Positions 1 to 64,000 of a stretch of 64,000 nt of DNA are shown here, piece by piece. The position numbers were made by a program, and so were the translations under genes. Under the pieces are notes generated by a model that did no database searches, was not told the origin of the DNA, and worked only from the letters and a program-made list of their open reading frames with translations. Origin of the DNA: Scleroderma bovista (taxonomy: Eukaryota > Basidiomycota > Agaricomycetes > Boletales > Sclerodermataceae); the NCBI GenBank assembly GCA_037178675.1, contig JAYMGJ010000578.1:1-64000 (forward strand), written 5' to 3'. How positions within the stretch are numbered: position 1 is the first letter of the stretch; each line of letters opens with the position of its first letter.

Positions 1-2
1 CC

Positions 3-572
3 CCTTGTGACCGATGCAGGCGGAGCGGCGACAGCGGTGGGTGCGAGCTGGCCGACAGAGCCCACACACCGACGTGTGGTCGGTGTCAACGATCTAAGGT
101 AAAGTGTACCTTCAACGTGTCGACGTCGGCGTTGGAATGGTTGGCGAGCGGAGAGAAGAGAAAACAGAGCGAGAAGGCGGTGGAGGTGGAAATGTCGCCG
201 AGAGGAGGCAAGAAGAGGAAGCGGACAAAGAAAATGATCGCCGAGGCCACGAGTACGGAGGAGATCGAGGCGGCAATGGGAGGATTCTTGGTGGCTGGGC
301 CATCGAGTCGACCAGACCCAGTCGCACTGGTCCTAGACCGCCGACTCGGGGAAATCGTTGCGGCGATTGACCGTAACACCAGAGAGCTGGCGAAGCTCAG
401 TGGAAAGGTGGAAGGGGTCACATGGGAGACGAAGAGGGTGGCTGACACTAAGGACCCGAAGGGCAAGGGCAAGGCGATGCCTGAGGAGAGCGAGGAGCAG
501 CGAGAGTCGGACGAGACGGACGGGGAAGGCGAAGAGTCGGGGGACGAAGACGGAGAAGGCGAGTCCGAGTAA
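3..572 (+). CDS. Antisense ORF of Gy-A with Zn2Cys6-like cluster (5' partial)
   Basis: The plus-strand frame is open from the window edge to a stop at 570-572. The stop is only 92 bp from the end of the minus-strand pol, so the two genes converge. The first visible codons encode six cysteines spaced C-x2-C-x8-C-x10-C-x2-C-x6-C, with a basic RCQRSKVKC segment as in fungal Zn2Cys6 DNA-binding domains (the first loop is two residues longer than usual). A lysine/arginine stretch (GKKRKRTKK), a possible amphipathic segment and a very acidic C-terminus follow. The true start is outside the window and an upstream intron is likely, by analogy with the Gy-C copy. I infer a nuclear DNA-binding or regulatory protein carried by the element. 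Its function is unknown. Confidence 0.62.
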   Translation, partial: PCDRCRRSGDSGGCELADRAHTPTCGRCQRSKVKCTFNVSTSALEWLASGEKRKQSEKAVEVEMSPRGGKKRKRTKKMIAEATSTEEIEAAMGGFLVAGPSSRPDPVALVLDRRLGEIVAAIDRNTRELAKLSGKVEGVTWETKRVADTKDPKGKGKAMPEESEEQRESDETDGEGEESGDEDGEGESE

Positions 573-664
573 TTAGACTGTACTTATAATTGTAATTAGT
601 TTTCTTTTTCTTTTTACTTTGTTTTCTACACTGCCAATAGACTTTGTTCGGTGACTTAGACAAC

Positions 665-3600
665 TCAGCATGAGAGGCTTTCTAAGGGGCCTGGCTTAGT
701 CGGGTAGGCCTTGTGGTAGTCGGCCACGAGTTCTGATGCGTGTCCGAGCTCGGTCGCGATTAACCAAGATGTTTCTTCATCAGTACCTTCGTAGCCAGCC
801 CATCTAACTAGGTAGAGGAGTGGGCATTGGCGTCGACGTTGGTCGATCTTTGAGTCGAGGATCTCGGTGATCTCAAACTCGGGTTCGCCGTTGACTTCGA
901 TGGGAGGTGGTGGAGGTTGTGACCGATTCGGTATTGTATTTGGTGTTGCTGGTTTGAGCTGTGAGACGTGGAAGACGGGATGGACAGCACGCATAGAGTT
1001 GGGGAGATGGATCGTGAATGATAGAGTGCTGACTTGGGCGATGATTGGGTAGGGACTGAGATTCTTCTCAGAGAGTTTCTTTGATGGTCGGGTAGACCTA
1101 AAGTACTTGGCTTTGACGAATACTTGATCACCGACTTTGAAATCGGGTGCGGGTGATCTTCTGGTGTCAGCAGGGCCTTGGTACCTTTTCTGAGCAGCAG
1201 CCATCTCTTCACGTAGGTACTCATGCAGTGACTCTAAGTCAACTGCGTATTCCCGTGCCCGAGCCGACGAGAGGTCGCGCTTGGGGTGCACAGCGAGGTT
1301 CGGGTGATATCCTTTGTTCGCGAAGAACAGTGATACACCAGTCGTAGCGCTAGGGGCATTGTTGTAGGCGAACTCGGTGAGAGGTAAGAGGTCCAACCAA
1401 TTGTCCTGCTGGTAGTTGCAGTACATCCTGAGGTATTGCTCGAGTGTTTGGTTAGCTCGCTCGGTCTGTCCGTCACCTTCTGGGTGATAGCCCGAAGTGA
1501 AATGTAATTTCATATCTAGGGCCTTACCAAGTGATCGGAAGAAATGCGAGACGAACTCTGAGCCTCGGTCAGACGTTACATGCACGGGGACGCCGTGCTT
1601 AGCGAAGACGTGTAGTAGGAAGAGCTGTGCGAGCTCGGGAGACGTTATTGTGTCATGAGTCGGGATGAATATGGCTTGCTTTGATAGTCGGTCAATGACT
1701 ACCAGAATGGCTGTGAAGCCGGATGAGGATGGGAGTTGCTCAATGAAATCCATCGAGATGGAGTTCCATGGTTGGTCGGGGACCGGTAATTGCTTGAGCA
1801 TCCCATAGGGTCGGTGACGTGGCGTCTTGGCTCGGGCGCAGGCCGTGCAGGACTTAACGTAGTCCTTTACGTAGGTACAAATGCCTGGCCATGTGTATTC
1901 GCAACGAATGAGCTCTAGGGTGCGGTTCTGACCGAAGTGTCCCGATAGGGGATGGTCATGCTTGTATCTGAGGACACGAAGACGTAAGTCATCGGCCTCG
2001 GGGACGTACATGCGGCCATCGAGACGTAGGTAACCAGTCTCATCGGTTGACCATCGGGGATTCGATGTGTCCGAGAGGTGGGCTTTAGCGATGGGATCGG
2101 TCGGGAGGTTGGCTAGGATATCGGCGTGGAGACGCTCGACGTCCATGAGTGCACTAGCTCTGAGTACTGGAGCGTGTAGGGATGTCGCACGAAGGGAATT
2201 GGTGAGCTGTTCAGCCGTGAACACCGGTCGGAGGTTCTGTGGATTGACTCGGGCGAAGCCCCTATCCCCCTCTTTGGGGTAGACGTCCCAGCGTCTAGTC
2301 AAGGCATCGGGCTTTGCACCAAGTTTACCAGGTCGGAAATGAATGATCAGGTTGAAAGAGGAGAGGTATTCCAACCATCGGGCTTGCTGACGGGTGAGAA
2401 CCTTAGAGGTGGAGAAATACTCCAAGTTTTTGTGGTCGGTCACGACGTCAATCAGGAAGGCAGGGCCCTCCAGATAATGACGCCAGGCCTTGAATGCTTC
2501 GAAAATAGCGAGAAGTTCCTTGTCGTGTGTATCATAGTTCAGCTCGGGCGTGGTTAGAGTGCGAGAGTAGAACGCAATCGGTCGTATCTCGTCATCCGAA
2601 CCTGTGATGGATAGGATACCGGCGATCGCGTAGTCCGAAGCGTCGGTCTCGACTGTCAGTTGGGCGCCTGGCTGGAAATGGGTAAGGATGGGAGCTGTGG
2701 TGAAGGCCTTCTTGAGTTGGTTGAATGACCATCGGCAGATGTCGGAGAAATCCCAGGGGGCATCTTTCCGTGTCAACCGAGTTAAGGGAACCACTATATC
2801 GGAGTAATTGAAGATAAATCAACGGTAAAAGTTCGCGAAGCCCAGGAAGGACTGAATGTCCTTCACCTTGTGAGGTTCGGGCCAATCGCAGATTGTCTTG
2901 ACTTTGTCTTGCGACATCGTCAAACCGTCGGGGGAAAGGAAGTACCCGAGGTACTCCACCGAGTCCGAATGGAACTCACACTTTTCGGGTTTGGCGTAAA
3001 GCTTGTGCTGGCGAAGTCGCCGAAGCACTTCCCGAACGTGTTCAGTATGGTCCTCCATGTTGTCCGAGTAGACTAAGATGTCGTCGAGGTAGACTACGAC
3101 GCAGACATCGAGCATGTCCGCGAAGACCGAGTTGACGAACCGCTGAAAGGCTGCAGGGGCGTTGGTGAGACCGAAGGGCATCACCTGCCACTCATACGAG
3201 CCATAGCGAGTCCTGAAGGCGGTTTTCCACTCATCACCTTCGGCAATGCGAACCAGATGGTAAGCATGTCTCAGGTTGATTTTAGTATAGACCTTTGCCC
3301 GACTCGGAGAGTTGAGTAGGTCGGAGATGAGAGGTAGAGGGTACGATCCTTCTTTGATATTTTGTTGAGTCCTCAGTAGTCGACGCAAAGTCGGAGAGAG
3401 CCGTCCTTCTTCTTGACGAAGAGGACAGGGGCTGCATGGGAGGATGAGGTCAGACGGATGAAACCAAAGCGAAGGTTTTCGTCGATGAATGCCTGAAGGG
3501 TTTCGAGCTCGACGGGGGAGAGAGAGTAGAGTCTTCCGGGTGGTAATGGCGCTCCTTCTTCCAGTTCTATCTTGAGGTCGTGTTCCCGATGAGGCGCGAG

Positions 3601-4742
3601 TACCGATGCTTTCGCCTTGCTAAAGATGTCGGCAAAGTCGTGGTATGCCTCGGGGACAGAGGAGAGGTCGGGAGCAGCGTTGACCGACGCAGCGCGAAAG
3701 CTACCGTCAGGCTTCAGCTGGACAGAGAACTGTTGAGAGCCATCGAGCTGGCAGGCCTTTAGAAAGGCTGCAGCGTTGATGAGAGCGATAGGTGGTGCCC
3801 GAAGACTGGGAGCCTGAGGCGAGTCGGTCATGGAAGGAGACGAGACTGACGTGTTGTTGAGTCTCAGCGCGCTCGGTGAGGGCGCGACAGGGTCGGGGAG
3901 TGAGCTCGGGGTTGGCACTTGCTGCATAGATGTTCTGAACTTAATATTGCTCAATACCCAGTCAATCGATGGATTGTATCGGGTGAGCCAGTTGTGTCCG
4001 AGAATGGTCGTGGTATGCCTCGGGGACAGAGGAGAGGTCGGGAGCAGCGTTGACCGACGCAGCGCGAAAGCTGCCGTCAGGCTTTAGCTGAATAGAGAAC
4101 TGTTGAGAGCCATCTAGCTGACAAGCCTTCAGAAAGGCTGCAGCATTGATGAGAGCGATAGGAGGTGCCCGAAGACCGGGAGCCTGAGGCAAGTTGGTCA
4201 TGGAAGGAGACGAGACTGACGTGTCGTCGAGTCTCAGTGTGCTTGGTGAGGGCGCTACAGGGTCGGGGAGTGAGCTCAGGGTTGGCACTTGTTGCGTGGA
4301 TGTTCTGAACTTGATACTGCTCAGTACCCAGTCAATCGACGGATTGTATCGGGTGAGCCAGTTGTGTCCGAGAACTTACAGTCAGAGTCCAATGGGGTGA
4401 CATAAAATGTCATCGGGGTGACGTCACCAGAGGGAAAACGGATAGGTAGATCGGTTGCTTCGGTAATTATGGTGGTGGTGGTACCGTCGAATAGACGGAG
4501 AACGATCAGGGATACCGAGTAAGTGGAAAGAGTGTTCATATTTGCAAATGACAGATCTACAAAACAGTGGGTAGAACCCGAATCTACTAACGCAGGAAAA
4601 GACTGTATATCGCGGTCACTGATAGTAACCTGAGGTCGGAGAGAGTTGGGGTCGGAAAGAGCGGCTGCGTTGAGTCAGGCCTCCATAGGTGCACAGTCGG
4701 GAACAACGCAACTCCCACTCTGTGCGGAGTCTCTGGAGTTGC
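665..4742 (-). pseudogene. pol: Gy-A pol: protease, RT, RNase H, integrase, chromodomain (broken)
   Basis: Read on the minus strand, the protease motif LVDSGSTHCFVD comes first (about 4600-4550). The linker is duplicated (3638-4377). RT follows, with the intact catalytic motif YLDD at 3080-3091 and the LGFANFYR motif near 2825. RNase H starts with VETDASDYA (about 2650). Integrase has an HHCC zinc finger (SGHFGQNRT and CTACARAK) and D,D-35-E catalytic residues (SMDFIEQ, TSDRGSEF, GDGQTERANQ). A chromodomain-like tail (LYLVRWAGYEGTDEETSWL) ends just before 665. The part from 2794 to 665 is one open frame of 709 codons. Breaks are TGA stops at 4675-4677, 3373-3375 and 2819-2821 (each where Gy-C or the motif has Arg), a one-base loss near 3345, and the 370-bp repeat, which also shifts frame. 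Relatives make one Gag-Pol-type polyprotein. This copy is inactive in cis. Confidence 0.9.
3638..4377. repeat. 370-bp direct tandem duplication inside Gy-A pol
   Basis: Two adjacent copies of about 370 bp (3638-4007 and 4008-4377) cover the end of the protease region and the linker before RT. Both begin with tcgtggtatgcctcgg and end near cagttgtgtccgagaa. They differ at scattered sites, so the duplication is not recent. Because 370 is not a multiple of three, it breaks the pol frame. Confidence 0.85.
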
Positions 4743-4745
4743 TAT

Positions 4746-6080
4746 CTATTCTTTTGCCTCGGTGGAGGCCGTCGGTTTGGCTTCCGACATGTTCGTGGTA
4801 GCAGCAGTAGCTGCCCTAGCCTTGGCTGCTCGAGAGCCTGACTTGGGGCAGTCCTTGGCCTTATGGCCAGTTGCTCCACAGAACATGCACAGATTCATGT
4901 CGAACCTGCGCTTGCGTTCCTCAGAGGTCAGCTTGCCGTCCTTGCCGAGCTTGTCCGAAAGCTCAGCAGTCTTGCCCGACTTGTTGGCTTTCTGAGTCGG
5001 GGTTGACGACAAAGAGGACTGGGCAGTGTTGCCCGAGGATTTACCCTTGTCGGTCTTACCCGACTTGGTGTTGGGGGTGTTGGTACTAGTGCTGGTAGAG
5101 GTCTTATTCTGACGAGTGACCTCTTCCTTGCATTCCCAATATCGGGTGTCGATCTCCTGGGTGAGGATGCGAAGACCGTTCAGAGTGCGCGGTTTACTGA
5201 CGCGGCTGATCTCGTCCTTGATTCGGTCAGGGAGACCTGTATAGAAGTGATGACGCAGGGCGCCATCGCCGTAGCCCCGAATCTGGGACGCGATGCGGTT
5301 GAAGTCAACCACGTATCGGTTGGCACAATGGTTTTCCTTCATGCGGAGGTGGTCGAGCTGATGCTCGGCATCGGCAACAGGGTCGTGGGGACCGAAGGTG
5401 GTTTGGAGTTTAATGACGAACTCTTCCCAATCGGTCATCCAGATCGGACGGTTGTGGGGGTCTCCTGCACCGAGTAGGTCTGGCTCGAACCATTTGAGAG
5501 CCATTCCTTTGAGGTACGATTGCGCGAACGTGACCTTGGTTCGGTCAGTGCGAAAAGCCTTCGGTCGGTCCTGGAAGTTGAGCTCGCACTGGACTAAGAA
5601 TGTGCGAAGCTTCTTTGGATCGGTACCGTCGAAGGTATCGGGTTCGCGCACCTTGGTGCGAGATGAAGACTCAGATGAGCGCGAAGACCGCGCGAGTCTG
5701 TCGATAGCGATGGAGAGGTTGTTAAAGATGACTAGACCGGCCTCTTCTTGGTTGGGGATGCCTTCAATGGGGTCTTCACCGCCATCATCAGGGTTGGGGT
5801 CGTCGGGGTCGTCAGGACCATCACCTCCGGGACCATCGTCACTGGGATGGTCATCACCTAGGTCATCGCCGAGATCTTCGACGAAGGCCCCAGGTGGGCG
5901 ACGTTGAGCGGGGGAGGAGGCTCTCCGAGCGGAGAAGCCTTGGAATTGGGAGACAGAGTCGGGTGAGCGCCTGAGGTTAGTCAGAGCGCTCAATGCAGCA
6001 GCCCAACGAGTGTCGGATGCTGAGGGTTCTGGGTTGTTTGCGCGAGCAGTGCGCGAGCGAGTTTGAATTGTCCTGGACAT
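4746..6080 (-). CDS. gag: Gy-A Gag (capsid/nucleocapsid)
   Basis: An open frame of 444 codons starts at an ATG 42 bp inside the 5' LTR. Seen: a low-complexity acidic segment (about residues 80-110, rich in D, G and P), the gag core beginning near the TFDGTDPKKLRTFLVQCE motif (about residue 150), and a CCHC zinc knuckle CMFCGATGHKAKDC at about residues 398-411. Between core and knuckle lies a Ser/Thr/Lys-rich linker. Gag packages element RNA into virus-like particles in the cytoplasm. It is homologous to the gags of Gy-B, Gy-C and Gy-F in this window (shared core DGTDPKKLRTFLVQCEL). It has no internal stop, unlike its pol. Confidence 0.9.
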   Translation of the reverse strand: MSRTIQTRSRTARANNPEPSASDTRWAAALSALTNLRRSPDSVSQFQGFSARRASSPAQRRPPGAFVEDLGDDLGDDHPSDDGPGGDGPDDPDDPNPDDGGEDPIEGIPNQEEAGLVIFNNLSIAIDRLARSSRSSESSSRTKVREPDTFDGTDPKKLRTFLVQCELNFQDRPKAFRTDRTKVTFAQSYLKGMALKWFEPDLLGAGDPHNRPIWMTDWEEFVIKLQTTFGPHDPVADAEHQLDHLRMKENHCANRYVVDFNRIASQIRGYGDGALRHHFYTGLPDRIKDEISRVSKPRTLNGLRILTQEIDTRYWECKEEVTRQNKTSTSTSTNTPNTKSGKTDKGKSSGNTAQSSLSSTPTQKANKSGKTAELSDKLGKDGKLTSEERKRRFDMNLCMFCGATGHKAKDCPKSGSRAAKARAATAATTNMSEAKPTASTEAKE

Positions 6081-6121
6081 GGGTGATTGTGAACTCGTAC
6101 AAGGCTAGAGTTCGAATATAC

Positions 6122-6744
6122 TGTCAAGACCGGTTCTTCACCGATCTGATCTCTACGAGGGGTCAGGGGGTCAGGGGTTGGTCTAGTGGTAAGACCGAGA
6201 TGCTACGTAGCGTAGTCGCGCTTCCCGAATGATAGGAAGGCCGACCGAGGATCTGACGGAGAGTCCGAGGGTAAACGGTCTACGACCGAGTGCTTGCACG
6301 AGACAGAGACGGAGAGTGCGAAGGGAGAACAGATGAGAAGTATCTTATTCGATATTCGAACTGAACTACAACAGACCGAGTATCTAGGTATTTATACTGA
6401 GTGGAACAGATGAGGCGATGTACGGGAAGTCGGGATTACCGACGAATGACGAGCGCAGTCGCGCTGCGCGCTGAGTAAGTATGGTAAGTGCGATAACCGG
6501 ATTACCGATGAGTATCGTATTAGTAATGCAATGGGACGGGAACGTATAGTAACCGGAAACAAGAAAGGAAACATATTAGGTAATCATACAGGGAGACAGA
6601 ACGGACAACACGCTCACCGATCGGTGGCGATACAGGACAGATAGAGAGAAACAGAAAAGGGAGTACATACAATAAATGGATGGCGAACGTGTGGACGCGA
6701 TCGGACAATAGGGTACAGGGTGATCAGATGTCACGGTCGTGACA
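6122..6744 (-). repeat. 5' LTR of Gy-A
   Basis: On the minus strand the repeat runs from TGTCACGACCGTGAC to CCGGTCTTGACA, about 623 bp with TG/CA ends. Its ends match the style of the LTRs of Gy-B, Gy-C and Gy-F (TGTTACGACC to GACTTGACA), so it is a diverged member of the same superfamily. It is followed by gag on the minus strand. No partner copy is visible because the element leaves the window. Confidence 0.75.
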
Positions 6745-7088
6745 CCATCTCCAGGTCCATCCTTGGGGCCAAACCATTGGTAACGATCAGGTTTGCGACA
6801 TTCTGGAGTGGAGTCGTGACAATAGGGAAATCTGTCATCAGGAATGGATCCATGATGACCAAGGTCTGCAGAACCATGAGGGCTCTGCGACACAGCATCT
6901 CGACATGGAGTCAAAGATGCTGTGGGGTTTTGAGCTGTAAAGCTCTGGAATTGGCTTACAGAAGCCGGAGGTTGCCTGTGGTTAGACAGGGCTTGCTGGG
7001 TGGCAGAAAGATGAAGGTCATCTACTGCACCTGCTTCTTCAGCGAGTGCAGCAGCAGTATGAGCACAAGAGCGCATAGTCATGGTCAT
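6745..7088 (-). pseudogene. gag: Gy-B gag, N-terminal fragment cut by Gy-A
   Basis: The minus-strand ATG at 7088 opens a gag that matches Gy-C and Gy-F gag almost residue for residue (AALAEEAGAVDDLHLS, ASVSQFQSFTAQNPTASL). The similarity stops at 6745, where the 5' LTR of Gy-A begins. The rest of Gy-B lies to the left of the window or is lost. It shows that Gy-A inserted into Gy-B. Confidence 0.85.
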
Positions 7089-7158
7089 GAGTGAATGGAA
7101 CTGGATATGTGTATGAGGTTTGGGACAGTGAACCCACACAAGTGCAAGTCTGAAATAC

Positions 7159-7784
7159 TGTCAAGTCTGGGTCTACTCTGGTAGGGGGTCTGGTCAAGTC
7201 TGGATGAGCGCGGACGAAGGAAGAGGGCAGGGGGCTGGACAAGAGATTAGTCTGGCCAGAGTTGGTGACCACTTGGATTCAATGACTAAGGATACGAGCG
7301 TTGATCCCTTGCATAGGTTCTGGTCAAGAGAGACAGAGACAGAGGGGAGACGGAGATGGAGACAAGCAGGAACAGGAGTAGTAACTTTGGTTGATTTCAG
7401 ACTGAGGTGTACAAGGTAAACTAGAGGGTACTTATACTAAGTAGAAACTGGGGTCGAGTACATGCGGTGACAAGTAAACAACCTAATAGCGGACAAGGGA
7501 TGACCGGAGTTAGGGCTAGATCAGGTCCAGTGAAAATAAAGTCAGGTCTAGTGAAAATACTACAAGGTATAGGATATATCGAGTTCACAGGAACTCACAT
7601 TGAGGCAGGGTAAACGGCGAAGTGTGGTAAGGACTGGATGCAGACTAGACCAAGGGTCATAGTTAGCGGAAGCATATCTGTGCGAATGTGACTGGAGTAA
7701 CTGAGAGCAACCAGAGTTGAGCTGTAGGGCTGCGATGTGACCAGAGTAACTGGATATGATCCAGAGTTGGCCATGGTTGTAACA
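7159..7784 (-). repeat. 5' LTR of Gy-B
   Basis: A 626-bp repeat with TG/CA ends, homologous to the Gy-C LTRs (11222-11858, 18359-18996), the Gy-F LTR (58598-59239) and the solo LTR at 30532-31161. On the minus strand it is followed by the Gy-B gag start. Its outer edge at 7784 abuts Gy-E sequence, so Gy-B inserted into Gy-E. Confidence 0.85.
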
Positions 7785-10700
7785 GTCCTCCAGAGTGCAA
7801 GTCACTTTTGGAAACACACTTTGCTAAATTATTACAAGAGAATGAGTCCTAGGAAACTTGGGTGCAAGCTTTGAAAGCTCATGAATAAAAGATCACTATC
7901 AATGAGTCAACCCTGGAAGAAGCTCAGAAGCAGATGCCTAAAGAATACTGGGAGTTCTTAGACATATTTAGTAAAAAGTTGTTAGAGCCCATGCTGCTTA
8001 GAAAACCTTGGGATCATGGAATTGATCTAAAAGAAGACTTCCTGCCCAAGAAGGGAAGACTTATTCCGCTCTCTGTTGATGAGCAAAAAGAAGTTGAATC
8101 GTTCCTTGATGATCAACTTGCAAAAGGATATATTTGGCCTTCTATTAGTTAACAGACATTGCTGGTCTTCTTTATCCCAAAAAAGGACAGCAAGAAGTGC
8201 ATGGTACAGGATTACCAATATGTGAACGACTGGACAATTAAGAATAACTATCTGCTGCCACTTATCGCTTGTTGACAAGCTCAAGGGTTGTAAGCTCTTC
8301 ACAAAGATGGATCTTGGGTGGGGTTATAACAATGTGAGGATTCGTGAGGGCAACAAATGGAAAGCTGTGTTTGTAACGCACAAAGGGGCTTTTGAGCCAT
8401 TAGTTATGTATTTTGGTCTCTGTAATTCACCTGCAACATTCTGGAAGATGATGAATGAGATCTTCCATGATATGTCGGATGTCTATGTGGTGTACATCAA
8501 TGACCTTATGATATTTACGAATACATACAATCAGGAAAGACATGATAGGATTGTGTTGGAAGTTTTGAAACATTTACATGATAATGATCTTTACATCAAA
8601 CCTGAGAAGTGTTACTTCAGAGTCACCAAAGTCGACTTCCTCAGAATGATTGTTTCACATGATGGGATCAAAATGGACCCTGAAAAGGTTAACACTATTT
8701 TGAAGTGGCCAGAGCCAATGAATGTCAAGCAGGTTCATGCATTCTTAGGCCTCGGCAACTTCTATAGATGCTTTATTAAAGATTATGTGATCATGGCTAG
8801 ACCCATGATGGACCTTACATGTAAAGACACTATATTTAACTTTGGAGAAAAGGAATGCGCTGCATTTGAAGCTTTGAAAGCCACTTTTACTTGTGCTCTG
8901 GTACTACAGTACCCCAATCAAGACTGTGAATTCCGCCTGGAAACAGACATGTCTGAATTTGCCATTGGGGGAGTGATATCCATGAAGTGCAAAGATGGTG
9001 AATTCAGACCTGTCACATACATGTCACATTCTATGACGCCACCCAAACGAAATTATCCTGTTCATGACAAAGAAATGCTGGCCATTATAAAGGCAACTGA
9101 GGCCTGGCACCATTATCTCAAAGCCACCTCTTATCCTTTTGAGATCTATACAGACCATCATAATTTAATGTATTTCACAAAGTTGCAGAATCTCTCTAAG
9201 CACCAAGTGTGCTGGCAGATGTGGATGATGCACTTCAACTTCTCATTAATTTATAAGAAAGGAACCCAAATGCACATTGCAGATCTGCTTAGTAGGTGAT
9301 CAGACCATTACATATCTAGTTCTGAAGACAACAAGGACCAGGTCCTGTTGAACCCCATATCTATTAAATTGATCGACATCACTGATCAGACTTATGAAGA
9401 GCAACAGACACTCATTATGAACTTTCATGACACTCCTGTTGCTGGGCATAAATGTAACAGACCAACTTTTTATCTTATCTAATCTGCAATCAGATAGCAT
9501 CTTATCTTATCTTAGTGTACAGCCATATCTTATCTACCTAGTCTAGACTCACACCTCATGCTGTACACGCTGCCTCCCTTGATGACATCACTAGCATAGC
9601 CTTGCACAGTACATAGCCTTGTGAATAGCCTTGCGTAGCCCTCATGTAGAGTAGTATATATACAATGCAATCCAGCACCCAGAAGCTCCCCATTCGAGCT
9701 CATCTTGGGTCTTTGCCCTAGTACTTGCATCCTATTTCCTCTCAGAGTCTTAGCATGTGGTTGGGTCCTTGGTGTTCTGCCTAGGGTCATCTCAATAAAG
9801 GAGTAAAAGCTACTTATAACACACTCAGGAAGCACTATTCTCAGAAAGGAATGAAGGAACAGATTCAGACCTATGTAAAGCACTGTCAAAAGTGCCAACA
9901 GTCCAAAGTGTCAAATAAAAAGACTTCTGGAAGTCTTGTTCCTCTATCTACCCCTAGTGGCCCATGGCTTGATGTCATTGTGGACTTTACCGAGATGCTG
10001 GAATCCCTCAGTTACAACTATATATTAGTGGTTGTTGATCGGTTCTCCAAGGAGGAAACCGCCTTGTCAACTGCTGAGTTGTTTAGAGACCATGTCTGGT
10101 GTCAGCATGGACTCCTGTCTTCTGTTGTGTCTGACCATGGATTTGTCTTTGGAAGCAACTTCCTGGGGGAGTTGTATAGACTTTTAGGCGTAAAAAGGAA
10201 AATGTCTATGGCATTTCACCCCCAGATCAATGGTCAAACAGAGCAGTTGAACTGCAAAATTAATCAGTATCTCTGAATCTACGTAAATGATTGTCAGAAT
10301 GAATGGGCTAAATGGATCAAGGTTGCCCAGTTTGTTTGGAACAACACAGTTTCAGAGGTCACTACTGATTCACCATTTGGAATTACCCAGAGTTATTCCC
10401 CTCAGATGGGTGTTGAGCCTGTGGAAACAGTAGCCCCAGCAGCTAAGGACTTTGCTGCTATATTTAATAAGGTCATTGAGTCTTCTGAGAAGGCTAAATG
10501 TAATATGAAGCTTCAGGCAGATAAGCATAGAAATCCCGCCCTGGACTATGTTGTAGGCCAACAAGTTTGGCTTTCTACAGACAATCTTCATATGCTAAAT
10601 CGTGCTTCCAAGAAGCTTACAGAAAAATGGATTGGCCCTTATGAAGTCACTCATGTAACCCCAAACACAGTTGAGCTTAAGCTTCCGAAAACTCTTCAGA

Positions 10701-10999
10701 TTCACCTGGTTGTGAATGTTTCTCGAGTAAAGCCTTATTTAGGTCCTCTTCTTGGTCAGCCTGTATCTCGGCCTGGTCCAGTACATGTTTCTGAAGAATG
10801 CGATGAAGAGTATGAAGTGGACTTTATTGTAGCTTCACATATTTATCAAAGGCAACTCCAGTACCTAGTGCACTGGAAAGGTTACAAAGAACATGAGAGA
10901 AATTGGGAACCCTTGTCAAATTTGAAGAACTCTCCTCTGGTAGTTGACCACTTTTACCGAGAAAATCCCTCTGCTCCTCAAAAGCTTTGTATGGCCTGA
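7785..10999 (+). pseudogene. pol: Gy-E pol: RT, RNase H, integrase, chromodomain (decayed)
   Basis: An old plus-strand chromovirus whose 5' part was removed or displaced by Gy-B. Pieces in order: linker/RT start (7934-8152, PKEYWEFLDIFSKK), RT and RNase H (8307-9299) with MDLGWGYNNVRI, LGLGNFYR and ETDMSEFAIGG, then integrase (about 9822-10276, CQKCQQSK finger, VDFTEM, SDHGFVFG, NGQTEQLN) and a chromodomain tail (10406-10999, LQYLVHWKGYKEHERNWEPL). Breaks: a stop at 8152, a small deletion near 8268 that shifts frame, a solo LTR inserted at 9453-9821, a short deletion in the integrase core, and a TGA at 10274-10276 where YLR is expected. The RT catalytic motif reads YIND (codon 8499-8501) instead of Y-x-D-D, so RT is dead even apart from the frame breaks. 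Confidence 0.88.
9453..9821 (+). mobile_element. Solo LTR of the Gy-E family inside Gy-E integrase
   Basis: This 369-bp segment from TGTAACAGACCAAC to CTTATAACA interrupts the integrase zinc finger between AGHK and the LRKHY segment. Its start matches the Gy-E 3' LTR at 11099 (TGTAACAAACCAAC, ttatcttatctaatctgca), and later parts match 18997-19101. It contains a TATA-like gtatatatac and an aataaa signal. I could not find an exact target duplication. Confidence 0.72.
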
Positions 11000-11083
11000 G
11001 CGGACTTTAACTTGTTATTTAGTCGTATCCCCGAAAACCTTACAGTTTGTGATGCTCAGTTCTGCAGTCTGGAATCCTGCACC

Positions 11084-11098
11084 TGAGGGGGGAGTAGT
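11084..11098 (+). other. Polypurine tract of Gy-E
   Basis: The purine run gaggggggagtag lies directly before the 3' LTR start TGTAACAAACC. Such tracts prime plus-strand DNA synthesis in LTR elements. Confidence 0.6.
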
Positions 11099-11221
11099 GT
11101 AACAAACCAACTTTTTATCTTATCTAATCTGCAGTTAGATAGTGTCTTATCTTATCTTAGTGTACAGCCATATCTTATCTACCTAGTCTAGACCAGTACC
11201 TCATGCTGTAAATGCTGCCAC
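11099..11221 (+). repeat. Gy-E 3' LTR, first part
   Basis: 123 bp matching the start of the solo LTR at 9453. It is cut at 11221 by Gy-C and resumes at 18997 (gccacccttgatgtc), so one LTR is split by a 7.8 kb insertion. Confidence 0.8.
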
Positions 11222-11858
11222 TGTCAAGTCCGGGTCTACTCCGGTAGGGGGTCCGGTCAAGTCCAGACGAAGGCAGACGAAGGAGGAGGGCAGAGGGCTG
11301 GACAAGGGATAGTCCAGCCAGAGTTGGTGACTGCTTGGATTCAATGACAAGGACGACGTGCATTGATCCCTTGTGTAGGTTCCAGTCAAGGTGATGATGA
11401 CGGAGACAGAGACAGAGACAGGGACAGGAGTAGTGACTATAGTTGATTTCGGACTAAGGAGGACAGGATAATCTACAGAGTACTTATACTAAGTGCAAAC
11501 TAGGAACAAGTATATATGGTGACAAGTAAACAGCCTAATGGTGGACAAAGGACGACTGGAGTAAGGGATAGATCAGGTCCGACAAAAATAAAGTCAGGTC
11601 CGATGAAAATAAAGCAGGTCCGGTGAAAATACTACAAGGTATGAGATATAACGAGTTCACGGAGAACTCACGTCAAGGCAGGGTAGACGGGCAAGTGTGG
11701 TAAAGACTGTATGCGGGCTAGACCAAGGGTCGTAGTTAGTGGAAGGTTATCTGCGCGACCGTTGACCGGAGTAACTGAGAACGACCGGAGTTGAGCTGTA
11801 GGACTGCGATGTGACCAGAGTAACCGGATAAGATCCGGAGTTGGACATGGTCATAACA
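11222..11858 (-). repeat. 3' LTR of Gy-C
   Basis: 637 bp with TG/CA ends, near identical to 18359-18996. On the plus strand it runs from TGTCAAGTCCGGGTC to GGACATGGTCATAACA. It is adjacent to the start of the antisense gene, so LTR sequence may supply part of that gene's promoter region. Confidence 0.9.
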
Positions 11859-11966
11859 GTATTCCCCTTTTAGGGGCCGAACCCATGAGGCCCCAACGAG
11901 GCTGATGTGTGGTCGCCTAAGACAATGCGGAGTCCGGAGTGAGTGTCTGAGTACGAAATTTGGATC

Positions 11967-11972
11967 TATAAA
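11967..11972 (+). promoter_or_regulatory. Possible TATA box of the Gy-C antisense gene
   Basis: TATAAA (in gatctataaagatcag) lies 51 bp upstream of the ATG at 12023 and 109 bp inside the LTR. The position fits a core promoter with a short leader. No experimental support. Confidence 0.4.
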
Positions 11973-12022
11973 GATCAGACCGGTTTTGCTTTTACCCCCA
12001 GTTTTCTGCCATCGATTTCAAC

Positions 12023-13091
12023 ATGTCTGGCACTGCTAAGTCCACCACCCCCATTGTCCCTTCCACGGTCGAGTCCAAGGACTGGACCAAGGCCCCAACA
12101 CCGGAGTTGCAATCCGGTAGCGAAGACGAGGCGGAAGTCCTCGACGCCAAAGCGAAGGAGCATTGTCGACATAAGCAAGTGAAGAGGGAGGAGAAGCAAT
12201 GGAGGGAAGAGGCAGAGAGGCGAGCGCGCAAAGAGGCGGAGGCAAGAGCTCGTGAGGAGGCGGAGCATGCTAAGGCGGAGGTGGAGTGGAAAGTGAGGGA
12301 GGAGGCGGAGCGTCAAGCGTGGGAGCAAGCGGAGAAGGACAGGGCGGAGGTGCAGTGGAGGGCTGCAGAGGTTGCAGCGAGGCAGAGGGCGTTGGCGCAG
12401 GAAGCATCAAAGAAAAGAGCGAGGGAAGAGCCGGAGGCGGGTCCGAGTGATGACCAGAGCGACAACATCCGGTAAGTAATTTATTTCTTCCTTTATGACT
12501 TTTTATTAACCTCCTGGCAGGTGCATTCGTTGTGCCAAGCACAAGGCCAAGTGCGAGCGGGACCCTGAAAAGCCCAAGCAACATGCGTGCATGAAGTGCG
12601 CCGGACTCAAGGAGCAGTGCAAGTGGCCGGAGGTGGGAGGTCCGGGTCCGGTAGTGGACAAAGGGAAGGGCAAGGCGAAGGAGGTTGCAACGTTGCCGCG
12701 AGGAGGGGAGAAGCGGAAAAAGAAGAAGACGGTCACGAAGGTCGTCGACGATGACGACATCGTCGAAGTACCGGGGCCGTTGGGGAAACGGTCTGGGTTT
12801 GACCCTGGGCCATTCCTGGACCGGTTGGACCGGTTGACCGGAGCAGTGGAGGAGATGACCGGTCAGATGCGCCAGGTCACGGATGCCACCCGCTCTGTGG
12901 CCAAAGGAAACGAGCGGCTGACGGCCGGCCTTGAGACCTTCCTCGAGGAATGCCATTTCTTCACGGCGCCTTGGGATGAGGACAAGGAGTCGGAGGACAG
13001 CGAAGTGGAGGTCGACCCAGAGGAGGTCAAAAAGGAAGTCCAGGGGCTCCAAGAGGAGCAAGAGAACCCTGGCAGCGGTGTGCCGGAGTAA
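12023..13091 (+). CDS. Antisense gene of Gy-C: Zn2Cys6-like, coiled-coil protein (2 exons)
   Basis: Exon 1 is 12023-12471 and exon 2 is 12521-13091. The 49-nt intron starts GTAAGT, ends CAG and has an attaac branch-like site. Splicing joins the frames into 339 codons and creates the first cysteine pair at the junction. Domains seen: N-terminal Ser/Thr/Pro-rich part, a long Arg/Glu/Ala helix with coiled-coil character (about residues 45-135), then C-x2-C-x6-C-x11-C-x2-C-x6-C (about residues 151-184), which fits the fungal Zn2Cys6 consensus. A basic patch (EKRKKKKT), a second likely helix (FLDRLDRLTGAVEEM) and an acidic tail follow. The stop lies about 160 bp from the original pol stop on the other strand, so the genes converge. 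Unlike its neighbours gag and pol, the frame shows no stop. A DNA-binding regulator is the natural guess, but no target is known. Confidence 0.75.
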
Positions 13092-13248
13092 GTGGTCTGG
13101 TCCAGACTTTGTAAATAGAAAGTGTAAATTAGTTTTACTTTTTGTTTTATAAAGAAAAGTTGACTGGAACTGAGAGTGAGTGATATTACTTGAGACAGAG
13201 TGAAACAGATAGGGGAAACAGATAAAGGAAACAGAAGCAAGAGTAATG

Positions 13249-16200
13249 CTACATGGACACGAGTGGTCCGGGTTTGTGTAAAGCAACTTGCATGTTTTGC
13301 GTCAATGGTCAACCTTGGAGTCGAGGATCTCAGAGATCTCGAACTCCAGTTCACCATCTACTTCAACCGGTGGCGGAGGAGGCTGTATCTGGTCTGGTAT
13401 GGTGTTGGGTATGGCCGGTTCGAGTTGGGAGACATGGAAGATGGGGTGAACTGCGTGCATGGAATCTGGAAGATGGAGCGTAAAAGAGAGGGAGCCTACT
13501 TGTGCAATGATAGTGTAGGGCCCCAGGTTCTTCTCTGATAGTTTTTTGGATGGTCGAGTTGACCGGAAGTACTTGGCTTTAACATATACTTGATTGCCTA
13601 CTTGGAAGTCCGGTGCCAGAGTACGTTTGGCATCAGCCGGACCTTGGTAGTGAAGTTGTGCATTAGCCATTTCTTCATGAAGGTATTGATGCAGTGACTC
13701 GAGGTCGACTGCGTAATCACGAGCCCTAGCGGAGGTCATGTCGCGTTCTGGGTAGACAGAGATGTTAGGGTGATAGCCCTTGTTAGCAAAGAACAGAGAG
13801 ACTCCGGTGGTAGCACTTGGTGCGTTGTTGTAAGCAAACTCCGCCAGTGGGAGTAAGTCCGCCCAGTTGTCCTGCTGGTAGTTGCAGTAGATCCAGAGGT
13901 ACTGTTCCAGCGTCTGGTTAGACCGCTCTGTCTGGCCATCGCCCTCTGGGTGGTAACTGGAGGTGAAGTGGAGGCGCATGTCAAGGGCCTTTCCAAGTGA
14001 CCGGAAGAAGTGAGAGACAAACTCTGTACCATGATCCGACGTGACATGGGCGGGAACACCGTGCTTGGAGAATACGTGGAGCAAGAAGAGTTTTGCGAGC
14101 TCCAGGCTAGTGATGGTGTTGTGAGTAGGGATGAAGATGGCTTGTTTAGAAAGCCGGTCTACTACAACCAGGATGGCTGTGAAGCCGGTGGATGAAGGGA
14201 GTTGCTCGATGAAATCCATTGAGATGGAGTTCCAAGGTTTCTCCGGTACGGGGAGCTGTTTCAGCAGTCCGTAGGGTCTGTGGTGTGGTGTCTTAGCTCG
14301 TGCGCAAGAGGTACATGACTGGACGTAATCCTTGACGAAGGTCCGGAGACCAGGCCAAGTATACTCACGCTGGATTAGCTCTAGAGTCCGGTTTTGCCCA
14401 AAGTGACCAGCGAGTGGGTGATCATGTTGATACCGGAGTACCCAGAGACGGAGGTCATCCAAGTCCGGTACGTATATGCGACTGTCTAGTCGGAGGAATC
14501 CAGCCTCATCTGTGGACCAGCGAGAGTCTGGTGGATCTGCGAGGTGGACCTGGGCAATGGGATCAGAGGGTAGTGTGGAGAGGATGTCGCTATGGAGTGT
14601 TTCCATGTCCATGATTGCGACTGCACGGAGGACCGGAAACTCCAGATAAGTAGTGCGAAGAGAGTTAGAGAGCTGTTCTTGAGTGAACACCGGCCTAAGA
14701 TTTTGGGGGTTAACCCGGGCGTAGCCACTATCCCCCTCTTTGGGGTAGACGTCCCATCGTCTAGTGAGAGCGTCAGGCTTGGCACCGAGCTTACCAGGGT
14801 GGAAGCGAATGACAAGATTAAACTGAGATAAAAATTCAGACCACCGGGCTTGCCGGCGGGAAAGTACTTTTGAGGTAGAGAAGTACTCAAGGTTTTTGTG
14901 GTCCATGACGACGTCTATGGGAGCGGCGGAGCCTTCTAGATAGTGGCGCCAATTCCGGAAAGCCTCGAAGATGGCGAGGAGTTCTTTATCGTGGGTGTCG
15001 TAGTTCAACTCCGGAGCAGTCAAAGTCCAGGAGTAGTATGCGACCGGACAAATCTCTCTGTCAGCGCAAGTAATAGACAAGATGCCAGCGACAGCGTAGT
15101 CGGAGGCGTCAGTTTCCACGATGATAGGGGTATCTGGAATGAAATGGGTGAGGATGGGCGCAGTGGTGAAGGCATGCTTGAGAGCATTGAAGGAACATCA
15201 ACAGTCCTCAGAGAAGTTCCAAGGAGCGTCTTTCCGGGTGAGCTGGGTAAGAGGGACCACAATGTCCGAGTAGTTGAATATAAACCGGCGGTAGAAGTTG
15301 GCGAAGCCCAAGAAGGACTGGATGTCCTTAACCTTTCGAGGTTCAGGCCAGTCGGAGATGGTCTGGATTTTGTCCGGAGACATAGTCAAACCGTCAGGAG
15401 AGAGGCGATAGCCAAGGTACTCTACCGAGTCCGAGTGGAACTCGCATTTCTCCAGTTTGGTGAAGAGGCCATGTAACTGGAGTCGGCGGAGAACTTCCTG
15501 GATGTGCTGCTGGTGGGACTCCATATCCTCAGAGTAGATGAGGATGTCGTCGAGGTACATGACGATGCAGACATCCAGCATGTCAGCAAAGATGGTGTTG
15601 ACAAAACACTGGAAGGCTGCTGGGGTGTTAGTGAGGCCGAAGGGCATGACTAACCACTCGTAGGACCCATAGCGTGTGCGGAAGGCAGTTTTCCATTCAT
15701 CGCCCAGAGCAATCCAGACGAGATGGTAGGCATGCCGGAGGTCGATCTTGGAGTAGATTTTAGCATGGCTAGGTGAGTCTAATAGGTCAGAGATAAGGGG
15801 GAGTGGATAGCGGTCCTTTTTGGTAATTTTATTAAGGCCTCGGAAGTCAATGCAGAGGCGGAGCGAGCCATCCTTCTTCTTTACAAAGAGGACCGGAGCA
15901 GCGTGGGAGGAAGCGGTAGGATGGATGAAACCTGTATTAAGATTCTCATTGATGAAAGTCCGGAGAGCAGAGAGCTCAACTGGAGACAGTGAGTATAATG
16001 TTCCCAAAGGTGGGGAAGTACCTTCTTCAAGGTTGATCTTCAAGTCGTAGTCGCGATGTGGGGGAAGTTCAGAGGCTTTCGCCTTGCTGAACACATCCAC
16101 GTAATCATGATACTCCAGGGGGATGATGTCCAAGTCCGGCGGAGTAGAGGCGGAGGAAGAGTGAGCCTTTGCCGAGTCAGAGGGATGCAGCTGCAGTTGG

Positions 16201-16835
16201 TATTTGGTGGATCCCTCTAACTTGCACGCACGCACGAATGCGGCTGCGTTAATCAGAGAGATGTGCAGAGGGGTGCAAACCGGAGTGTCGACAGATGGCG
16301 CAAAGCCAGGGTCAGATTGGCCGGGGAGGCTGGAGACAGGGTTACCAGGCAGAACCGGAGAGGGAGTCGACGGGGGAACTAGCAAACTTTTTGCAGGGGT
16401 CCAGAATGTTAAACTGCTCAGTACCCAGTCAATCAACAGATTGTAGCGGGTGAGCCAGTTATGTCCAAGGACAATCGAGCAGTCAGAGTCTAACGGAGCG
16501 AGATAAAAGGTCATAGGGGTGACATCACCGGATGCAGGGAATTTCACTGATAAATCGATGGCTTGAGTGATTACAAAATTCAAGGTACCGTCAAAGAGCC
16601 GGAGTACAATCGGAGAAACGGAGTAGGTGGTAATATTGTTTTTGTGCGCGAATTGTACATCTACAAAGCAATGTGTGGACCCAGAGTCCACAAGTGCGTG
16701 GGTTTTAGGTAAGTCAAATGATAAGAGGATAACATGTGGCATAAGGGAGTTAGGATCGTAAAGAGCGGACACGTTGAGGCGGGCCTCCTTGGGTGCACTT
16801 CTGGAGTCAACGCAGCTCACTGGTTGTGCGGAGGG
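13249..16835 (-). pseudogene. pol: Gy-C pol: protease, RT, RNase H, integrase; chromodomain deleted
   Basis: The upstream frame (16820-15198) holds protease (LVDSGSTHCFVD, LGHNWLTRYN) and RT with intact YLDD at 15546-15557. After a TGA at 15198-15200 (Arg in Gy-A) the frame continues with RNase H (ETDASDYAVAGIL) and integrase: HHCC finger (AGHFGQNRT, CTSCARAK), D,D-35-E (SMDFIEQ, TSDHGTEF, GDGQTERSNQ). A stop at 13302-13304 precedes the tail. Compared with Gy-D, about 115 bp encoding most of the chromodomain (LVRWSGYEGTDEETSWL) are missing, with the last codons (NPDHSCP in a shifted frame) fused directly. The product would polymerise and integrate element cDNA. The chromodomain would normally tether integration to marked chromatin. 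Confidence 0.9.
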
Positions 16836-16846
16836 CTGGGAGCTGC

Positions 16847-18289
16847 TTACTCTTTTTTTGACTCAGAGTTGGCACCCGAGTTGGAGTCTGTCTTACCGGA
16901 CTCAGCAGCGATGGCCGCAGTGCGAGCTTTGGCCTTTTTGGTCTTCTTGGGACAGTTGTCCGTGAAGTGACCAGTACCCCCACAGAACATGCAGAGGTTA
17001 TTGTCCAGACGCCTTTTGCGCTCGTCTGCGGTTAGCTTCCCGTCCTTACCAAGCTTGTTGGTCAGGTCCAGTCTGGAACCGGAGGAAGACTGGTTGCTGG
17101 TTGTTTTGGACGAGCCGGAGGAGTTGACGGTGCTGGTGGAGTTGCCGGTCTGAGCTTGACCGGACTTGGGGGTGTTGCCTCCGGAGTTGGAGGGCTTGGT
17201 GGAGGACGAGGTAGGCTGGCTCTTCGTCGTATGAGAGATCTTGTCTTTGCGCTCCCAATAGCGTGCATCGATCTCTTGACAAAGGGCCCTCAGCCCATGC
17301 AGAGTCAGGGGTTTCCCGACTCAAGCTATCTCATCCTTGAGGCGGTCCAGGAGACCGGAGTAGAATAGGCAGCGGAGTGCGCCATCTCCGTAGTCCTGGA
17401 CCTGGGAGGCGAGGCGGTTGAAGTCCACGATATACCGTGTAACATGGTACACGTCTTTCATCCGGAGATGCTCGAGCTGGTGCTCAGCATCCGCAACTGG
17501 GTCATGAGGACTGAAGGTACTCTGGAGTTCAGTGACAAAATGGACCCAGCTGTCCATCCAGCGTGGGCAGTCAGCCGGATTACTGGAGTTGAGGAGGTCC
17601 GGTTCGAACCATTCCAGCATCATACCTTTAAGATAGGACTGGGCAAACGTTACCCTTGCTCTATCTTGACGGAAGGCCTTGGCGCAATCCTGGAAACACA
17701 GTTTGCACTGGACCAAGAAGGTCCAGAGTTTCTTGGGGTCCGTGCCATCAAAGGTGTCCAGTTCACAGACTTTGGCATGGGAGGAAGAGGAGTCGTTGGT
17801 ATGACAAGAGGAGCGAGAGAGGCGGTTAATGGCGACGGCGAGATTATGGAAGATAGCCAGACTAGGATCTAGCTCTTCCGTGGCGTCGACGAACTCATTG
17901 TTGTCGTCATCATCATTGTTATCGCCATCTCCGGGGTCATCCAGATCATCTCCGGGTCTGTCCTCGGGGCCAAACCATTGGTAACGACCCAGTTCGCAAT
18001 GTTCCGGAGTGGAGTCACGGCGATAGGGAAATCCATCATCAGGAATGGATCCATGACGACCAAGGTCCGCAGAACCACAAAGGCTCTGGGACGCAGCGTC
18101 TCGACGCGGAGTCAAAGACGCTGTTGGGTTTCGAGCTGTAAAACTCCGGAATTGGCTTACGGAAGCCAGAGGTTGTTTGCGGTTAGACAGGGCTTGCTGG
18201 GTGGTGGATAGGTGGAGATCGTCTACTGCACCTGCTTCCTCAGCAAGGGCTGCAGCGGTACGAGTGCGAGAGCGCATGGTGATAGTCAT
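16847..18289 (-). pseudogene. gag: Gy-C Gag (one in-frame TGA)
   Basis: ATG at 18289, stop TAA at 16847-16849, about 480 codons. The core DGTDPKKLWTFLVQCKL matches the other gags, and the knuckle [14 protein letters not shown] (C-x2-C-x4-H-x4-C) is present near 16995. A single TGA at 17319-17321 stands where Gy-A has Arg (SRVSKP). Everything after it stays in frame, so this is a point nonsense change of the CGA-to-TGA kind. pol begins downstream in another frame. Confidence 0.85.
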
Positions 18290-18358
18290 AAGAGATGGGA
18301 CTAGATATGCGTACTAGGTTTAGAACAGTGAACCCACACAAGTGTGAGTCTGAAATAC

Positions 18359-18996
18359 TGTCAAGTCCGGGTCTACTCCGGTAGGGGGTCTGGTCAAGTC
18401 CAGATGAAGGCGGACGAAGGAGGAGGACAGAGGGCTGGACAAGGGATAGTCTGGCTGGAGTTGGTGACCGCTTGGATTCAATGACAAGGACGACATGCGT
18501 TGATCCCTTGCGTAGGTTCCGGTCAAGGTGATGATGACGGAGACAGAGACAGAGACAGGGACAGGAGTAGTGACTATAGTTGATTTCAGACTAAGGAGTA
18601 CAGGATAATCTACAGAGTACTTATACTAAGTGCAAACTAGGGATGAGTATATACGGTGACAAGTAAACAGCCTAATGGCGGACAAAGGACAACCGGAGTA
18701 AGGGATAGATCAGGTCCGACGAAAATAAAGTCAGGTCCGATGAAAATAAAGCAGGTCCGGTGAAAATACTACAAGGTATGAGATATAATGAGTTCATGGA
18801 GAACTCACGATCAAGGCAGGGTAGACAGGCAAGTGTGGTAAAGACTGTATGCGGGCTAGACCAAGGGTCGTAGTTAGTGGAAGGTTATCTGTGCGACCAT
18901 TGACCGGAGTAACTGAGAACGACCAGAGTTGAGCTGTAGGACTGCGATGTGACCGGAGTAACTGGATAAGATCTGGAGTTGGACATGGTCGTAACA
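18359..18996 (-). repeat. 5' LTR of Gy-C
   Basis: 638-bp partner of 11222-11858. On the minus strand it is followed by the gag ATG 70 bp inside. No TGG-type tRNA primer site is visible right after it (the next bases are GTATTTCAGACTC), so priming may be unusual in this family. Confidence 0.9.
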
Positions 18997-19101
18997 GCCA
19001 CCCTTGATGTCATCCTGCATAGCCTTAGCTCCACTATGACATCACTAACATAGCATTGCACAGTAATGTAGCCTCATGCAATCCAGCACCCAGAAGCTCT
19101 C
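18997..19101 (+). repeat. Gy-E 3' LTR, second part
   Basis: Continues the LTR broken at 11221 (cccttgatgtcatc, cagcacccagaagctc), as judged against the solo LTR at 9453-9821. It is cut again at 19102 by the Gy-D LTR fragment. Confidence 0.7.
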
Positions 19102-19220
19102 TGTTACGACCATGTCCAACTCCAGATCATATCCGGTTACTCTGGTCACATCGCAGCCCTACAGCTCAACTCTGGTCGTTCTCACTTACTCCAGTCACGG
19201 TCGCGCAGATATGCTTCCGC
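19102..19220 (+). repeat. Start of a Gy-D 5' LTR (119 bp fragment)
   Basis: TGTTACGACCATGTCC and following bases match the first ~119 bp of the Gy-C/Gy-F type LTR in plus orientation. It is cut at 19221 by an LTR-R copy. Gy-D coding sequence appears only after 21611, so most of the 5' half of Gy-D is gone. Confidence 0.75.
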
Positions 19221-19984
19221 TGTCACGCACCAAACAGGTTTGGTACAGTGAACATGAAAGATAACACCTATATTGAATGATCCTTATGCAAAGGATAAGC
19301 ACAATGGACCCTCATCGTAACCATCTATTGCACAAGAAGACTATCCTGATGCGAGAGATGAATGCCAATGCAGACAGTCATCTATCGCACGAGAACCGCC
19401 AAGAAGCAGAAGAAATTGAAGGAATAACGTCAATTGTGGTATGAGAAAGGAATGCACATGTCTGCAGTCCAACTCCCATACCAGAACGATCAAAGAAGCC
19501 GAAGAATTGATGGAGAAACAAAGGAGAAAGAGAAGAAATGATTTTTAGCGCCCAAATGTCATTTTTAGGCGCCCAGTGCTGGCATTCCGATATTTTGAAT
19601 AGCTCCATCGTTTCTGAAGCTATCAGGCACGTGACTATACCGTCAGAGAGTCTAGAACGTGGTCTATCTGCCTGTCAAGTTCCGACGCAAATCCGTTCAT
19701 TTCCCACGGAGATATTCCCCCCGCAATCCAGATGTTCGCTTCATCACTCACTATGGAGTCCATATTTTCTCTGGATCATTTCTCCGCTATTGCTGCAGAT
19801 CTCCACTATGTCCTGCTCTTAGGACAGCCTCTCCCAGAGTTCCCGTGCACTGCATGGCACATATCTTCCCAGCCTGCTCCCTCAGTCCCTCTCGTTCTCG
19901 GTCAGCGCGTTCTCCTTGTCAGTCCTGGGTCAAGGACGTACATTGGTCATCTTAGGTCTATTGTCAAGCTTGAAAAGTCTTCTC
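19221..19984 (+). repeat. LTR-R copy (first part), head-to-head with the next
   Basis: Starts TGTCACGCACCAAACAGG and follows the complete LTR-R at 55576-57676 for about 764 bp. It then breaks after aagtcttctc. The next sequence is another LTR-R in opposite orientation. Confidence 0.85.
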
Positions 19985-21611
19985 CTGAGGGGATACTGAC
20001 TGAGAGAGTCTGAGAGAGGGATAATTTCGTGCAATTGGGTCTTTTTTACTGGGCTGAGCCCAGGGGTTTAAATACATGGGGGGGCACAGCATTAAAGTAC
20101 AAAAAGAGAAGGGAGTAAGCAGAATTTGTCAAGGATTGGTAAGGGATTGGTAAGAGCTTTGTAAGGGGTTTGTAAGCAATCAGTAAGCAAGGGATAAGCA
20201 GGAATGAGTAAGCATAGGGAGCATGAATAAGCTGCTGAGTAAAGGAATGAGTAAGCTGCATGACAAGATGGATTGGTAAGGGAGTGAGTCATCAGCTGAG
20301 TAATATACCAAAAATGCGAAAGGGATAGAGTAATACTGATGACAAGAGAGCATCAGTAAGCAAGGGATGAGTCACTGCACAGCAGAAGGAGTCATTGATG
20401 CACAGCCTAAGAAGTTTGATGGGGGGCTGTGTACCATCAGGAATTTGATGGGACAACAATGGGGAAGATCTGAGATAAACAGGGGGATTGATCCGAGACA
20501 AAACAGCCACAAGAAGGGTACCAGGGGTCCAGAGGTCTTTTGGGGGGTCAGCATACACTAAGGTATAGTGCATGTGTTCTAGCGCTGCTGAAGCGCAACC
20601 ATGGGCTCCCTTGACAAGCTCTCTTCTGGGAAAGAACAAGAGAGGGTTCTTCTTCCTAATAGCACTATAAAGTGGGGGCATTACTGTCATGGTGCTGGGG
20701 GACATCACCTGAAAGTAGGGAAGCAGATAGAGTATTGAATTCGATGCATCCAGGGAAGCGAGATGAACGACAGAGGAAGATGGACATGGCAAGTATCTGG
20801 GAGGAAGGGACCATAGGCTGAGGGCTCAGGGGACACAGAGACGACCAGAGAAGACTTCTCAAGCTTCACAATAGACCTAAGATGACCAAAGTACATCCTT
20901 GATGCAGGACTGACAAGGAGAACGCGCTGACCGAGAACGAGAGGGACTGAGGGAGCAGGCTGGGAAGATATGTGCCAGGCAGTGCACGGGAACTCTGGGA
21001 GAGGCTGTCCTAAGAGCAGGACATAGTGGAGATCTGCAGCAATAGCGGAGAAATGATCCAGAGAAAATACGGACTCCATAGTGAGTGATGAAGCGAACAT
21101 CTGGATTGTGGGGGGAATATCTCCATGGGAAATGAATGGATTTGCGTCGAAACTTGACAGGCAGATAGACCACGTTCTAGACTCTCTGATGGTATAGTCA
21201 CGTGCCTGATAGCTTCAGAAACGATGGAGCTATTCAAAATATCGGAATGCTGGCACTGGGTGCCTAAAAATGACATTTGGGCGCTAAAAATCATTTCTTC
21301 TCTTTCTTCTTCATTTCTCCATCAATTCTTCAGCTTCTTTGATTGTTCTGGTATGGGAGTTGGACTGCAGATGTGTGCATTCCTTTCTCGTACCACAATT
21401 GTCATTATTCCTTCAGTTTCTTCTGCTTCTTGGCGGTTCTCATGCAATAGATGACTGTCTGCATTGGCATTCGTCTCTCGCATCAGGATAGTCTTCTTGT
21501 GCGATAGATGGCTACGATGAGGGTTCGTCGTGCTTATCCTTCGCATAAGGATCATTCAATATAGGCGTTATCTTCCATGTCCACTGTACCAAACCTGTTT
21601 GGTGCGTGACA
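19985..21611 (-). repeat. LTR-R copy, opposite orientation, lacking its 3' end
   Basis: From ctgaggggatactgactg to tttggtgcgtgaca it matches the reverse complement of LTR-R. The last ~470 bp of the LTR (as in 24877-25346) are missing at the junction. Together with 19221-19984 it makes an inverted repeat with ~760-bp arms and an ~860-bp spacer. Confidence 0.85.
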
Positions 21612-23111
21612 CCGGTCCTCCGTGCAGTCGTGATTATGGACGTAGAAACACTCCATAGCAACATCCTCTCTGCACTACCCTCTGATCCCATTTCCCAGGT
21701 CCACCTCGCAGATCCACCGGACTCTCATTGGTCCACCGACGAGGCTGGATTCCTCCGACTAGACGGTCGCATATACGTACCAGACTTGGATGACCTCTGT
21801 CTCCAGGTACTCCGGTACCGACATGATCACCCACTCGCTGGTCACTTTGGGCAAAACCGGACCCTAGAGCTAATCCGGCATGAGTATACTTGGCCCGGTC
21901 TCCGGACCTTCGTCAAGGATTACGTCCAGTCATGTACCTCTTGCGCACGAGCTAAGACACCACGCCACAGACCCTATGGACTGCTGAAACAGCTCCCTGT
22001 ACCGGAGAAACCTTGGAACTCCATCTCAATGGATTTCATCAAGCAACTCCCTTCATCCACCGGCTTCACAGCCATCCTGGTTGTAGTAGACCAGCTTTCT
22101 AAACAAGCCATCTTCATCCCTACTCACAACACCATCACTAGCCTGGAGCTCGCAAAACTCTTCTTGCTCCATGTATTCTCCAAGCACGGTGTTCCCACCC
22201 ATGTCACGTCGGATCACGGTACAGAGTTTGTCTCTCACTTCTTCCGGTCACTTGGAAAGGCCCTCGACATGCGCCTCCACTTCACCTCCGGTTACCACCC
22301 AGAGGGCGATGGCCAGACAGAGCGGTCTAACCAGATGCTGGAACAGTACCTCTGGATCTACTGCAACTACCAGCAGGACAACTGGGCGGACTTACTCCCA
22401 CTGGCGGAGTTTGCTTACAACAATGCACCAAGTGCTACCACCAGAGTCTCTCTGTTCTTTGCTAACAAGGGCTATCACCCTAACATCTCTGTCTACCCAG
22501 AATGCGACATGACCTCCGCTAGGGCTCGTGATTACACAGTCGACCTCGAGTCACTGCATCAATACCTTCATGAAGAAATGGCTAATGCACAACTTCACTA
22601 CCAAGGTCCAGCTGATGCCAAACATACTCCGGCACCGGACTTCCAAGTAGGCAATCAAGTATATGTTAAAGCCAAGTACTTCCGGTCGACTCGACCATCC
22701 AAAAAACTATCAGAAAAGAACCTTGGGCCGTACACCATTATAGCTCAAGTAGGCTCACTCTCCTTTACCCTCCATCTTCCAGATTCCATGCGCGCAGTTC
22801 ACCCCATCTTCCACGTCTCCCAACTCGAACCGGCCATACCCAATACCTTACCGGACCGGATACAACCTCCTCCGCCACCGGTCGAAGTAGATGGTGAACT
22901 GGAGTTCAAGATCTCTGAGATCCTCAACTCCAAGGTTGACCGTCGCCATAAATAGTGTAAGCTACTCTACTTGGTACGTTGGTCTGGTTACGAGGGAACC
23001 GACGAAGAAACGTCATGGCTACTTGCCACCAAACTTGGCAATGCAACGGAACTGTTAGAAGATTATCATGTCCAGTACCTGGACAAACCCGGACCACTCG
23101 TGTCCATGTAA
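21612..23111 (+). pseudogene. pol: Gy-D pol, integrase to chromodomain
   Basis: Plus-strand frame homologous to Gy-C pol from just before the integrase zinc finger. Seen: AGHFGQNRTLEL and CTSCARAK (HHCC), catalytic residues in SMDFIKQ, TSDHGTEF and GDGQTERSNQ, the C-terminal GPYTIIAQVGSLSF segment, and an intact chromodomain (YLVRWSGYEGTDEETSWL) after a TAG at 22953-22955. The stop is 23109-23111. Protease, RT and RNase H are missing, replaced by the LTR-R inverted pair. It shows what Gy-C lost at its C-terminus. Confidence 0.88.
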
Positions 23112-23272
23112 TAGTACTCTCGCTCTCTGTTTCTCTTATCTGTTTCACTCTCTGTCTCTCCTCTCTGTTTCATTTTATCTTGTAATATCACTCACTAAAC
23201 TCAGGTCACTTTTCTTTATAAACAAAGTCAAACTAATTACACTTTCTATTTACAAAGTCTGGACCGGACCAC

Positions 23273-23569
23273 TTACTCCAGCACAGCGCCGCCAGGGTTC
23301 TCTTGCTCCTCTTGGAGCCCCTGGACCTTCTGTTCGACCTCCTCTGGGTCGACCTCCAGCTTGCTGTCCTCCGACTCCTCGTCCTTGTCCCAAAGCGCTG
23401 TAAAAAACCAGCACTCCTTGAGAAAAGTCTCGAGGCCCGCCATCAGCCGCTCATTCCCTCTGGCCACCAAACGGGTGGCATTCACGACCCGGCACATCTG
23501 ACCGGTCATCTGTTGAAGTTGCATGTGCACCCGGCGTAAACTGTCGACGAAGTGCGCACAAGACTGCAA
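23273..23569 (-). pseudogene. Antisense gene of Gy-D, C-terminal part
   Basis: The minus-strand frame of 99 codons matches the C-terminal third of the Gy-C antisense protein (QMTGQM, GNERL-x-AGLETFL, FFTA-x-WD, QGLQEEQENPG). It ends about 160 bp from the pol stop, in convergent orientation as in Gy-C. The upstream part with the cysteine cluster is cut off where Cop-G begins near 23570. The open frame with many substitutions relative to Gy-C suggests past constraint on the protein. Confidence 0.7.
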
Positions 23570-23579
23570 CCCATATTAG

Positions 23580-23798
23580 TGTAGACTTAGTAATAGTCCT
23601 CTTTAGAGTAGATGTTACATGTCACGCATCACGCATCACAGTCACGCGTCACACTATTTGTTGTATATACACAGTGTTCATCACTTATATAATACAACAG
23701 CTCTTAACCAGCTACCGCTACCATCTCTGGTTGTGCACTCCACCTAACAGGTGAGTTGGAGTAGCAGTTCCTCTACATACATAGGTATTGCTTTAACA
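23580..23798 (+). repeat. Candidate 5' LTR of Cop-G
   Basis: Sequence from TGTAGACTTAGTAATAG to GCTTTAACA is bounded by TG and CA and contains tatataatacaac. It is followed by ggttatgagccctg, a possible primer site. No second copy is present to confirm the limits. Confidence 0.4.
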
Positions 23799-24172
23799 GG
23801 TTATGAGCCCTGTGAGCACACTGTGTGCAGCAATGCACCAGACAGTGCTCCAGCTCCCTGAGTGTCACTTTAACTAGCTTGATGCTGTGGACCACAGTGA
23901 GCTCCTAGCTGAGCCCCTGCACAGCCACAAGGCGAAGTCGGTCGACGACTTGCGCCAGACAGTGAGCTCCTAGTTGAGCACCTGTATTGCCCCAGGTGAA
24001 GTTCGTTGATGACTTGCGCCAACCATGGCGAACATCCTCGACGACTTGCGCTGGCATGACCTAGTCTTGAGTTAGCTGTTGACAGAAGTGCTTTCACTAG
24101 CACTCAGATGTTTCTTCTTTTCTTGCTTGTCCATTGTCGCATTCACTTGCTGACTCCCAACAGAACATCACC

Positions 24173-24876
24173 ATGTCCAGCGCTCTCAACAAGATGGTTC
24201 CTGTGTTCACTGGCTCCAACTGGCAGAAGTGGCACACTTCTATGCAGGCCTACCTTCGGGCACAAGGCCAATGGTACGTTTATTCAACGATGCAACCTGC
24301 TGACGGTCATGATGACCGAAAGGAGTGGGACGACAACACCGAGAGAGCGCTCGGTAACATCACCTTGCGCCTCACCCCCTCGATCCAGGTCGCCATCTCG
24401 AATCTCGACAGCGTTAAGGAAGTCTGGGACCACCTGAAGAAGAACTTCAGCACCCCCAGTATTGGCTCTGCCTACGCTGAGCTTAGCAAGCTCCTGGTGA
24501 CTACCATTCCTGCTGGCTCCCATCCTGCTCCGGCAATCACCAAAGTGCTTAGCCACTTCGCATATCTCAAGGACGCCAGCTTCGAGTTCCCTGCCCCCAT
24601 GCAGGTGATGATTATTCTCTGCAAGCTCCCTCCTACTATGGATGTTGTAGATCAAATTCTCAGCCAGATGTTGCCGGATGAGATTAAAAACCTCAAGCCT
24701 GACGGGATTGTCAAGGCTGCCATGCTCTCCTTTGAGCAGAAAGGCACCTCTTCGCGCAGCGGTGGTAAGGGCCCACAGGCCAACAAGCTTAGCGCTGTAA
24801 AGCGCAAGCCAGCTGACCCCAAGTTTGCCCAGCAGCAGCAGCAGCAGCCCCAGAGGCAGCAGCAGCAGCAAGGCAG
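24173..24876 (+). pseudogene. gag: Cop-G Gag, N-terminal part
   Basis: ATG at 24173 (MSSALNKMVPVF) opens a Copia-type gag core with GSNWQKWHTSMQAYL and a helical capsid region (VWDHLKKNFSTPS), ending in Gln-rich repeats (cagcagcag tract). The frame runs into LTR-R at 24877. The rest of gag resumes at 26975 (GSNGSTSGNTPAQGQGG) and shifts frame near 27180. Confidence 0.85.
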
Positions 24877-26974
24877 TGTGAGTCAAAGTGAGGATTTGGG
24901 TCGGAGTAATAACCCAAACACAACACCAACAAAGGACTACAAATATGTGCGAGTGGTGGTTTACCTCCGCGGTGTTCAGAGAGGATGTGCTGAGGAGGGG
25001 GGAAGGGGATCTACACCAACAGGGTGATGCAGACGGTGATGCAGGATACTCCTGGGGTACAGGAGTAATAGAAGACGAAGGGGATAGGGGTCTGGACTCT
25101 TCCTAAAGCCTAGGAAGTGTCAAAGTGGGGATTGGGTTGACTGAGGCTGAAACAGCAATACTACACCTAGAGATTGGTGCAGCAAGGGGAAAAGGGGGCT
25201 CCTGACATCCAGAAGCAATGAGAGATGAAGGATTGACTGGCTAGACTCTGCTTGAGCCTAGAGAAATACTTGGACTTGAATAGATTGAATAAAACTTGAA
25301 TATCAGAGTCTTTAGACCTTCACTGAAGCCTACAAGACTCAAAGAGCTGAGGGGATACTGACTGAGAGAGTCTGAGAGAGGGATAATTTCGTGCAATTGG
25401 GTCCTTTTTACTGGGCTGAGCCCAGGGGTTTAAATACATGGGGGGGCACAGCATTAAAGTACAAAAAGAGAAGGGAGTAAGCAGAATTTGTCAAGGATTG
25501 GTAAGGGATTGGTAAGAGCTTTGTAAGGGGTTTGTAAGCAATCAGTAAGCAAGGGATAAGCAGGAATGAGTAAGCATAGGGAGCATGAATAAGCTGCTGA
25601 GTAAAGGAATGAGTAAGCTGCATGACAAGATGGATTGGTAAGGGAGTGAGTCATCAGCTGAGTAATATACCAAAAATGCAAAAGGGATAGAGTAATACTG
25701 ATGACAAGAGAGCATCAGTAAGCAAGGGATGAGTCACTGCACAGCAGAAGAAGTCATTGATGCACAGCCTAAGAAGTTTGATGGGGGGCTGTGTACCATC
25801 AGGAATTCGATGGGACAATAATGGGGAAGATCTGAGATAAACAGGGGGATTGATCCAAGACAAAACAGCCACAAGAAGGGTACCAGGGGTCCAGAGGTCT
25901 TTTTGGGGGGTCAGCATACACTAAGGTATAGTGCATGTGTTCTAGCGCTGCTGAAGCGCAACCATGGGCTCCCTTGACAAGCTCTCTTCTGGGAAAGAAC
26001 AAGAGAGGGTTCTTCTTCCTAATAGCACTATAAAGTGGGGGCATTACTGTCATGGTGCTGGGGGATGTCGTCTGAAAGTAGGGAAGCGGATAGAGTATTG
26101 AATTTGACGCATCCAGGGAAGTGAGACGAACGACAGAGGAAGATGGACATGGCAAGTATCTGGGAGGAAGGGACCATAGGCTGAGGGCTCAGGGGACACA
26201 GAGACGACCAGAGAAGACTTTTCAAGCTTGACAATAGACCTAAGATGACCAATGTACGTCCTTGACGCAGGACTGACAAGGAGAACGTGCTGACCGAGAA
26301 CGAGAGGGACTGAGGGAGCAGGCTGGGAAGATATGTGCCAGGCAGTGCACGGGAACTCTGGGAGAGGCTGTCCTAAGAGCAGGACATAGTGGAGATCTGC
26401 AGCAATAGCGGAGAAATGATCCAGAGAAAATACGGACTCCATAGTGAGTGATGAAGCAAACATCTGGATTGCGGGGGGAATATCTCCATGGGAAATGAAC
26501 AGATTTGCGTCGGAACTTGACAGGCAGATAGACCACGTTCTAGGCTCTCTGACGGTATAGTCACATGCCTGATAGCTTCAGAAACAATGGAGCTATTCAA
26601 AATATTGGAATGCTGGCACTGGGTGCCTAAAAATGACATTTGGGCGCTAAAAATCATTTCTTCTCTTTCTTCTTCATTTCTCCATCAATTCTTCAGCTTC
26701 TTTGATTGTTCTGGTATGGGAGTTGGACTGCAGACATATGCATTCCTTTCCCATACCACAATTGACATTATTCCTTCAGTTTCTTCTGCTTCTTGGCGGT
26801 TCTCATGCGATAGATGACTGTCTGCATTGGCATTCATCTCTCGCATCAGGATAGTCTTCTTGTGCGATAGATGGCCACAATGAGGGTCCATCGTGCTTAT
26901 CCTTCGCATAAGGATCATTCAATATAGGTGTTATCTTCCATGTTCACTGTACCAAACCTGTTTGGTGCGTGACA
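24877..26974 (-). mobile_element. LTR-R copy in Cop-G gag
   Basis: Complete 2,098-bp LTR in reverse orientation (TGTGAGTCAAAG to GTGCGTGACA) with no internal region, so a solo LTR. A pentamer CAGTG occurs at 24874-24878 and 26973-26977 but overlaps the LTR ends, so the target duplication is ambiguous. Confidence 0.88.
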
Positions 26975-29297
26975 GTGGGTCCAACGGCAGTACGAGCGGA
27001 AACACTCCTGCCCAAGGACAGGGAGGCCACACACGCCGTGGCGGCAAGAAGGCTCACACTTGCCGCGAAAACGCCCAACAAGCTGCCTTCGCCACATATG
27101 TCCACTACAATGGACCAGAGCCCACCATCGACCCTGCGCCTTGGCTCACACCCCTGGCGCTACCAACTATGGCCCCCCCGCATTCGAAAATACTATTAAG
27201 GCCTTCAACTTGGCACACTGTCTGGGGGTAGAGCCCTCCTGCCAGACCATCCGCACCCAAGTTGTGTTGTTGGCAAGTGCAAACCTGGACCAGCCCGAGG
27301 CCGGTCCCTCCTTGTTGAAGCGCCCTCGTCTTGAGGAGCGCATCACCATGTATGAGGAGGATGCCATCTCCCTGGGGGATGAAGAGCCCTTCGCTCACGA
27401 ACCGTTCACTGATGATGAGTTCAATGAGATCGATGCGATGGGCGTGGAGGCCAGCCTCTTCAGGCAAGTACCTTCTGCACGTGTGCTGACCAACACTGAC
27501 ACACTCCCTTTACATGTGCGCTTCACGCTGTCACTGTATATAGCGAGTAGTAACTACAATATGTCATGTCGTGTCCCCTCGAGAAATGCATATATCTGTT
27601 CCTGTTCGAATGATGCATGCTGTGCTGGCTGTAAGGGAAAAATGGTTGACAATAGCAAACTATCTGGTGCTTTCTGGCTACTAGACTCTGGTGCATCACA
27701 CCATTTCACTGGTGACATAGGTGATTTCGCCTCCTACAACGTGCTAAAGCGAGTGCACTATGCCAAAACCGCAAATGGTGTAGCACTGATTGCTGGCATT
27801 GGCACGGTATTACTCCAGTGCCTAGACCACAACTCTGGGGATGAGAAAGTTATTACACTCACCCAAGTGCTCCATATGCCAGGCGCTACTGCATGCCTTA
27901 TTTCTAGGGGCGAAATGCTCCAGCGTAACTACAAGGTCACTGGCAATAAGCGAGGCATTAGCCTCATTCATAAAGCTGAACACCTATGGTTTGGGCCAGA
28001 CCCAGAAGATGATCGCAACATCATCTTTGGGATTAGATCTATCCTGATAATTAGATCTAACTACATCGCCTCCATGAGCAAAGTCGATTACGACATTATG
28101 CACCAGAGATTCGGGCACCCCTCAAAGGAAGTACTCCGATGCGCACAAAAGCATATGCAGTGTTTCCTGGAGATCCACTTTCCAACTGAGGATTGTGTTT
28201 GCCCTGGATGTGCTCTTGGCAAGATGCCCAATTGAGCTTTCCCAGAAAATGAAAGACGTGCTTCCAAGCCCTTTGAGCTGGTGCACTCTGATCTCAAATC
28301 CTTCCCAGTTATGTTGTACCGGAAATTCAAATATGTTATCACCTTCTACAACGACTATACTTCTCACGCCTGGACTATGCCTCTTCGCTCCAAAGCTGCA
28401 GCAATTACGGCTGCCAAAGATTTCCTCAAAATGGTGCGCATCCAACATGATACGCACATCGTTGGATGGATGTCCGATGCCAGCGGAGAGTATAAATCTG
28501 ATCTGTTTGATTGAGCACTCCTTGAAAAAGGAATAAAAATATATCAAAGTGCTCCAAGAACTCCCATGCAAAATGGCCACACCGAGCGTTTAGGGCGCAC
28601 TCTCATGGATAAAGCTGAGTCTATGCGGCATCAAGCCTGCATTCCTGACTCCTGGTGGGAATTTGCATTCACTCATGCAACCCACATTTACAACCATACT
28701 CTGGTAGCTCGCCTGCGATGGCGCACCCCCCATGAAATGCTTAAGGGGGAGATGCCTAACATCGACCACCTACGTGTGTTTGGCTGTGGAGCATTTGTAT
28801 ATCTCCCAGCAATGGCTAGAGTGAATAAGATGGCTCCCAAGTTGGAACTTATGACTTATGTTGGTGTTGCCCCTGGCAATGAGCGCAACTTCTTGTTTAT
28901 GTGCTCCACCAATGCAGTGTTTACCGCTGCCCACACTGTCTTTGATGAGCGTCATTTCCCTCGCTGCCCAAAGAACAGGCGCAAACCTCTTGAGAACCCT
29001 TTTGGAAGGGTAAATCCAAAACCTACCACCGATCAACCAGGGAATCCCCCTGATGATATCGACAGTGATGATGATGTGGAACACGACCATGGCTACCCAC
29101 ATCCCCAAGCGCAGGATGACAATCCAAAGCGCGAGGAACCCAAGGCTCCTGAGGAAGAGCCTAATCAAATAAATCCTCCCCATATGCCATCTCCAGTGCC
29201 TCCACCGGCACCAAGAACACCTTCACCGGCGAGAAACCCGCCACCCCCGGCACTGCAGCGCCCTGGCCGAGCTGAACGCTGCCAGAATGCACCATGA
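26975..29297 (+). pseudogene. pol: Cop-G gag C-terminus, protease and integrase
   Basis: After the end of gag (26975-27180) the frame from 27060 carries the aspartic protease motif FWLLDSGASHHFTGD near 27680, then the pre-integrase segment MHQRFGHPS and zinc-binding CPGCALGK. Integrase follows with catalytic D in VHSDLKSFP, D in SDASGEY and E in QNGHTERLGRTL. It continues into the Copia integrase C-terminal region (FGCGAFVYLPAMARVNKMAPK) and a Pro-rich spacer. TGA stops at 28233-28235, 28512-28514 and 29295-29297 interrupt otherwise continuous frames. In each, CGA (Arg) fits the context. Confidence 0.88.
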
Positions 29298-30531
29298 CCT
29301 CCTGCAGTGAATATCCCTGCCCGCCCCCAACATGAATGTAGAGCGCCATTGCGCCCCAGTAACGTGTATGGTGAGCAGCGACATCCTGTTGAGCAACTCC
29401 GGGATATCGAAAGTGCCTCTCGATGGCAAGAAACAGTGTGTGAGGCCCCTAGGCCCCCACAACCGGACACACCAGACCATATCCCTGGTGGTTTCCCCGA
29501 CACCTCTGCAACGCCCAGTGAGGAAGATGTGCAAAAGATGTGCGAGGAAGGGGGAGCAAACCTAGTCCAATATCTGATGGGCAAAGCCCTCAAAACCCAC
29601 GAGCCTCAATATGAGAGTGTCTGCAACTGGTCCTACAAGGACATTGCTCGCTTACCACAAGCTGAGCAGAAACTCTGGTGACTTGCTTGCCAAGAAGAGC
29701 TCGACATGCTGCGAAAGCACAAAGTCTTTGAGCTAGTTGACCGTCCCCAAGACCGGAAGGTCATTAAGAACCGATGGGTCTTCGACGTGAAGTCGGATGG
29801 CCACAAGAAAGCCTGCTTAGTAGCGAAAGGCTTCTCCCAGGTCGAGGGATTAGATTTCAACCAGGTCTTCTCATCAGTCATGCGCTTTGAAACAGTGCGC
29901 CTCATGCTTGCACTTGCCGCACTTGAGAATTGGTATATTACTGGACTCAACGTTCAGAGTGCCTACTTGTATGGCAAGCTCGACAAAGAGATCTACATGG
30001 AACAACCCGAAGGGTTTGCAGTTCCTGGGCAAGAGTGCAAAGTGCTCCACCTCTGGCGTGCCCTCTATGGCCTCAAACAGGCCGGCCTAGCTTGGTGGCA
30101 CACACTCGATGAGTCTCTCAAGGAGCTCGGGTTTGAGCGCCTTAAGTCTGAAGCAGGCATCTTCTACAAGAAGAAAGGCACCAACATCGTCATTGGTATT
30201 ATCTACGTTGACAACGCACTATTCTGCAGCCCTAACAAGGCTGTTGTTGATGCCATCAAAGCGCAGTTCATGTGCAAATGGGAGTGCAGAGACCTTGGAG
30301 AACCTAAAGAGTTCCTCCGAATGTGAATCACTTGCAAGGGTCGCGCTATCCACCTGGATCAATGCGCATACCTACAAAAGGTCATTGAATGCTGCAGCAT
30401 GCTCAATGCAAAGTCCGCAAGCACCCCACTGCCGGCTGGCTACTATGCCGCCAAAAATACAGAGCCTGTTGATGCGGAACTTCGCTCCCATTTCCAGACG
30501 GTTATTGGGTCCCTCCTGTACCTTATGTTAG
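29298..30531 (+). pseudogene. pol: Cop-G reverse transcriptase
   Basis: Copia-type RT: WVFDVKSDGHKKACLVAKGFSQ, LNVQSAYLYGKLDKEIYMEQP and LWRALYGLKQAGLAW are all clear. The catalytic motif reads YVDN (30204-30215) instead of YVDD, by GAC to AAC. TGA codons at 29679-29681 (LW-stop-LACQEEL) and 30324-30326 (FLRM-stop-ITC) stand where Arg is normal. The frame is cut at 30531 by a solo LTR and resumes in RNase H at 31162. Confidence 0.9.
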
Positions 30532-31161
30532 TGTTACGACCATGTCCAACTCCGGACCATATCCGGTTACTCCGGTCACATCGCAGTCCTACAGCTCAAC
30601 TCCGGTCGTTCTCAGTTACTCCGGTCAACGGTCGCGCAGATAACCTTCCGCTAACTACAACCCTTGGTCTATACTCCATTCGCTCTCACTACACCTCGCC
30701 GTCTACCCTGCCTTGACGTGAGTTCTCCGTGAACTCGATATATCCTATACCTTGTAGCATTTTCACCGGACCTGATTTATTTTACACCGACCTGACTTTA
30801 TTTTCACCGGACCTGACCTAGTCCTAACTCCAGTCATCCCTTGTCCGCTATTAGGTTGTTTACTTGTCACCGTATGTACTCGACCCTAGTTTCTACTTAG
30901 TATAAGTACCCTCTAGTTTACCTTGTACAAACTCAGTCTGAAATCAACATAAGTCACTACTCCTGTTCTCATCCATCTCCGTCTCCTTCCCTTGACCGGA
31001 ACCTACACAAGGGGTCAACGCTCATTGTCCTTAGTCATTGAACCCAATCGGTCACCAACTCTGGCTGGACTAATCTCTTGTCCAGCATCTGCCCTCCTCC
31101 TTCGTCCGCTTTCGTCCGGACTTGACCGGACCCCCTACCAGAGTAGACCCAGACTTGACAG
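30532..31161 (+). mobile_element. Solo LTR (Gy-C/Gy-F type) with GTTAG target duplication
   Basis: 630 bp from TGTTACGACCATGTCC to CAGACTTGACA, plus orientation. GTTAG flanks it on both sides (30527-30531 and 31162-31166). Removing it and one GTTAG rejoins the Cop-G RT and RNase H frame (LLYLML to GTRPDIAFAV), so the insertion is clean. Confidence 0.93.
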
Positions 31162-31635
31162 TTAGGCACTAGGCCCGACATTGCCTTTGCAGTCACGCAC
31201 CTCTCGTGCCATGCCGCGAACCCATCCCAGGACCACCTGTCCAAAGCGCTTTATATCTGTCGCTACTTGATTGGTACACCTGATTACTCCCTAGTGTACA
31301 ATGGTGGATCCAGTGCTGGCCTGATTGCATGCATGGATTCAGATTGGGGATCAGACCCTACCTCTCGCCTCTCGCAGACAGGTTTCTACCTAAAGCTTGC
31401 AGATGGCTTGATCAGTTGGACTTCTTGTGTGCAGAAGACTATTGCGTACTCGTCCACTGAGGCCAAATACATGGCTTTGAGCGATTGCGCTCGCCAAGTT
31501 ACCTGGATTCGGAGTTTACTTGGTGAGCTCGGCTATAAGCTGAAAGCTATCCCGATTTGTGGTGATAATCAGGGGTCCATATTCATGGCATCCAACCCTG
31601 TAACGGAGCCTCGCTCCAAGCACATCGACATCCGC
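31162..31635 (+). pseudogene. pol: Cop-G RNase H
   Basis: Typical Copia RNase H: LSKALYICRYLIGTPDY, D in GCMDSDWGSD-type context (ACMDSDWGS), E in YSSTEAKYMALSDCA, D in CGDNQGSIFMA, and KHIDIR just before the break. LTR-R begins at 31636, so the last residues are lost. Confidence 0.88.
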
Positions 31636-33734
31636 TGTGAGTCAAAGTGTGGATTTGGGTCGGAGTAATAACCCAAACACAACACCAACAAAGGACTACG
31701 AATATGTGCGAGTGGTGGTTTACCTCCGCGGTGTCCAGAGAGGATGTGCTGAGGAGGGGGAAAGGGGATCTACACCAACAGGGTGATGCAGATGATGATG
31801 CAGGATACTCCTGGGGTACAGGAGTAATAGAAGACGAAGGGGATAGGGGTCTGGACTCTTCCTAAAGCCTAGGAAGTGTCAAAGCGGGGATTGGGTTGAC
31901 TGAGACTGAAACAGGGATACTACACCTAGAGATTGGTGCAGCAAAGGGGCAGAGATGCCTCTGATGTCCAGAGGTGAGGAAGATTGACTGGTATGAAGGC
32001 TAGACTCCGCTTGAGCCTAGTATAACAAATAGATCTTGAATAACTTGAATAAACTTGACAATATTGAGCCTTTAGACCTTCACTGAAGCCTACAAGGACT
32101 CAAAGACTGAAGGGATACTGATTGAGAGAGTCTGAGAGAGGGATAATTTCGTGCAATTGGGTCTTTTTTCACTGGGCTGAGCCCAGGGGTTTAAATACAT
32201 GGGGGGGCACAGCATTAAAGTACAAAAAGAGAAGGGAGTAAGCAGAATTTGTCAAGGATTGGTAAGGGATTGGTAAGAGCTTTGTAAGGGGTTTGTAAGC
32301 AATCAGTAAGCAAGGGATAAGCAGGAATGAGTAAGCATAGGGAGCATGAATAAGCTGCTGAGTAAAGGAATGAGTAAGCTGCATGACAAGATGGATTGGT
32401 AAGGGAGTGAGTCATCAGCTGAGTAATATACCAAAAATGCGAAAGGGATAGAGTAATGCTGATGACAAGAGAGCATCAGTAAGCAAGGGATGAGTCACTG
32501 CACAGCAGAAGGAGTCATTGATGCACAGCCTAAGAAGTTTGATGGGGGGCTGTGTACCATCAGGAATTTGATGGGACAACAATGGGGAAGATCTGAGATT
32601 AATAGGGGGATTGATCCAAGACAAAACAGCCACAAGAAGGGTACCAGGGGTCCAGAGGTCTTTTGGGGGGTCAGCATACACTAAGGTATAGTGCATGTGT
32701 TCTAGCGCTGCTGAAGCGCAACCATGGGCTCCCTTGATGAGCTCTCTTCTGGGAAAGAATGAGAGAGGTTTCTTCTTCCTAATAGCACTATAAAGTGGGG
32801 GAATAACTGTCATGGTGCTGGGGGACATCATCTGAAAGTAGGGAAGTGGATAGAGTATTGAATTCAACGCATCCAGGGAAGTGAGACGAACGACAGAGGA
32901 AGATGGACATGGCAAGTATCTGGGAGGAAGGGACCATAGGCTGAGGGCTCAGGGGACACAGAGACGACCAGAGAAGACTTCTCAAGCTTGACAATAGACC
33001 TAAGATGACCAAAGTATGTCCTTGACGCAGGACTAACAAGGAGAATGTGCTGACCGAGAACGAGAGGGACTGAGGGAGCAGGCTGGGAAGATATGTGCCA
33101 GGCAGTGCACGGGAACTCTGGGAGAGGCTGTCCTAAGAGCAGGACATAGTGGAGATCTGCAGCAATAGCGGAGAAATGATCCAGAGAAAATATGGACTCC
33201 ATAGTGAGCGATGAAGCGAATGTCTGGATTGTGTGGGGAATATCTCCGTGGGAAATGAACGGATTTGCATCGGAACTTGACAGGCAGATAGACCACATTC
33301 TAGGCTCTCTGACGGTATAGTCACATGCCTGATAGCTTCAGAAACGATGGAGCTATTCAAAATATCGGAATGCTGGCACTGGGTGCCTAAAAATGACATT
33401 TGGGCGCTAAAAATCATTTCTTCTCTTTCTCCTTCGTTTCTCCATCAATTCTTCGGCTTCTTTGATCGTTCTGGTATGGGAGTTGGACTGCAGATGTGTG
33501 CATTTCTTTCTCATACCACAATTGACATTATTCCTTCAGTTTCTTCTGCTTCTTGGCGGTTCTCGTGTGATAGATGACTGTCTGCATTGGCATTCATCTC
33601 TCGCATCAGGATAGTCTTCTTGTGTGATAGATGGCTACGATGAGGGTCCGTCATGCTTATCCTTCACATAAGGATCGTTCAATATAGGCATTATCTTCCA
33701 TGTTCACTGTACCAAACCTGTTTGGTGTGTGACA
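31636..33734 (-). mobile_element. LTR-R copy at the end of Cop-G
   Basis: 2,099 bp in reverse orientation (TGTGAGTCAAAG to GTGTGTGACA). The left flank is Cop-G RNase H. The right flank (ctggatgcctgatc) is unrelated, so either the element end was deleted or this LTR was part of a larger lost insertion. Confidence 0.85.
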
Positions 33735-34109
33735 CTGGATGCCTGATCAGTCCGGTGTCCCCCCATAGTAATCAACAAGCATTGGGGTGCTATTCTCATA
33801 AGTATATGGCCTTATAGGCAGAGTGAGGGAACTTGATTGGGAAGTCAGGACCATGTCTTGGTGTCCGGTGTATGCCATACCTGCCGGCTTCATACCTGAG
33901 CAATCCAGTCTCACCATCACTAGTAATCAACAATCATCAGAGTGCTATTCTCATACTTAAATCACTTTACTGTATCACCATTACTGGTCAGTATACTTAT
34001 CCTACCAGTATTGCCACGACCAGTGAATATCCTACTAGTATGACAATGACCAATCGGTATGCTACCGGTATGACAGTGACCAGTTGGTATGCCACTGGTA
34101 TGCTACCGG
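33735..34109. repeat. Unclassified repeat-rich stretch
   Basis: No gene is seen. Two diverged copies of tagtaatcaacaa...gtgctattctcata lie about 145 bp apart. The last 120 bp are short degenerate repeats around gaccagt, ggtatgctacc and ggtatgacagtgacc. Confidence 0.5.
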
Positions 34110-34724
34110 TGTAGGGGGTGAGTCCCTTGAAGGCGCGAAAATAGGTGTCCGCCCAAGGAGACCTGGTCTGGCTTGACTAGGGGAGCTAAGGAGAATAGAG
34201 CGCAGGAGCGCACTCGGAGGTTCCGGGAGTTGAGAGAGAGCAGAGTAGGGGTGAGGAGCGCAGCGAAAATGCGCAGGGAGTGCACGACTAGGGAGTAGGG
34301 AGGTTGCCTAGTGTGTGTAGACACGCGCTAGGGAGAGCTGGGAATAGCGGGATCCACCGGAAATCGTTGGAGCGCCGAATAGGGTCATCTAGGGTCGTCA
34401 GAAAACAAAGAGAGAGTGGCAGGACACAAGAGAAACGACAGAGAAACACTGGAAATGACAGAACTCGCACTTAGACACTCAGACGGGGGCGGAAAAGAAA
34501 CTTCTTATTTTTGTGAGGACTAGGGCTATATACTGAAGCCTAATCCAGGGGGAAGGGTACAAGCGACCCGAAGAGAAGGAGAGAGGATGACAGCGCTAAG
34601 AGGGAACGTAATACTAACATAATGACAGCTGTCAGGGATGCTAAAGCGAGGGGAAAGGCTGAGGGACACAAAGGCAGAAGCTAAAGTGACAGTAAGAGAA
34701 GTGGAGAGCAAACCCTATGTAGTG

Positions 34725-35030
34725 CAACCCTATGCAGTGCGATGCGGCCCTATGCAGCGAGACCCTATGCAGGAGAGTGACCCGACCCGATGCAACACGA
34801 CCCGATGCAATGCAACCCGATGCAATGCAACCCTATGCAGTGAGACCCTACTCAGGAGAGTGACCTAACACAATGCAGTGCGACCCGATGCAATGTAGTG
34901 TGACCCGATGCAATGTAGCGCAACCCGATGCAATGTAGCGTGACCCGATGCAATGTAGTGCGACCCGATGCGATGTAGCACGACCCGATGCGATGTAGCA
35001 TGACCCGATGCGATGTAGTAGTGCGACTCG
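34725..35030. repeat. Minisatellite, ~19-bp units
   Basis: Units of the type gacccgatgcaatgtagt repeat many times, with earlier variants such as accctatgcagtgc. It lies inside LTR-S. Confidence 0.85.
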
Positions 35031-35690
35031 ATGCTACTCCAAGTGACTGAGACAGTCAGGAAGGGATAGGGATGAGCTACGCATGCAGGACCTTCGCAGG
35101 GCCCTATCGGGTGTACCAAGCTGCGCATTGGAGAGCTCTCGTGCGGGTAGGGTGCGGGTGGCTGTGCTGAGTAGCGTGGACTAGTCCAAACAGACCCGAA
35201 GCTATTCCGAGTGATCGCGACGCTCGCAGGAAGAGATAGGGAATAGCTACTCATGCGGGACCTTCGCAGGACCCTATTGGGTGTACCAAGCTGCGCACCG
35301 GAGAGCTCTCATGCGGGTTGGGTGCGGGTGGCTGTGCTGAGTAGCGTGGACTAGTCCAAACAGACCCGAAGCTATTCCGAGTGATCGCGACGCTCGCAGG
35401 AAGAGATAGGGAATAGCTACTCATGCGGGACCTTCGCAGGACCCTATTGGGTGTACCAAGCTGCGCATTGGAGAGCTCTCGTGCGGGTTGGGTGCGGGTG
35501 GCTGTGCTGAGTAGCGCGGACTAGTCCAAACAGACCCGAAGCTATTCCGAGTGATCGCGACGCTCGCAGGAAGAAATAGGGAATAGCTACTCATGCGGGA
35601 CCTTCGCAGGACCCTATTGGGTGTACCAAGCTGCGCATTGGAGAGCTCTCGTGCGGGTTGGGTGCGGGTGGCTGTGCTGAGTAGCACGAG
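35031..35690. repeat. 170-bp tandem repeat, about four units
   Basis: gctattccgagtgatcgcga recurs at 35201, 35371 and 35541, exactly 170 bp apart. A more diverged unit starts near 35031. Units include gagagctctc and accctattgggtgtacc. Located inside LTR-S. Confidence 0.9.
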
Positions 35691-35748
35691 CGAGTTCGGG
35701 TGAATACTGATCGGTATATGTGCACCTAGAGATGCATGCGTCTCTACA

Positions 35749-36886
35749 CCGCTCTCTCATTCTTTCCCAGAAGAGAGCTCGTCAAGGGAGCCCATGGTTG
35801 CACTTCAGCAGCGCTAGAACACATGCACTATACTTTAGTGTATGCTGACCCCCCAAAAGACCTCTGGACCCCTGGTACCCTTCTTGTGGCTGTTTTGTCT
35901 CGGATCAATCCCCCTATTAATCCCAGATCTTCCCCATTGTTGTCCCATCAAATTCCTGATGGTACACAGCCCCCCCATCAAACTTCTTAGGCTGTGCATC
36001 AATGACTCCTTCTGCTGTGCAGTGACTCATCCCTTGCTTACTGATGCTCTCTTGTCATCAGTATTACTCTATCCCTTTCGCATTTTTGGTATATTACTCA
36101 GCTGATGACTCACTCCCTTACCAATCAATCTTGTCATGCAGCTTACTCATTCCTTTACTCAGCAGCTTATTCATGCTTCCTATGCTTACTCATTCCTGCT
36201 TATCCCTTGCTTACTGATCGCTTACAAACCCCTTACAAAGCTCTTACCAATCCCTTACCAATCCTTGACAAATTCTGCTTACTCCCTTCTCTTTTTGTAC
36301 TTTAATGCTGTGCCCCCCCATGTATTTAAACCCCTGGGCTCAGCCCAGTAAAGGAGGACCCAATTGCACGAAATTATCTCTCTCTCAGACTCTCTCAATC
36401 AGTATCCCTTCAGTCTTTGAGTCCTTGTAGGCTTCAGTGAAGGTCTAAAGGCTCAATATTGTCAAGTTTATCCAAGTTATTCAAGATCTATTCTTTATAC
36501 TAGGCTCAAGCGGAGTCTAGGCTTCATACCAGTCAATCTTCCTCGCCTCTGGACATCAGAGGCATCCCTGCCCCTTTGCTGCACCAATCTCTAGGTGTAG
36601 TATCGCTGTTTCAGTCTCAGTCAACCCAATCCCCGCTTTGACACTTCCTAGGCCTTAGGAAGAGTCCAGACCCCTATCCCCTTCGTCTTCTATTACTCCT
36701 GTACCCCAGGAGTATCCTGCATCACCGTCTGCATCACCCTGTTGGTGTAGATCCCCTTCCCCCCTCCTCAGCACATCCTCTCTGGACACCGCGGAGGTAA
36801 ACCACCACTCGCACATTTTCGTAGTCCTTTGTTGGTGTTGTGTTTGGGTTATTACTCCGACCCAAGTCCACACTTTGACTCACATC
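35749..36886 (+). repeat. Gy-H 5' LTR (LTR-R), 5'-truncated
   Basis: Matches 56540-57676 closely to the end TTTGACTCACA. The start of the LTR is missing and replaced by LTR-S. A TATA-like TATTTAAA lies at 36323-36330, followed by the palindrome CTGGGCTCAGCCCAG. Two TGACTCA motifs lie upstream (36023-36029, 36106-36112). Confidence 0.88.
36323..36330 (+). promoter_or_regulatory. TATA box of the Gy-H LTR promoter
   Basis: TATTTAAA just downstream of an array of CTTAC-containing repeats (36110-36290). The same site is at 57115-57122 in the 3' LTR and conserved in every LTR-R copy. It would drive genomic RNA synthesis. Confidence 0.55.
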
Positions 36887-36888
36887 TG

Positions 36889-36905
36889 GAGCCCACTGCG
36901 AGGGG
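36889..36905 (+). other. Primer binding site of Gy-H
   Basis: TGGAGCCCACTGCGAGG two bases after the LTR end. The TGG start fits pairing with a tRNA CCA end. Gy-N has nearly the same site at 42121-42137, so both use the same primer, whose tRNA I did not identify. Confidence 0.65.
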
Positions 36906-37134
36906 TGGTTATTTCTGGATAGGATTGCACTTATTCCTCCTCATCATCGCTATTACTGCTCCTTGGATCCCTCCCTGCTTCGTTGCTGTCATCCTCCTGG
37001 TCTCCTACTTCACCCTCTTCATCTATAGGAACCCCTTTGACTATCTCTGACTCCAACCTGACCTCTCTACCTGCTGGTCCATCATCCCCTCCTCGTACCC
37101 CCCTATTTCCGCTATATCGCTCTCAAATAACTCT

Positions 37135-39474
37135 GTGCCTTCTTCCCTGTCTGGAACATCCTCATCCTCATCTATACCAACCCCTGAGTCCCTTCTTGGG
37201 TCGACTCTAGCCTCTACTGCCTCTGTATCCATCCCCGCTTCATCTGTTTCCCCACCCGCTGTTACTATGTCTGCACCCGCTACCCTCCCATCTGTCCTTA
37301 CTCTCCCTCTTCTTGGGATGAAGTCTGCCCCTGAACTCTTCAGAGGTGACCACTCTCAGATTAGGACCTTCCTAGACCACTATGAACGCCTCTGTGCCCT
37401 GCACAACGTTGTCGACGATCAGGAGAAGGTTGACTTTATTCTCCGCTACTGCTCTACTAGAGTCCAAGAGATCATTGAAGGCATGACTCACTTCCATGTT
37501 CCCAACTGGGATGAGCTCAAGAACGACCTCCTGAAGCACTTTGATGCTGATCTTTCCGATGAGAGATTTTATGAGCAAGATTTGAAGAACTTTGTCAAGG
37601 GTGCAATGCGTGCTCCCATCCTATCCCTCCATGACTTCAGAGCCTATAACAGATACTTTATCCATATTGGAGGATGGTTAAGGAACAAGGGAAAGATCAC
37701 CAAAGAAGACTACAACCGCTACTTCTGGGCTGGACTACCCCTTTCCTTCCGTCTCAAAGTTGACTCTCGTCTTATCCTCAAAGACCCTGACTTGGATGTC
37801 TCTATCCCCTACTCCTACTCTGATGTCTGCAAGGCTGCCGAAGAACTCCTTCGTAGGGATCGCTTTGATGCTGAGTACTTGGAACGTCTTGGTGTTGAAG
37901 AGAAAGAGAATATTCCCCTTCCCCGCTCTGACCCCAGGTCTGATCCTGTTCATCCGCTTTTGTCTCCTCTGGATGCTAGGACCACTTTGCAAGGATTGGA
38001 TAAAGCTGGAACCACTGCTCAGAAGCAGGATGAGGTGGAAAATCTCATCAAGAAGATGTCCCAGATGACTCTCTCCGATCCCAACTATGCACTTTACTAC
38101 TATCGTGCCATCAAGCTGGACCCCGATGCCAGCAGAGTTATCTCCCCTCCTGCTCTTAATTCTCAATCATCTACTCCTGCCACCTCTTCTCCTACTCGTC
38201 CTGATGCTGCTCCTCGTCCTCCTGCTCGCCCTCCCATTACTTGCTATGGATGTGGTGTTGAGGGCCATGGTGTAAATGGTTGCGATAAGATCAATGATCT
38301 TGTTGCCAAAGGCTTACTTGCTAGGGATGATGCTCGTCGTGTCACTCTCCCTAATGGCCAGTATATCCCCAGGACTCGAGATGAGACTATCGTGCAAGCC
38401 TATGAGCGTCATGCTGCTGCTGCCAGACCTGCTAGCACTGTCCGCTTTGTTACTCATGCTGAAGAAGAAGAAGTCTTGGAGTCTGGAATCTGTGAACTGG
38501 AAGAAGAAGAGCCCCTGGTCGCTGCTGTCGATCATGCTCCTAGAGTTACTAAGGAGAAAAGGAAAGCTGCCTTTGAAGGTGTCATCATTCCCCCTCATGG
38601 TAAAGGCAAAGGAAAGGAGAATCAAGCCCCCGCTTTCACACCAGTTCCTGCACCTAAGCCCATCCCATCGACTCCTGCTCCCATTCCCATGCCAGTTCCC
38701 ATCGATGTTCATACTCATGTCTTTGATGGCTCAAATGATGATGCTATCATGCAAGATGACACTCTGCCTATCAGATCTTCGCACCCCGATGTGGACTCGT
38801 CTGAGAAGAAGAAGCCTAAGCCCGCTACTGCTATGTCTTCACCTCTCTCCCAGAATACCAGTGCCAAGTCTATTGTGGATCGCATTCTTGCTACCCCTCT
38901 CACTTTGTCTGTTGGAGAAGCTATTGGCTCGTCGAAGGATGTTTCCCAGCATCTCCAGGATCTTATTAGGGTCAAGAGGCAGGCTCTCCCCTTCGTCAAG
39001 CACGTCCAAGGAACTCCTCCTGCTGCTGCCTATATGTGTCTCACTTCTAGTCCCCTCATTACTATCAATCTCCACTGCAATGACCAACCAGTGAAGGCCG
39101 TCATCGATTCAGGCTCTACTCTCAACGTCGTCAAAGCCAGTATTGCCAAGTCTGTCATCAAGATGCCTATTGATACCTCCCATTCTATGGTCATGAGAGA
39201 TGCCAATGGTGGTACCTCCAAGCTCATCGGTCTCATTCAGAATGTCCCTCTCTTCTGTGGAGCTGCTCAGACCTGGACCAATCTCTTTGTCTCCCCCCTG
39301 ATAATGACTCTGGCTTCGATCTCCTCCTTGGTCACCCCTGGGCCCATGGAAACTCGGTTAGCATTGTTGAAAGAGACTCTGGAACCTATATCATCTTCGG
39401 AGCTGACTCCAACCATCCATTGGAGATGTGTGCTGTCGATGCGCATGCTGCTACTCACTCTGGAACTGGATTAA
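37135..39474 (+). pseudogene. gag: Gy-H Gag with start of protease (frameshift near 39297)
   Basis: Open frame of about 780 codons. It lacks an early ATG: the given start is GTG, the frame is open further upstream, and the first ATG is 37267. Seen: Pro/Ser-rich N-terminus, capsid core (ELFRGDHSQIRTFLDHYERL to CKAAEELLRRDRFDAEYL, about residues 65-260), knuckle CYGCGVEGHGVNGC at about residue 370 (C-x2-C-x4-H-x4-C), an acidic and Pro-rich spacer, and protease motif VIDSGSTLNVV near residue 657. The protease continues (DLLLGHPW) only in the -1 frame after a run of six C at 39291-39296. A one-base loss there or ribosomal slippage would explain it. I favour a mutation. Confidence 0.8.
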
Positions 39475-40868
39475 TGGCTACTCTTGAGCCAGACAGCGAG
39501 ATGGAAGAAGAATCTGCTGCTCCATATTCATCCCCCCATGATCCTGCGACTCTGGATATTCTTTCAGATCATTTACTGGACCTTCCTGATGCTCCTGATG
39601 CCAATCCCCCCTCATTTGAGACTGCTCTTCCTATACTGTTTTCGCCTCCTGGTTCTCCTATAATGCCATCTGGTCCAGTGCGCTACGTCTCTCCAGCTCA
39701 TATATCCCCTCCACTCTCTCAGTCTTCATCTCCCATGTCTTCTGTGCTCCGCGAGTATAATCCTCCATCTCCTGACCCCAATTTCTCTGCAAATGAAGCT
39801 CTTCAAAGGATTATTGAACAGATTGAGACTCCTGGAAATACTGCAGCTGCTGAAGAACACCCTGTTATCACTTGCATCTGTGCTAGGATTCATGAACAAG
39901 AGGGTCACTCCTTCCTTGACAGAATGCTATTGACTACTAGTCGATTGGTACCTCTCTCAGGCCTCAATCTTGAGACCTGCTATGCTCTCCCTGCTCAAGA
40001 AGGTGTTGACGAATTTGGAACTCCTTACCAGGATTATCTCATCCTGCACACTCGTATGGACATCATCAGCGAAGAGTCTATAACCAATCCTACTGGCAGA
40101 GTTGTGCAATTTGGGACTGCCTATACTCGATTCTATCCCCATCCCCCTTTCTTGACTATGAATCTAGATTTCCCTCTTGCCACCAGTGAAGCTCCTGATT
40201 CCCCTTCATCACCTCCTGCTGAACTGCCCACTTGCAATGGAACATCTTCTCCTTCAGTCCCTGATCCACTGTCATCGCATCCTACTTCTCCTGGATCTCC
40301 TCCTCCTGTTCCTACCAGTGCACCTGCCAACCAGTCTCCTACTCTCGATGAAGCTCTCCGTGTTGTTGCCAGGCATATTGAAGCTGTCGGTGACAATGCT
40401 GTTGAGCCACTTCACCCTGCTATTGCCTATCTCTGTGCCCAGATTCGTGAGGAAGAGAGACGCTCCATGCTTAACCTTTTGATCTACTTGCATGCTCATA
40501 TGGACAACTCTGGTGCTGAAGAACCCACTGCTCAAGCTCCAGAGCCCCCTGTCTCATCCAGTAACGATGATCCTCCTCCATCATATTCTGCTGACTCTGT
40601 ACCTGCTCCTGCCACCGATCCTACTCCCCCTATCCTTGTATTCACTTTGGAAGAAGAAGAGCAGACTACTCTCCTATCGACTCATGATTTCCCCATCTCT
40701 GGACTGCAACTTCTTGTCGCTGCTGTTGATCAGGTTACCCAGGATGCCCATCCTACTCCATCCCCAGCTGTCATCTCTAATGACAATACTCCATCATCTC
40801 CCGAGGATGACTCTTCACTCCTCTTACGCCCTGCTGAAGTCAACTATCTTGTCAATTTATTTCGCTGA
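39297..40868 (+). pseudogene. Gy-H protease C-terminus and long Pro/Ser-rich spacer
   Basis: In the -1 frame the protease ends with FDLLLGHPW, followed by about 480 codons without a known domain. The region is Pro/Ser/Asp-rich with two similar helical blocks (ANEALQRIIEQIETPGNTA and LDEALRVVARHIEAVGDNA), each followed by an HP-x-I-x-C-A-x-I-x-E motif. These look like an internal duplication. It ends at a TGA (40866-40868), overlapping the start of pol in another frame, 22 bp before the Gy-N insertion. Confidence 0.6.
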
Positions 40869-40886
40869 ACTACTATGCTTGCCCTC

Positions 40887-40890
40887 ACGT
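40887..40890. other. Target site duplication ACGT of Gy-N (left)
   Basis: ACGT here and at 51937-51940 flank the Gy-N LTRs exactly. Confidence 0.85.
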
Positions 40891-42116
40891 TGTAGAGACA
40901 CCCGGGTCTCTAGGCGCACAGCTCCCTAGCTGTCACACCCTAAGCCCTGTGAGAGACCCACCTAGACGCGCCCCTGCGCCTGTCCACTTGCATCTGTTCG
41001 ATCGCATCACACCCGACTCGCTCGCGCGAGTGCATCCGTGGCTGCTGCGCGCCCGATCACTCGCACGGGTGTAGTCGCGACTCGTCTCGCATCGCACTCG
41101 ATCACGTCACGTCCAACCTGCTCGCATTCTCTCTCGTGCAAGTGTATCTGCGGCTGCTGTGCACCCAATCGCTCGCACGGGTGTAGCCATGACTTGACTC
41201 GCAGACCACCCGATCGCATCCCGTCCGACCCGCATGCTCGCCCGTCCACTCGCATCTGTTCGATCGCGTCACACCCGACTTGCTCGCTCGTGCGAGTGCA
41301 TCCGTGGCTGCTGTGCGCCCGATCACTCGCACAGGTGAAATCGCGACTCAATGCACAGACCACCCGAACACTTGCCCAAGCTCAAGTAGGACCCGACTCG
41401 ACCACCCTCGCTCACTCGCACGCAAACGCAACCACCCGCGACCCTGTTAAGCTGTTCCGGTCCTCCCTCTTTTGTACACTTCGCGTCATGGGTACGTGTT
41501 CGCGCCCGTCTCCCTTGCTGGAGTTTCCCACTTCTTTATGTCATCTGTTGATGCTCGGGTGCCTGTTACTCGGTTGTGGACCCTTTTCGTTATGTCAGAT
41601 AGTGCCAGAGTGCGCACCATTTCCCTTATTTAGACTAGAGTTACCGCTTAGACGCGCTTGGAGCGCTACAGTGTTTCCTGACCCTTATGTTCCGTACATT
41701 GGTCCTAGGGCCACATATACCTTACCCTGGAAGAATGCAACATTCTTTTTCTCCCCCTCATAGCAAGAGTAAGAGCCCCAGCTTCTACGTGAGGTTTCAG
41801 TTTGTTCAAGGTCTCATCGTCGCATCTTATCGTATTCGCTCGTTTCGTCGTATCGTTTCGTCTTTCGCCGTGTGTCCCTCACTTTCGCATACGTCTCTCC
41901 TCCGCTCTCTAGGGAACTCTCTAGGCTTTTGACCAGAGCGCTCCTCGCGCTCTCTCGTCCACTCTCTTTTCCACTGCGCTGCTCGTCACACCCCACCCCT
42001 TGCTAGTCCGAGTGCTCTGTGCACCTTCCTTCGCTTTTCCGACTCTACCAGTTTGAGCCAGACCCAGTTCCCTTGGGCGGACCTGTTTTGCACCCTTCCG
42101 GAACTAACCTTCTACA
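40891..42116 (+). repeat. 5' LTR of Gy-N (1,226 bp)
   Basis: TGTAGAGACACCCGGG to ACCTTCTACA. Nearly identical to 50213-51936 apart from array length: it has three units of the 112-bp-type repeat (ggctgctg at 41040, 41152 and 41306) against seven in the 3' LTR. Confidence 0.95.
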
Positions 42117-42120
42117 TCTT

Positions 42121-42137
42121 TGGAGCCCACCGCGAGG
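42121..42137 (+). other. Primer binding site of Gy-N
   Basis: TGGAGCCCACCGCGAGG four bases after the LTR. It differs from the Gy-H site by one base. Confidence 0.65.
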
Positions 42138-42146
42138 GAATCTTAG

Positions 42147-44756
42147 GATCTGGCTCGAAGATCCTCTTGCCTGTTAGAACAAAATCCTGAGCTTGCGCAG
42201 CTCATAGGTGCCTTCCGCAACCTCGACTTGGGCAACCAGTCAGACTTTTTCATACCCTTGTCAACCCCTAGTACCAGTTCCCCTTCAGATACAGTTTCTT
42301 CTAGTCGTTCTCGGTCGCCACCTTTTCCTGAAAACTTTACTATTGACGAGCCTTTCCATCCACCTTCTCATTTGCAGTCCTTGAGCTCACTCTCGAGCGT
42401 CTCTTCGCTTCAGTTCTCTTCAAATTATATTACTCCCGCTCGCCCTTCCCCGTCTAGAAATACCCCTTCGCGTACTTACTACTCCACTCACGCTACGCAG
42501 ATGGCACCTCAACCGATGCCAGCTCGAGGATCCTCCAAGGCTCCTAAGTTCGAAGGCAACCCGGAGGATCTTTTACGCTTCTTCGAGGATGTCGAGTTCC
42601 TGTGCGAAGACGCAGAAATAGATGCAGGACCCAATAAAATCAAATGGGCAGTTCGATATGCCAGTCGCGAGGAGGCGGAGCTGTGGGCTGTCTTGCCGGC
42701 ACGTGCTGGAAGTGACTGGGACGACTTCAAGGAAGAAGTCCTAGCATTCTACCCAGGAGCTAAGGACGACGACCGCAAGTACTCACGTGCGGACCTGGAT
42801 CGTATCACAGCAGCCCAGGCAGAAGTCCCTATGATTTCGCGCGCAATCCTTGGTGAGTACATTCGCAAGTTCACTATAGTAGCGACGTTCCTCGAAAAGA
42901 AAAAGAGGCTCTCTAAAGGAGAGTGTGAAGACAAGTTCATGGAGGGGTTCCACCATACGTTTAAGGCGCAGCTTTTGAACAGGCTCACCTTAGCGTACCT
43001 GGACCACTTCCCTGACGACCCATGGCCTACTGACAAGGTTATTTTCCATGCCTCCTTCCTGTTAGCAGGGACGTCTAGGCCCACCCCCGGAAGGGTAACC
43101 GCCTCGCCTGAGCCGCGGTCTACAAGTGTGCCGGCGCCTACTGTTATCAAGAAGGAGTACTACAGCACAGGTTCTGCTTACACTCCTGCCCCTGCCGCCC
43201 ATGTGCCTGTTTTCGCAGGGAGCCTGCCACCGCAAGCGTCATACGTACAAGCAGCGGGAGGTCCGGCTCAGTACCGAGAGAACCCCTACTGCTACTTCTG
43301 TGGAGGTACCGATGGTCATAGGATGAACTATTGCGCAGTATGCCTGGAGTATGTCCAGACCGGGAAATGCCAACGCAGGACTGGACGCATTTACTTAGCC
43401 GACGGGTCAGAGATTTCGATGGGACTACCAGGGAGGACCCTAAAGGAATGTGTCGACAACTGGCTGGCCATGCGCCAGACAACTGTAGGCCCGCTCGTGC
43501 CAGAGAAACCAACCGCCCAGACGGCTGCACAAACCCAGCGCTTCGACCGCGACACTCCTCCACATATGGCAAACACCATGTTCTTCGGTCTCGAGCCTGT
43601 AAGCGAATGGCAGCTAGATATCCATCCGTCTTCCTATATGGTCGACGAGGATTCCAACGGGGATATCGACGACGAAGATCGACAAGCGCTCGCTCGCGCC
43701 TATGCCCAGGTTGAGGAGGTGCACAGCACAATTCGGAAGAAGAAGCAGGTGCGCTTTGATGGGGTAGAGGTACCAACACGCCGCCCGGCAGCAGGTTCAT
43801 CGAAGAACGCCACGACTACGGTTCCAGAACCCTCCGCTTCTTCCTCACGGACTTCACAAGTTCTGCAGCCCGAGCCAGTAGTGTCCACGGTGGCCCCTCA
43901 ACAGAAATCGTCGGGTACGAATACTAGCGCGCCTACAAGCACGAGTGCCTCAGGTTCTGTCCCGAACAAACAGTCAGGAGCCTCGCAACCACAGTTCAAA
44001 TACCAGAGCCCAATGGAAGACCCCGCAGTTGCCCAGAAGCTCTTGGAAAGGCTGCTGGACGTGCAGGTTACTGTGTCAGCCCGCGAGTTGCTATCCATCT
44101 CAATAGATATGCGCAAGATGGTGCGCGAGTTGGTGGCGACTAAACGGGTGTCAGTCGCAAGTCTGGAAACCAATCCTACACCCGCCTCCGACCTCTGGCT
44201 CGAGTATGAAGAGTTCATAGTAAGAGACGACGAAGGTTTGGTAGTGGCAAGGACTTCCCTTCCGCTATGGGCGCTCGATGGCACACTCAATGATCGCTTA
44301 CGCGTAGAGTGTCTGCTGGATCAGGGGGCACAGATTGTTGCAATTAGGCGCGATCTCTGGGAAGCGCTGGGAGTTCCTGTATGTCCAGACCTGGCTACCA
44401 CCCTCGAGGCAGCCAACAAGTCCAAAGAGGATACCCTCGGAGTAGTGGAGAATGCTCGGTTAAAGATCGGAGGCATAGAGTTCCGACTCCAGATTCATGT
44501 GGTAGGAGACGCACCATTTGATATTCTTTTAGGCCGACCGTTCTTCGCACTTGCGAGCTGTGTCACCCGCGACCAGATGTCCGGTGACCAATCGGTAGCA
44601 CTCACTGACCCCAACTCGGGGATTCAGCTTATGATGCCCACACGACAGCGCTCGCGACCTTCCCGAGAGCCGCGCTTTTTGCGCGACGAGGACGCAGAAG
44701 AGCATCGCCACCGGCGCTGTGGGGCTTATACCCTCCAAATAAGCCAGGGTTTTTAG
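42147..44756 (+). CDS. gag: Gy-N Gag-protease
   Basis: The frame is open from 42147 (after a TAG) to TAG/TAA-type stop at 44754-44756. No ATG occurs before 42501 (MAPQPMPARGS), so translation starts there or at a non-ATG codon. Seen: Ser/Pro-rich start, capsid core (APKFEGNPEDLLRFFEDVEF onward), knuckle CYFCGGTDGHRMNYC (C-x2-C-x5-H-x4-C, one residue longer than usual) near 43291, a long linker, then a retropepsin-like protease: VECLLDQGAQIVAIRRDLW and FDILLGRPFF. The active triad reads D-Q-G instead of D-S/T-G. The last 148 nt overlap pol, which is in the -1 frame. That suggests pol expression by -1 frameshifting, or reinitiation. Confidence 0.85.
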   Translation, partial: DLARRSSCLLEQNPELAQLIGAFRNLDLGNQSDFFIPLSTPSTSSPSDTVSSSRSRSPPFPENFTIDEPFHPPSHLQSLSSLSSVSSLQFSSNYITPARPSPSRNTPSRTYYSTHATQMAPQPMPARGSSKAPKFEGNPEDLLRFFEDVEFLCEDAEIDAGPNKIKWAVRYASREEAELWAVLPARAGSDWDDFKEEVLAFYPGAKDDDRKYSRADLDRITAAQAEVPMISRAILGEYIRKFTIVATFLEKKKRLSKGECEDKFMEGFHHTFKAQLLNRLTLAYLDHFPDDPWPTDKVIFHASFLLAGTSRPTPGRVTASPEPRSTSVPAPTVIKKEYYSTGSAYTPAPAAHVPVFAGSLPPQASYVQAAGGPAQYRENPYCYFCGGTDGHRMNYCAVCLEYVQTGKCQRRTGRIYLADGSEISMGLPGRTLKECVDNWLAMRQTTVGPLVPEKPTAQTAAQTQRFDRDTPPHMANTMFFGLEPVSEWQLDIHPSSYMVDEDSNGDIDDEDRQALARAYAQVEEVHSTIRKKKQVRFDGVEVPTRRPAAGSSKNATTTVPEPSASSSRTSQVLQPEPVVSTVAPQQKSSGTNTSAPTSTSASGSVPNKQSGASQPQFKYQSPMEDPAVAQKLLERLLDVQVTVSARELLSISIDMRKMVRELVATKRVSVASLETNPTPASDLWLEYEEFIVRDDEGLVVARTSLPLWALDGTLNDRLRVECLLDQGAQIVAIRRDLWEALGVPVCPDLATTLEAANKSKEDTLGVVENARLKIGGIEFRLQIHVVGDAPFDILLGRPFFALASCVTRDQMSGDQSVALTDPNSGIQLMMPTRQRSRPSREPRFLRDEDAEEHRHRRCGAYTLQISQGF

Positions 44757-47700
44757 AGAGCGGGGAGCATGGTTCACAGGACACGCGCATCCGAGTGCTG
44801 GATCATGCGACTCCCCGCAAAACTGTGGTATGTAATATATCGGAATCTTCTCCCTCTCCATCTATCTCTTCGGACCCTTTCAACCGAAGCTTCGTCCTTC
44901 CTTCTGACCCGTTTCTGTTCTCTACTTCATCTTCGCTCTCGCCCCCTGTCATTTCGGCTCTGCGGAGCTCGTTCTTCTATGACCATGTCACGCACGTGCT
45001 TAAATACAAGCCGGTTGCGAGAAAAATTAAACCAATAGCGTCTGCTACTCCTCCCGAATTCCGGGTTGAGCGCTTCAGGGTTGGCGACCCTCTGGCAGAC
45101 CTACCCGCTCTTCCTACTGACCCTCCAGAGTTCTTACCAGGCAAGCGGCTGACTGCCGAACGAGCAGAAGCGTTTGAGGTCGACCCCGCAGGGTTCCTGT
45201 GGCCACAGGAGCGCAAGCTAGTGTTATGGCTAGTCCGCACCCACGAAGAGGCTTTCGCTTGGGAAGTATCTGAGCGCGGAACGTTTCGCGAGGATATGTT
45301 CCCACCCCTGAAGATCCCAACGACAGACCACAAGCCCTGGGTCCATCGCAACATCCCGATTCCACCCGCGATTTACCCAGAAGTAGTGCGCATTATCAAA
45401 GAAAAGATCTCGGCCGGTGTGTATGAACCCTCTACTTCTTCTTATCGCTTGCGATGGTTCTGTGTGGTCAAGAAGGACGGGAAGTCGCTGCGACTGGTGC
45501 ACGACCTGCAGCCTCTCAATGCAGTCTCCATCCAGGATGCGGCGGTTCCCCCGTTCGTCGAGACTATAGCAGAGGCCTTCGCAGGGCACTCTGTCTTCGG
45601 AATCCTTGACCTCATGGTTGGCTATGATCATCGAACCATCCATGAGGATTTCCGCGACCTTACTACCTTCCAATCCCCTGTAGGGTCTTTGCGACTCACC
45701 AAACTCCCTATGGGCTACACTAACGCTGTCCAGATATTTCACGGGGACGTGTGTTGGATCCTACAGGAGGAGATATTGGACGTCACTGTCCCTTTCATTG
45801 ATGACTGCCCCGTAAAAGGGCCTAAAACGCGCTACGAGAGACCTGACGGGTCGTACGAGACAATTCCCGGAAACCCCGGGATCAGGCGCTTCATTTTCGA
45901 ACACCTAACAAATATGAACCGCGTGCTGCAGAGATTAAAGCATGCAGGTGCTACGGTGTCTGCCAAGAAATTCGTTCTGGCGGCACCATCTATAGTGGTA
46001 GTGGGACACAAAGTGTCGTATGAGGGACGTGTCCCTGACAAGTCCAAAGTCCAGAAGATACGAGATTGGCCCTATTGCACTAACGTGACAGAGGTCCGAG
46101 GGTTCCTAGGACTCTGCAGCTATTGTCGAATCTTCATCAAAGACTTCGCAAAGCATGCCCGACCTCTGGTCGAACTAACGCGCAAGGACGCTCCATTTTT
46201 GTTTGAAGATAGGCAACGCGAATCCATGGATTACCTCAAGCACGCAATCATCTATTCGCCAGCGCTCCAACCTATCAATTACGAGAGCGATCTGCCGGTG
46301 ATCCTAGCCGTCGACACCTCTAGTATAACGGTGGGGTATGTCCTCATGCAGCTAGACGAAGAGGGGCGACGCTACCCTGCGCGATTCGGGTCAATCTCCC
46401 TGAACGACCGTGAGCGGAGGTATAGCCAAGCAAAACTCAAGCTTTTCGGGCTCTTCAGGGCGCTACGAGATGTGCGCTTATACATCTTCGGGGTCAAGCG
46501 GTTAGTCGTGGAGGTAGACGTGCGCTACATAAAAGGGATGATCAACAATCCCGACCTGCAACCTAACGCGACGATCAACCGCTGGATAGCCGGCATTCTC
46601 TTATTTTCATTTGAGCTAACACATGTTCCAGCAGATAGGCATGCGGCGCCAGATGGTCTATCGAGACGCCCGCCGGCTCCTGAGGACCCACCACCAGCGG
46701 ATGACTACGAAGACTGGGTCGATGACTGCGGAGCATTTGCCATAGAACTCTTTAATAGGCGAACCCCGGGTCATTTGACGCGTATCATGTCCCCCTTTTC
46801 ATTTTTCTCAGTCCTTCGCAGCCAGAACAGAGCTGACGGATCCTCTCCGACAGGTACTCCGGATGTCACCCAAGCAGAGGCCCCCCTGCCTCAGGCCGAG
46901 CCTCTGATACCGAGGTCGGACAAAGTGCGCGACATGGATGACCGCCTGGAGCAGGTCCGCGAGTTCCTAACCTCAGAAAGTCGTCCGAGCGCGCTGTCCG
47001 ATCAAGAGTTCGAGGCTCTCGTCCGTCGTGCCATACGCTACTTCTTGCGCAGGGGCAAGCTATGGCGCAAAGAGCGTGGCGGACGACACCAGGTAGTTGC
47101 ACGTCCGCACAAGCGCTACTCCCTTATGAAGGAAGCGCACGACGAGCTAGGCCACAAGGGCGCGTTCTCTGTGCGCTCTCGTCTTCTCGTACGCTTCTGG
47201 TGGCCCATGCTGGAGCAGGATGTGAAGTGGTATGTCCGAACATGTCACGAATGCCAAGTGCGTCGGATGGACAAGTTGCACGTCCCTCCAGTTGTCGCTT
47301 TGCCTCAGCCTCTCTTCTACAAGGCGTATATGGATACATTCCTAATGCCGAAGTCGGGTGGTTACCGATACGTCACCCAGGCTCGCTGTTCTCTCACCGC
47401 ATACCCAGAATGGCAAATGCTTCACTCCGAAACGGGGAAGGCAATCGGGAGGTTCATTTTCGAACACATCCTGTGTCGGTGGGGTGCCGTAGGGGAGATC
47501 GTTACAGACAATGGCAGTCCATACGTTCTGGCGCTCGATTGGCTCGCGGAAAAATATGGTATCCGTCACATCCGCATCTCTCCTTATAACGCACAGAGCA
47601 ACGGAGTTGTAGAGCGGCGTCATCGGGACGTACGCGAAGCGCTCGTGAAGAGCTGTGCTGGAGAGGCATCCCGGTGGTCTGAATTCGCGCATTCGGTCTT

Positions 47701-48304
47701 CTGGGCTGAACGTGTCACCACGCACAAGGCAACCGGGTTCTCGCCCTATTACATGGCGCACGGAGTGGAGCCCCTACTCCCCTTTGATCTAGTGGAAGCG
47801 ACGTTTCTGGTCCCTGTCGACTCCCTAGAGATGACAACCATGGAGCTGATCGCCCACAGGGCGCGCCAGTTGCAGAAGCGCCCAGAGGACCTGGCACGTA
47901 TCCACGAGCGGGTCCTCCAAGCCCGCTACACATCTGCAAAGCATTTTGCTGAGCAGTATAGACGAACAATGAAAGACTTCGACTTCGTACCTGGTGCGCT
48001 AGTCTTAGTTCGTAATTCGCGCGTCGAACACGAGCTGGATCGGAAGACGAAGCCTCGGTACCTGGGTCCCATGGTCATCGTAAGGCGCACGCGTGGTGGC
48101 TCCTATATCCTGGCCGAGTTGGACGGTTCTGTCTCCAAAACATGGTATGCAGCATTTCGACTTCTCCCGTATTATCCACGTTCCAGCGAACGCATCACCG
48201 TGACTCATCTGACCGGTCTCTCCGACCATGAACTAGATAAAGCCATCGACGAATCCCTCCCTGAACCCAAGGAAGAAATGTTCCCCGAGGACCTAGAGGA
48301 CTAG
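44609..48304 (+). CDS. pol: Gy-N Pol: RT, RNase H, integrase
   Basis: The open frame begins at 44609 inside gag (-1 frame). The clear protein starts near 44795 and runs 1,169 codons to TAG at 48302-48304. RT motifs: ILDLMVGYDHRTIHEDFRDL (motif A with Asp), LPMGYTNAVQIFHGDV, and catalytic FIDDCPVKGP at about residues 334-337 (F replaces the usual Y, as in Gy-H). The RNase H part has AVDTSSITVGYVLMQ and RRYSQAKLKLFGLFRAL. Integrase: HDELGHKGAFSVRSRLL and CHECQVRR finger, catalytic D in MDTFLMPK, D in VTDNGSPY, E in NGVVERRHRDVREAL, and a C-terminal KPRYLGPMVIVRRT segment. No chromodomain. It copies and integrates the element. All catalytic residues are present. Confidence 0.93.
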   Translation, partial: PQLGDSAYDAHTTALATFPRAALFARRGRRRASPPALWGLYPPNKPGFLESGEHGSQDTRIRVLDHATPRKTVVCNISESSPSPSISSDPFNRSFVLPSDPFLFSTSSSLSPPVISALRSSFFYDHVTHVLKYKPVARKIKPIASATPPEFRVERFRVGDPLADLPALPTDPPEFLPGKRLTAERAEAFEVDPAGFLWPQERKLVLWLVRTHEEAFAWEVSERGTFREDMFPPLKIPTTDHKPWVHRNIPIPPAIYPEVVRIIKEKISAGVYEPSTSSYRLRWFCVVKKDGKSLRLVHDLQPLNAVSIQDAAVPPFVETIAEAFAGHSVFGILDLMVGYDHRTIHEDFRDLTTFQSPVGSLRLTKLPMGYTNAVQIFHGDVCWILQEEILDVTVPFIDDCPVKGPKTRYERPDGSYETIPGNPGIRRFIFEHLTNMNRVLQRLKHAGATVSAKKFVLAAPSIVVVGHKVSYEGRVPDKSKVQKIRDWPYCTNVTEVRGFLGLCSYCRIFIKDFAKHARPLVELTRKDAPFLFEDRQRESMDYLKHAIIYSPALQPINYESDLPVILAVDTSSITVGYVLMQLDEEGRRYPARFGSISLNDRERRYSQAKLKLFGLFRALRDVRLYIFGVKRLVVEVDVRYIKGMINNPDLQPNATINRWIAGILLFSFELTHVPADRHAAPDGLSRRPPAPEDPPPADDYEDWVDDCGAFAIELFNRRTPGHLTRIMSPFSFFSVLRSQNRADGSSPTGTPDVTQAEAPLPQAEPLIPRSDKVRDMDDRLEQVREFLTSESRPSALSDQEFEALVRRAIRYFLRRGKLWRKERGGRHQVVARPHKRYSLMKEAHDELGHKGAFSVRSRLLVRFWWPMLEQDVKWYVRTCHECQVRRMDKLHVPPVVALPQPLFYKAYMDTFLMPKSGGYRYVTQARCSLTAYPEWQMLHSETGKAIGRFIFEHILCRWGAVGEIVTDNGSPYVLALDWLAEKYGIRHIRISPYNAQSNGVVERRHRDVREALVKSCAGEASRWSEFAHSVFWAERVTTHKATGFSPYYMAHGVEPLLPFDLVEATFLVPVDSLEMTTMELIAHRARQLQKRPEDLARIHERVLQARYTSAKHFAEQYRRTMKDFDFVPGALVLVRNSRVEHELDRKTKPRYLGPMVIVRRTRGGSYILAELDGSVSKTWYAAFRLLPYYPRSSERITVTHLTGLSDHELDKAIDESLPEPKEEMFPEDLED

Positions 48305-48665
48305 AAGACCCTTTCCTCACATCATCACGCAGGTCTCTCAGTTTTCGTCTTTTGGTTCTTGTTCTTTTCTGTCTCCTCTCTTCATTCTCTTCGGACCTTG
48401 TTTTTTTTTCCCTCGCACAAGGACTTTCTGCCGCTAGCGTTCGCTTTCTTTTTCTTTCTTTCCTTCTCTTCCTCGCTCCCTGGACTACCAGTACATGTTC
48501 CTCAATTTCATACACACGTCGTGGATATAATCCCGTTCAACCCTTCTATGGTACATGGACTTATAGGGGTCCGAAACGACCCAAGAAAAGACTTAATAGC
48601 AATGCATATACGGATACTGCCTTCGGTCGCGCACAACGCGCACCTACTGTACGATACGGTCTCAT
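48305..48665. other. Gap between convergent pol and antisense gene of Gy-N
   Basis: 361 bp with no gene. It is rich in pyrimidine runs (ttttttttccctcgc, ctttctttttctttctttcc) and is where transcripts from both strands would end or overlap. Confidence 0.6.
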
Positions 48666-50044
48666 TTACTGTTCCCTCTTTCCTCTCTTGTTACTGAAAA
48701 GGCGGAGCTTGTGTTGAAGGTCCCACAGCACAGCCTGGATGTCCACATGCTCGCGCATCAGCCTGGCTTGGCGTTGGCTGATGTCGTCCAGCGAGTCTTG
48801 GAGGTCTGCGATGTCGTAGTCCTCAGAGGAGCGACGCGGAAGGGTGACGGAACAAGACGGTCGAGGTGGAGAGGCGGGGAGCGCAGAACGGACGCGCTTG
48901 AGAGGAGGCGAAACCTTCAGTCGCAAGTCAGGGGCGGACACCAGTGGGACGGGTACAGCTGTCCCCTCCGATTCTGCAACAGGGGACAGAGAAGCGGGCG
49001 ATGGTGTGGAAGGAGAGGGAGTCGCCGACTGGCGTGCTAGCTTTCCAGGAAGGCGGATGGTAGGACGAGCTGTAGGGGCGACCGTACCAGCGACCTCGCG
49101 CTTGCGCTGTCAGGCATCAGTAGGCGCCAACTCTAGTGCTCGCGTCACTCACCTTCTGCTTAGTTTTCGGACCCGCGCCCTTCGCGACGTTAGAGCACCC
49201 GTGACGTTGCGTTTTGCATCGCGCACACCCACCGGTAGTAGGCCCAGTACAGATCGTACCTCCCTCGACACAGTGCGCGCAGGGGCGTTCAGGGTAGGCA
49301 ACAGCAGCCATCTGCTGCTCGTTCGTCTGGTCGTAGTCCACCTCCTTCGCGATCGTTATCACGGGACTGCACAAGTGTGGGGGAGACTCACCTTTAAGTT
49401 TCCGTCAGCCCCTCGGATCGTAACGCGGCAGAAGTGAGCAGACCCGGGTCTTGCAGAGACAGGTGGGCGCTTGATAAGAATCTACCTGCATTAGTTGCAT
49501 TTCAGAACACGGTATAACGACGTACCTCCACTACGGGTTTGGCAGGAGCCTTGCTGCGACGCCCAGTTGCTTGGCCCTTCGACGTCCCTTCTTCGCTGCG
49601 AACGGCGGATGCCCCCTCAGCCACGGTCGACCGCGTTTGGTCAGGGACGGCAGCCGCGGTAGGATGGAGCGTCGAGTCAAGGAGGTGCTTCACTGAGTCG
49701 GCATGCGCAAGCTTCTTTGAAGACGCTGACCAGGCCAGCCGGTAACTTAGATAGAGCGACGCCAGCCTTGCTCGCTGCTGCTACGGTGTCCTCAACGCCA
49801 CGCTGACAGATCGCAGTCAGCCACCCGAACGCTCGCGGTTATGATTGCTATCTACCTTAGCCGCCCGCCAGTTGCGAATGTACGTGGCAGCGTCGACGTC
49901 TTCCGGGTCGTCGTGCGGAACGGGTCTCCCTGCAATCTCTGCCTTGTCAAGCACCTCTCGCCAGCGGGTTTCGATCTCTTGCTCGTCAGAGGGTGTAAGG
50001 GTGAGGGACTTGAGAGAAGCGAGAAAGATGTTGCCGTGAGACAT
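48666..50044 (-). CDS. Antisense gene of Gy-N: five-exon Zn2Cys6-like protein (~387 aa)
   Basis: Proposed exons on the minus strand: 50044-49856, 49777-49526, 49481-49392, 49344-49153, 49106-48666. Donors read GTAGAT, GTACGT, GTGAGT, GTGAGT. Introns are 44-78 nt and every joint is phase 0, giving 63+84+30+64+146 codons. Acceptors 1 and 3 have alternatives in the same frame (49780 and 49326). Exon 4 encodes C-x2-C-x6-C-x7-C-x2-C-x6-C (CAHCVEGGTIC and CARCKTQRHGC), exactly the fungal Zn2Cys6 spacing, followed by a basic stretch. Exon 5 holds a Ser/Pro-rich part and a helical C-terminus (DIADLQDSLDDISQRQARLM) that may form a coiled coil. It converges with pol. An upstream ATG at 50131 is also in frame. 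Likely a nuclear DNA-binding protein. Function unknown. Confidence 0.72.
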
Positions 50045-50200
50045 GGCTGTCGAAGAATGAAGGTAGGGGAGGACGGGCGTGAAGATGGACGCGGCGGACG
50101 AAGGGACAATAGGGAGGACATGCGCTGACACCCTTTTACATGCTTTTCAAGCGAGGCGCTGATTAAGCAAGTACGTGACCAGGGACGGTCACATTCTGAA

Positions 50201-50212
50201 GCCCCCGGGAGG
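50201..50212 (+). other. Possible polypurine tract of Gy-N
   Basis: gcccccgggagg directly before the 3' LTR. Only the last six bases are purine, so this is a weak tract. Confidence 0.35.
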
Positions 50213-51936
50213 TGTAGAGACACCCGGGTCTCTAGGCGCACAGCTCCCTAGCTGTCACACCCTAAGCCCTGCGAGAGACCCACCTAGATGCGCCCCCGCG
50301 CCCGTCCACTTGCATCTGTTCGATCGCATCACACCCGACTCGCTCGCTCGCTCGCTCGCGCGAGTGCATCCGTGGCTGCTGCGCGCCCGATCACTCGCAC
50401 GGGTGTAGTCGCGACTCGTCTCGCATCGCACTCGATCACGTCACGTCCAACCCGCTCGTGTTCTCTCTTGTGCCAGTGTATCCGCGGCTGCTGTGCGCCC
50501 GATCGCTCGCACGGGTATAGCCACGACTCAACTCGCAGACCACCCGATCGCGTCCCATCCAACCCGCTCGCGTTCTCTCTTGTGCCAGTGTATCCGCGGC
50601 TGCTGTGCGCCCGATCGCTCGCACGGGTGTAGCCACGACTCGACCCACAGACCACCCGATCGCATCCCGTCCAACCCGCTCGCATTCTCTCTCGTGCGAG
50701 CATATCCGCGGCTGCTGTGCGCCCGATCGCTCGCACGGGTGTAGCCACGACTTGACTCGCAGATCACCCGATCGCATCCCGTCCGACCCGCATGCTCGCC
50801 CGCCCACTCACATCTGTTCGATCGCATCACACCCGACTCGCTCGCGCGAGTGCATCCGTGGCTGCTGCGCGCCCGATCACTCGCACGGGTGTAGTCGCGA
50901 CTCGTCTCGCATCGCACTCGATCACGTCACGTCCAACCCGCTCGCATTCTCTCTCGTGCGAGTGTATCCGCGGCTGCTGTGCGCCCAATCGCTTGCACGG
51001 GTGTAGCCACAACTTGACTCGCAGACCACCCGATCGCATCCCGTCCGACCCGCATGCTCGCCCGTCCACTCGCATCTGTTCGATCGCGTCACACCCGACT
51101 TGCTCGCTCGTGCGAGTGCATCCGTGGCTGCTGTGCGCCCGATCACTCGCACGGGTGAAATCGCGACTCAATGCACAGACCACCCGAACACTCGCCCAAG
51201 CTCAAGTAGGACCCGACTCGACCACCCTCGCTCACTCGCACGCAAACGCAACCACCCGCGACCCTGTTAAGCTGTTCCGGTCCTCCCTCTTTTGTACACT
51301 TCGCGTCATGGGTACGTCTTCGCGCCCGTCTCCCTTGCTAGAGTTTCCCACTTCTTTATGTCATCTGTTGATGCTCGGGTGCCTGTTACTCGGTTGTGGA
51401 CCCTTTTCGTTATGTCAGATAGTGCCAGAGTGCGCACCATTTCCCTTATTTAGACTAGAGTTACCGCTTAGACGCGCTTGGAGCGCTACAGTGTTTCCTG
51501 ACCCTTATGTTCCGTACATTGGTCCTAGGGCCACATATACCTTACCCTGGAAGAATGCAACATTCTTTTTCTCCCCCTCATAGCAAGAGTAAGAGCCCCA
51601 GCTTCTACGTGAGGTTTCAGTTTGTTCAAGGTCTCATCGTCGCATCTTATCGTATTCGCTCGTTTCGTCGTATCATTTCGTCTTTCGCCGTGTGTCCCTC
51701 ACTTTCGCATACGTCTCTCCTCCGCTCTCTAGGGAACTCTCTAGGCTTTTGACCAGAGCGCTCCTCGCGCTCTCTCGTCCACTCTCTTTTCCACTGCGCT
51801 GCTCGTCACACCCCACCCCTTGCTAGTCCGAGTGCTCTGTGCACCTTCCTTCGCTTTTCCGACTCTACCAGTTTGAGCCAGACCCAGTTCCCTTGGGCGG
51901 ACCTGTTTTGCACCCTTCCGGAACTAACCTTCTACA
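50213..51936 (+). repeat. 3' LTR of Gy-N (1,724 bp)
   Basis: 498 bp longer than the 5' LTR. The difference is explained by four extra array units (three of 112 bp, one of 150 bp) and three extra CTCG tetramers near 50341. Outside the array the two LTRs differ at only a handful of bases. Confidence 0.95.
50330..51190. repeat. 112-bp tandem array in the Gy-N 3' LTR
   Basis: The core ggctgctg-x-gcgcccgatc recurs at 50374, 50486, 50598, 50710, 50860, 50972 and 51126: spacings 112, 112, 112, 150, 112 and 154. Units carry ctcgcacggg and are rich in CpG. Apparent ORFs on both strands here are by-products of the repeat. Confidence 0.92.
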
Positions 51937-51940
51937 ACGT

Positions 51941-54900
51941 ACGCCTTTGCTTACTATGCCACATGTTTTTGATTCTTTTTGTACTACCAATGGTCTTTAT
52001 ACTCACTTTGACCGGAATGTCGTAAAACTACCGAACTCTCCCCAAGTATCCTGATCCTATTTTGATTCATTTTATGCTGATCTTTTACCTACCTCTGTTG
52101 TTCCAAGTTGTTCTTCATCCCATCCCACTCCCGCTCCAGTTGACTTACATTTATCCCAGCCTTTCTTCACTTTCAGCGATTTTTGTGATTTACTGTACTT
52201 TAGGCACTGTATTTCTACAGACTCTGAAGATCTTGACGATGAATTAGGCCAATGGTGCCTTGGCGCTTACAAACGTGTGGATCGGAAAGTCAAACTGGTT
52301 CCCGGTCGTTATCCAGAAGACGCCCGCGTTCATCGTCAATTCCCCGAAAATCCCCTCGACTCACTCACTCCACTCACTCCCCTGCCACCCGACTTCATTC
52401 CCACGAAGAAGCTTACCAATGAGCGCCTGGCTTCTATGAAACTTAACTCTGATGGCTTCCTCTGGCCAGAAGAAGAAAAACTTTTTGCACATGTCATGAA
52501 GCTTAATGAAGCGGTGCTAGCCTTTGACGAATCGGAACGCGGCAATTTTCGCTCAGACTACTTCTCCCCTTACATCATCCCGGTCCTACCCCATGAGCCA
52601 TGGGAGTACCGCAACATCCCTATCCCTCCTGGCATCTGCGAACGTGTTATCCAGCTGCTTAGAGACAAGATCGCAGCCGGACTCTATGAACCTGCCCAGT
52701 CGTTGTATCGCTCCAAGTGGTTCTGTGTTATGAAGAAGAATGGAAAGATCCGGATTGTCCATGATCTGCAACCTCTCAATAAGGTTACAATCAGAGATGC
52801 CGGAGTTCCACCTATTTTGGATGACTTTGTCGAACCATTCGCCGGTCGGCAATGTTACACGGTCTTTGATCTCTTTTCCGGATTTGATGCCCGCCAACTG
52901 CATCCTGGTAGTCGAGATCTCACGTCATTCATGACTCCCCTCGGTCTCTTACGACATACCGCCATGCCACAAGGCTACACCAACTCTCCTTCCGAATTCC
53001 AGAATTGTACTAGTTTCATCTTACAGGATGAGATCCCACACGTAGCCAACGTATTCATCAATGATCTTCCAATCAAAGGCCCTGCAACATGCTATAATGA
53101 TGCCAATGGCAACGCTGAAACCCTGCCAGCCAACCCAGGGATTCGTCGCTTCATTTGGGAACATGCTGTAGATGTGCACCGGATTATGCATCGCTTTGCG
53201 CATGCAGGCGGAACGTTCTCTGGTCCAAAGACCCAACTCTGCCGTCCTCGTGTTTTGATTCTTGGCCAAGAATGCCATCCTGATGGTCGCTCTCCCGACC
53301 ATGGCAAAGTCAAGAAGATCTTAGATTGGCCTCCCCTTGCAACGCTGAAGGATGTGTGCTCATTTCTAGGTCTCTGTGGAACTGTGCGCATCTGGATTGC
53401 CAACTATTCCCTCCTCGCTCATCCTCTCATCAATCTCTACCGCAAAGACACTCCTTTCGTTTGGGACACCCCCCAGCAAGACGCTTTCGATGCCTTGAAG
53501 ATCGCTGTCTCTTCCGCTCCCTCCCTTCATCCCATCGATTATTCCACAGATCTCCCTGTCATTATCTCAGTCGACACCAGCTATATCGCCATCAGATTCA
53601 TCCTGTCCCAGTATGATGAGTCTGGTCACAAACATCCTGCTCGTTATGGCTCACTTCCTATCAATGAACGCGAATCTCGCTATAGTCAGCCCAAACTCGA
53701 GTTATATGGTCTATTCCGTGCACTTCGTCACTATCGTCTCTTTCTTTACGGTGTCAAGAACCTCCATGTTGAAGTCGATGCAAAGTACATCAAGGGTATG
53801 CTTAATGATCCTGACCTCCAACCTAACGCTACTATCAATCGCTGGATCGAAGGTATACTCTTATTTGACTTTAAACTAATTCACGTTCCAGCCACTCATC
53901 ACCAAGGACCTGATGCGCTCTCTAGGCGTCAGCCCTCTGAAGAGGAGATAGAAGATGGTGAAAGAGATGCTGAAGACGCTGATGAATGGCTAGAAGATCT
54001 TTTGTTTTGTACCGCCGCCCACCCTCTTTCTTATGACCCCATTACGCTCCCTTCATTCCTGTCTCAAGATACGACTCAAGACGTTATTCTACGACAAATT
54101 CTCCACTTCCTCCAAACGACTCAACTCCCATCATTCCCCTCCAACACCGCTCATAAACATTTCATCAGACGCTCCCTTCAATTCTTTATTCGTTCTGGCC
54201 AACTGTTCAAATGTCGAGGCCCTCGTACTCCAACTAAAGTCATCTTTGATCCTGATCTCCGTGCGCAACTTCTCAATCAAGCCCATGAAGACCTTGGGCA
54301 CCGTGGAGTATTTGGAGTATTCCAAGCTGTCAGGGATCGCTTCTATTGGCCACAGATGTACTCAGACATTGCCCACCACATTCGTTCTTGCCATGAATGC
54401 CAGATTCGCAGCACTTGCAAAGTTGAAATTCCCCTCACTGTCTCTCCATCTCCCCGAATCTTCATGAAGATCTACGTTGATGTCATGCTCATGCCAAAAG
54501 CTCGTGGCTATCGCTATCTTGTTGCTGCTCGCAATGATCTCTCCCTTGCTGCTGAAGGCCATGCTCTCAAGCATGCCAGTTCAGACAGCCTAGCCAAGTT
54601 TTTCTGGGAAGAAATTATTTGCCGTTACGGAGTTATTGCCCAGATCGTCACTGACAATGGCAGTGAGGTCAAGGGTGCATTCGAGAAACTCATGCAGCGA
54701 TACTCTATTCCCCAAATCCGCATCTCCCCCTATAATTCCAAAGCCAATGGAGTTGTAGAGCGTGGACACTTTACTATCCGTGAAGCTATTATCAAGTCCT
54801 GTGAAGGCAATCTCAATCTATGGCCCACCAAGGTCCATCACGCTTTCTTTGCAGACAAAGTCATCACCTGTCGTTCTACTGGATTCAGCCCCTACTACCT

Positions 54901-55432
54901 CCTTCATGGTCTCGATCCTGTCCTCCCATTTGATCTCTTTGAGGCTACCTATCTTGTTGAAGGCTTCTACTCTGAGATGACCTCAGAGGAGCTTCTTTCC
55001 CTGCGCATCAGACAATTGGAGAAAAGATCAGACGATTTCCATGATGCATTTACTACTCTACAGAAGACCCGCCTCCGTTCCAAAGCCCAATTTGAGAAGA
55101 GATATACCAGACGTCTATTCAAGTCCTCCTACCAGCCTGGAGACCTTGTCTTGGTTCGCAACAGCCAAGTGGAGAAAGAATTAGATCGTAAATCAAAGCC
55201 ATGTTACCTTGGCCCCTTTGAAGTTGTTCGTCGCACTCAAGGTGGCTCATACGTCCTGAAGGAAATGGATGGAACTGTCTCAGCTCGAGGCATAGCTGCA
55301 TTCTGCCTTATCCCTTATTATTCCCGACACACTCCTTTGCCCGACTCTATTCTCCCTAACGATGATGAAAGTGATGATGAAAACACCAATGAAAATGGAG
55401 AAAAAGATTATGACTCTGACGACTCATCATGA
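51941..55432 (+). pseudogene. pol: Gy-H Pol: RT, RNase H, integrase (RT active site FIND)
   Basis: The frame continues from before Gy-N across the empty site to a TGA at 52052-52054, then stays open to 55432. The main ORF from 52277 has 1,051 codons. RT: VFDLFSGFDARQLHPGSRDL, MPQGYTNSPSEFQ, and FINDLPIKGP at about residues 260-263, where Asn (codon 53060-53062) replaces the first catalytic Asp. RNase H: SVDTSYIAIRFILSQ and ESRYSQPKLELYGLFRAL. Integrase: HEDLGHRGVFGVFQAV, CHECQIRS, YVDVMLMPK, VTDNGSEVKG, NGVVERGHFTIREAI and KPCYLGPFEVVRRTQGG. An acidic tail ends it. Close homolog of Gy-N pol. The Asp loss should abolish polymerase activity. Confidence 0.9.
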
Positions 55433-55575
55433 TGCCCAATATGCCCTCATGCTATGTCATATGCCCCCTATGCTTCCTCGTCTATGCTCCCCCATGCCAG
55501 TCTTCCCAGCTCTTTTTGTTGTCCCACCCTCCTTGTTCGCAATCAGGGACGATTGCATTTCATGTCGCCTGTGGA

Positions 55576-57676
55576 TGTCACGCACCAAACAGGTTTGGTA
55601 CAGTGAACATGGAAGATAATGCCTATATTGAATGATCCTTATGCGAAGGATAAGCACGACGGACCCTCATCGTAGCCATCTATCGCACAAGACGACTATC
55701 CTGATGCGAGAGATGAATGCCAATGCAGACAGTCATCTATCGCACGAGAACCGCCAAGAAGCAGAAGAAACTGAAGGAATAACGTCAATTGTGGTATGAG
55801 AAAGGAATGCACACGTCTGCAGTCCAACTCCCATACCAGAACGATCAAAGAAACCGAAGAATTGATGGAGAAACGAAGGAGAAAGAGAAGAAATGATTTT
55901 TAGCGCCCAAATGTCATTTTTAGGCGCCCAGTGCCGGCATTCTGATATTTTGAATAGCTCCGTCGTTTCTGAACCTATCAGGCACGTGACTATACCGTCA
56001 GAAAGCCTAGAGCGTGTTCTATCTGCCTGTCAAGTTCCGACGCAAATCCGTTCATTTCCCACGGAGATATTCCCCCCGCAATCCAGACGTTCGCTTCATC
56101 GCTCACTATGGAGTCCATATTTTCTCTGGATCATTTCTCTGCTATTGCTGCAGATCTCCACTATGTCCTGCTCTTAGGACAGCCTCTCCCAGAGTTCCCG
56201 TGCACTGCCTGGCACATATCTTCCCAGCCTGCTCCCTCAGTCCCTCTCGTTCTCGGTCAGCGCGTTCTCCTCGTCAGTCCTGTGTCAAGGACGTACTTTG
56301 GTCATCTTAGGTCTATTGTCAAGCTTGAGAAGTCTTCTCTGGTCGTCTCTGTGTCCCCTGAGCCCTCAGCCTATGGTCCCTTCCTCCCAGATACTTGCCA
56401 TGTCCATCTTCCTCTGTCGTTCGTCTCACTTCCCTGGATGCGTCAAATTCAATACTCTATCCACTTCCCTACTTTCAGACGACGTCCCCCAGCACCATGA
56501 CAGTTATTCCCCCCACTTTATAGTGCTATTAGGAAGAAGAACCCTCTCTCATTCTTTCCAGAAGAGAGCTCGTCAAGGGAGCCCATGGTTGCACTTCAGC
56601 GGCGCTAGAACACATGCACTATACTTTAGTGTATGCTGACCCCCCAAAAGACCTCTGGACCCCTGGTACCCTTCTTGTGGCTGTTTTGTCTCGGATCAAT
56701 CCCCCTATTAATCCCAGATCTTCCCCATTGTTGTCCCATCAAATTCCTGATGGTACACAGCCCCCCCATCAAACTTCTTAGGCTGTGCATCAATGACTCC
56801 TTCTGCTGTGCAGTGACTCATCCCCTTGCTTACTGATGCTCTCTTGTCATCAGTATTACTCTATCCCTTTCGCATTTTTGGTATATTACTCAGCTGATGA
56901 CTCACTCCCTTACCAATCAATCTTGTCATGCAGCTTACTCATTCCTTTACTCAGCAGCTTATTCATGCTTCCTATGCTTACTCATTCCTGCTTATCCCTT
57001 GCTTACTGATCGCTTACAAACCCCTTACAAAGCTCTTACCAATCCCTTACCAATCCTTGACAAATTCTGCTTACTCCCTTCTCTTTTTGTACTTTAATGC
57101 TGTGCCCCCCCATGTATTTAAACCCCTGGGCTCAGCCCAGTAAAGGAGGACCCAATTGCACGAAATTATCTCTCTCTCAGACTCTCTCAATCAGTATCCC
57201 TTCAGTCTTTGAGTCCTTGTAGGCTTCAGTGAAGGTCTAAAGGCTCAATATTGTCAAGTTTATCCAAGTTATTCAAGATCTATTCTTTATACTAGGCTCA
57301 AGCGGAGTCTAGGCTTCATACCAGTCAATCTTCCTCGCCTCTGGACATCAGAGGCATCCCTGCCCCTTTGCTGCACCAATCTCTAGGTGTAGTATCGCTG
57401 TTTCAGTCTCAGTCAACCCAATCCCCGCTTTGACACTTCCTAGGCCTTAGGAAGAGTCCAGACCCCTATCCCCTTCGTCTTCTATTACTCCTGTACCCCA
57501 GGAGTATCCTGCATCACCGTCTGCATCACCCTGTTGGTGTAGATCCCCTTCCCCCCTCCTCAGCACATCCTCTCTGGACACCGCGGAGGTAAACCACCAC
57601 TCGCACATTTTCGTAGTCCTTTGTTGGTGTTGTGTTTGGGTTATTACTCCGACCCAAGTCCACACTTTGACTCACA
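55576..57676 (+). repeat. Gy-H 3' LTR (complete LTR-R, 2,101 bp)
   Basis: TGTCACGCACCAAACAGG to TTTGACTCACA. Promoter-like features: TGACTCA at 56814-56820 and 56898-56904, a run of CTTAC repeats (56925-57080), TATTTAAA at 57115-57122, then CTGGGCTCAGCCCAG. Several ORFs of 66-166 codons recur in all LTR-R copies but have no recognisable domain. Confidence 0.93.
56814..56904 (+). promoter_or_regulatory. Paired TGACTCA motifs in LTR-R
   Basis: Two perfect copies of the Gcn4/AP-1 core TGACTCA, 84 bp apart, about 210-300 bp upstream of the TATA-like site. Both are conserved in the 5' LTR (36023, 36106). Binding is inferred. Confidence 0.4.
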
Positions 57677-58528
57677 CCGCGTAACGCGGTGAGCATCCTT
57701 CATCCGGAGGTGCTCTAATTGATGCTCTGCATCAGTGATGGGGTCGTGAGGTCCAAAGGTGCTCTGGAGCTCAGCGACGAAGTGAACCCAACTGTCCATC
57801 CAGAGTGGACGGTCTGCCGGATCACCGGAGTGGAGGAGGTCCGGTTCGAACCACTCCAACGTCATACCTTTGAGATAGGACTGGGCGAACGTTACCTTAG
57901 CCCTATCTAGGCAGAATGCTTTGGCGCGATCCTGGAAGCAGAGCTCACACTGGACCAAGAAGGTCCTGAGCTTTTTGGGATCCGTACCATCAAAGGTGTC
58001 CGGTTTGCGGACTTTGGCACGGGAGGAAGAGGAGTCGTTGGTCCGGCGGGAGGAGCGGGAGAGGCGATTGACGGCGACTGCTAGGTTTTGGAAAACAGCT
58101 AGACCAGGGTCTAGCTCGTCCATGGCGTCGACGAAGTCATCGTCATCGTCATCATCGTTGTCACCATCTCCGGGGTCATCCGGATCACCTCCGGGTCCGT
58201 CCTCAGGGCCAAACCACTGGTGTCGGGCAGGTTCGCGACGTTCCGGAGTGGGGTCGCGACGGTAAGGGAATCGATCACCAGAAACGGATTCATGGTGACC
58301 TAAGTCTGCAGAACCACGAAGGCTCTGAGACGCAGCATCTCGACGTGGAGTCAAAGGCGCTGTAGGGTTTTGAGCTGTAAAGCTCCGGAATTGGCTAACT
58401 GAAGCCGGAGGTTGCCTGCAGTTAGACAGGGCTTGATGAGCAGCAGAGAGGTGGAGGTCGTCTACTGCACCTGCTTCTTCAGCAAGTGCTGCAGCGGTAC
58501 GAGCACGAGAGCGCGTAGTCATAGTCAT
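57677..58528 (-). pseudogene. gag: Gy-F gag fragment, cut by Gy-H
   Basis: The minus-strand ATG at 58528 opens a gag nearly identical in layout to Gy-C (AALAEEAGAVDDLHLS, an Asp-rich run, DGTDPKKLRTFLVQCEL, FAQSYLKGMTLEWFEPDLL). The frame has no stop up to 57677, where the Gy-H LTR replaces it just after KDAHRVTR. The zinc knuckle and pol are not found on the far side of Gy-H. Confidence 0.88.
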
Positions 58529-58597
58529 AAGAAATAGAAGCTAGTTTGCGTACGGGGTATGGAACAGTGAACCCACACAAGTGTGAGTCTGAAATAC

Positions 58598-59239
58598 TGT
58601 CAAGTCCGGGTCTACTCCGGTAGGGGGTCCGGTCAAGTCCGGACGAGCGTGGACGAAGGAAGAGGGCAGAGGGCTGGACGAGGGATTAGTCCAGCCAGAG
58701 TTGGTGACCGCTTGGATTCAACGACAAGGACGACATGCATTGATCCCTTGTGTAGGTTCCGGTCAAGGTGATAGAGACGGAGACGGAGACGGAGACAGGC
58801 AGAGACTGGAGTAGTGACTAAGTTGATTTCAGACTGAGGAGTACAGGATAAACTACAGAGTACTTATACTAAGTAAGAACTAGGGTCGAGTATATACGGT
58901 GACAAGTAAACAGCCTAAAAGGCGGACAAGGGACAACCGGAGAAAGTACTAGGTCAGGTCCGATGAAAATAAAGTCAGGTCCGGGTAAAATAAATCAGGT
59001 CCGGTGAAAATGCTACAAGGTATAGGATATATCGAGTTCACGGAGAACTCACGTCAAGACAGGGTAAACGGCGAAGTGTGGTAACGAGTGAATGGAGCAT
59101 AGACCAAGGGTCGTGCTTAACGGAAGGTTATCTGCGTGAGCGCGACCGGAGTAGGAGACGAGCGACCGGAGTAGAGCTGTAGAGCTGCGATGCGACCAGA
59201 GTGACCGGATAAGGCCCGGAGTTGGGCATGGTCATAACA
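58598..59239 (-). repeat. 5' LTR of Gy-F
   Basis: 642 bp, homologous to the Gy-C LTRs. On the minus strand it runs TGTTATGACCATGCCC to GGACTTGACA and is followed by the gag start 70 bp inside. Confidence 0.88.
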
Positions 59240-59275
59240 GCCGTCCAGACCATGATATCGGACACAAGGACTCAC

Positions 59276-59344
59276 CTGCACTGGAAATTGGCTGCTCAGT
59301 CTTGCTGACGTCCACAGGGTCCATTCGAAGTGTATCTTCAGCAC
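59276..59344 (-). pseudogene. Repeated exon, copy 1 (possible host gene)
   Basis: On the minus strand, 69 bp bounded by ctag acceptor and cag/GTGAGT donor. The phase-2 frame gives a peptide with L-R-M-D-P-V-D-V-S. Copy 2 at 59418 encodes the matching L-H-I-D-P-M-D-V-R. Exon and following intron are both duplicated (catgatat at 59251 and 59393). Gene identity not recognised. Gy-F inserted immediately beside it. Confidence 0.4.
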
Positions 59345-59417
59345 CTAGAAAAACAAGCCGGTCGTCATCTTGTCAATGTATGTTATTCGGTTCATGATAT
59401 TGGACATAAGCACCCAC

Positions 59418-59492
59418 CTGCGCTGCAGCCCGTATCACGGTGCTTAGGGTTTCTGACATCCATAGGATCTATGTGAAGTACATCGTCGGCAC
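59418..59492 (-). pseudogene. Repeated exon, copy 2 (possible host gene)
   Basis: 75 bp bounded by ctacag acceptor and cag/GTGGGT donor on the minus strand, in the same frame as copy 1. Both lengths are multiples of three, so the exons are symmetric and could be added without breaking the frame. A third donor-like site (caagtgagtatat) lies near 59560. Confidence 0.4.
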
Positions 59493-59924
59493 CTGTAGAG
59501 AGGAGTCAGTGACCACACTACTAATGTACGCTATCCAGCCAACCATATATACTCACTTGCACTGGGGTTTGCACTACGCTTCCCCGTATTTCTGCATGGC
59601 AGAGAAGCCAAAACTTTTCTGACGACTCTAGGAACCATGGTTGTTACAAAAAGTTGTGTGTCAAATGGAGGTGGTTGGATTGAAAGCGTCACAAGACAAG
59701 GTTGATATCAGGGCGCTTATCGAGGAGCCTCATTGACTCAACGAGGTGCACCCAAATTTCCAAAACGTCCGATGGGTGCAACGACTCGGCGCAACATGCA
59801 TTCCAATCATTCTACTCAGATGCTGACATCCATTCTATGGAACTGTAAACCTCAAAAAAATCCGCGATGTGAAAAATCCTTGATTGCGCGATTATGTAAC
59901 CTCAAATGCGTGATTAAGTGTGCC
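59493..59924. other. Stretch without recognised gene
   Basis: Only short chance ORFs are seen. It includes one gagcctc heptamer (59728) and AT-rich sequence leading to the foldback element. Confidence 0.5.
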
Positions 59925-60207
59925 ACCTTAGGCACCAGTTCTCGGTGGCAATAGAGGTCTCTCAGACGGGGTTTTTATGTCGTGAGAAACCCATCTGAGA
60001 GACCAACCATCCGCACCGGGATTTGCCACTCCTATTCGGCTAGTCCCGAATAGTGTTCATTTCGTCGGCTTCACACTGGCATAGCCTCTATGACCACTCT
60101 AGACCCTCCGCCGAGGCTCATCTGAGCCTCCTTGGCTTCTTGATTTTTATTAATAGTTGTTCACCGCTCTAGGTAAGATTACATAAGCGCTAAAAGCACT
60201 ATTACTC

Positions 60208-60937
60208 CCAAAACACGGCCGCATTTGGTCAATACCAGAACTGCAATATTCCCACCCTCCTTGTGAGCCTCCTCTGCCTTCCTGTGCCCCATCCATGTAC
60301 TGTACATAGTATCAGATATGTTATATAAGTATATAGGTCCATAAATGGAGCCTCAAATGAGTGTGCCAGAGGCTCTGGATGGTTGGAGAAATAGTTAGGG
60401 GTAAAAGTAAAAAAGGCTTTGCATTTTTGATACATTGGACATATACACTTCTGAATTACATCCCCTTCAAGGGGCCATATGTACCTACAACATATACCAA
60501 GTGCATTTGATGGGGTGGAGCCTCTGAAGTGCTGTGTCACATTCTCCTCCTCCTGGTATAACACCCTAGGAGGCTCTTACTGCGAGTGTTGGTACTTTTG
60601 GGATGGTTTGTAAGTGTATTAGTTTACTATTACCACTTGTCTATCACATAAACTGGGATACAGAGCGCTCTAAAGGTGAGCAGGAGGGCAAACACTACTT
60701 TTATGAAAATAGGGGCTTTATCAGTCCCCAGTGCAACCATACATATTCTGACTATCTAGGAGGCTCTTTAATACTATATAGTAGTTGCAATATCATCACC
60801 AAGTTAATAGCTTGATGTGGAAGCACAGGAGAAGTGAAATGATATGATGGACGGCGTGGGAAAATGTCCGAAAAAATGCGGAGACTTTGAAAACATATCA
60901 AAAAAGTGACATAACACACCACACACAGCATTTGGTG
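60208..60937 (+). repeat. Left arm of the inverted repeat
   Basis: From actcccaaaacacgg to catttggtg. Its reverse complement is 61202-61936. It contains a 70-codon plus ORF (60603-60815) and a 111-codon minus ORF (60229-60564) that recur in the other arm. Neither is recognised and they need not be genes. Confidence 0.85.
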
Positions 60938-61201
60938 CTCTACTGGTGGTGGTACTGAGGATCTGACCTATGATAGCATCTTACCATACAGGATATTGCA
61001 TTAGTTAGCCTGACAGAACCTCTGGACTCCAAACTTAGTGTACAGATTGTGCAACCTGCAGCACTGAAATGTAGCCATTGCACAAGGTGCTCTCTTGTGC
61101 CAAAATTTCGCTTTCTGAAGAGATTATGGTTTATACAAATACTGTGACACATGTAAAGAGTCTGTAATGACACTAGAGAGTCAGTAGCACAATTCATAGA
61201 C
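60938..61201 (-). other. Loop of the foldback element
   Basis: 264 bp, spanned by an 85-codon minus-strand ORF (60940-61197) with several Cys and no recognised domain. Confidence 0.4.
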
Positions 61202-61936
61202 CACCAAATGCTGTGTGTGGTGTGTTATGTCACTTTTTTGATATGTTTTCAAAGTCTCCGCATTTTTTCGGACATTTTCCCACGCCGTCCATCATATCAT
61301 TTCACTTCTCCTGTGCTTCCACATCAAGCTATTAACTTGGTGATGATATTGCAACTACTATATAGTATTAAAGAGCCTCCTAGATAGTCAGAATATGTAT
61401 GGTTGCACTGGGGACTGATAAAGCCCCTATTTTCATAAAAGTAGTGTTTGCCCTCCTGCTCACCTTTAGAGCGCTCTGTATCCCAGTTTATGTGATAGAC
61501 AAGTGGTAATAGTAAACTAATACACTTACAAACCATCCCAAAAGTACCAACACTCGCAGTAAGAGCCTCCTAGGGTGTTATACCAGGAGGAGGAGAATGT
61601 GACACAGCACTTCAGAGGCTCCACCCCATCAAATGCACTTGGTATATGTTGTAGGTACATATGGCCCCTTGAAGGGGATGTAATTCAGAAGTGTATATGT
61701 CCAATGTATCAAAAATGCAAAGCCTTTTTTACTTTTACCCCTAACTATTTCTCCAACCATCCAGAGCCTCTGGCACACTCATTTGAGGCTCCATTTATGG
61801 ACCTATATACTTATATAACATATCTGATACTATGTACAGTACATGGATGGGGCACAGGAAGGCAGAGGAGGCTCACAAGGAGGGTGGGAATATTGCAGTT
61901 CTGGTATTGACCAAATGCGGCCGTGTTTTGGGAGTA
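61202..61936 (-). repeat. Right arm of the inverted repeat
   Basis: Inverted copy of 60208-60937. The conserved ORFs translate identically, showing little or no divergence between arms. Confidence 0.85.
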
Positions 61937-62329
61937 GCAACACTTTTTATGATTATGTAATCCTACAGGAAGCGCAGAAATAAAAACAAATCGAGTGGGG
62001 ATTAAGCGGAGAATGCTGGGAGGCTCATGGGAGGCTCACCAGAAAGGGATGGGAACTACTCTGTCTATTTCGGGATTTGAGTGGGAGTAGTGCCGAGGGT
62101 GGGTATCTCTTAGATGGGTTTCTACAAAGAAACCCCATCTGAAAGACCGTGGGAACATCCTTAAACTGGTGCCTAAGGTGAGGTGTGCTTGAATGCGCGA
62201 TTAGGTATGCTTGAATGCGCAGTTTGAGACTTGAATGTGTGGTTTAAGTTACTCTTCCGAATGTATATAGTAGTAAATCAACTCGATAATAGTAGCTACT
62301 ACACAGTACATGTAAATCTACTAATTCTC

Positions 62330-63175
62330 ACTGTCATGTTGGGGTGGCAGGACTGTCATCATGGTCGTTAAGGCAGCCTGTGTTGGGACGTGGGGCCGTC
62401 ATTGTGCTGATGACCATGGCCGTGACCGTTACCGTCAAGGTGCTGGGGTATGGGGCCATAGTCACCGACGTGCTGGAGTGGTGTGGTCTGCTGTCGTACA
62501 GGTGGTGGATGTCGTCATGCTGGGGTCACGGGTGGGACCATCGAGTTGATGGTGGTGATGCCCGTTGTCGTTGTTGTCGTGCTGGTGGCGGGGCCCTTTG
62601 ACGTCGTCGTCGGTGGTGTCCGTTGTCACCGCAGAATGCGGGTGGCTGTGGCGCTGTTGTGTACAAGCATGCTGATGTAATCAGAGAAGCTGACAAGGTA
62701 TTTGCATCTGTTTGTACCTGAGTTCTTGTAGCATAGTCAGCCAATTCTAGTCGTTCCCATCCCATTCACCACCACTTCCGCTGACAACGACGACCCACAG
62801 CCAGTGCCCACGACGACGGCTGCCAGCTCCGACGTTGACAAGGATGTCGACCACCTCGCCAGTCCTGTCGTCTGACGACAACGATGACCATCCCTGTCCC
62901 CACACCATCCCCAACGTCGATGGAGACGACGTGACGACCCCCATCCCCAGGCGTCGTCCGATGATGATGACGACGCCCACCCCTGACGCCTGGCAGCCCC
63001 ACCACCATCCAGCGACAATGGCACCCACCCCAAGCCATAGCGACGCTGACCACCGTGCCAGCCCCACCAGCGCAGCGTCGATGATCACCACGCACCCTGC
63101 GTTCGACAGCCACCCCCGCCGTACGAACCTAGTATCTAGTTATTTGTGATGTATTACCTAGTTCTAATAAACTTT
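62330..63175 (+). other. Low-complexity region with a strand switch in composition
   Basis: 62340-62660 is rich in GTGG/GTCGTC, while 62760-63120 is rich in CCAC/GACGAC. Open frames exist (62344-62601, 62835-63149, and overlapping minus frames), and an aag/gtatttgc donor (62697) with an attctag acceptor (62749) could join them. An aataaa lies at 63166. The composition alone can make such ORFs, so I do not call a gene. Confidence 0.3.
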
Positions 63176-63836
63176 TTTTTTACTCTACTGGATACAGCAG
63201 AGTGAGAGTGACTAGGAAGAACTGTGGAACTAGACCAGACTGATGCTATGTACTTAGTAGTTACCTTAAGTACATTTATTGCTGTACGCTTGGAGAAGTG
63301 GTCTACATCGTGCATTCAGGTATGAAACCGCCTTTGCTGCTGAGGTGAGTATGACGCGAGTGAGATGCTGATGAGAGTGGAGAGGACTAGAATACAAGTA
63401 TGATAGTACGAGAGGGAGGAGAGGTGATAGAGTGTGCAGTGAGCGGCTATCTAGATCGTATGATGTGAAGAGCTAGAATACGATATAGATGGTGTGTGTG
63501 GGGAAGGCCGGGGGTCGCGCGCAAAGTCCAAAGGGGGTGCGACCGAGCCGAGAGCCGATAGGAGGTGCGCACGTGACTTCCCGAAGATAGGGGGTGAGAG
63601 AGGTGCGCGGCGAGAGGATGGCGTCGGCGGGCAGGCCTTCTGAGCGTGAAAAGGTCTGACGAGTGGAAGGAGGAAAGATAGGGGCCACCTGCCAGACCAC
63701 ACAAGGGCGAAGCTCACAACGGGTGGCCACGCCCACACCCCACACACTAGAGCGAGACATGAACACAATAAATATTGGAGACGACAACACTGTGACAGAG
63801 ATAAAGACAGCGAAGAGAACCCAGTAAAAATACATG
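63176..63836. other. Region without a clear feature
   Basis: Minus-strand frames of 85-142 codons exist but carry no domain. This may be the 3' flank of the gene at the right edge. Confidence 0.35.
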
Positions 63837-63999
63837 TTAACGGCGAGAAGCGACAATGCGGGAATTGGTGCGACGAGCAAAATTGTCCATGATGGTATCA
63901 AGGGAGAGAAGACGAGAGGAGTCAGCTGACGACGAAATAAAGAGGGGAAGGATGCTATTAATCTGACGCCAGTACTCTAAAAAGGCCTGAGACTTCCAT
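63837..63999 (-). CDS. C-terminal end of a minus-strand ORF at the window edge
   Basis: An open frame enters from the right edge and ends at TAA (63837-63839), giving 53 residues (FLEYWRQINSILPLF, IMDNFARRTNSRIV). It is not similar to the retroelement proteins here and I do not recognise it. It could be a host gene end or another repeat. Confidence 0.3.
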   Translation of the reverse strand, partial: WKSQAFLEYWRQINSILPLFISSSADSSRLLSLDTIMDNFARRTNSRIVASRR

Positions 64000-64000
64000 C

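Follow-up and report, generated by a model that had tools for sequence, protein, structure and literature searches.

A conserved antisense gene with a Zn2Cys6-like cysteine array between pol and the 3' LTR of Gypsy elements in Scleroderma bovista

Introduction

Antisense accessory proteins are known from human retroviruses and from some plant Gypsy lineages. In the plant Retand Gypsy elements, nearly every cluster of the lineage has antisense ORFs with a TRP28 domain (PF04195) located between pol and the 3' LTR, and the encoded protein is predicted to bind DNA and is proposed to be a regulator (PMC11963269); the words 'intron' and 'zinc' each occur zero times in the main text of that paper. 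In the human retroviruses HTLV-1 (HBZ) and HTLV-2, HTLV-3 and HTLV-4 (APH), antisense genes at the 3' end are spliced, and HBZ is a transcription-factor-like protein that regulates LTR transcription (PMC10186651). A third kind of element-encoded factor, VANC of the VANDAL/Hiun transposons, frees its own element from silencing (PMC6446971).

A spliced, transcription-factor-like antisense gene under selection in fungal Gypsy elements would point to the same layout having been reached by LTR elements of different kingdoms, and to elements that may control their own activity. It would also offer a tractable system in which to test the balance of sense and antisense expression in an LTR element. 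Here we describe candidate genes of this kind in several Gypsy elements of Scleroderma bovista. In searches of an open-licence library, we found no paper that unites the antisense layout with a Zn2Cys6 domain in fungi.

Results

We analyzed the first 64,000 nucleotides of contig JAYMGJ010000578.1 (the window), which is the beginning of that contig in a genome of 51.8 Mb. When we scanned the six-frame translation of the whole window for C-x2-C-x6-8-C-x5-12-C-x2-C-x6-8-C, we found exactly three arrays with six cysteines, starting at +6 (Gy-A), +12522 (Gy-C) and –49281 (Gy-N), and no such array in 200 dinucleotide shuffles of the window. They lie where a first-pass annotation had placed them, with the spacings given there. 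The Zn2Cys6 consensus is C-x2-C-x6-C-x5-12-C-x2-C-x6-8-C; Gy-C and Gy-N conform to it and Gy-A does so loosely, its first repeat having x8 instead of x6. All three genes lie on the strand opposite pol, between pol and the 3' LTR, and pol stops before the gene begins, so that the convergent arrangement claimed by that annotation is borne out by the pol and ORF positions (Table 1). The layout of pol, opposite-strand gene and 3' LTR lies inside the element, as seen, for example, in the complete Gy-C insertion and from the LTRs of Gy-N.

Table 1. Gypsy elements of the window, their antisense genes and the parts of the encoded proteins
Feature	Position	Strand	Remarks
Gy-A antisense gene, exon 2	3..572	+	Open frame; 93 genome matches; median dN/dS 0.161
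Gy-A six-Cys cluster, C-x2-C-x8-C-x10-C-x2-C-x6-C	6..107	+	Pattern scan; Zn_clus 21.0 bits (46-aa piece)
Gy-A pol: RNase H, integrase, SH3_Tf2-1, chromodomain	665..2794	-	Pfam
Gy-C 3' LTR	11222..11858	-	5-bp target-site copy GCCAC at 11217-11221, read by eye
Gy-C polypurine tract, adjoining the 3' LTR	11859..11880 (end approximate)	-	
TATAAA 5' of the Gy-C antisense ATG	11967..11972	+	
Gy-C antisense gene, exon 1	12023..12471	+	Charged, coiled-coil-like by eye; median dN/dS 0.152, 23 copies
Gy-C antisense gene, predicted GT-AG intron	12472..12520	+	
Gy-C antisense gene, exon 2	12521..13091	+	Genome matches, selection, Cys conservation
Gy-C six-Cys cluster, C-x2-C-x6-C-x11-C-x2-C-x6-C	12522..12620	+	Zn_clus 16.8 bits (55-aa piece)
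Gy-C basic motif PRGGEKRKKKK	12696..12728	+	Common with Gy-A (PRGG-K/E-KRKR); NLS-like by eye
Gy-C predicted long helix	12807..12965	+	AF2, mean pLDDT >90 over most of it; possible dimerizing coiled coil
Gy-C pol pieces: protease, RT, RNase H, integrase	13302..16820	-	
Gy-C 5' LTR	18359..18996	-	94.7% identity with the 3' LTR; followed by GCCAC at 18997-19001
Gy-D remnant of a Gy-C-type antisense gene	23276..23551	-	Last 92 aa of the Gy-C protein, 67% identity
Gy-N pol	44795..48304	+	RT 26% identical to Gy-C over 272 aa, 22% to Gy-A
Gy-N antisense gene	48666..50044	-	Several predicted introns
Gy-N six-Cys cluster, C-x2-C-x6-C-x7-C-x2-C-x6-C	49195..49281	-	Pattern scan
Gy-N 3' LTR	50213..51936 (ends approximate)	+	Internal 112-nt repeats

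Gy-C is a complete insertion (11222-18996) with both LTRs and flanking GCCAC copies, its borders having been read by eye. Its pol is broken across two frames (13302-15119 and 15198-16820) and Pfam finds no Chromo match in the window copy; the pol end of another copy, L040, looks chromodomain-like by eye. The chromodomain of Gy-A scores 24.1 bits, slightly below the cut-off of 25.1. Gy-D, which had been said to keep the C-terminal part of the same gene, indeed does so. Exon 1 of the window Gy-A gene is missing because Gy-A starts at base 1, where the contig begins; Gy-A copies elsewhere do have exon 1, which opens with MSAGNNNTDW (copy L010) and runs up to a GT-AG intron.

Both genes are repeated in the genome. 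The Gy-A exon has 93 matches, the weakest four of which sit on Gy-C-type copies, and the Gy-C exon has at least 150 (the best 150 of 286 candidates). Counted by eye, 54 of the 93 Gy-A matches and 109 of these best 150 Gy-C matches are free of stops; the stops in decayed copies of both are mostly TGA.

Selection was measured on the 30 best matches per search, a sample that leans towards window-like copies, using the Nei-Gojobori method on pairs that are not independent. Median dN/dS values are 0.161 in Gy-A exon 2 (30/30 copies), 0.152 in Gy-C exon 1 (23/30 loci, the others offering no exon that could be used) and 0.098 in Gy-C exon 2 (28/30 copies), with ratios of means of 0.158, 0.152 and 0.101, respectively. 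The downstream pol-strand stretch at the same loci gave medians of 0.138 and 0.064 and ratios of means of 0.221 and 0.130; this stretch, the open frame of greatest length within the 1.5-kb flank, is not clean at every locus (at L058, pol pieces lie in two orientations). For Gy-A exon 1, pN/pS is 0.165 (26/29 loci). Neutral time after insertion raises such dN/dS values and does not lower them. All six cysteines are invariant in these best-matching copies (30/30 Gy-A and 28/28 Gy-C). Purifying selection on the gene is strong, and coding is conserved across copies of Gy-A and Gy-C, with dN/dS below 1 and constant cysteines, the two signs of function for which the first-pass annotation had proposed to look.

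To compare reading frames, we calculated pN/pS in all six. In all three exons examined, the minimum (0.13-0.20) falls in the gene frame; the next lowest (0.24-0.33) is the complementary frame with shared third positions, and the remaining frames reach 1.3-2.5. Compared with the antisense gene frame, those of the sense strand show more stops and a higher pN/pS. Constraint within Gy-C exon 2 is tightest in the cluster (0.097) and the helix (0.065) and loosest in the linker (0.195) and tail (0.252); for Gy-A, it peaks in the tail (0.129), and the cluster is unremarkable (0.223).

The predicted intron begins with GT and ends with AG at 28/28 Gy-C and 28/29 Gy-A loci, the one exception (L037) being rearranged, and its length is 42-62 nt in 26 Gy-C introns and 51-62 nt in 28 Gy-A introns. 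An antisense-strand intron can survive retrotransposition, since splicing does not remove it from the sense RNA. It is the antisense strand that codes, as the intron too indicates; both families appear to carry a genuine two-exon gene with a GT-AG intron, the splicing itself being predicted. The interval from the polypurine tract to the ATG contains a TATA-like box, 45-72 nt 5' of the ATG; a strict TATA pattern is present at 27/28 Gy-C loci as compared to 13/28 Gy-A loci, and a variant occupies the corresponding position in one Gy-A copy (L019).

We then counted how often the gene accompanies its element, using Gy-C-type pol only (131 copies scored among 841 candidates). The antisense gene lies within 1.5 kb downstream in 106 of the 131, always on the opposite strand, and none of the 131 has a same-strand gene downstream. 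Eight of the remaining 25 copies were sampled, and five of these have a diverged copy or remnant (two genes of a third subfamily, one broken copy and two C-terminal remnants); in the other three of the eight, no gene was detectable. Gy-D, with its remnant, is also among the 25. The third-subfamily genes (L083 and L086) are 50-53% identical to Gy-C and 90-91% identical to protein P0035. Among 5.8 billion proteins, the Gy-C exon found 50 relatives and the Gy-A exon 101, nearly all on jgi/ena contigs. The relatives from the Gy-A search include six 'hypothetical proteins' of Scleroderma citrinum, none of which came from the Gy-C search: two of them (P0124 and P0130) join exons 1 and 2 much as we modeled and have all six cysteines, and in the other four gene models the array is partly or wholly missing.

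A comparison of the Gy-A and Gy-C protein profiles by hhalign gave a probability of 96.6% (E 5e-10), and at the level of sequence profiles the two proteins are homologous, that is, one common gene. They share the six cysteines, a basic motif, PRGG-(E/K)-KRK, a predicted C-terminal helix and, by eye, an N-terminal motif, DW..A.(S/T)PEL. The basic stretch holds 11-12 K/R within 32 residues. The protein identity between Gy-A and Gy-C is 29-32% as compared to 80-89% at the integrase end of pol (four comparisons), as if the accessory protein tracked something specific to each family, such as the LTR.

The assignment to Zn2Cys6, which had been offered as a profile and structural match to look for, stands in part. 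Against Zn_clus (PF00172), the whole Gy-A exon scores 15.1 bits and its isolated 46-aa domain 21.0, equal to the cut-off, and the isolated 55-aa Gy-C domain scores 16.8 against the cut-off of 21. No whole protein matches above the curated cut-off (21 bits), but 15/16 Gy-A members reach E ≤ 1, with 0.0018 as the best value. Neither the Gy-C C-terminal 166 aa, which lack the first four cysteines, nor Gy-N matches Zn_clus. Both AF2 models are of low confidence around the cysteines, where they are also discordant, with short helices in Gy-A and strands in Gy-C. When we searched the PDB with them by Foldseek (E ≤ 10), the Gy-C model hit Leu3 alone and the Gy-A model hit GAL4 and PUT3 alone; all three are Zn2Cys6 proteins, but none of the hits is significant (E 1.2-4.4); for these models, the matches are supportive, not conclusive. 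Pfam scans at E ≤ 1 or 10 found no match to PF04195, the TRP28 domain of Retand.

CGG half-sites are the usual target of Zn2Cys6 proteins. In the Gy-C LTR, CGG occurs 24 times on both strands as compared to 14.4 expected (2/500 shuffles were as high), and CCGG 16 times as compared to 3.2 expected, which is 8 sites as the motif is palindromic; both motifs were picked once the sequence had been read. For Gy-A copy L010, where the LTR borders are not fixed, the 850 nt upstream of the gene show a weak CGG enrichment (26/500 shuffles), and neither spacer shows any.

The Gy-N gene shares with the others the motif only, as profile comparison with Gy-A and Gy-C gave no significant match. Its element has a 5' LTR at about 40891-42116, with a 1140-nt core 98.6% identical between both LTRs, and exists in two copies that are 97% similar. 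The gene has more predicted introns than Gy-A and Gy-C, and the second predicted exon differs in length between the window and the second copy. The pair differs at 17 positions (9 synonymous, 8 nonsynonymous; pN/pS 0.30), which gives little power to judge selection. A solitary relative, L074, lies elsewhere on contig C20, with 31% identity and all six cysteines retained; the surrounding 6.5 kb has no nucleotide similarity to Gy-N, and the gene adjoins a frame that we named MFS-transporter-like by eye. Searching with the L074 gene found three more relatives (89, 69 and 33% identity), among them P0154, which retains the array with a last spacing of x7, and P0153, which begins past the array. Because Gy-N is not detectably related to the others, has another predicted exon structure and has the solitary relative L074, its gene, judging from these comparisons, was most likely acquired separately and encodes a similar protein. 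The earlier choice between an ancient trait and repeated acquisition therefore divides: Gy-A and Gy-C carry one gene, and Gy-N probably represents a second uptake.

Discussion

We consider it somewhat probable that the antisense gene encodes a dimerizing, nuclear DNA-binding regulator of the sense transcription of its own element; regulation of LTR transcription is our best guess for its role. The gene would have its own promoter, located 5' of the ATG in the spacer that follows the polypurine tract, and its transcript would be spliced once. In the protein, a charged N-terminus would be followed by a binuclear zinc cluster of the Zn2Cys6 type, then by an NLS-like basic stretch and a long helix, and the tail would be acidic. 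The protein would enter the nucleus and dimerize through the helix, and the zinc cluster would bind sites in its own LTR and 3' promoter. Sense transcription would thereby be adjusted in one direction or the other, as HTLV-1 HBZ does from a similar position. More tentatively, and with more doubt than confidence, we suggest that fungal Gypsy elements took up a Zn2Cys6 regulator in antisense at least twice, independently, and that it serves as a private switch of each family, its specificity shifting with the LTR while pol stays near-constant.

A nuclear, element-specific DNA-binding protein would equally be needed if it instead bound its own copies and removed or blocked repressive chromatin or cytosine methylation, for which VANC is a precedent (PMC6446971). 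The low identity of the Gy-A and Gy-C proteins beside their well-conserved integrase ends is what a family-specific binder would be expected to show, and the prevalence of TGA among stops may reflect methylation-driven C-to-T decay. Pfam scans found no known anti-silencing domain, however, and while none of our results separates this role from that of a transcriptional regulator, we regard it as unlikely. Slightly less likely still is a replication accessory, a zinc-containing nucleic-acid binder that would act on element RNA or the integration complex (in export, packaging or targeting) and not on promoters. The lysine- and arginine-rich stretch, together with the cysteine cluster, would suit such a protein, as would the presence of the gene beside most of the scored Gy-C-type pol copies; but the six-cysteine spacing is that of a binuclear cluster and not of the CCHC knuckles that retroelements use, and antisense expression would uncouple the protein from the gag-pol RNA.

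It seems improbable to us that the elements captured a gene for a host transcription factor and that this gene continues to serve a program of the host. L074, next to its transporter-like frame, hints that capture from the host or escape to it may happen in the Gy-N lineage, but the Gy-A and Gy-C genes occur in many places, the Gy-C type is fixed behind pol, and none of the 21 Zn_clus matches in the genome (E ≤ 0.001) coincides with a listed place of the Gy-A or Gy-C exon. Finally, although antisense open frames are frequent in GC-rich genes and a 338-aa sense-strand frame overlaps the Gy-C antisense gene, an artefact of sense-gene codon bias with chance cysteines has next to no standing, and is refuted for Gy-A and Gy-C by selection, the comparison of frames and the shuffles, with an intron that behaves as an intron.

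As a putative regulator of its own element, the fungal protein can be set beside the systems described above. It resembles VANC in being an element-encoded accessory factor, and differs in that VANC belongs to a DNA transposon of Arabidopsis (PMC6446971). With Retand it shares an antisense ORF between pol and the 3' LTR; Retand elements, however, are plant non-chromoviruses and their ORF encodes another protein domain (PMC11963269). HBZ and APH are 3'-end antisense genes and spliced (as predicted here), and HBZ is transcription-factor-like, but HBZ is a bZIP protein of a vertebrate virus and is expressed from the 3' LTR (PMC10186651), whereas the TATA-like box of the fungal gene lies inside the element, beyond the polypurine tract.

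The domain has its closest likeness in the fungal Zn2Cys6 factors GAL4, PUT3 and Leu3, which have the same six-cysteine spacing followed by basic and helical segments. Unlike these, the protein is encoded by an element, its cluster lies mid-protein behind a charged N-terminus, and its sequence match is below threshold. Taken together, the layout (Retand, HBZ/APH) and the domain (fungal Zn2Cys6) are each known, and their union in fungi is apparently new; if the proposed role is correct, the gene would be a fungal counterpart of HBZ, made from the fungi's own class of transcription factor.

Divergence of the antisense gene and pol

When we compared loci L076, L077 and L078, elsewhere in the same genome, with window 12023-14204, which belongs to the Gypsy element Gy-C, we found that synonymous divergence between Gy-C sub-families was two- to sixfold higher in exon 2 of the antisense Zn2Cys6-like gene than in the integrase end of pol (5/5 comparisons). 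In contrast, one close Gy-C pair, L040, has the opposite pattern. The excess in exon 2 suggests recombination or module exchange among Gy-C sub-families. In the Gy-C LTR (window 11222-11858), CGG, CCGG and CCGGAG are over-represented.

At two further loci, L083 and L086, the antisense gene forms a third subfamily with approximately 50% identity to that of Gy-C (the L083 cluster is of the CVRCTKFGVQC type), and the pol ahead of it is closely similar to Gy-C-type pol.

Gy-N and its solitary relative

Gy-N, a second Gypsy element, has 112-nt-spaced repeats in both of its LTR regions, with the larger number in the 3' one. A solitary relative of its antisense gene lies at L074, and we found no Gy-N nucleotide similarity nearby; this gene is possibly a donor or a domesticated escapee. 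An MFS-transporter-like frame, named by eye, adjoins it.

Features of the window and of L074
Feature	Position	Strand	Detail
Repeats inside Gy-N LTRs	window 50311-50834 and 40977-42116		112-nt spacing
Direct repeat	window 35057-35685		170-nt spacing; three overlapping 289-nt matches, 95-100% identity
Gy-N gag-protease frame	window 42228-44756		DUF4100 (PF13352) present, Pfam scan
Solitary relative of Gy-N antisense gene	L074 (G000:C20:74000-80500), 4431-3091 within locus	minus	

Decay of copies

Among the many decayed genomic matches to the Gy-A and Gy-C antisense exons (Gy-A being another Gypsy element), TGA makes up the majority of stops, a pattern that C-to-T decay could produce at targets that are methylated or RIP-like.
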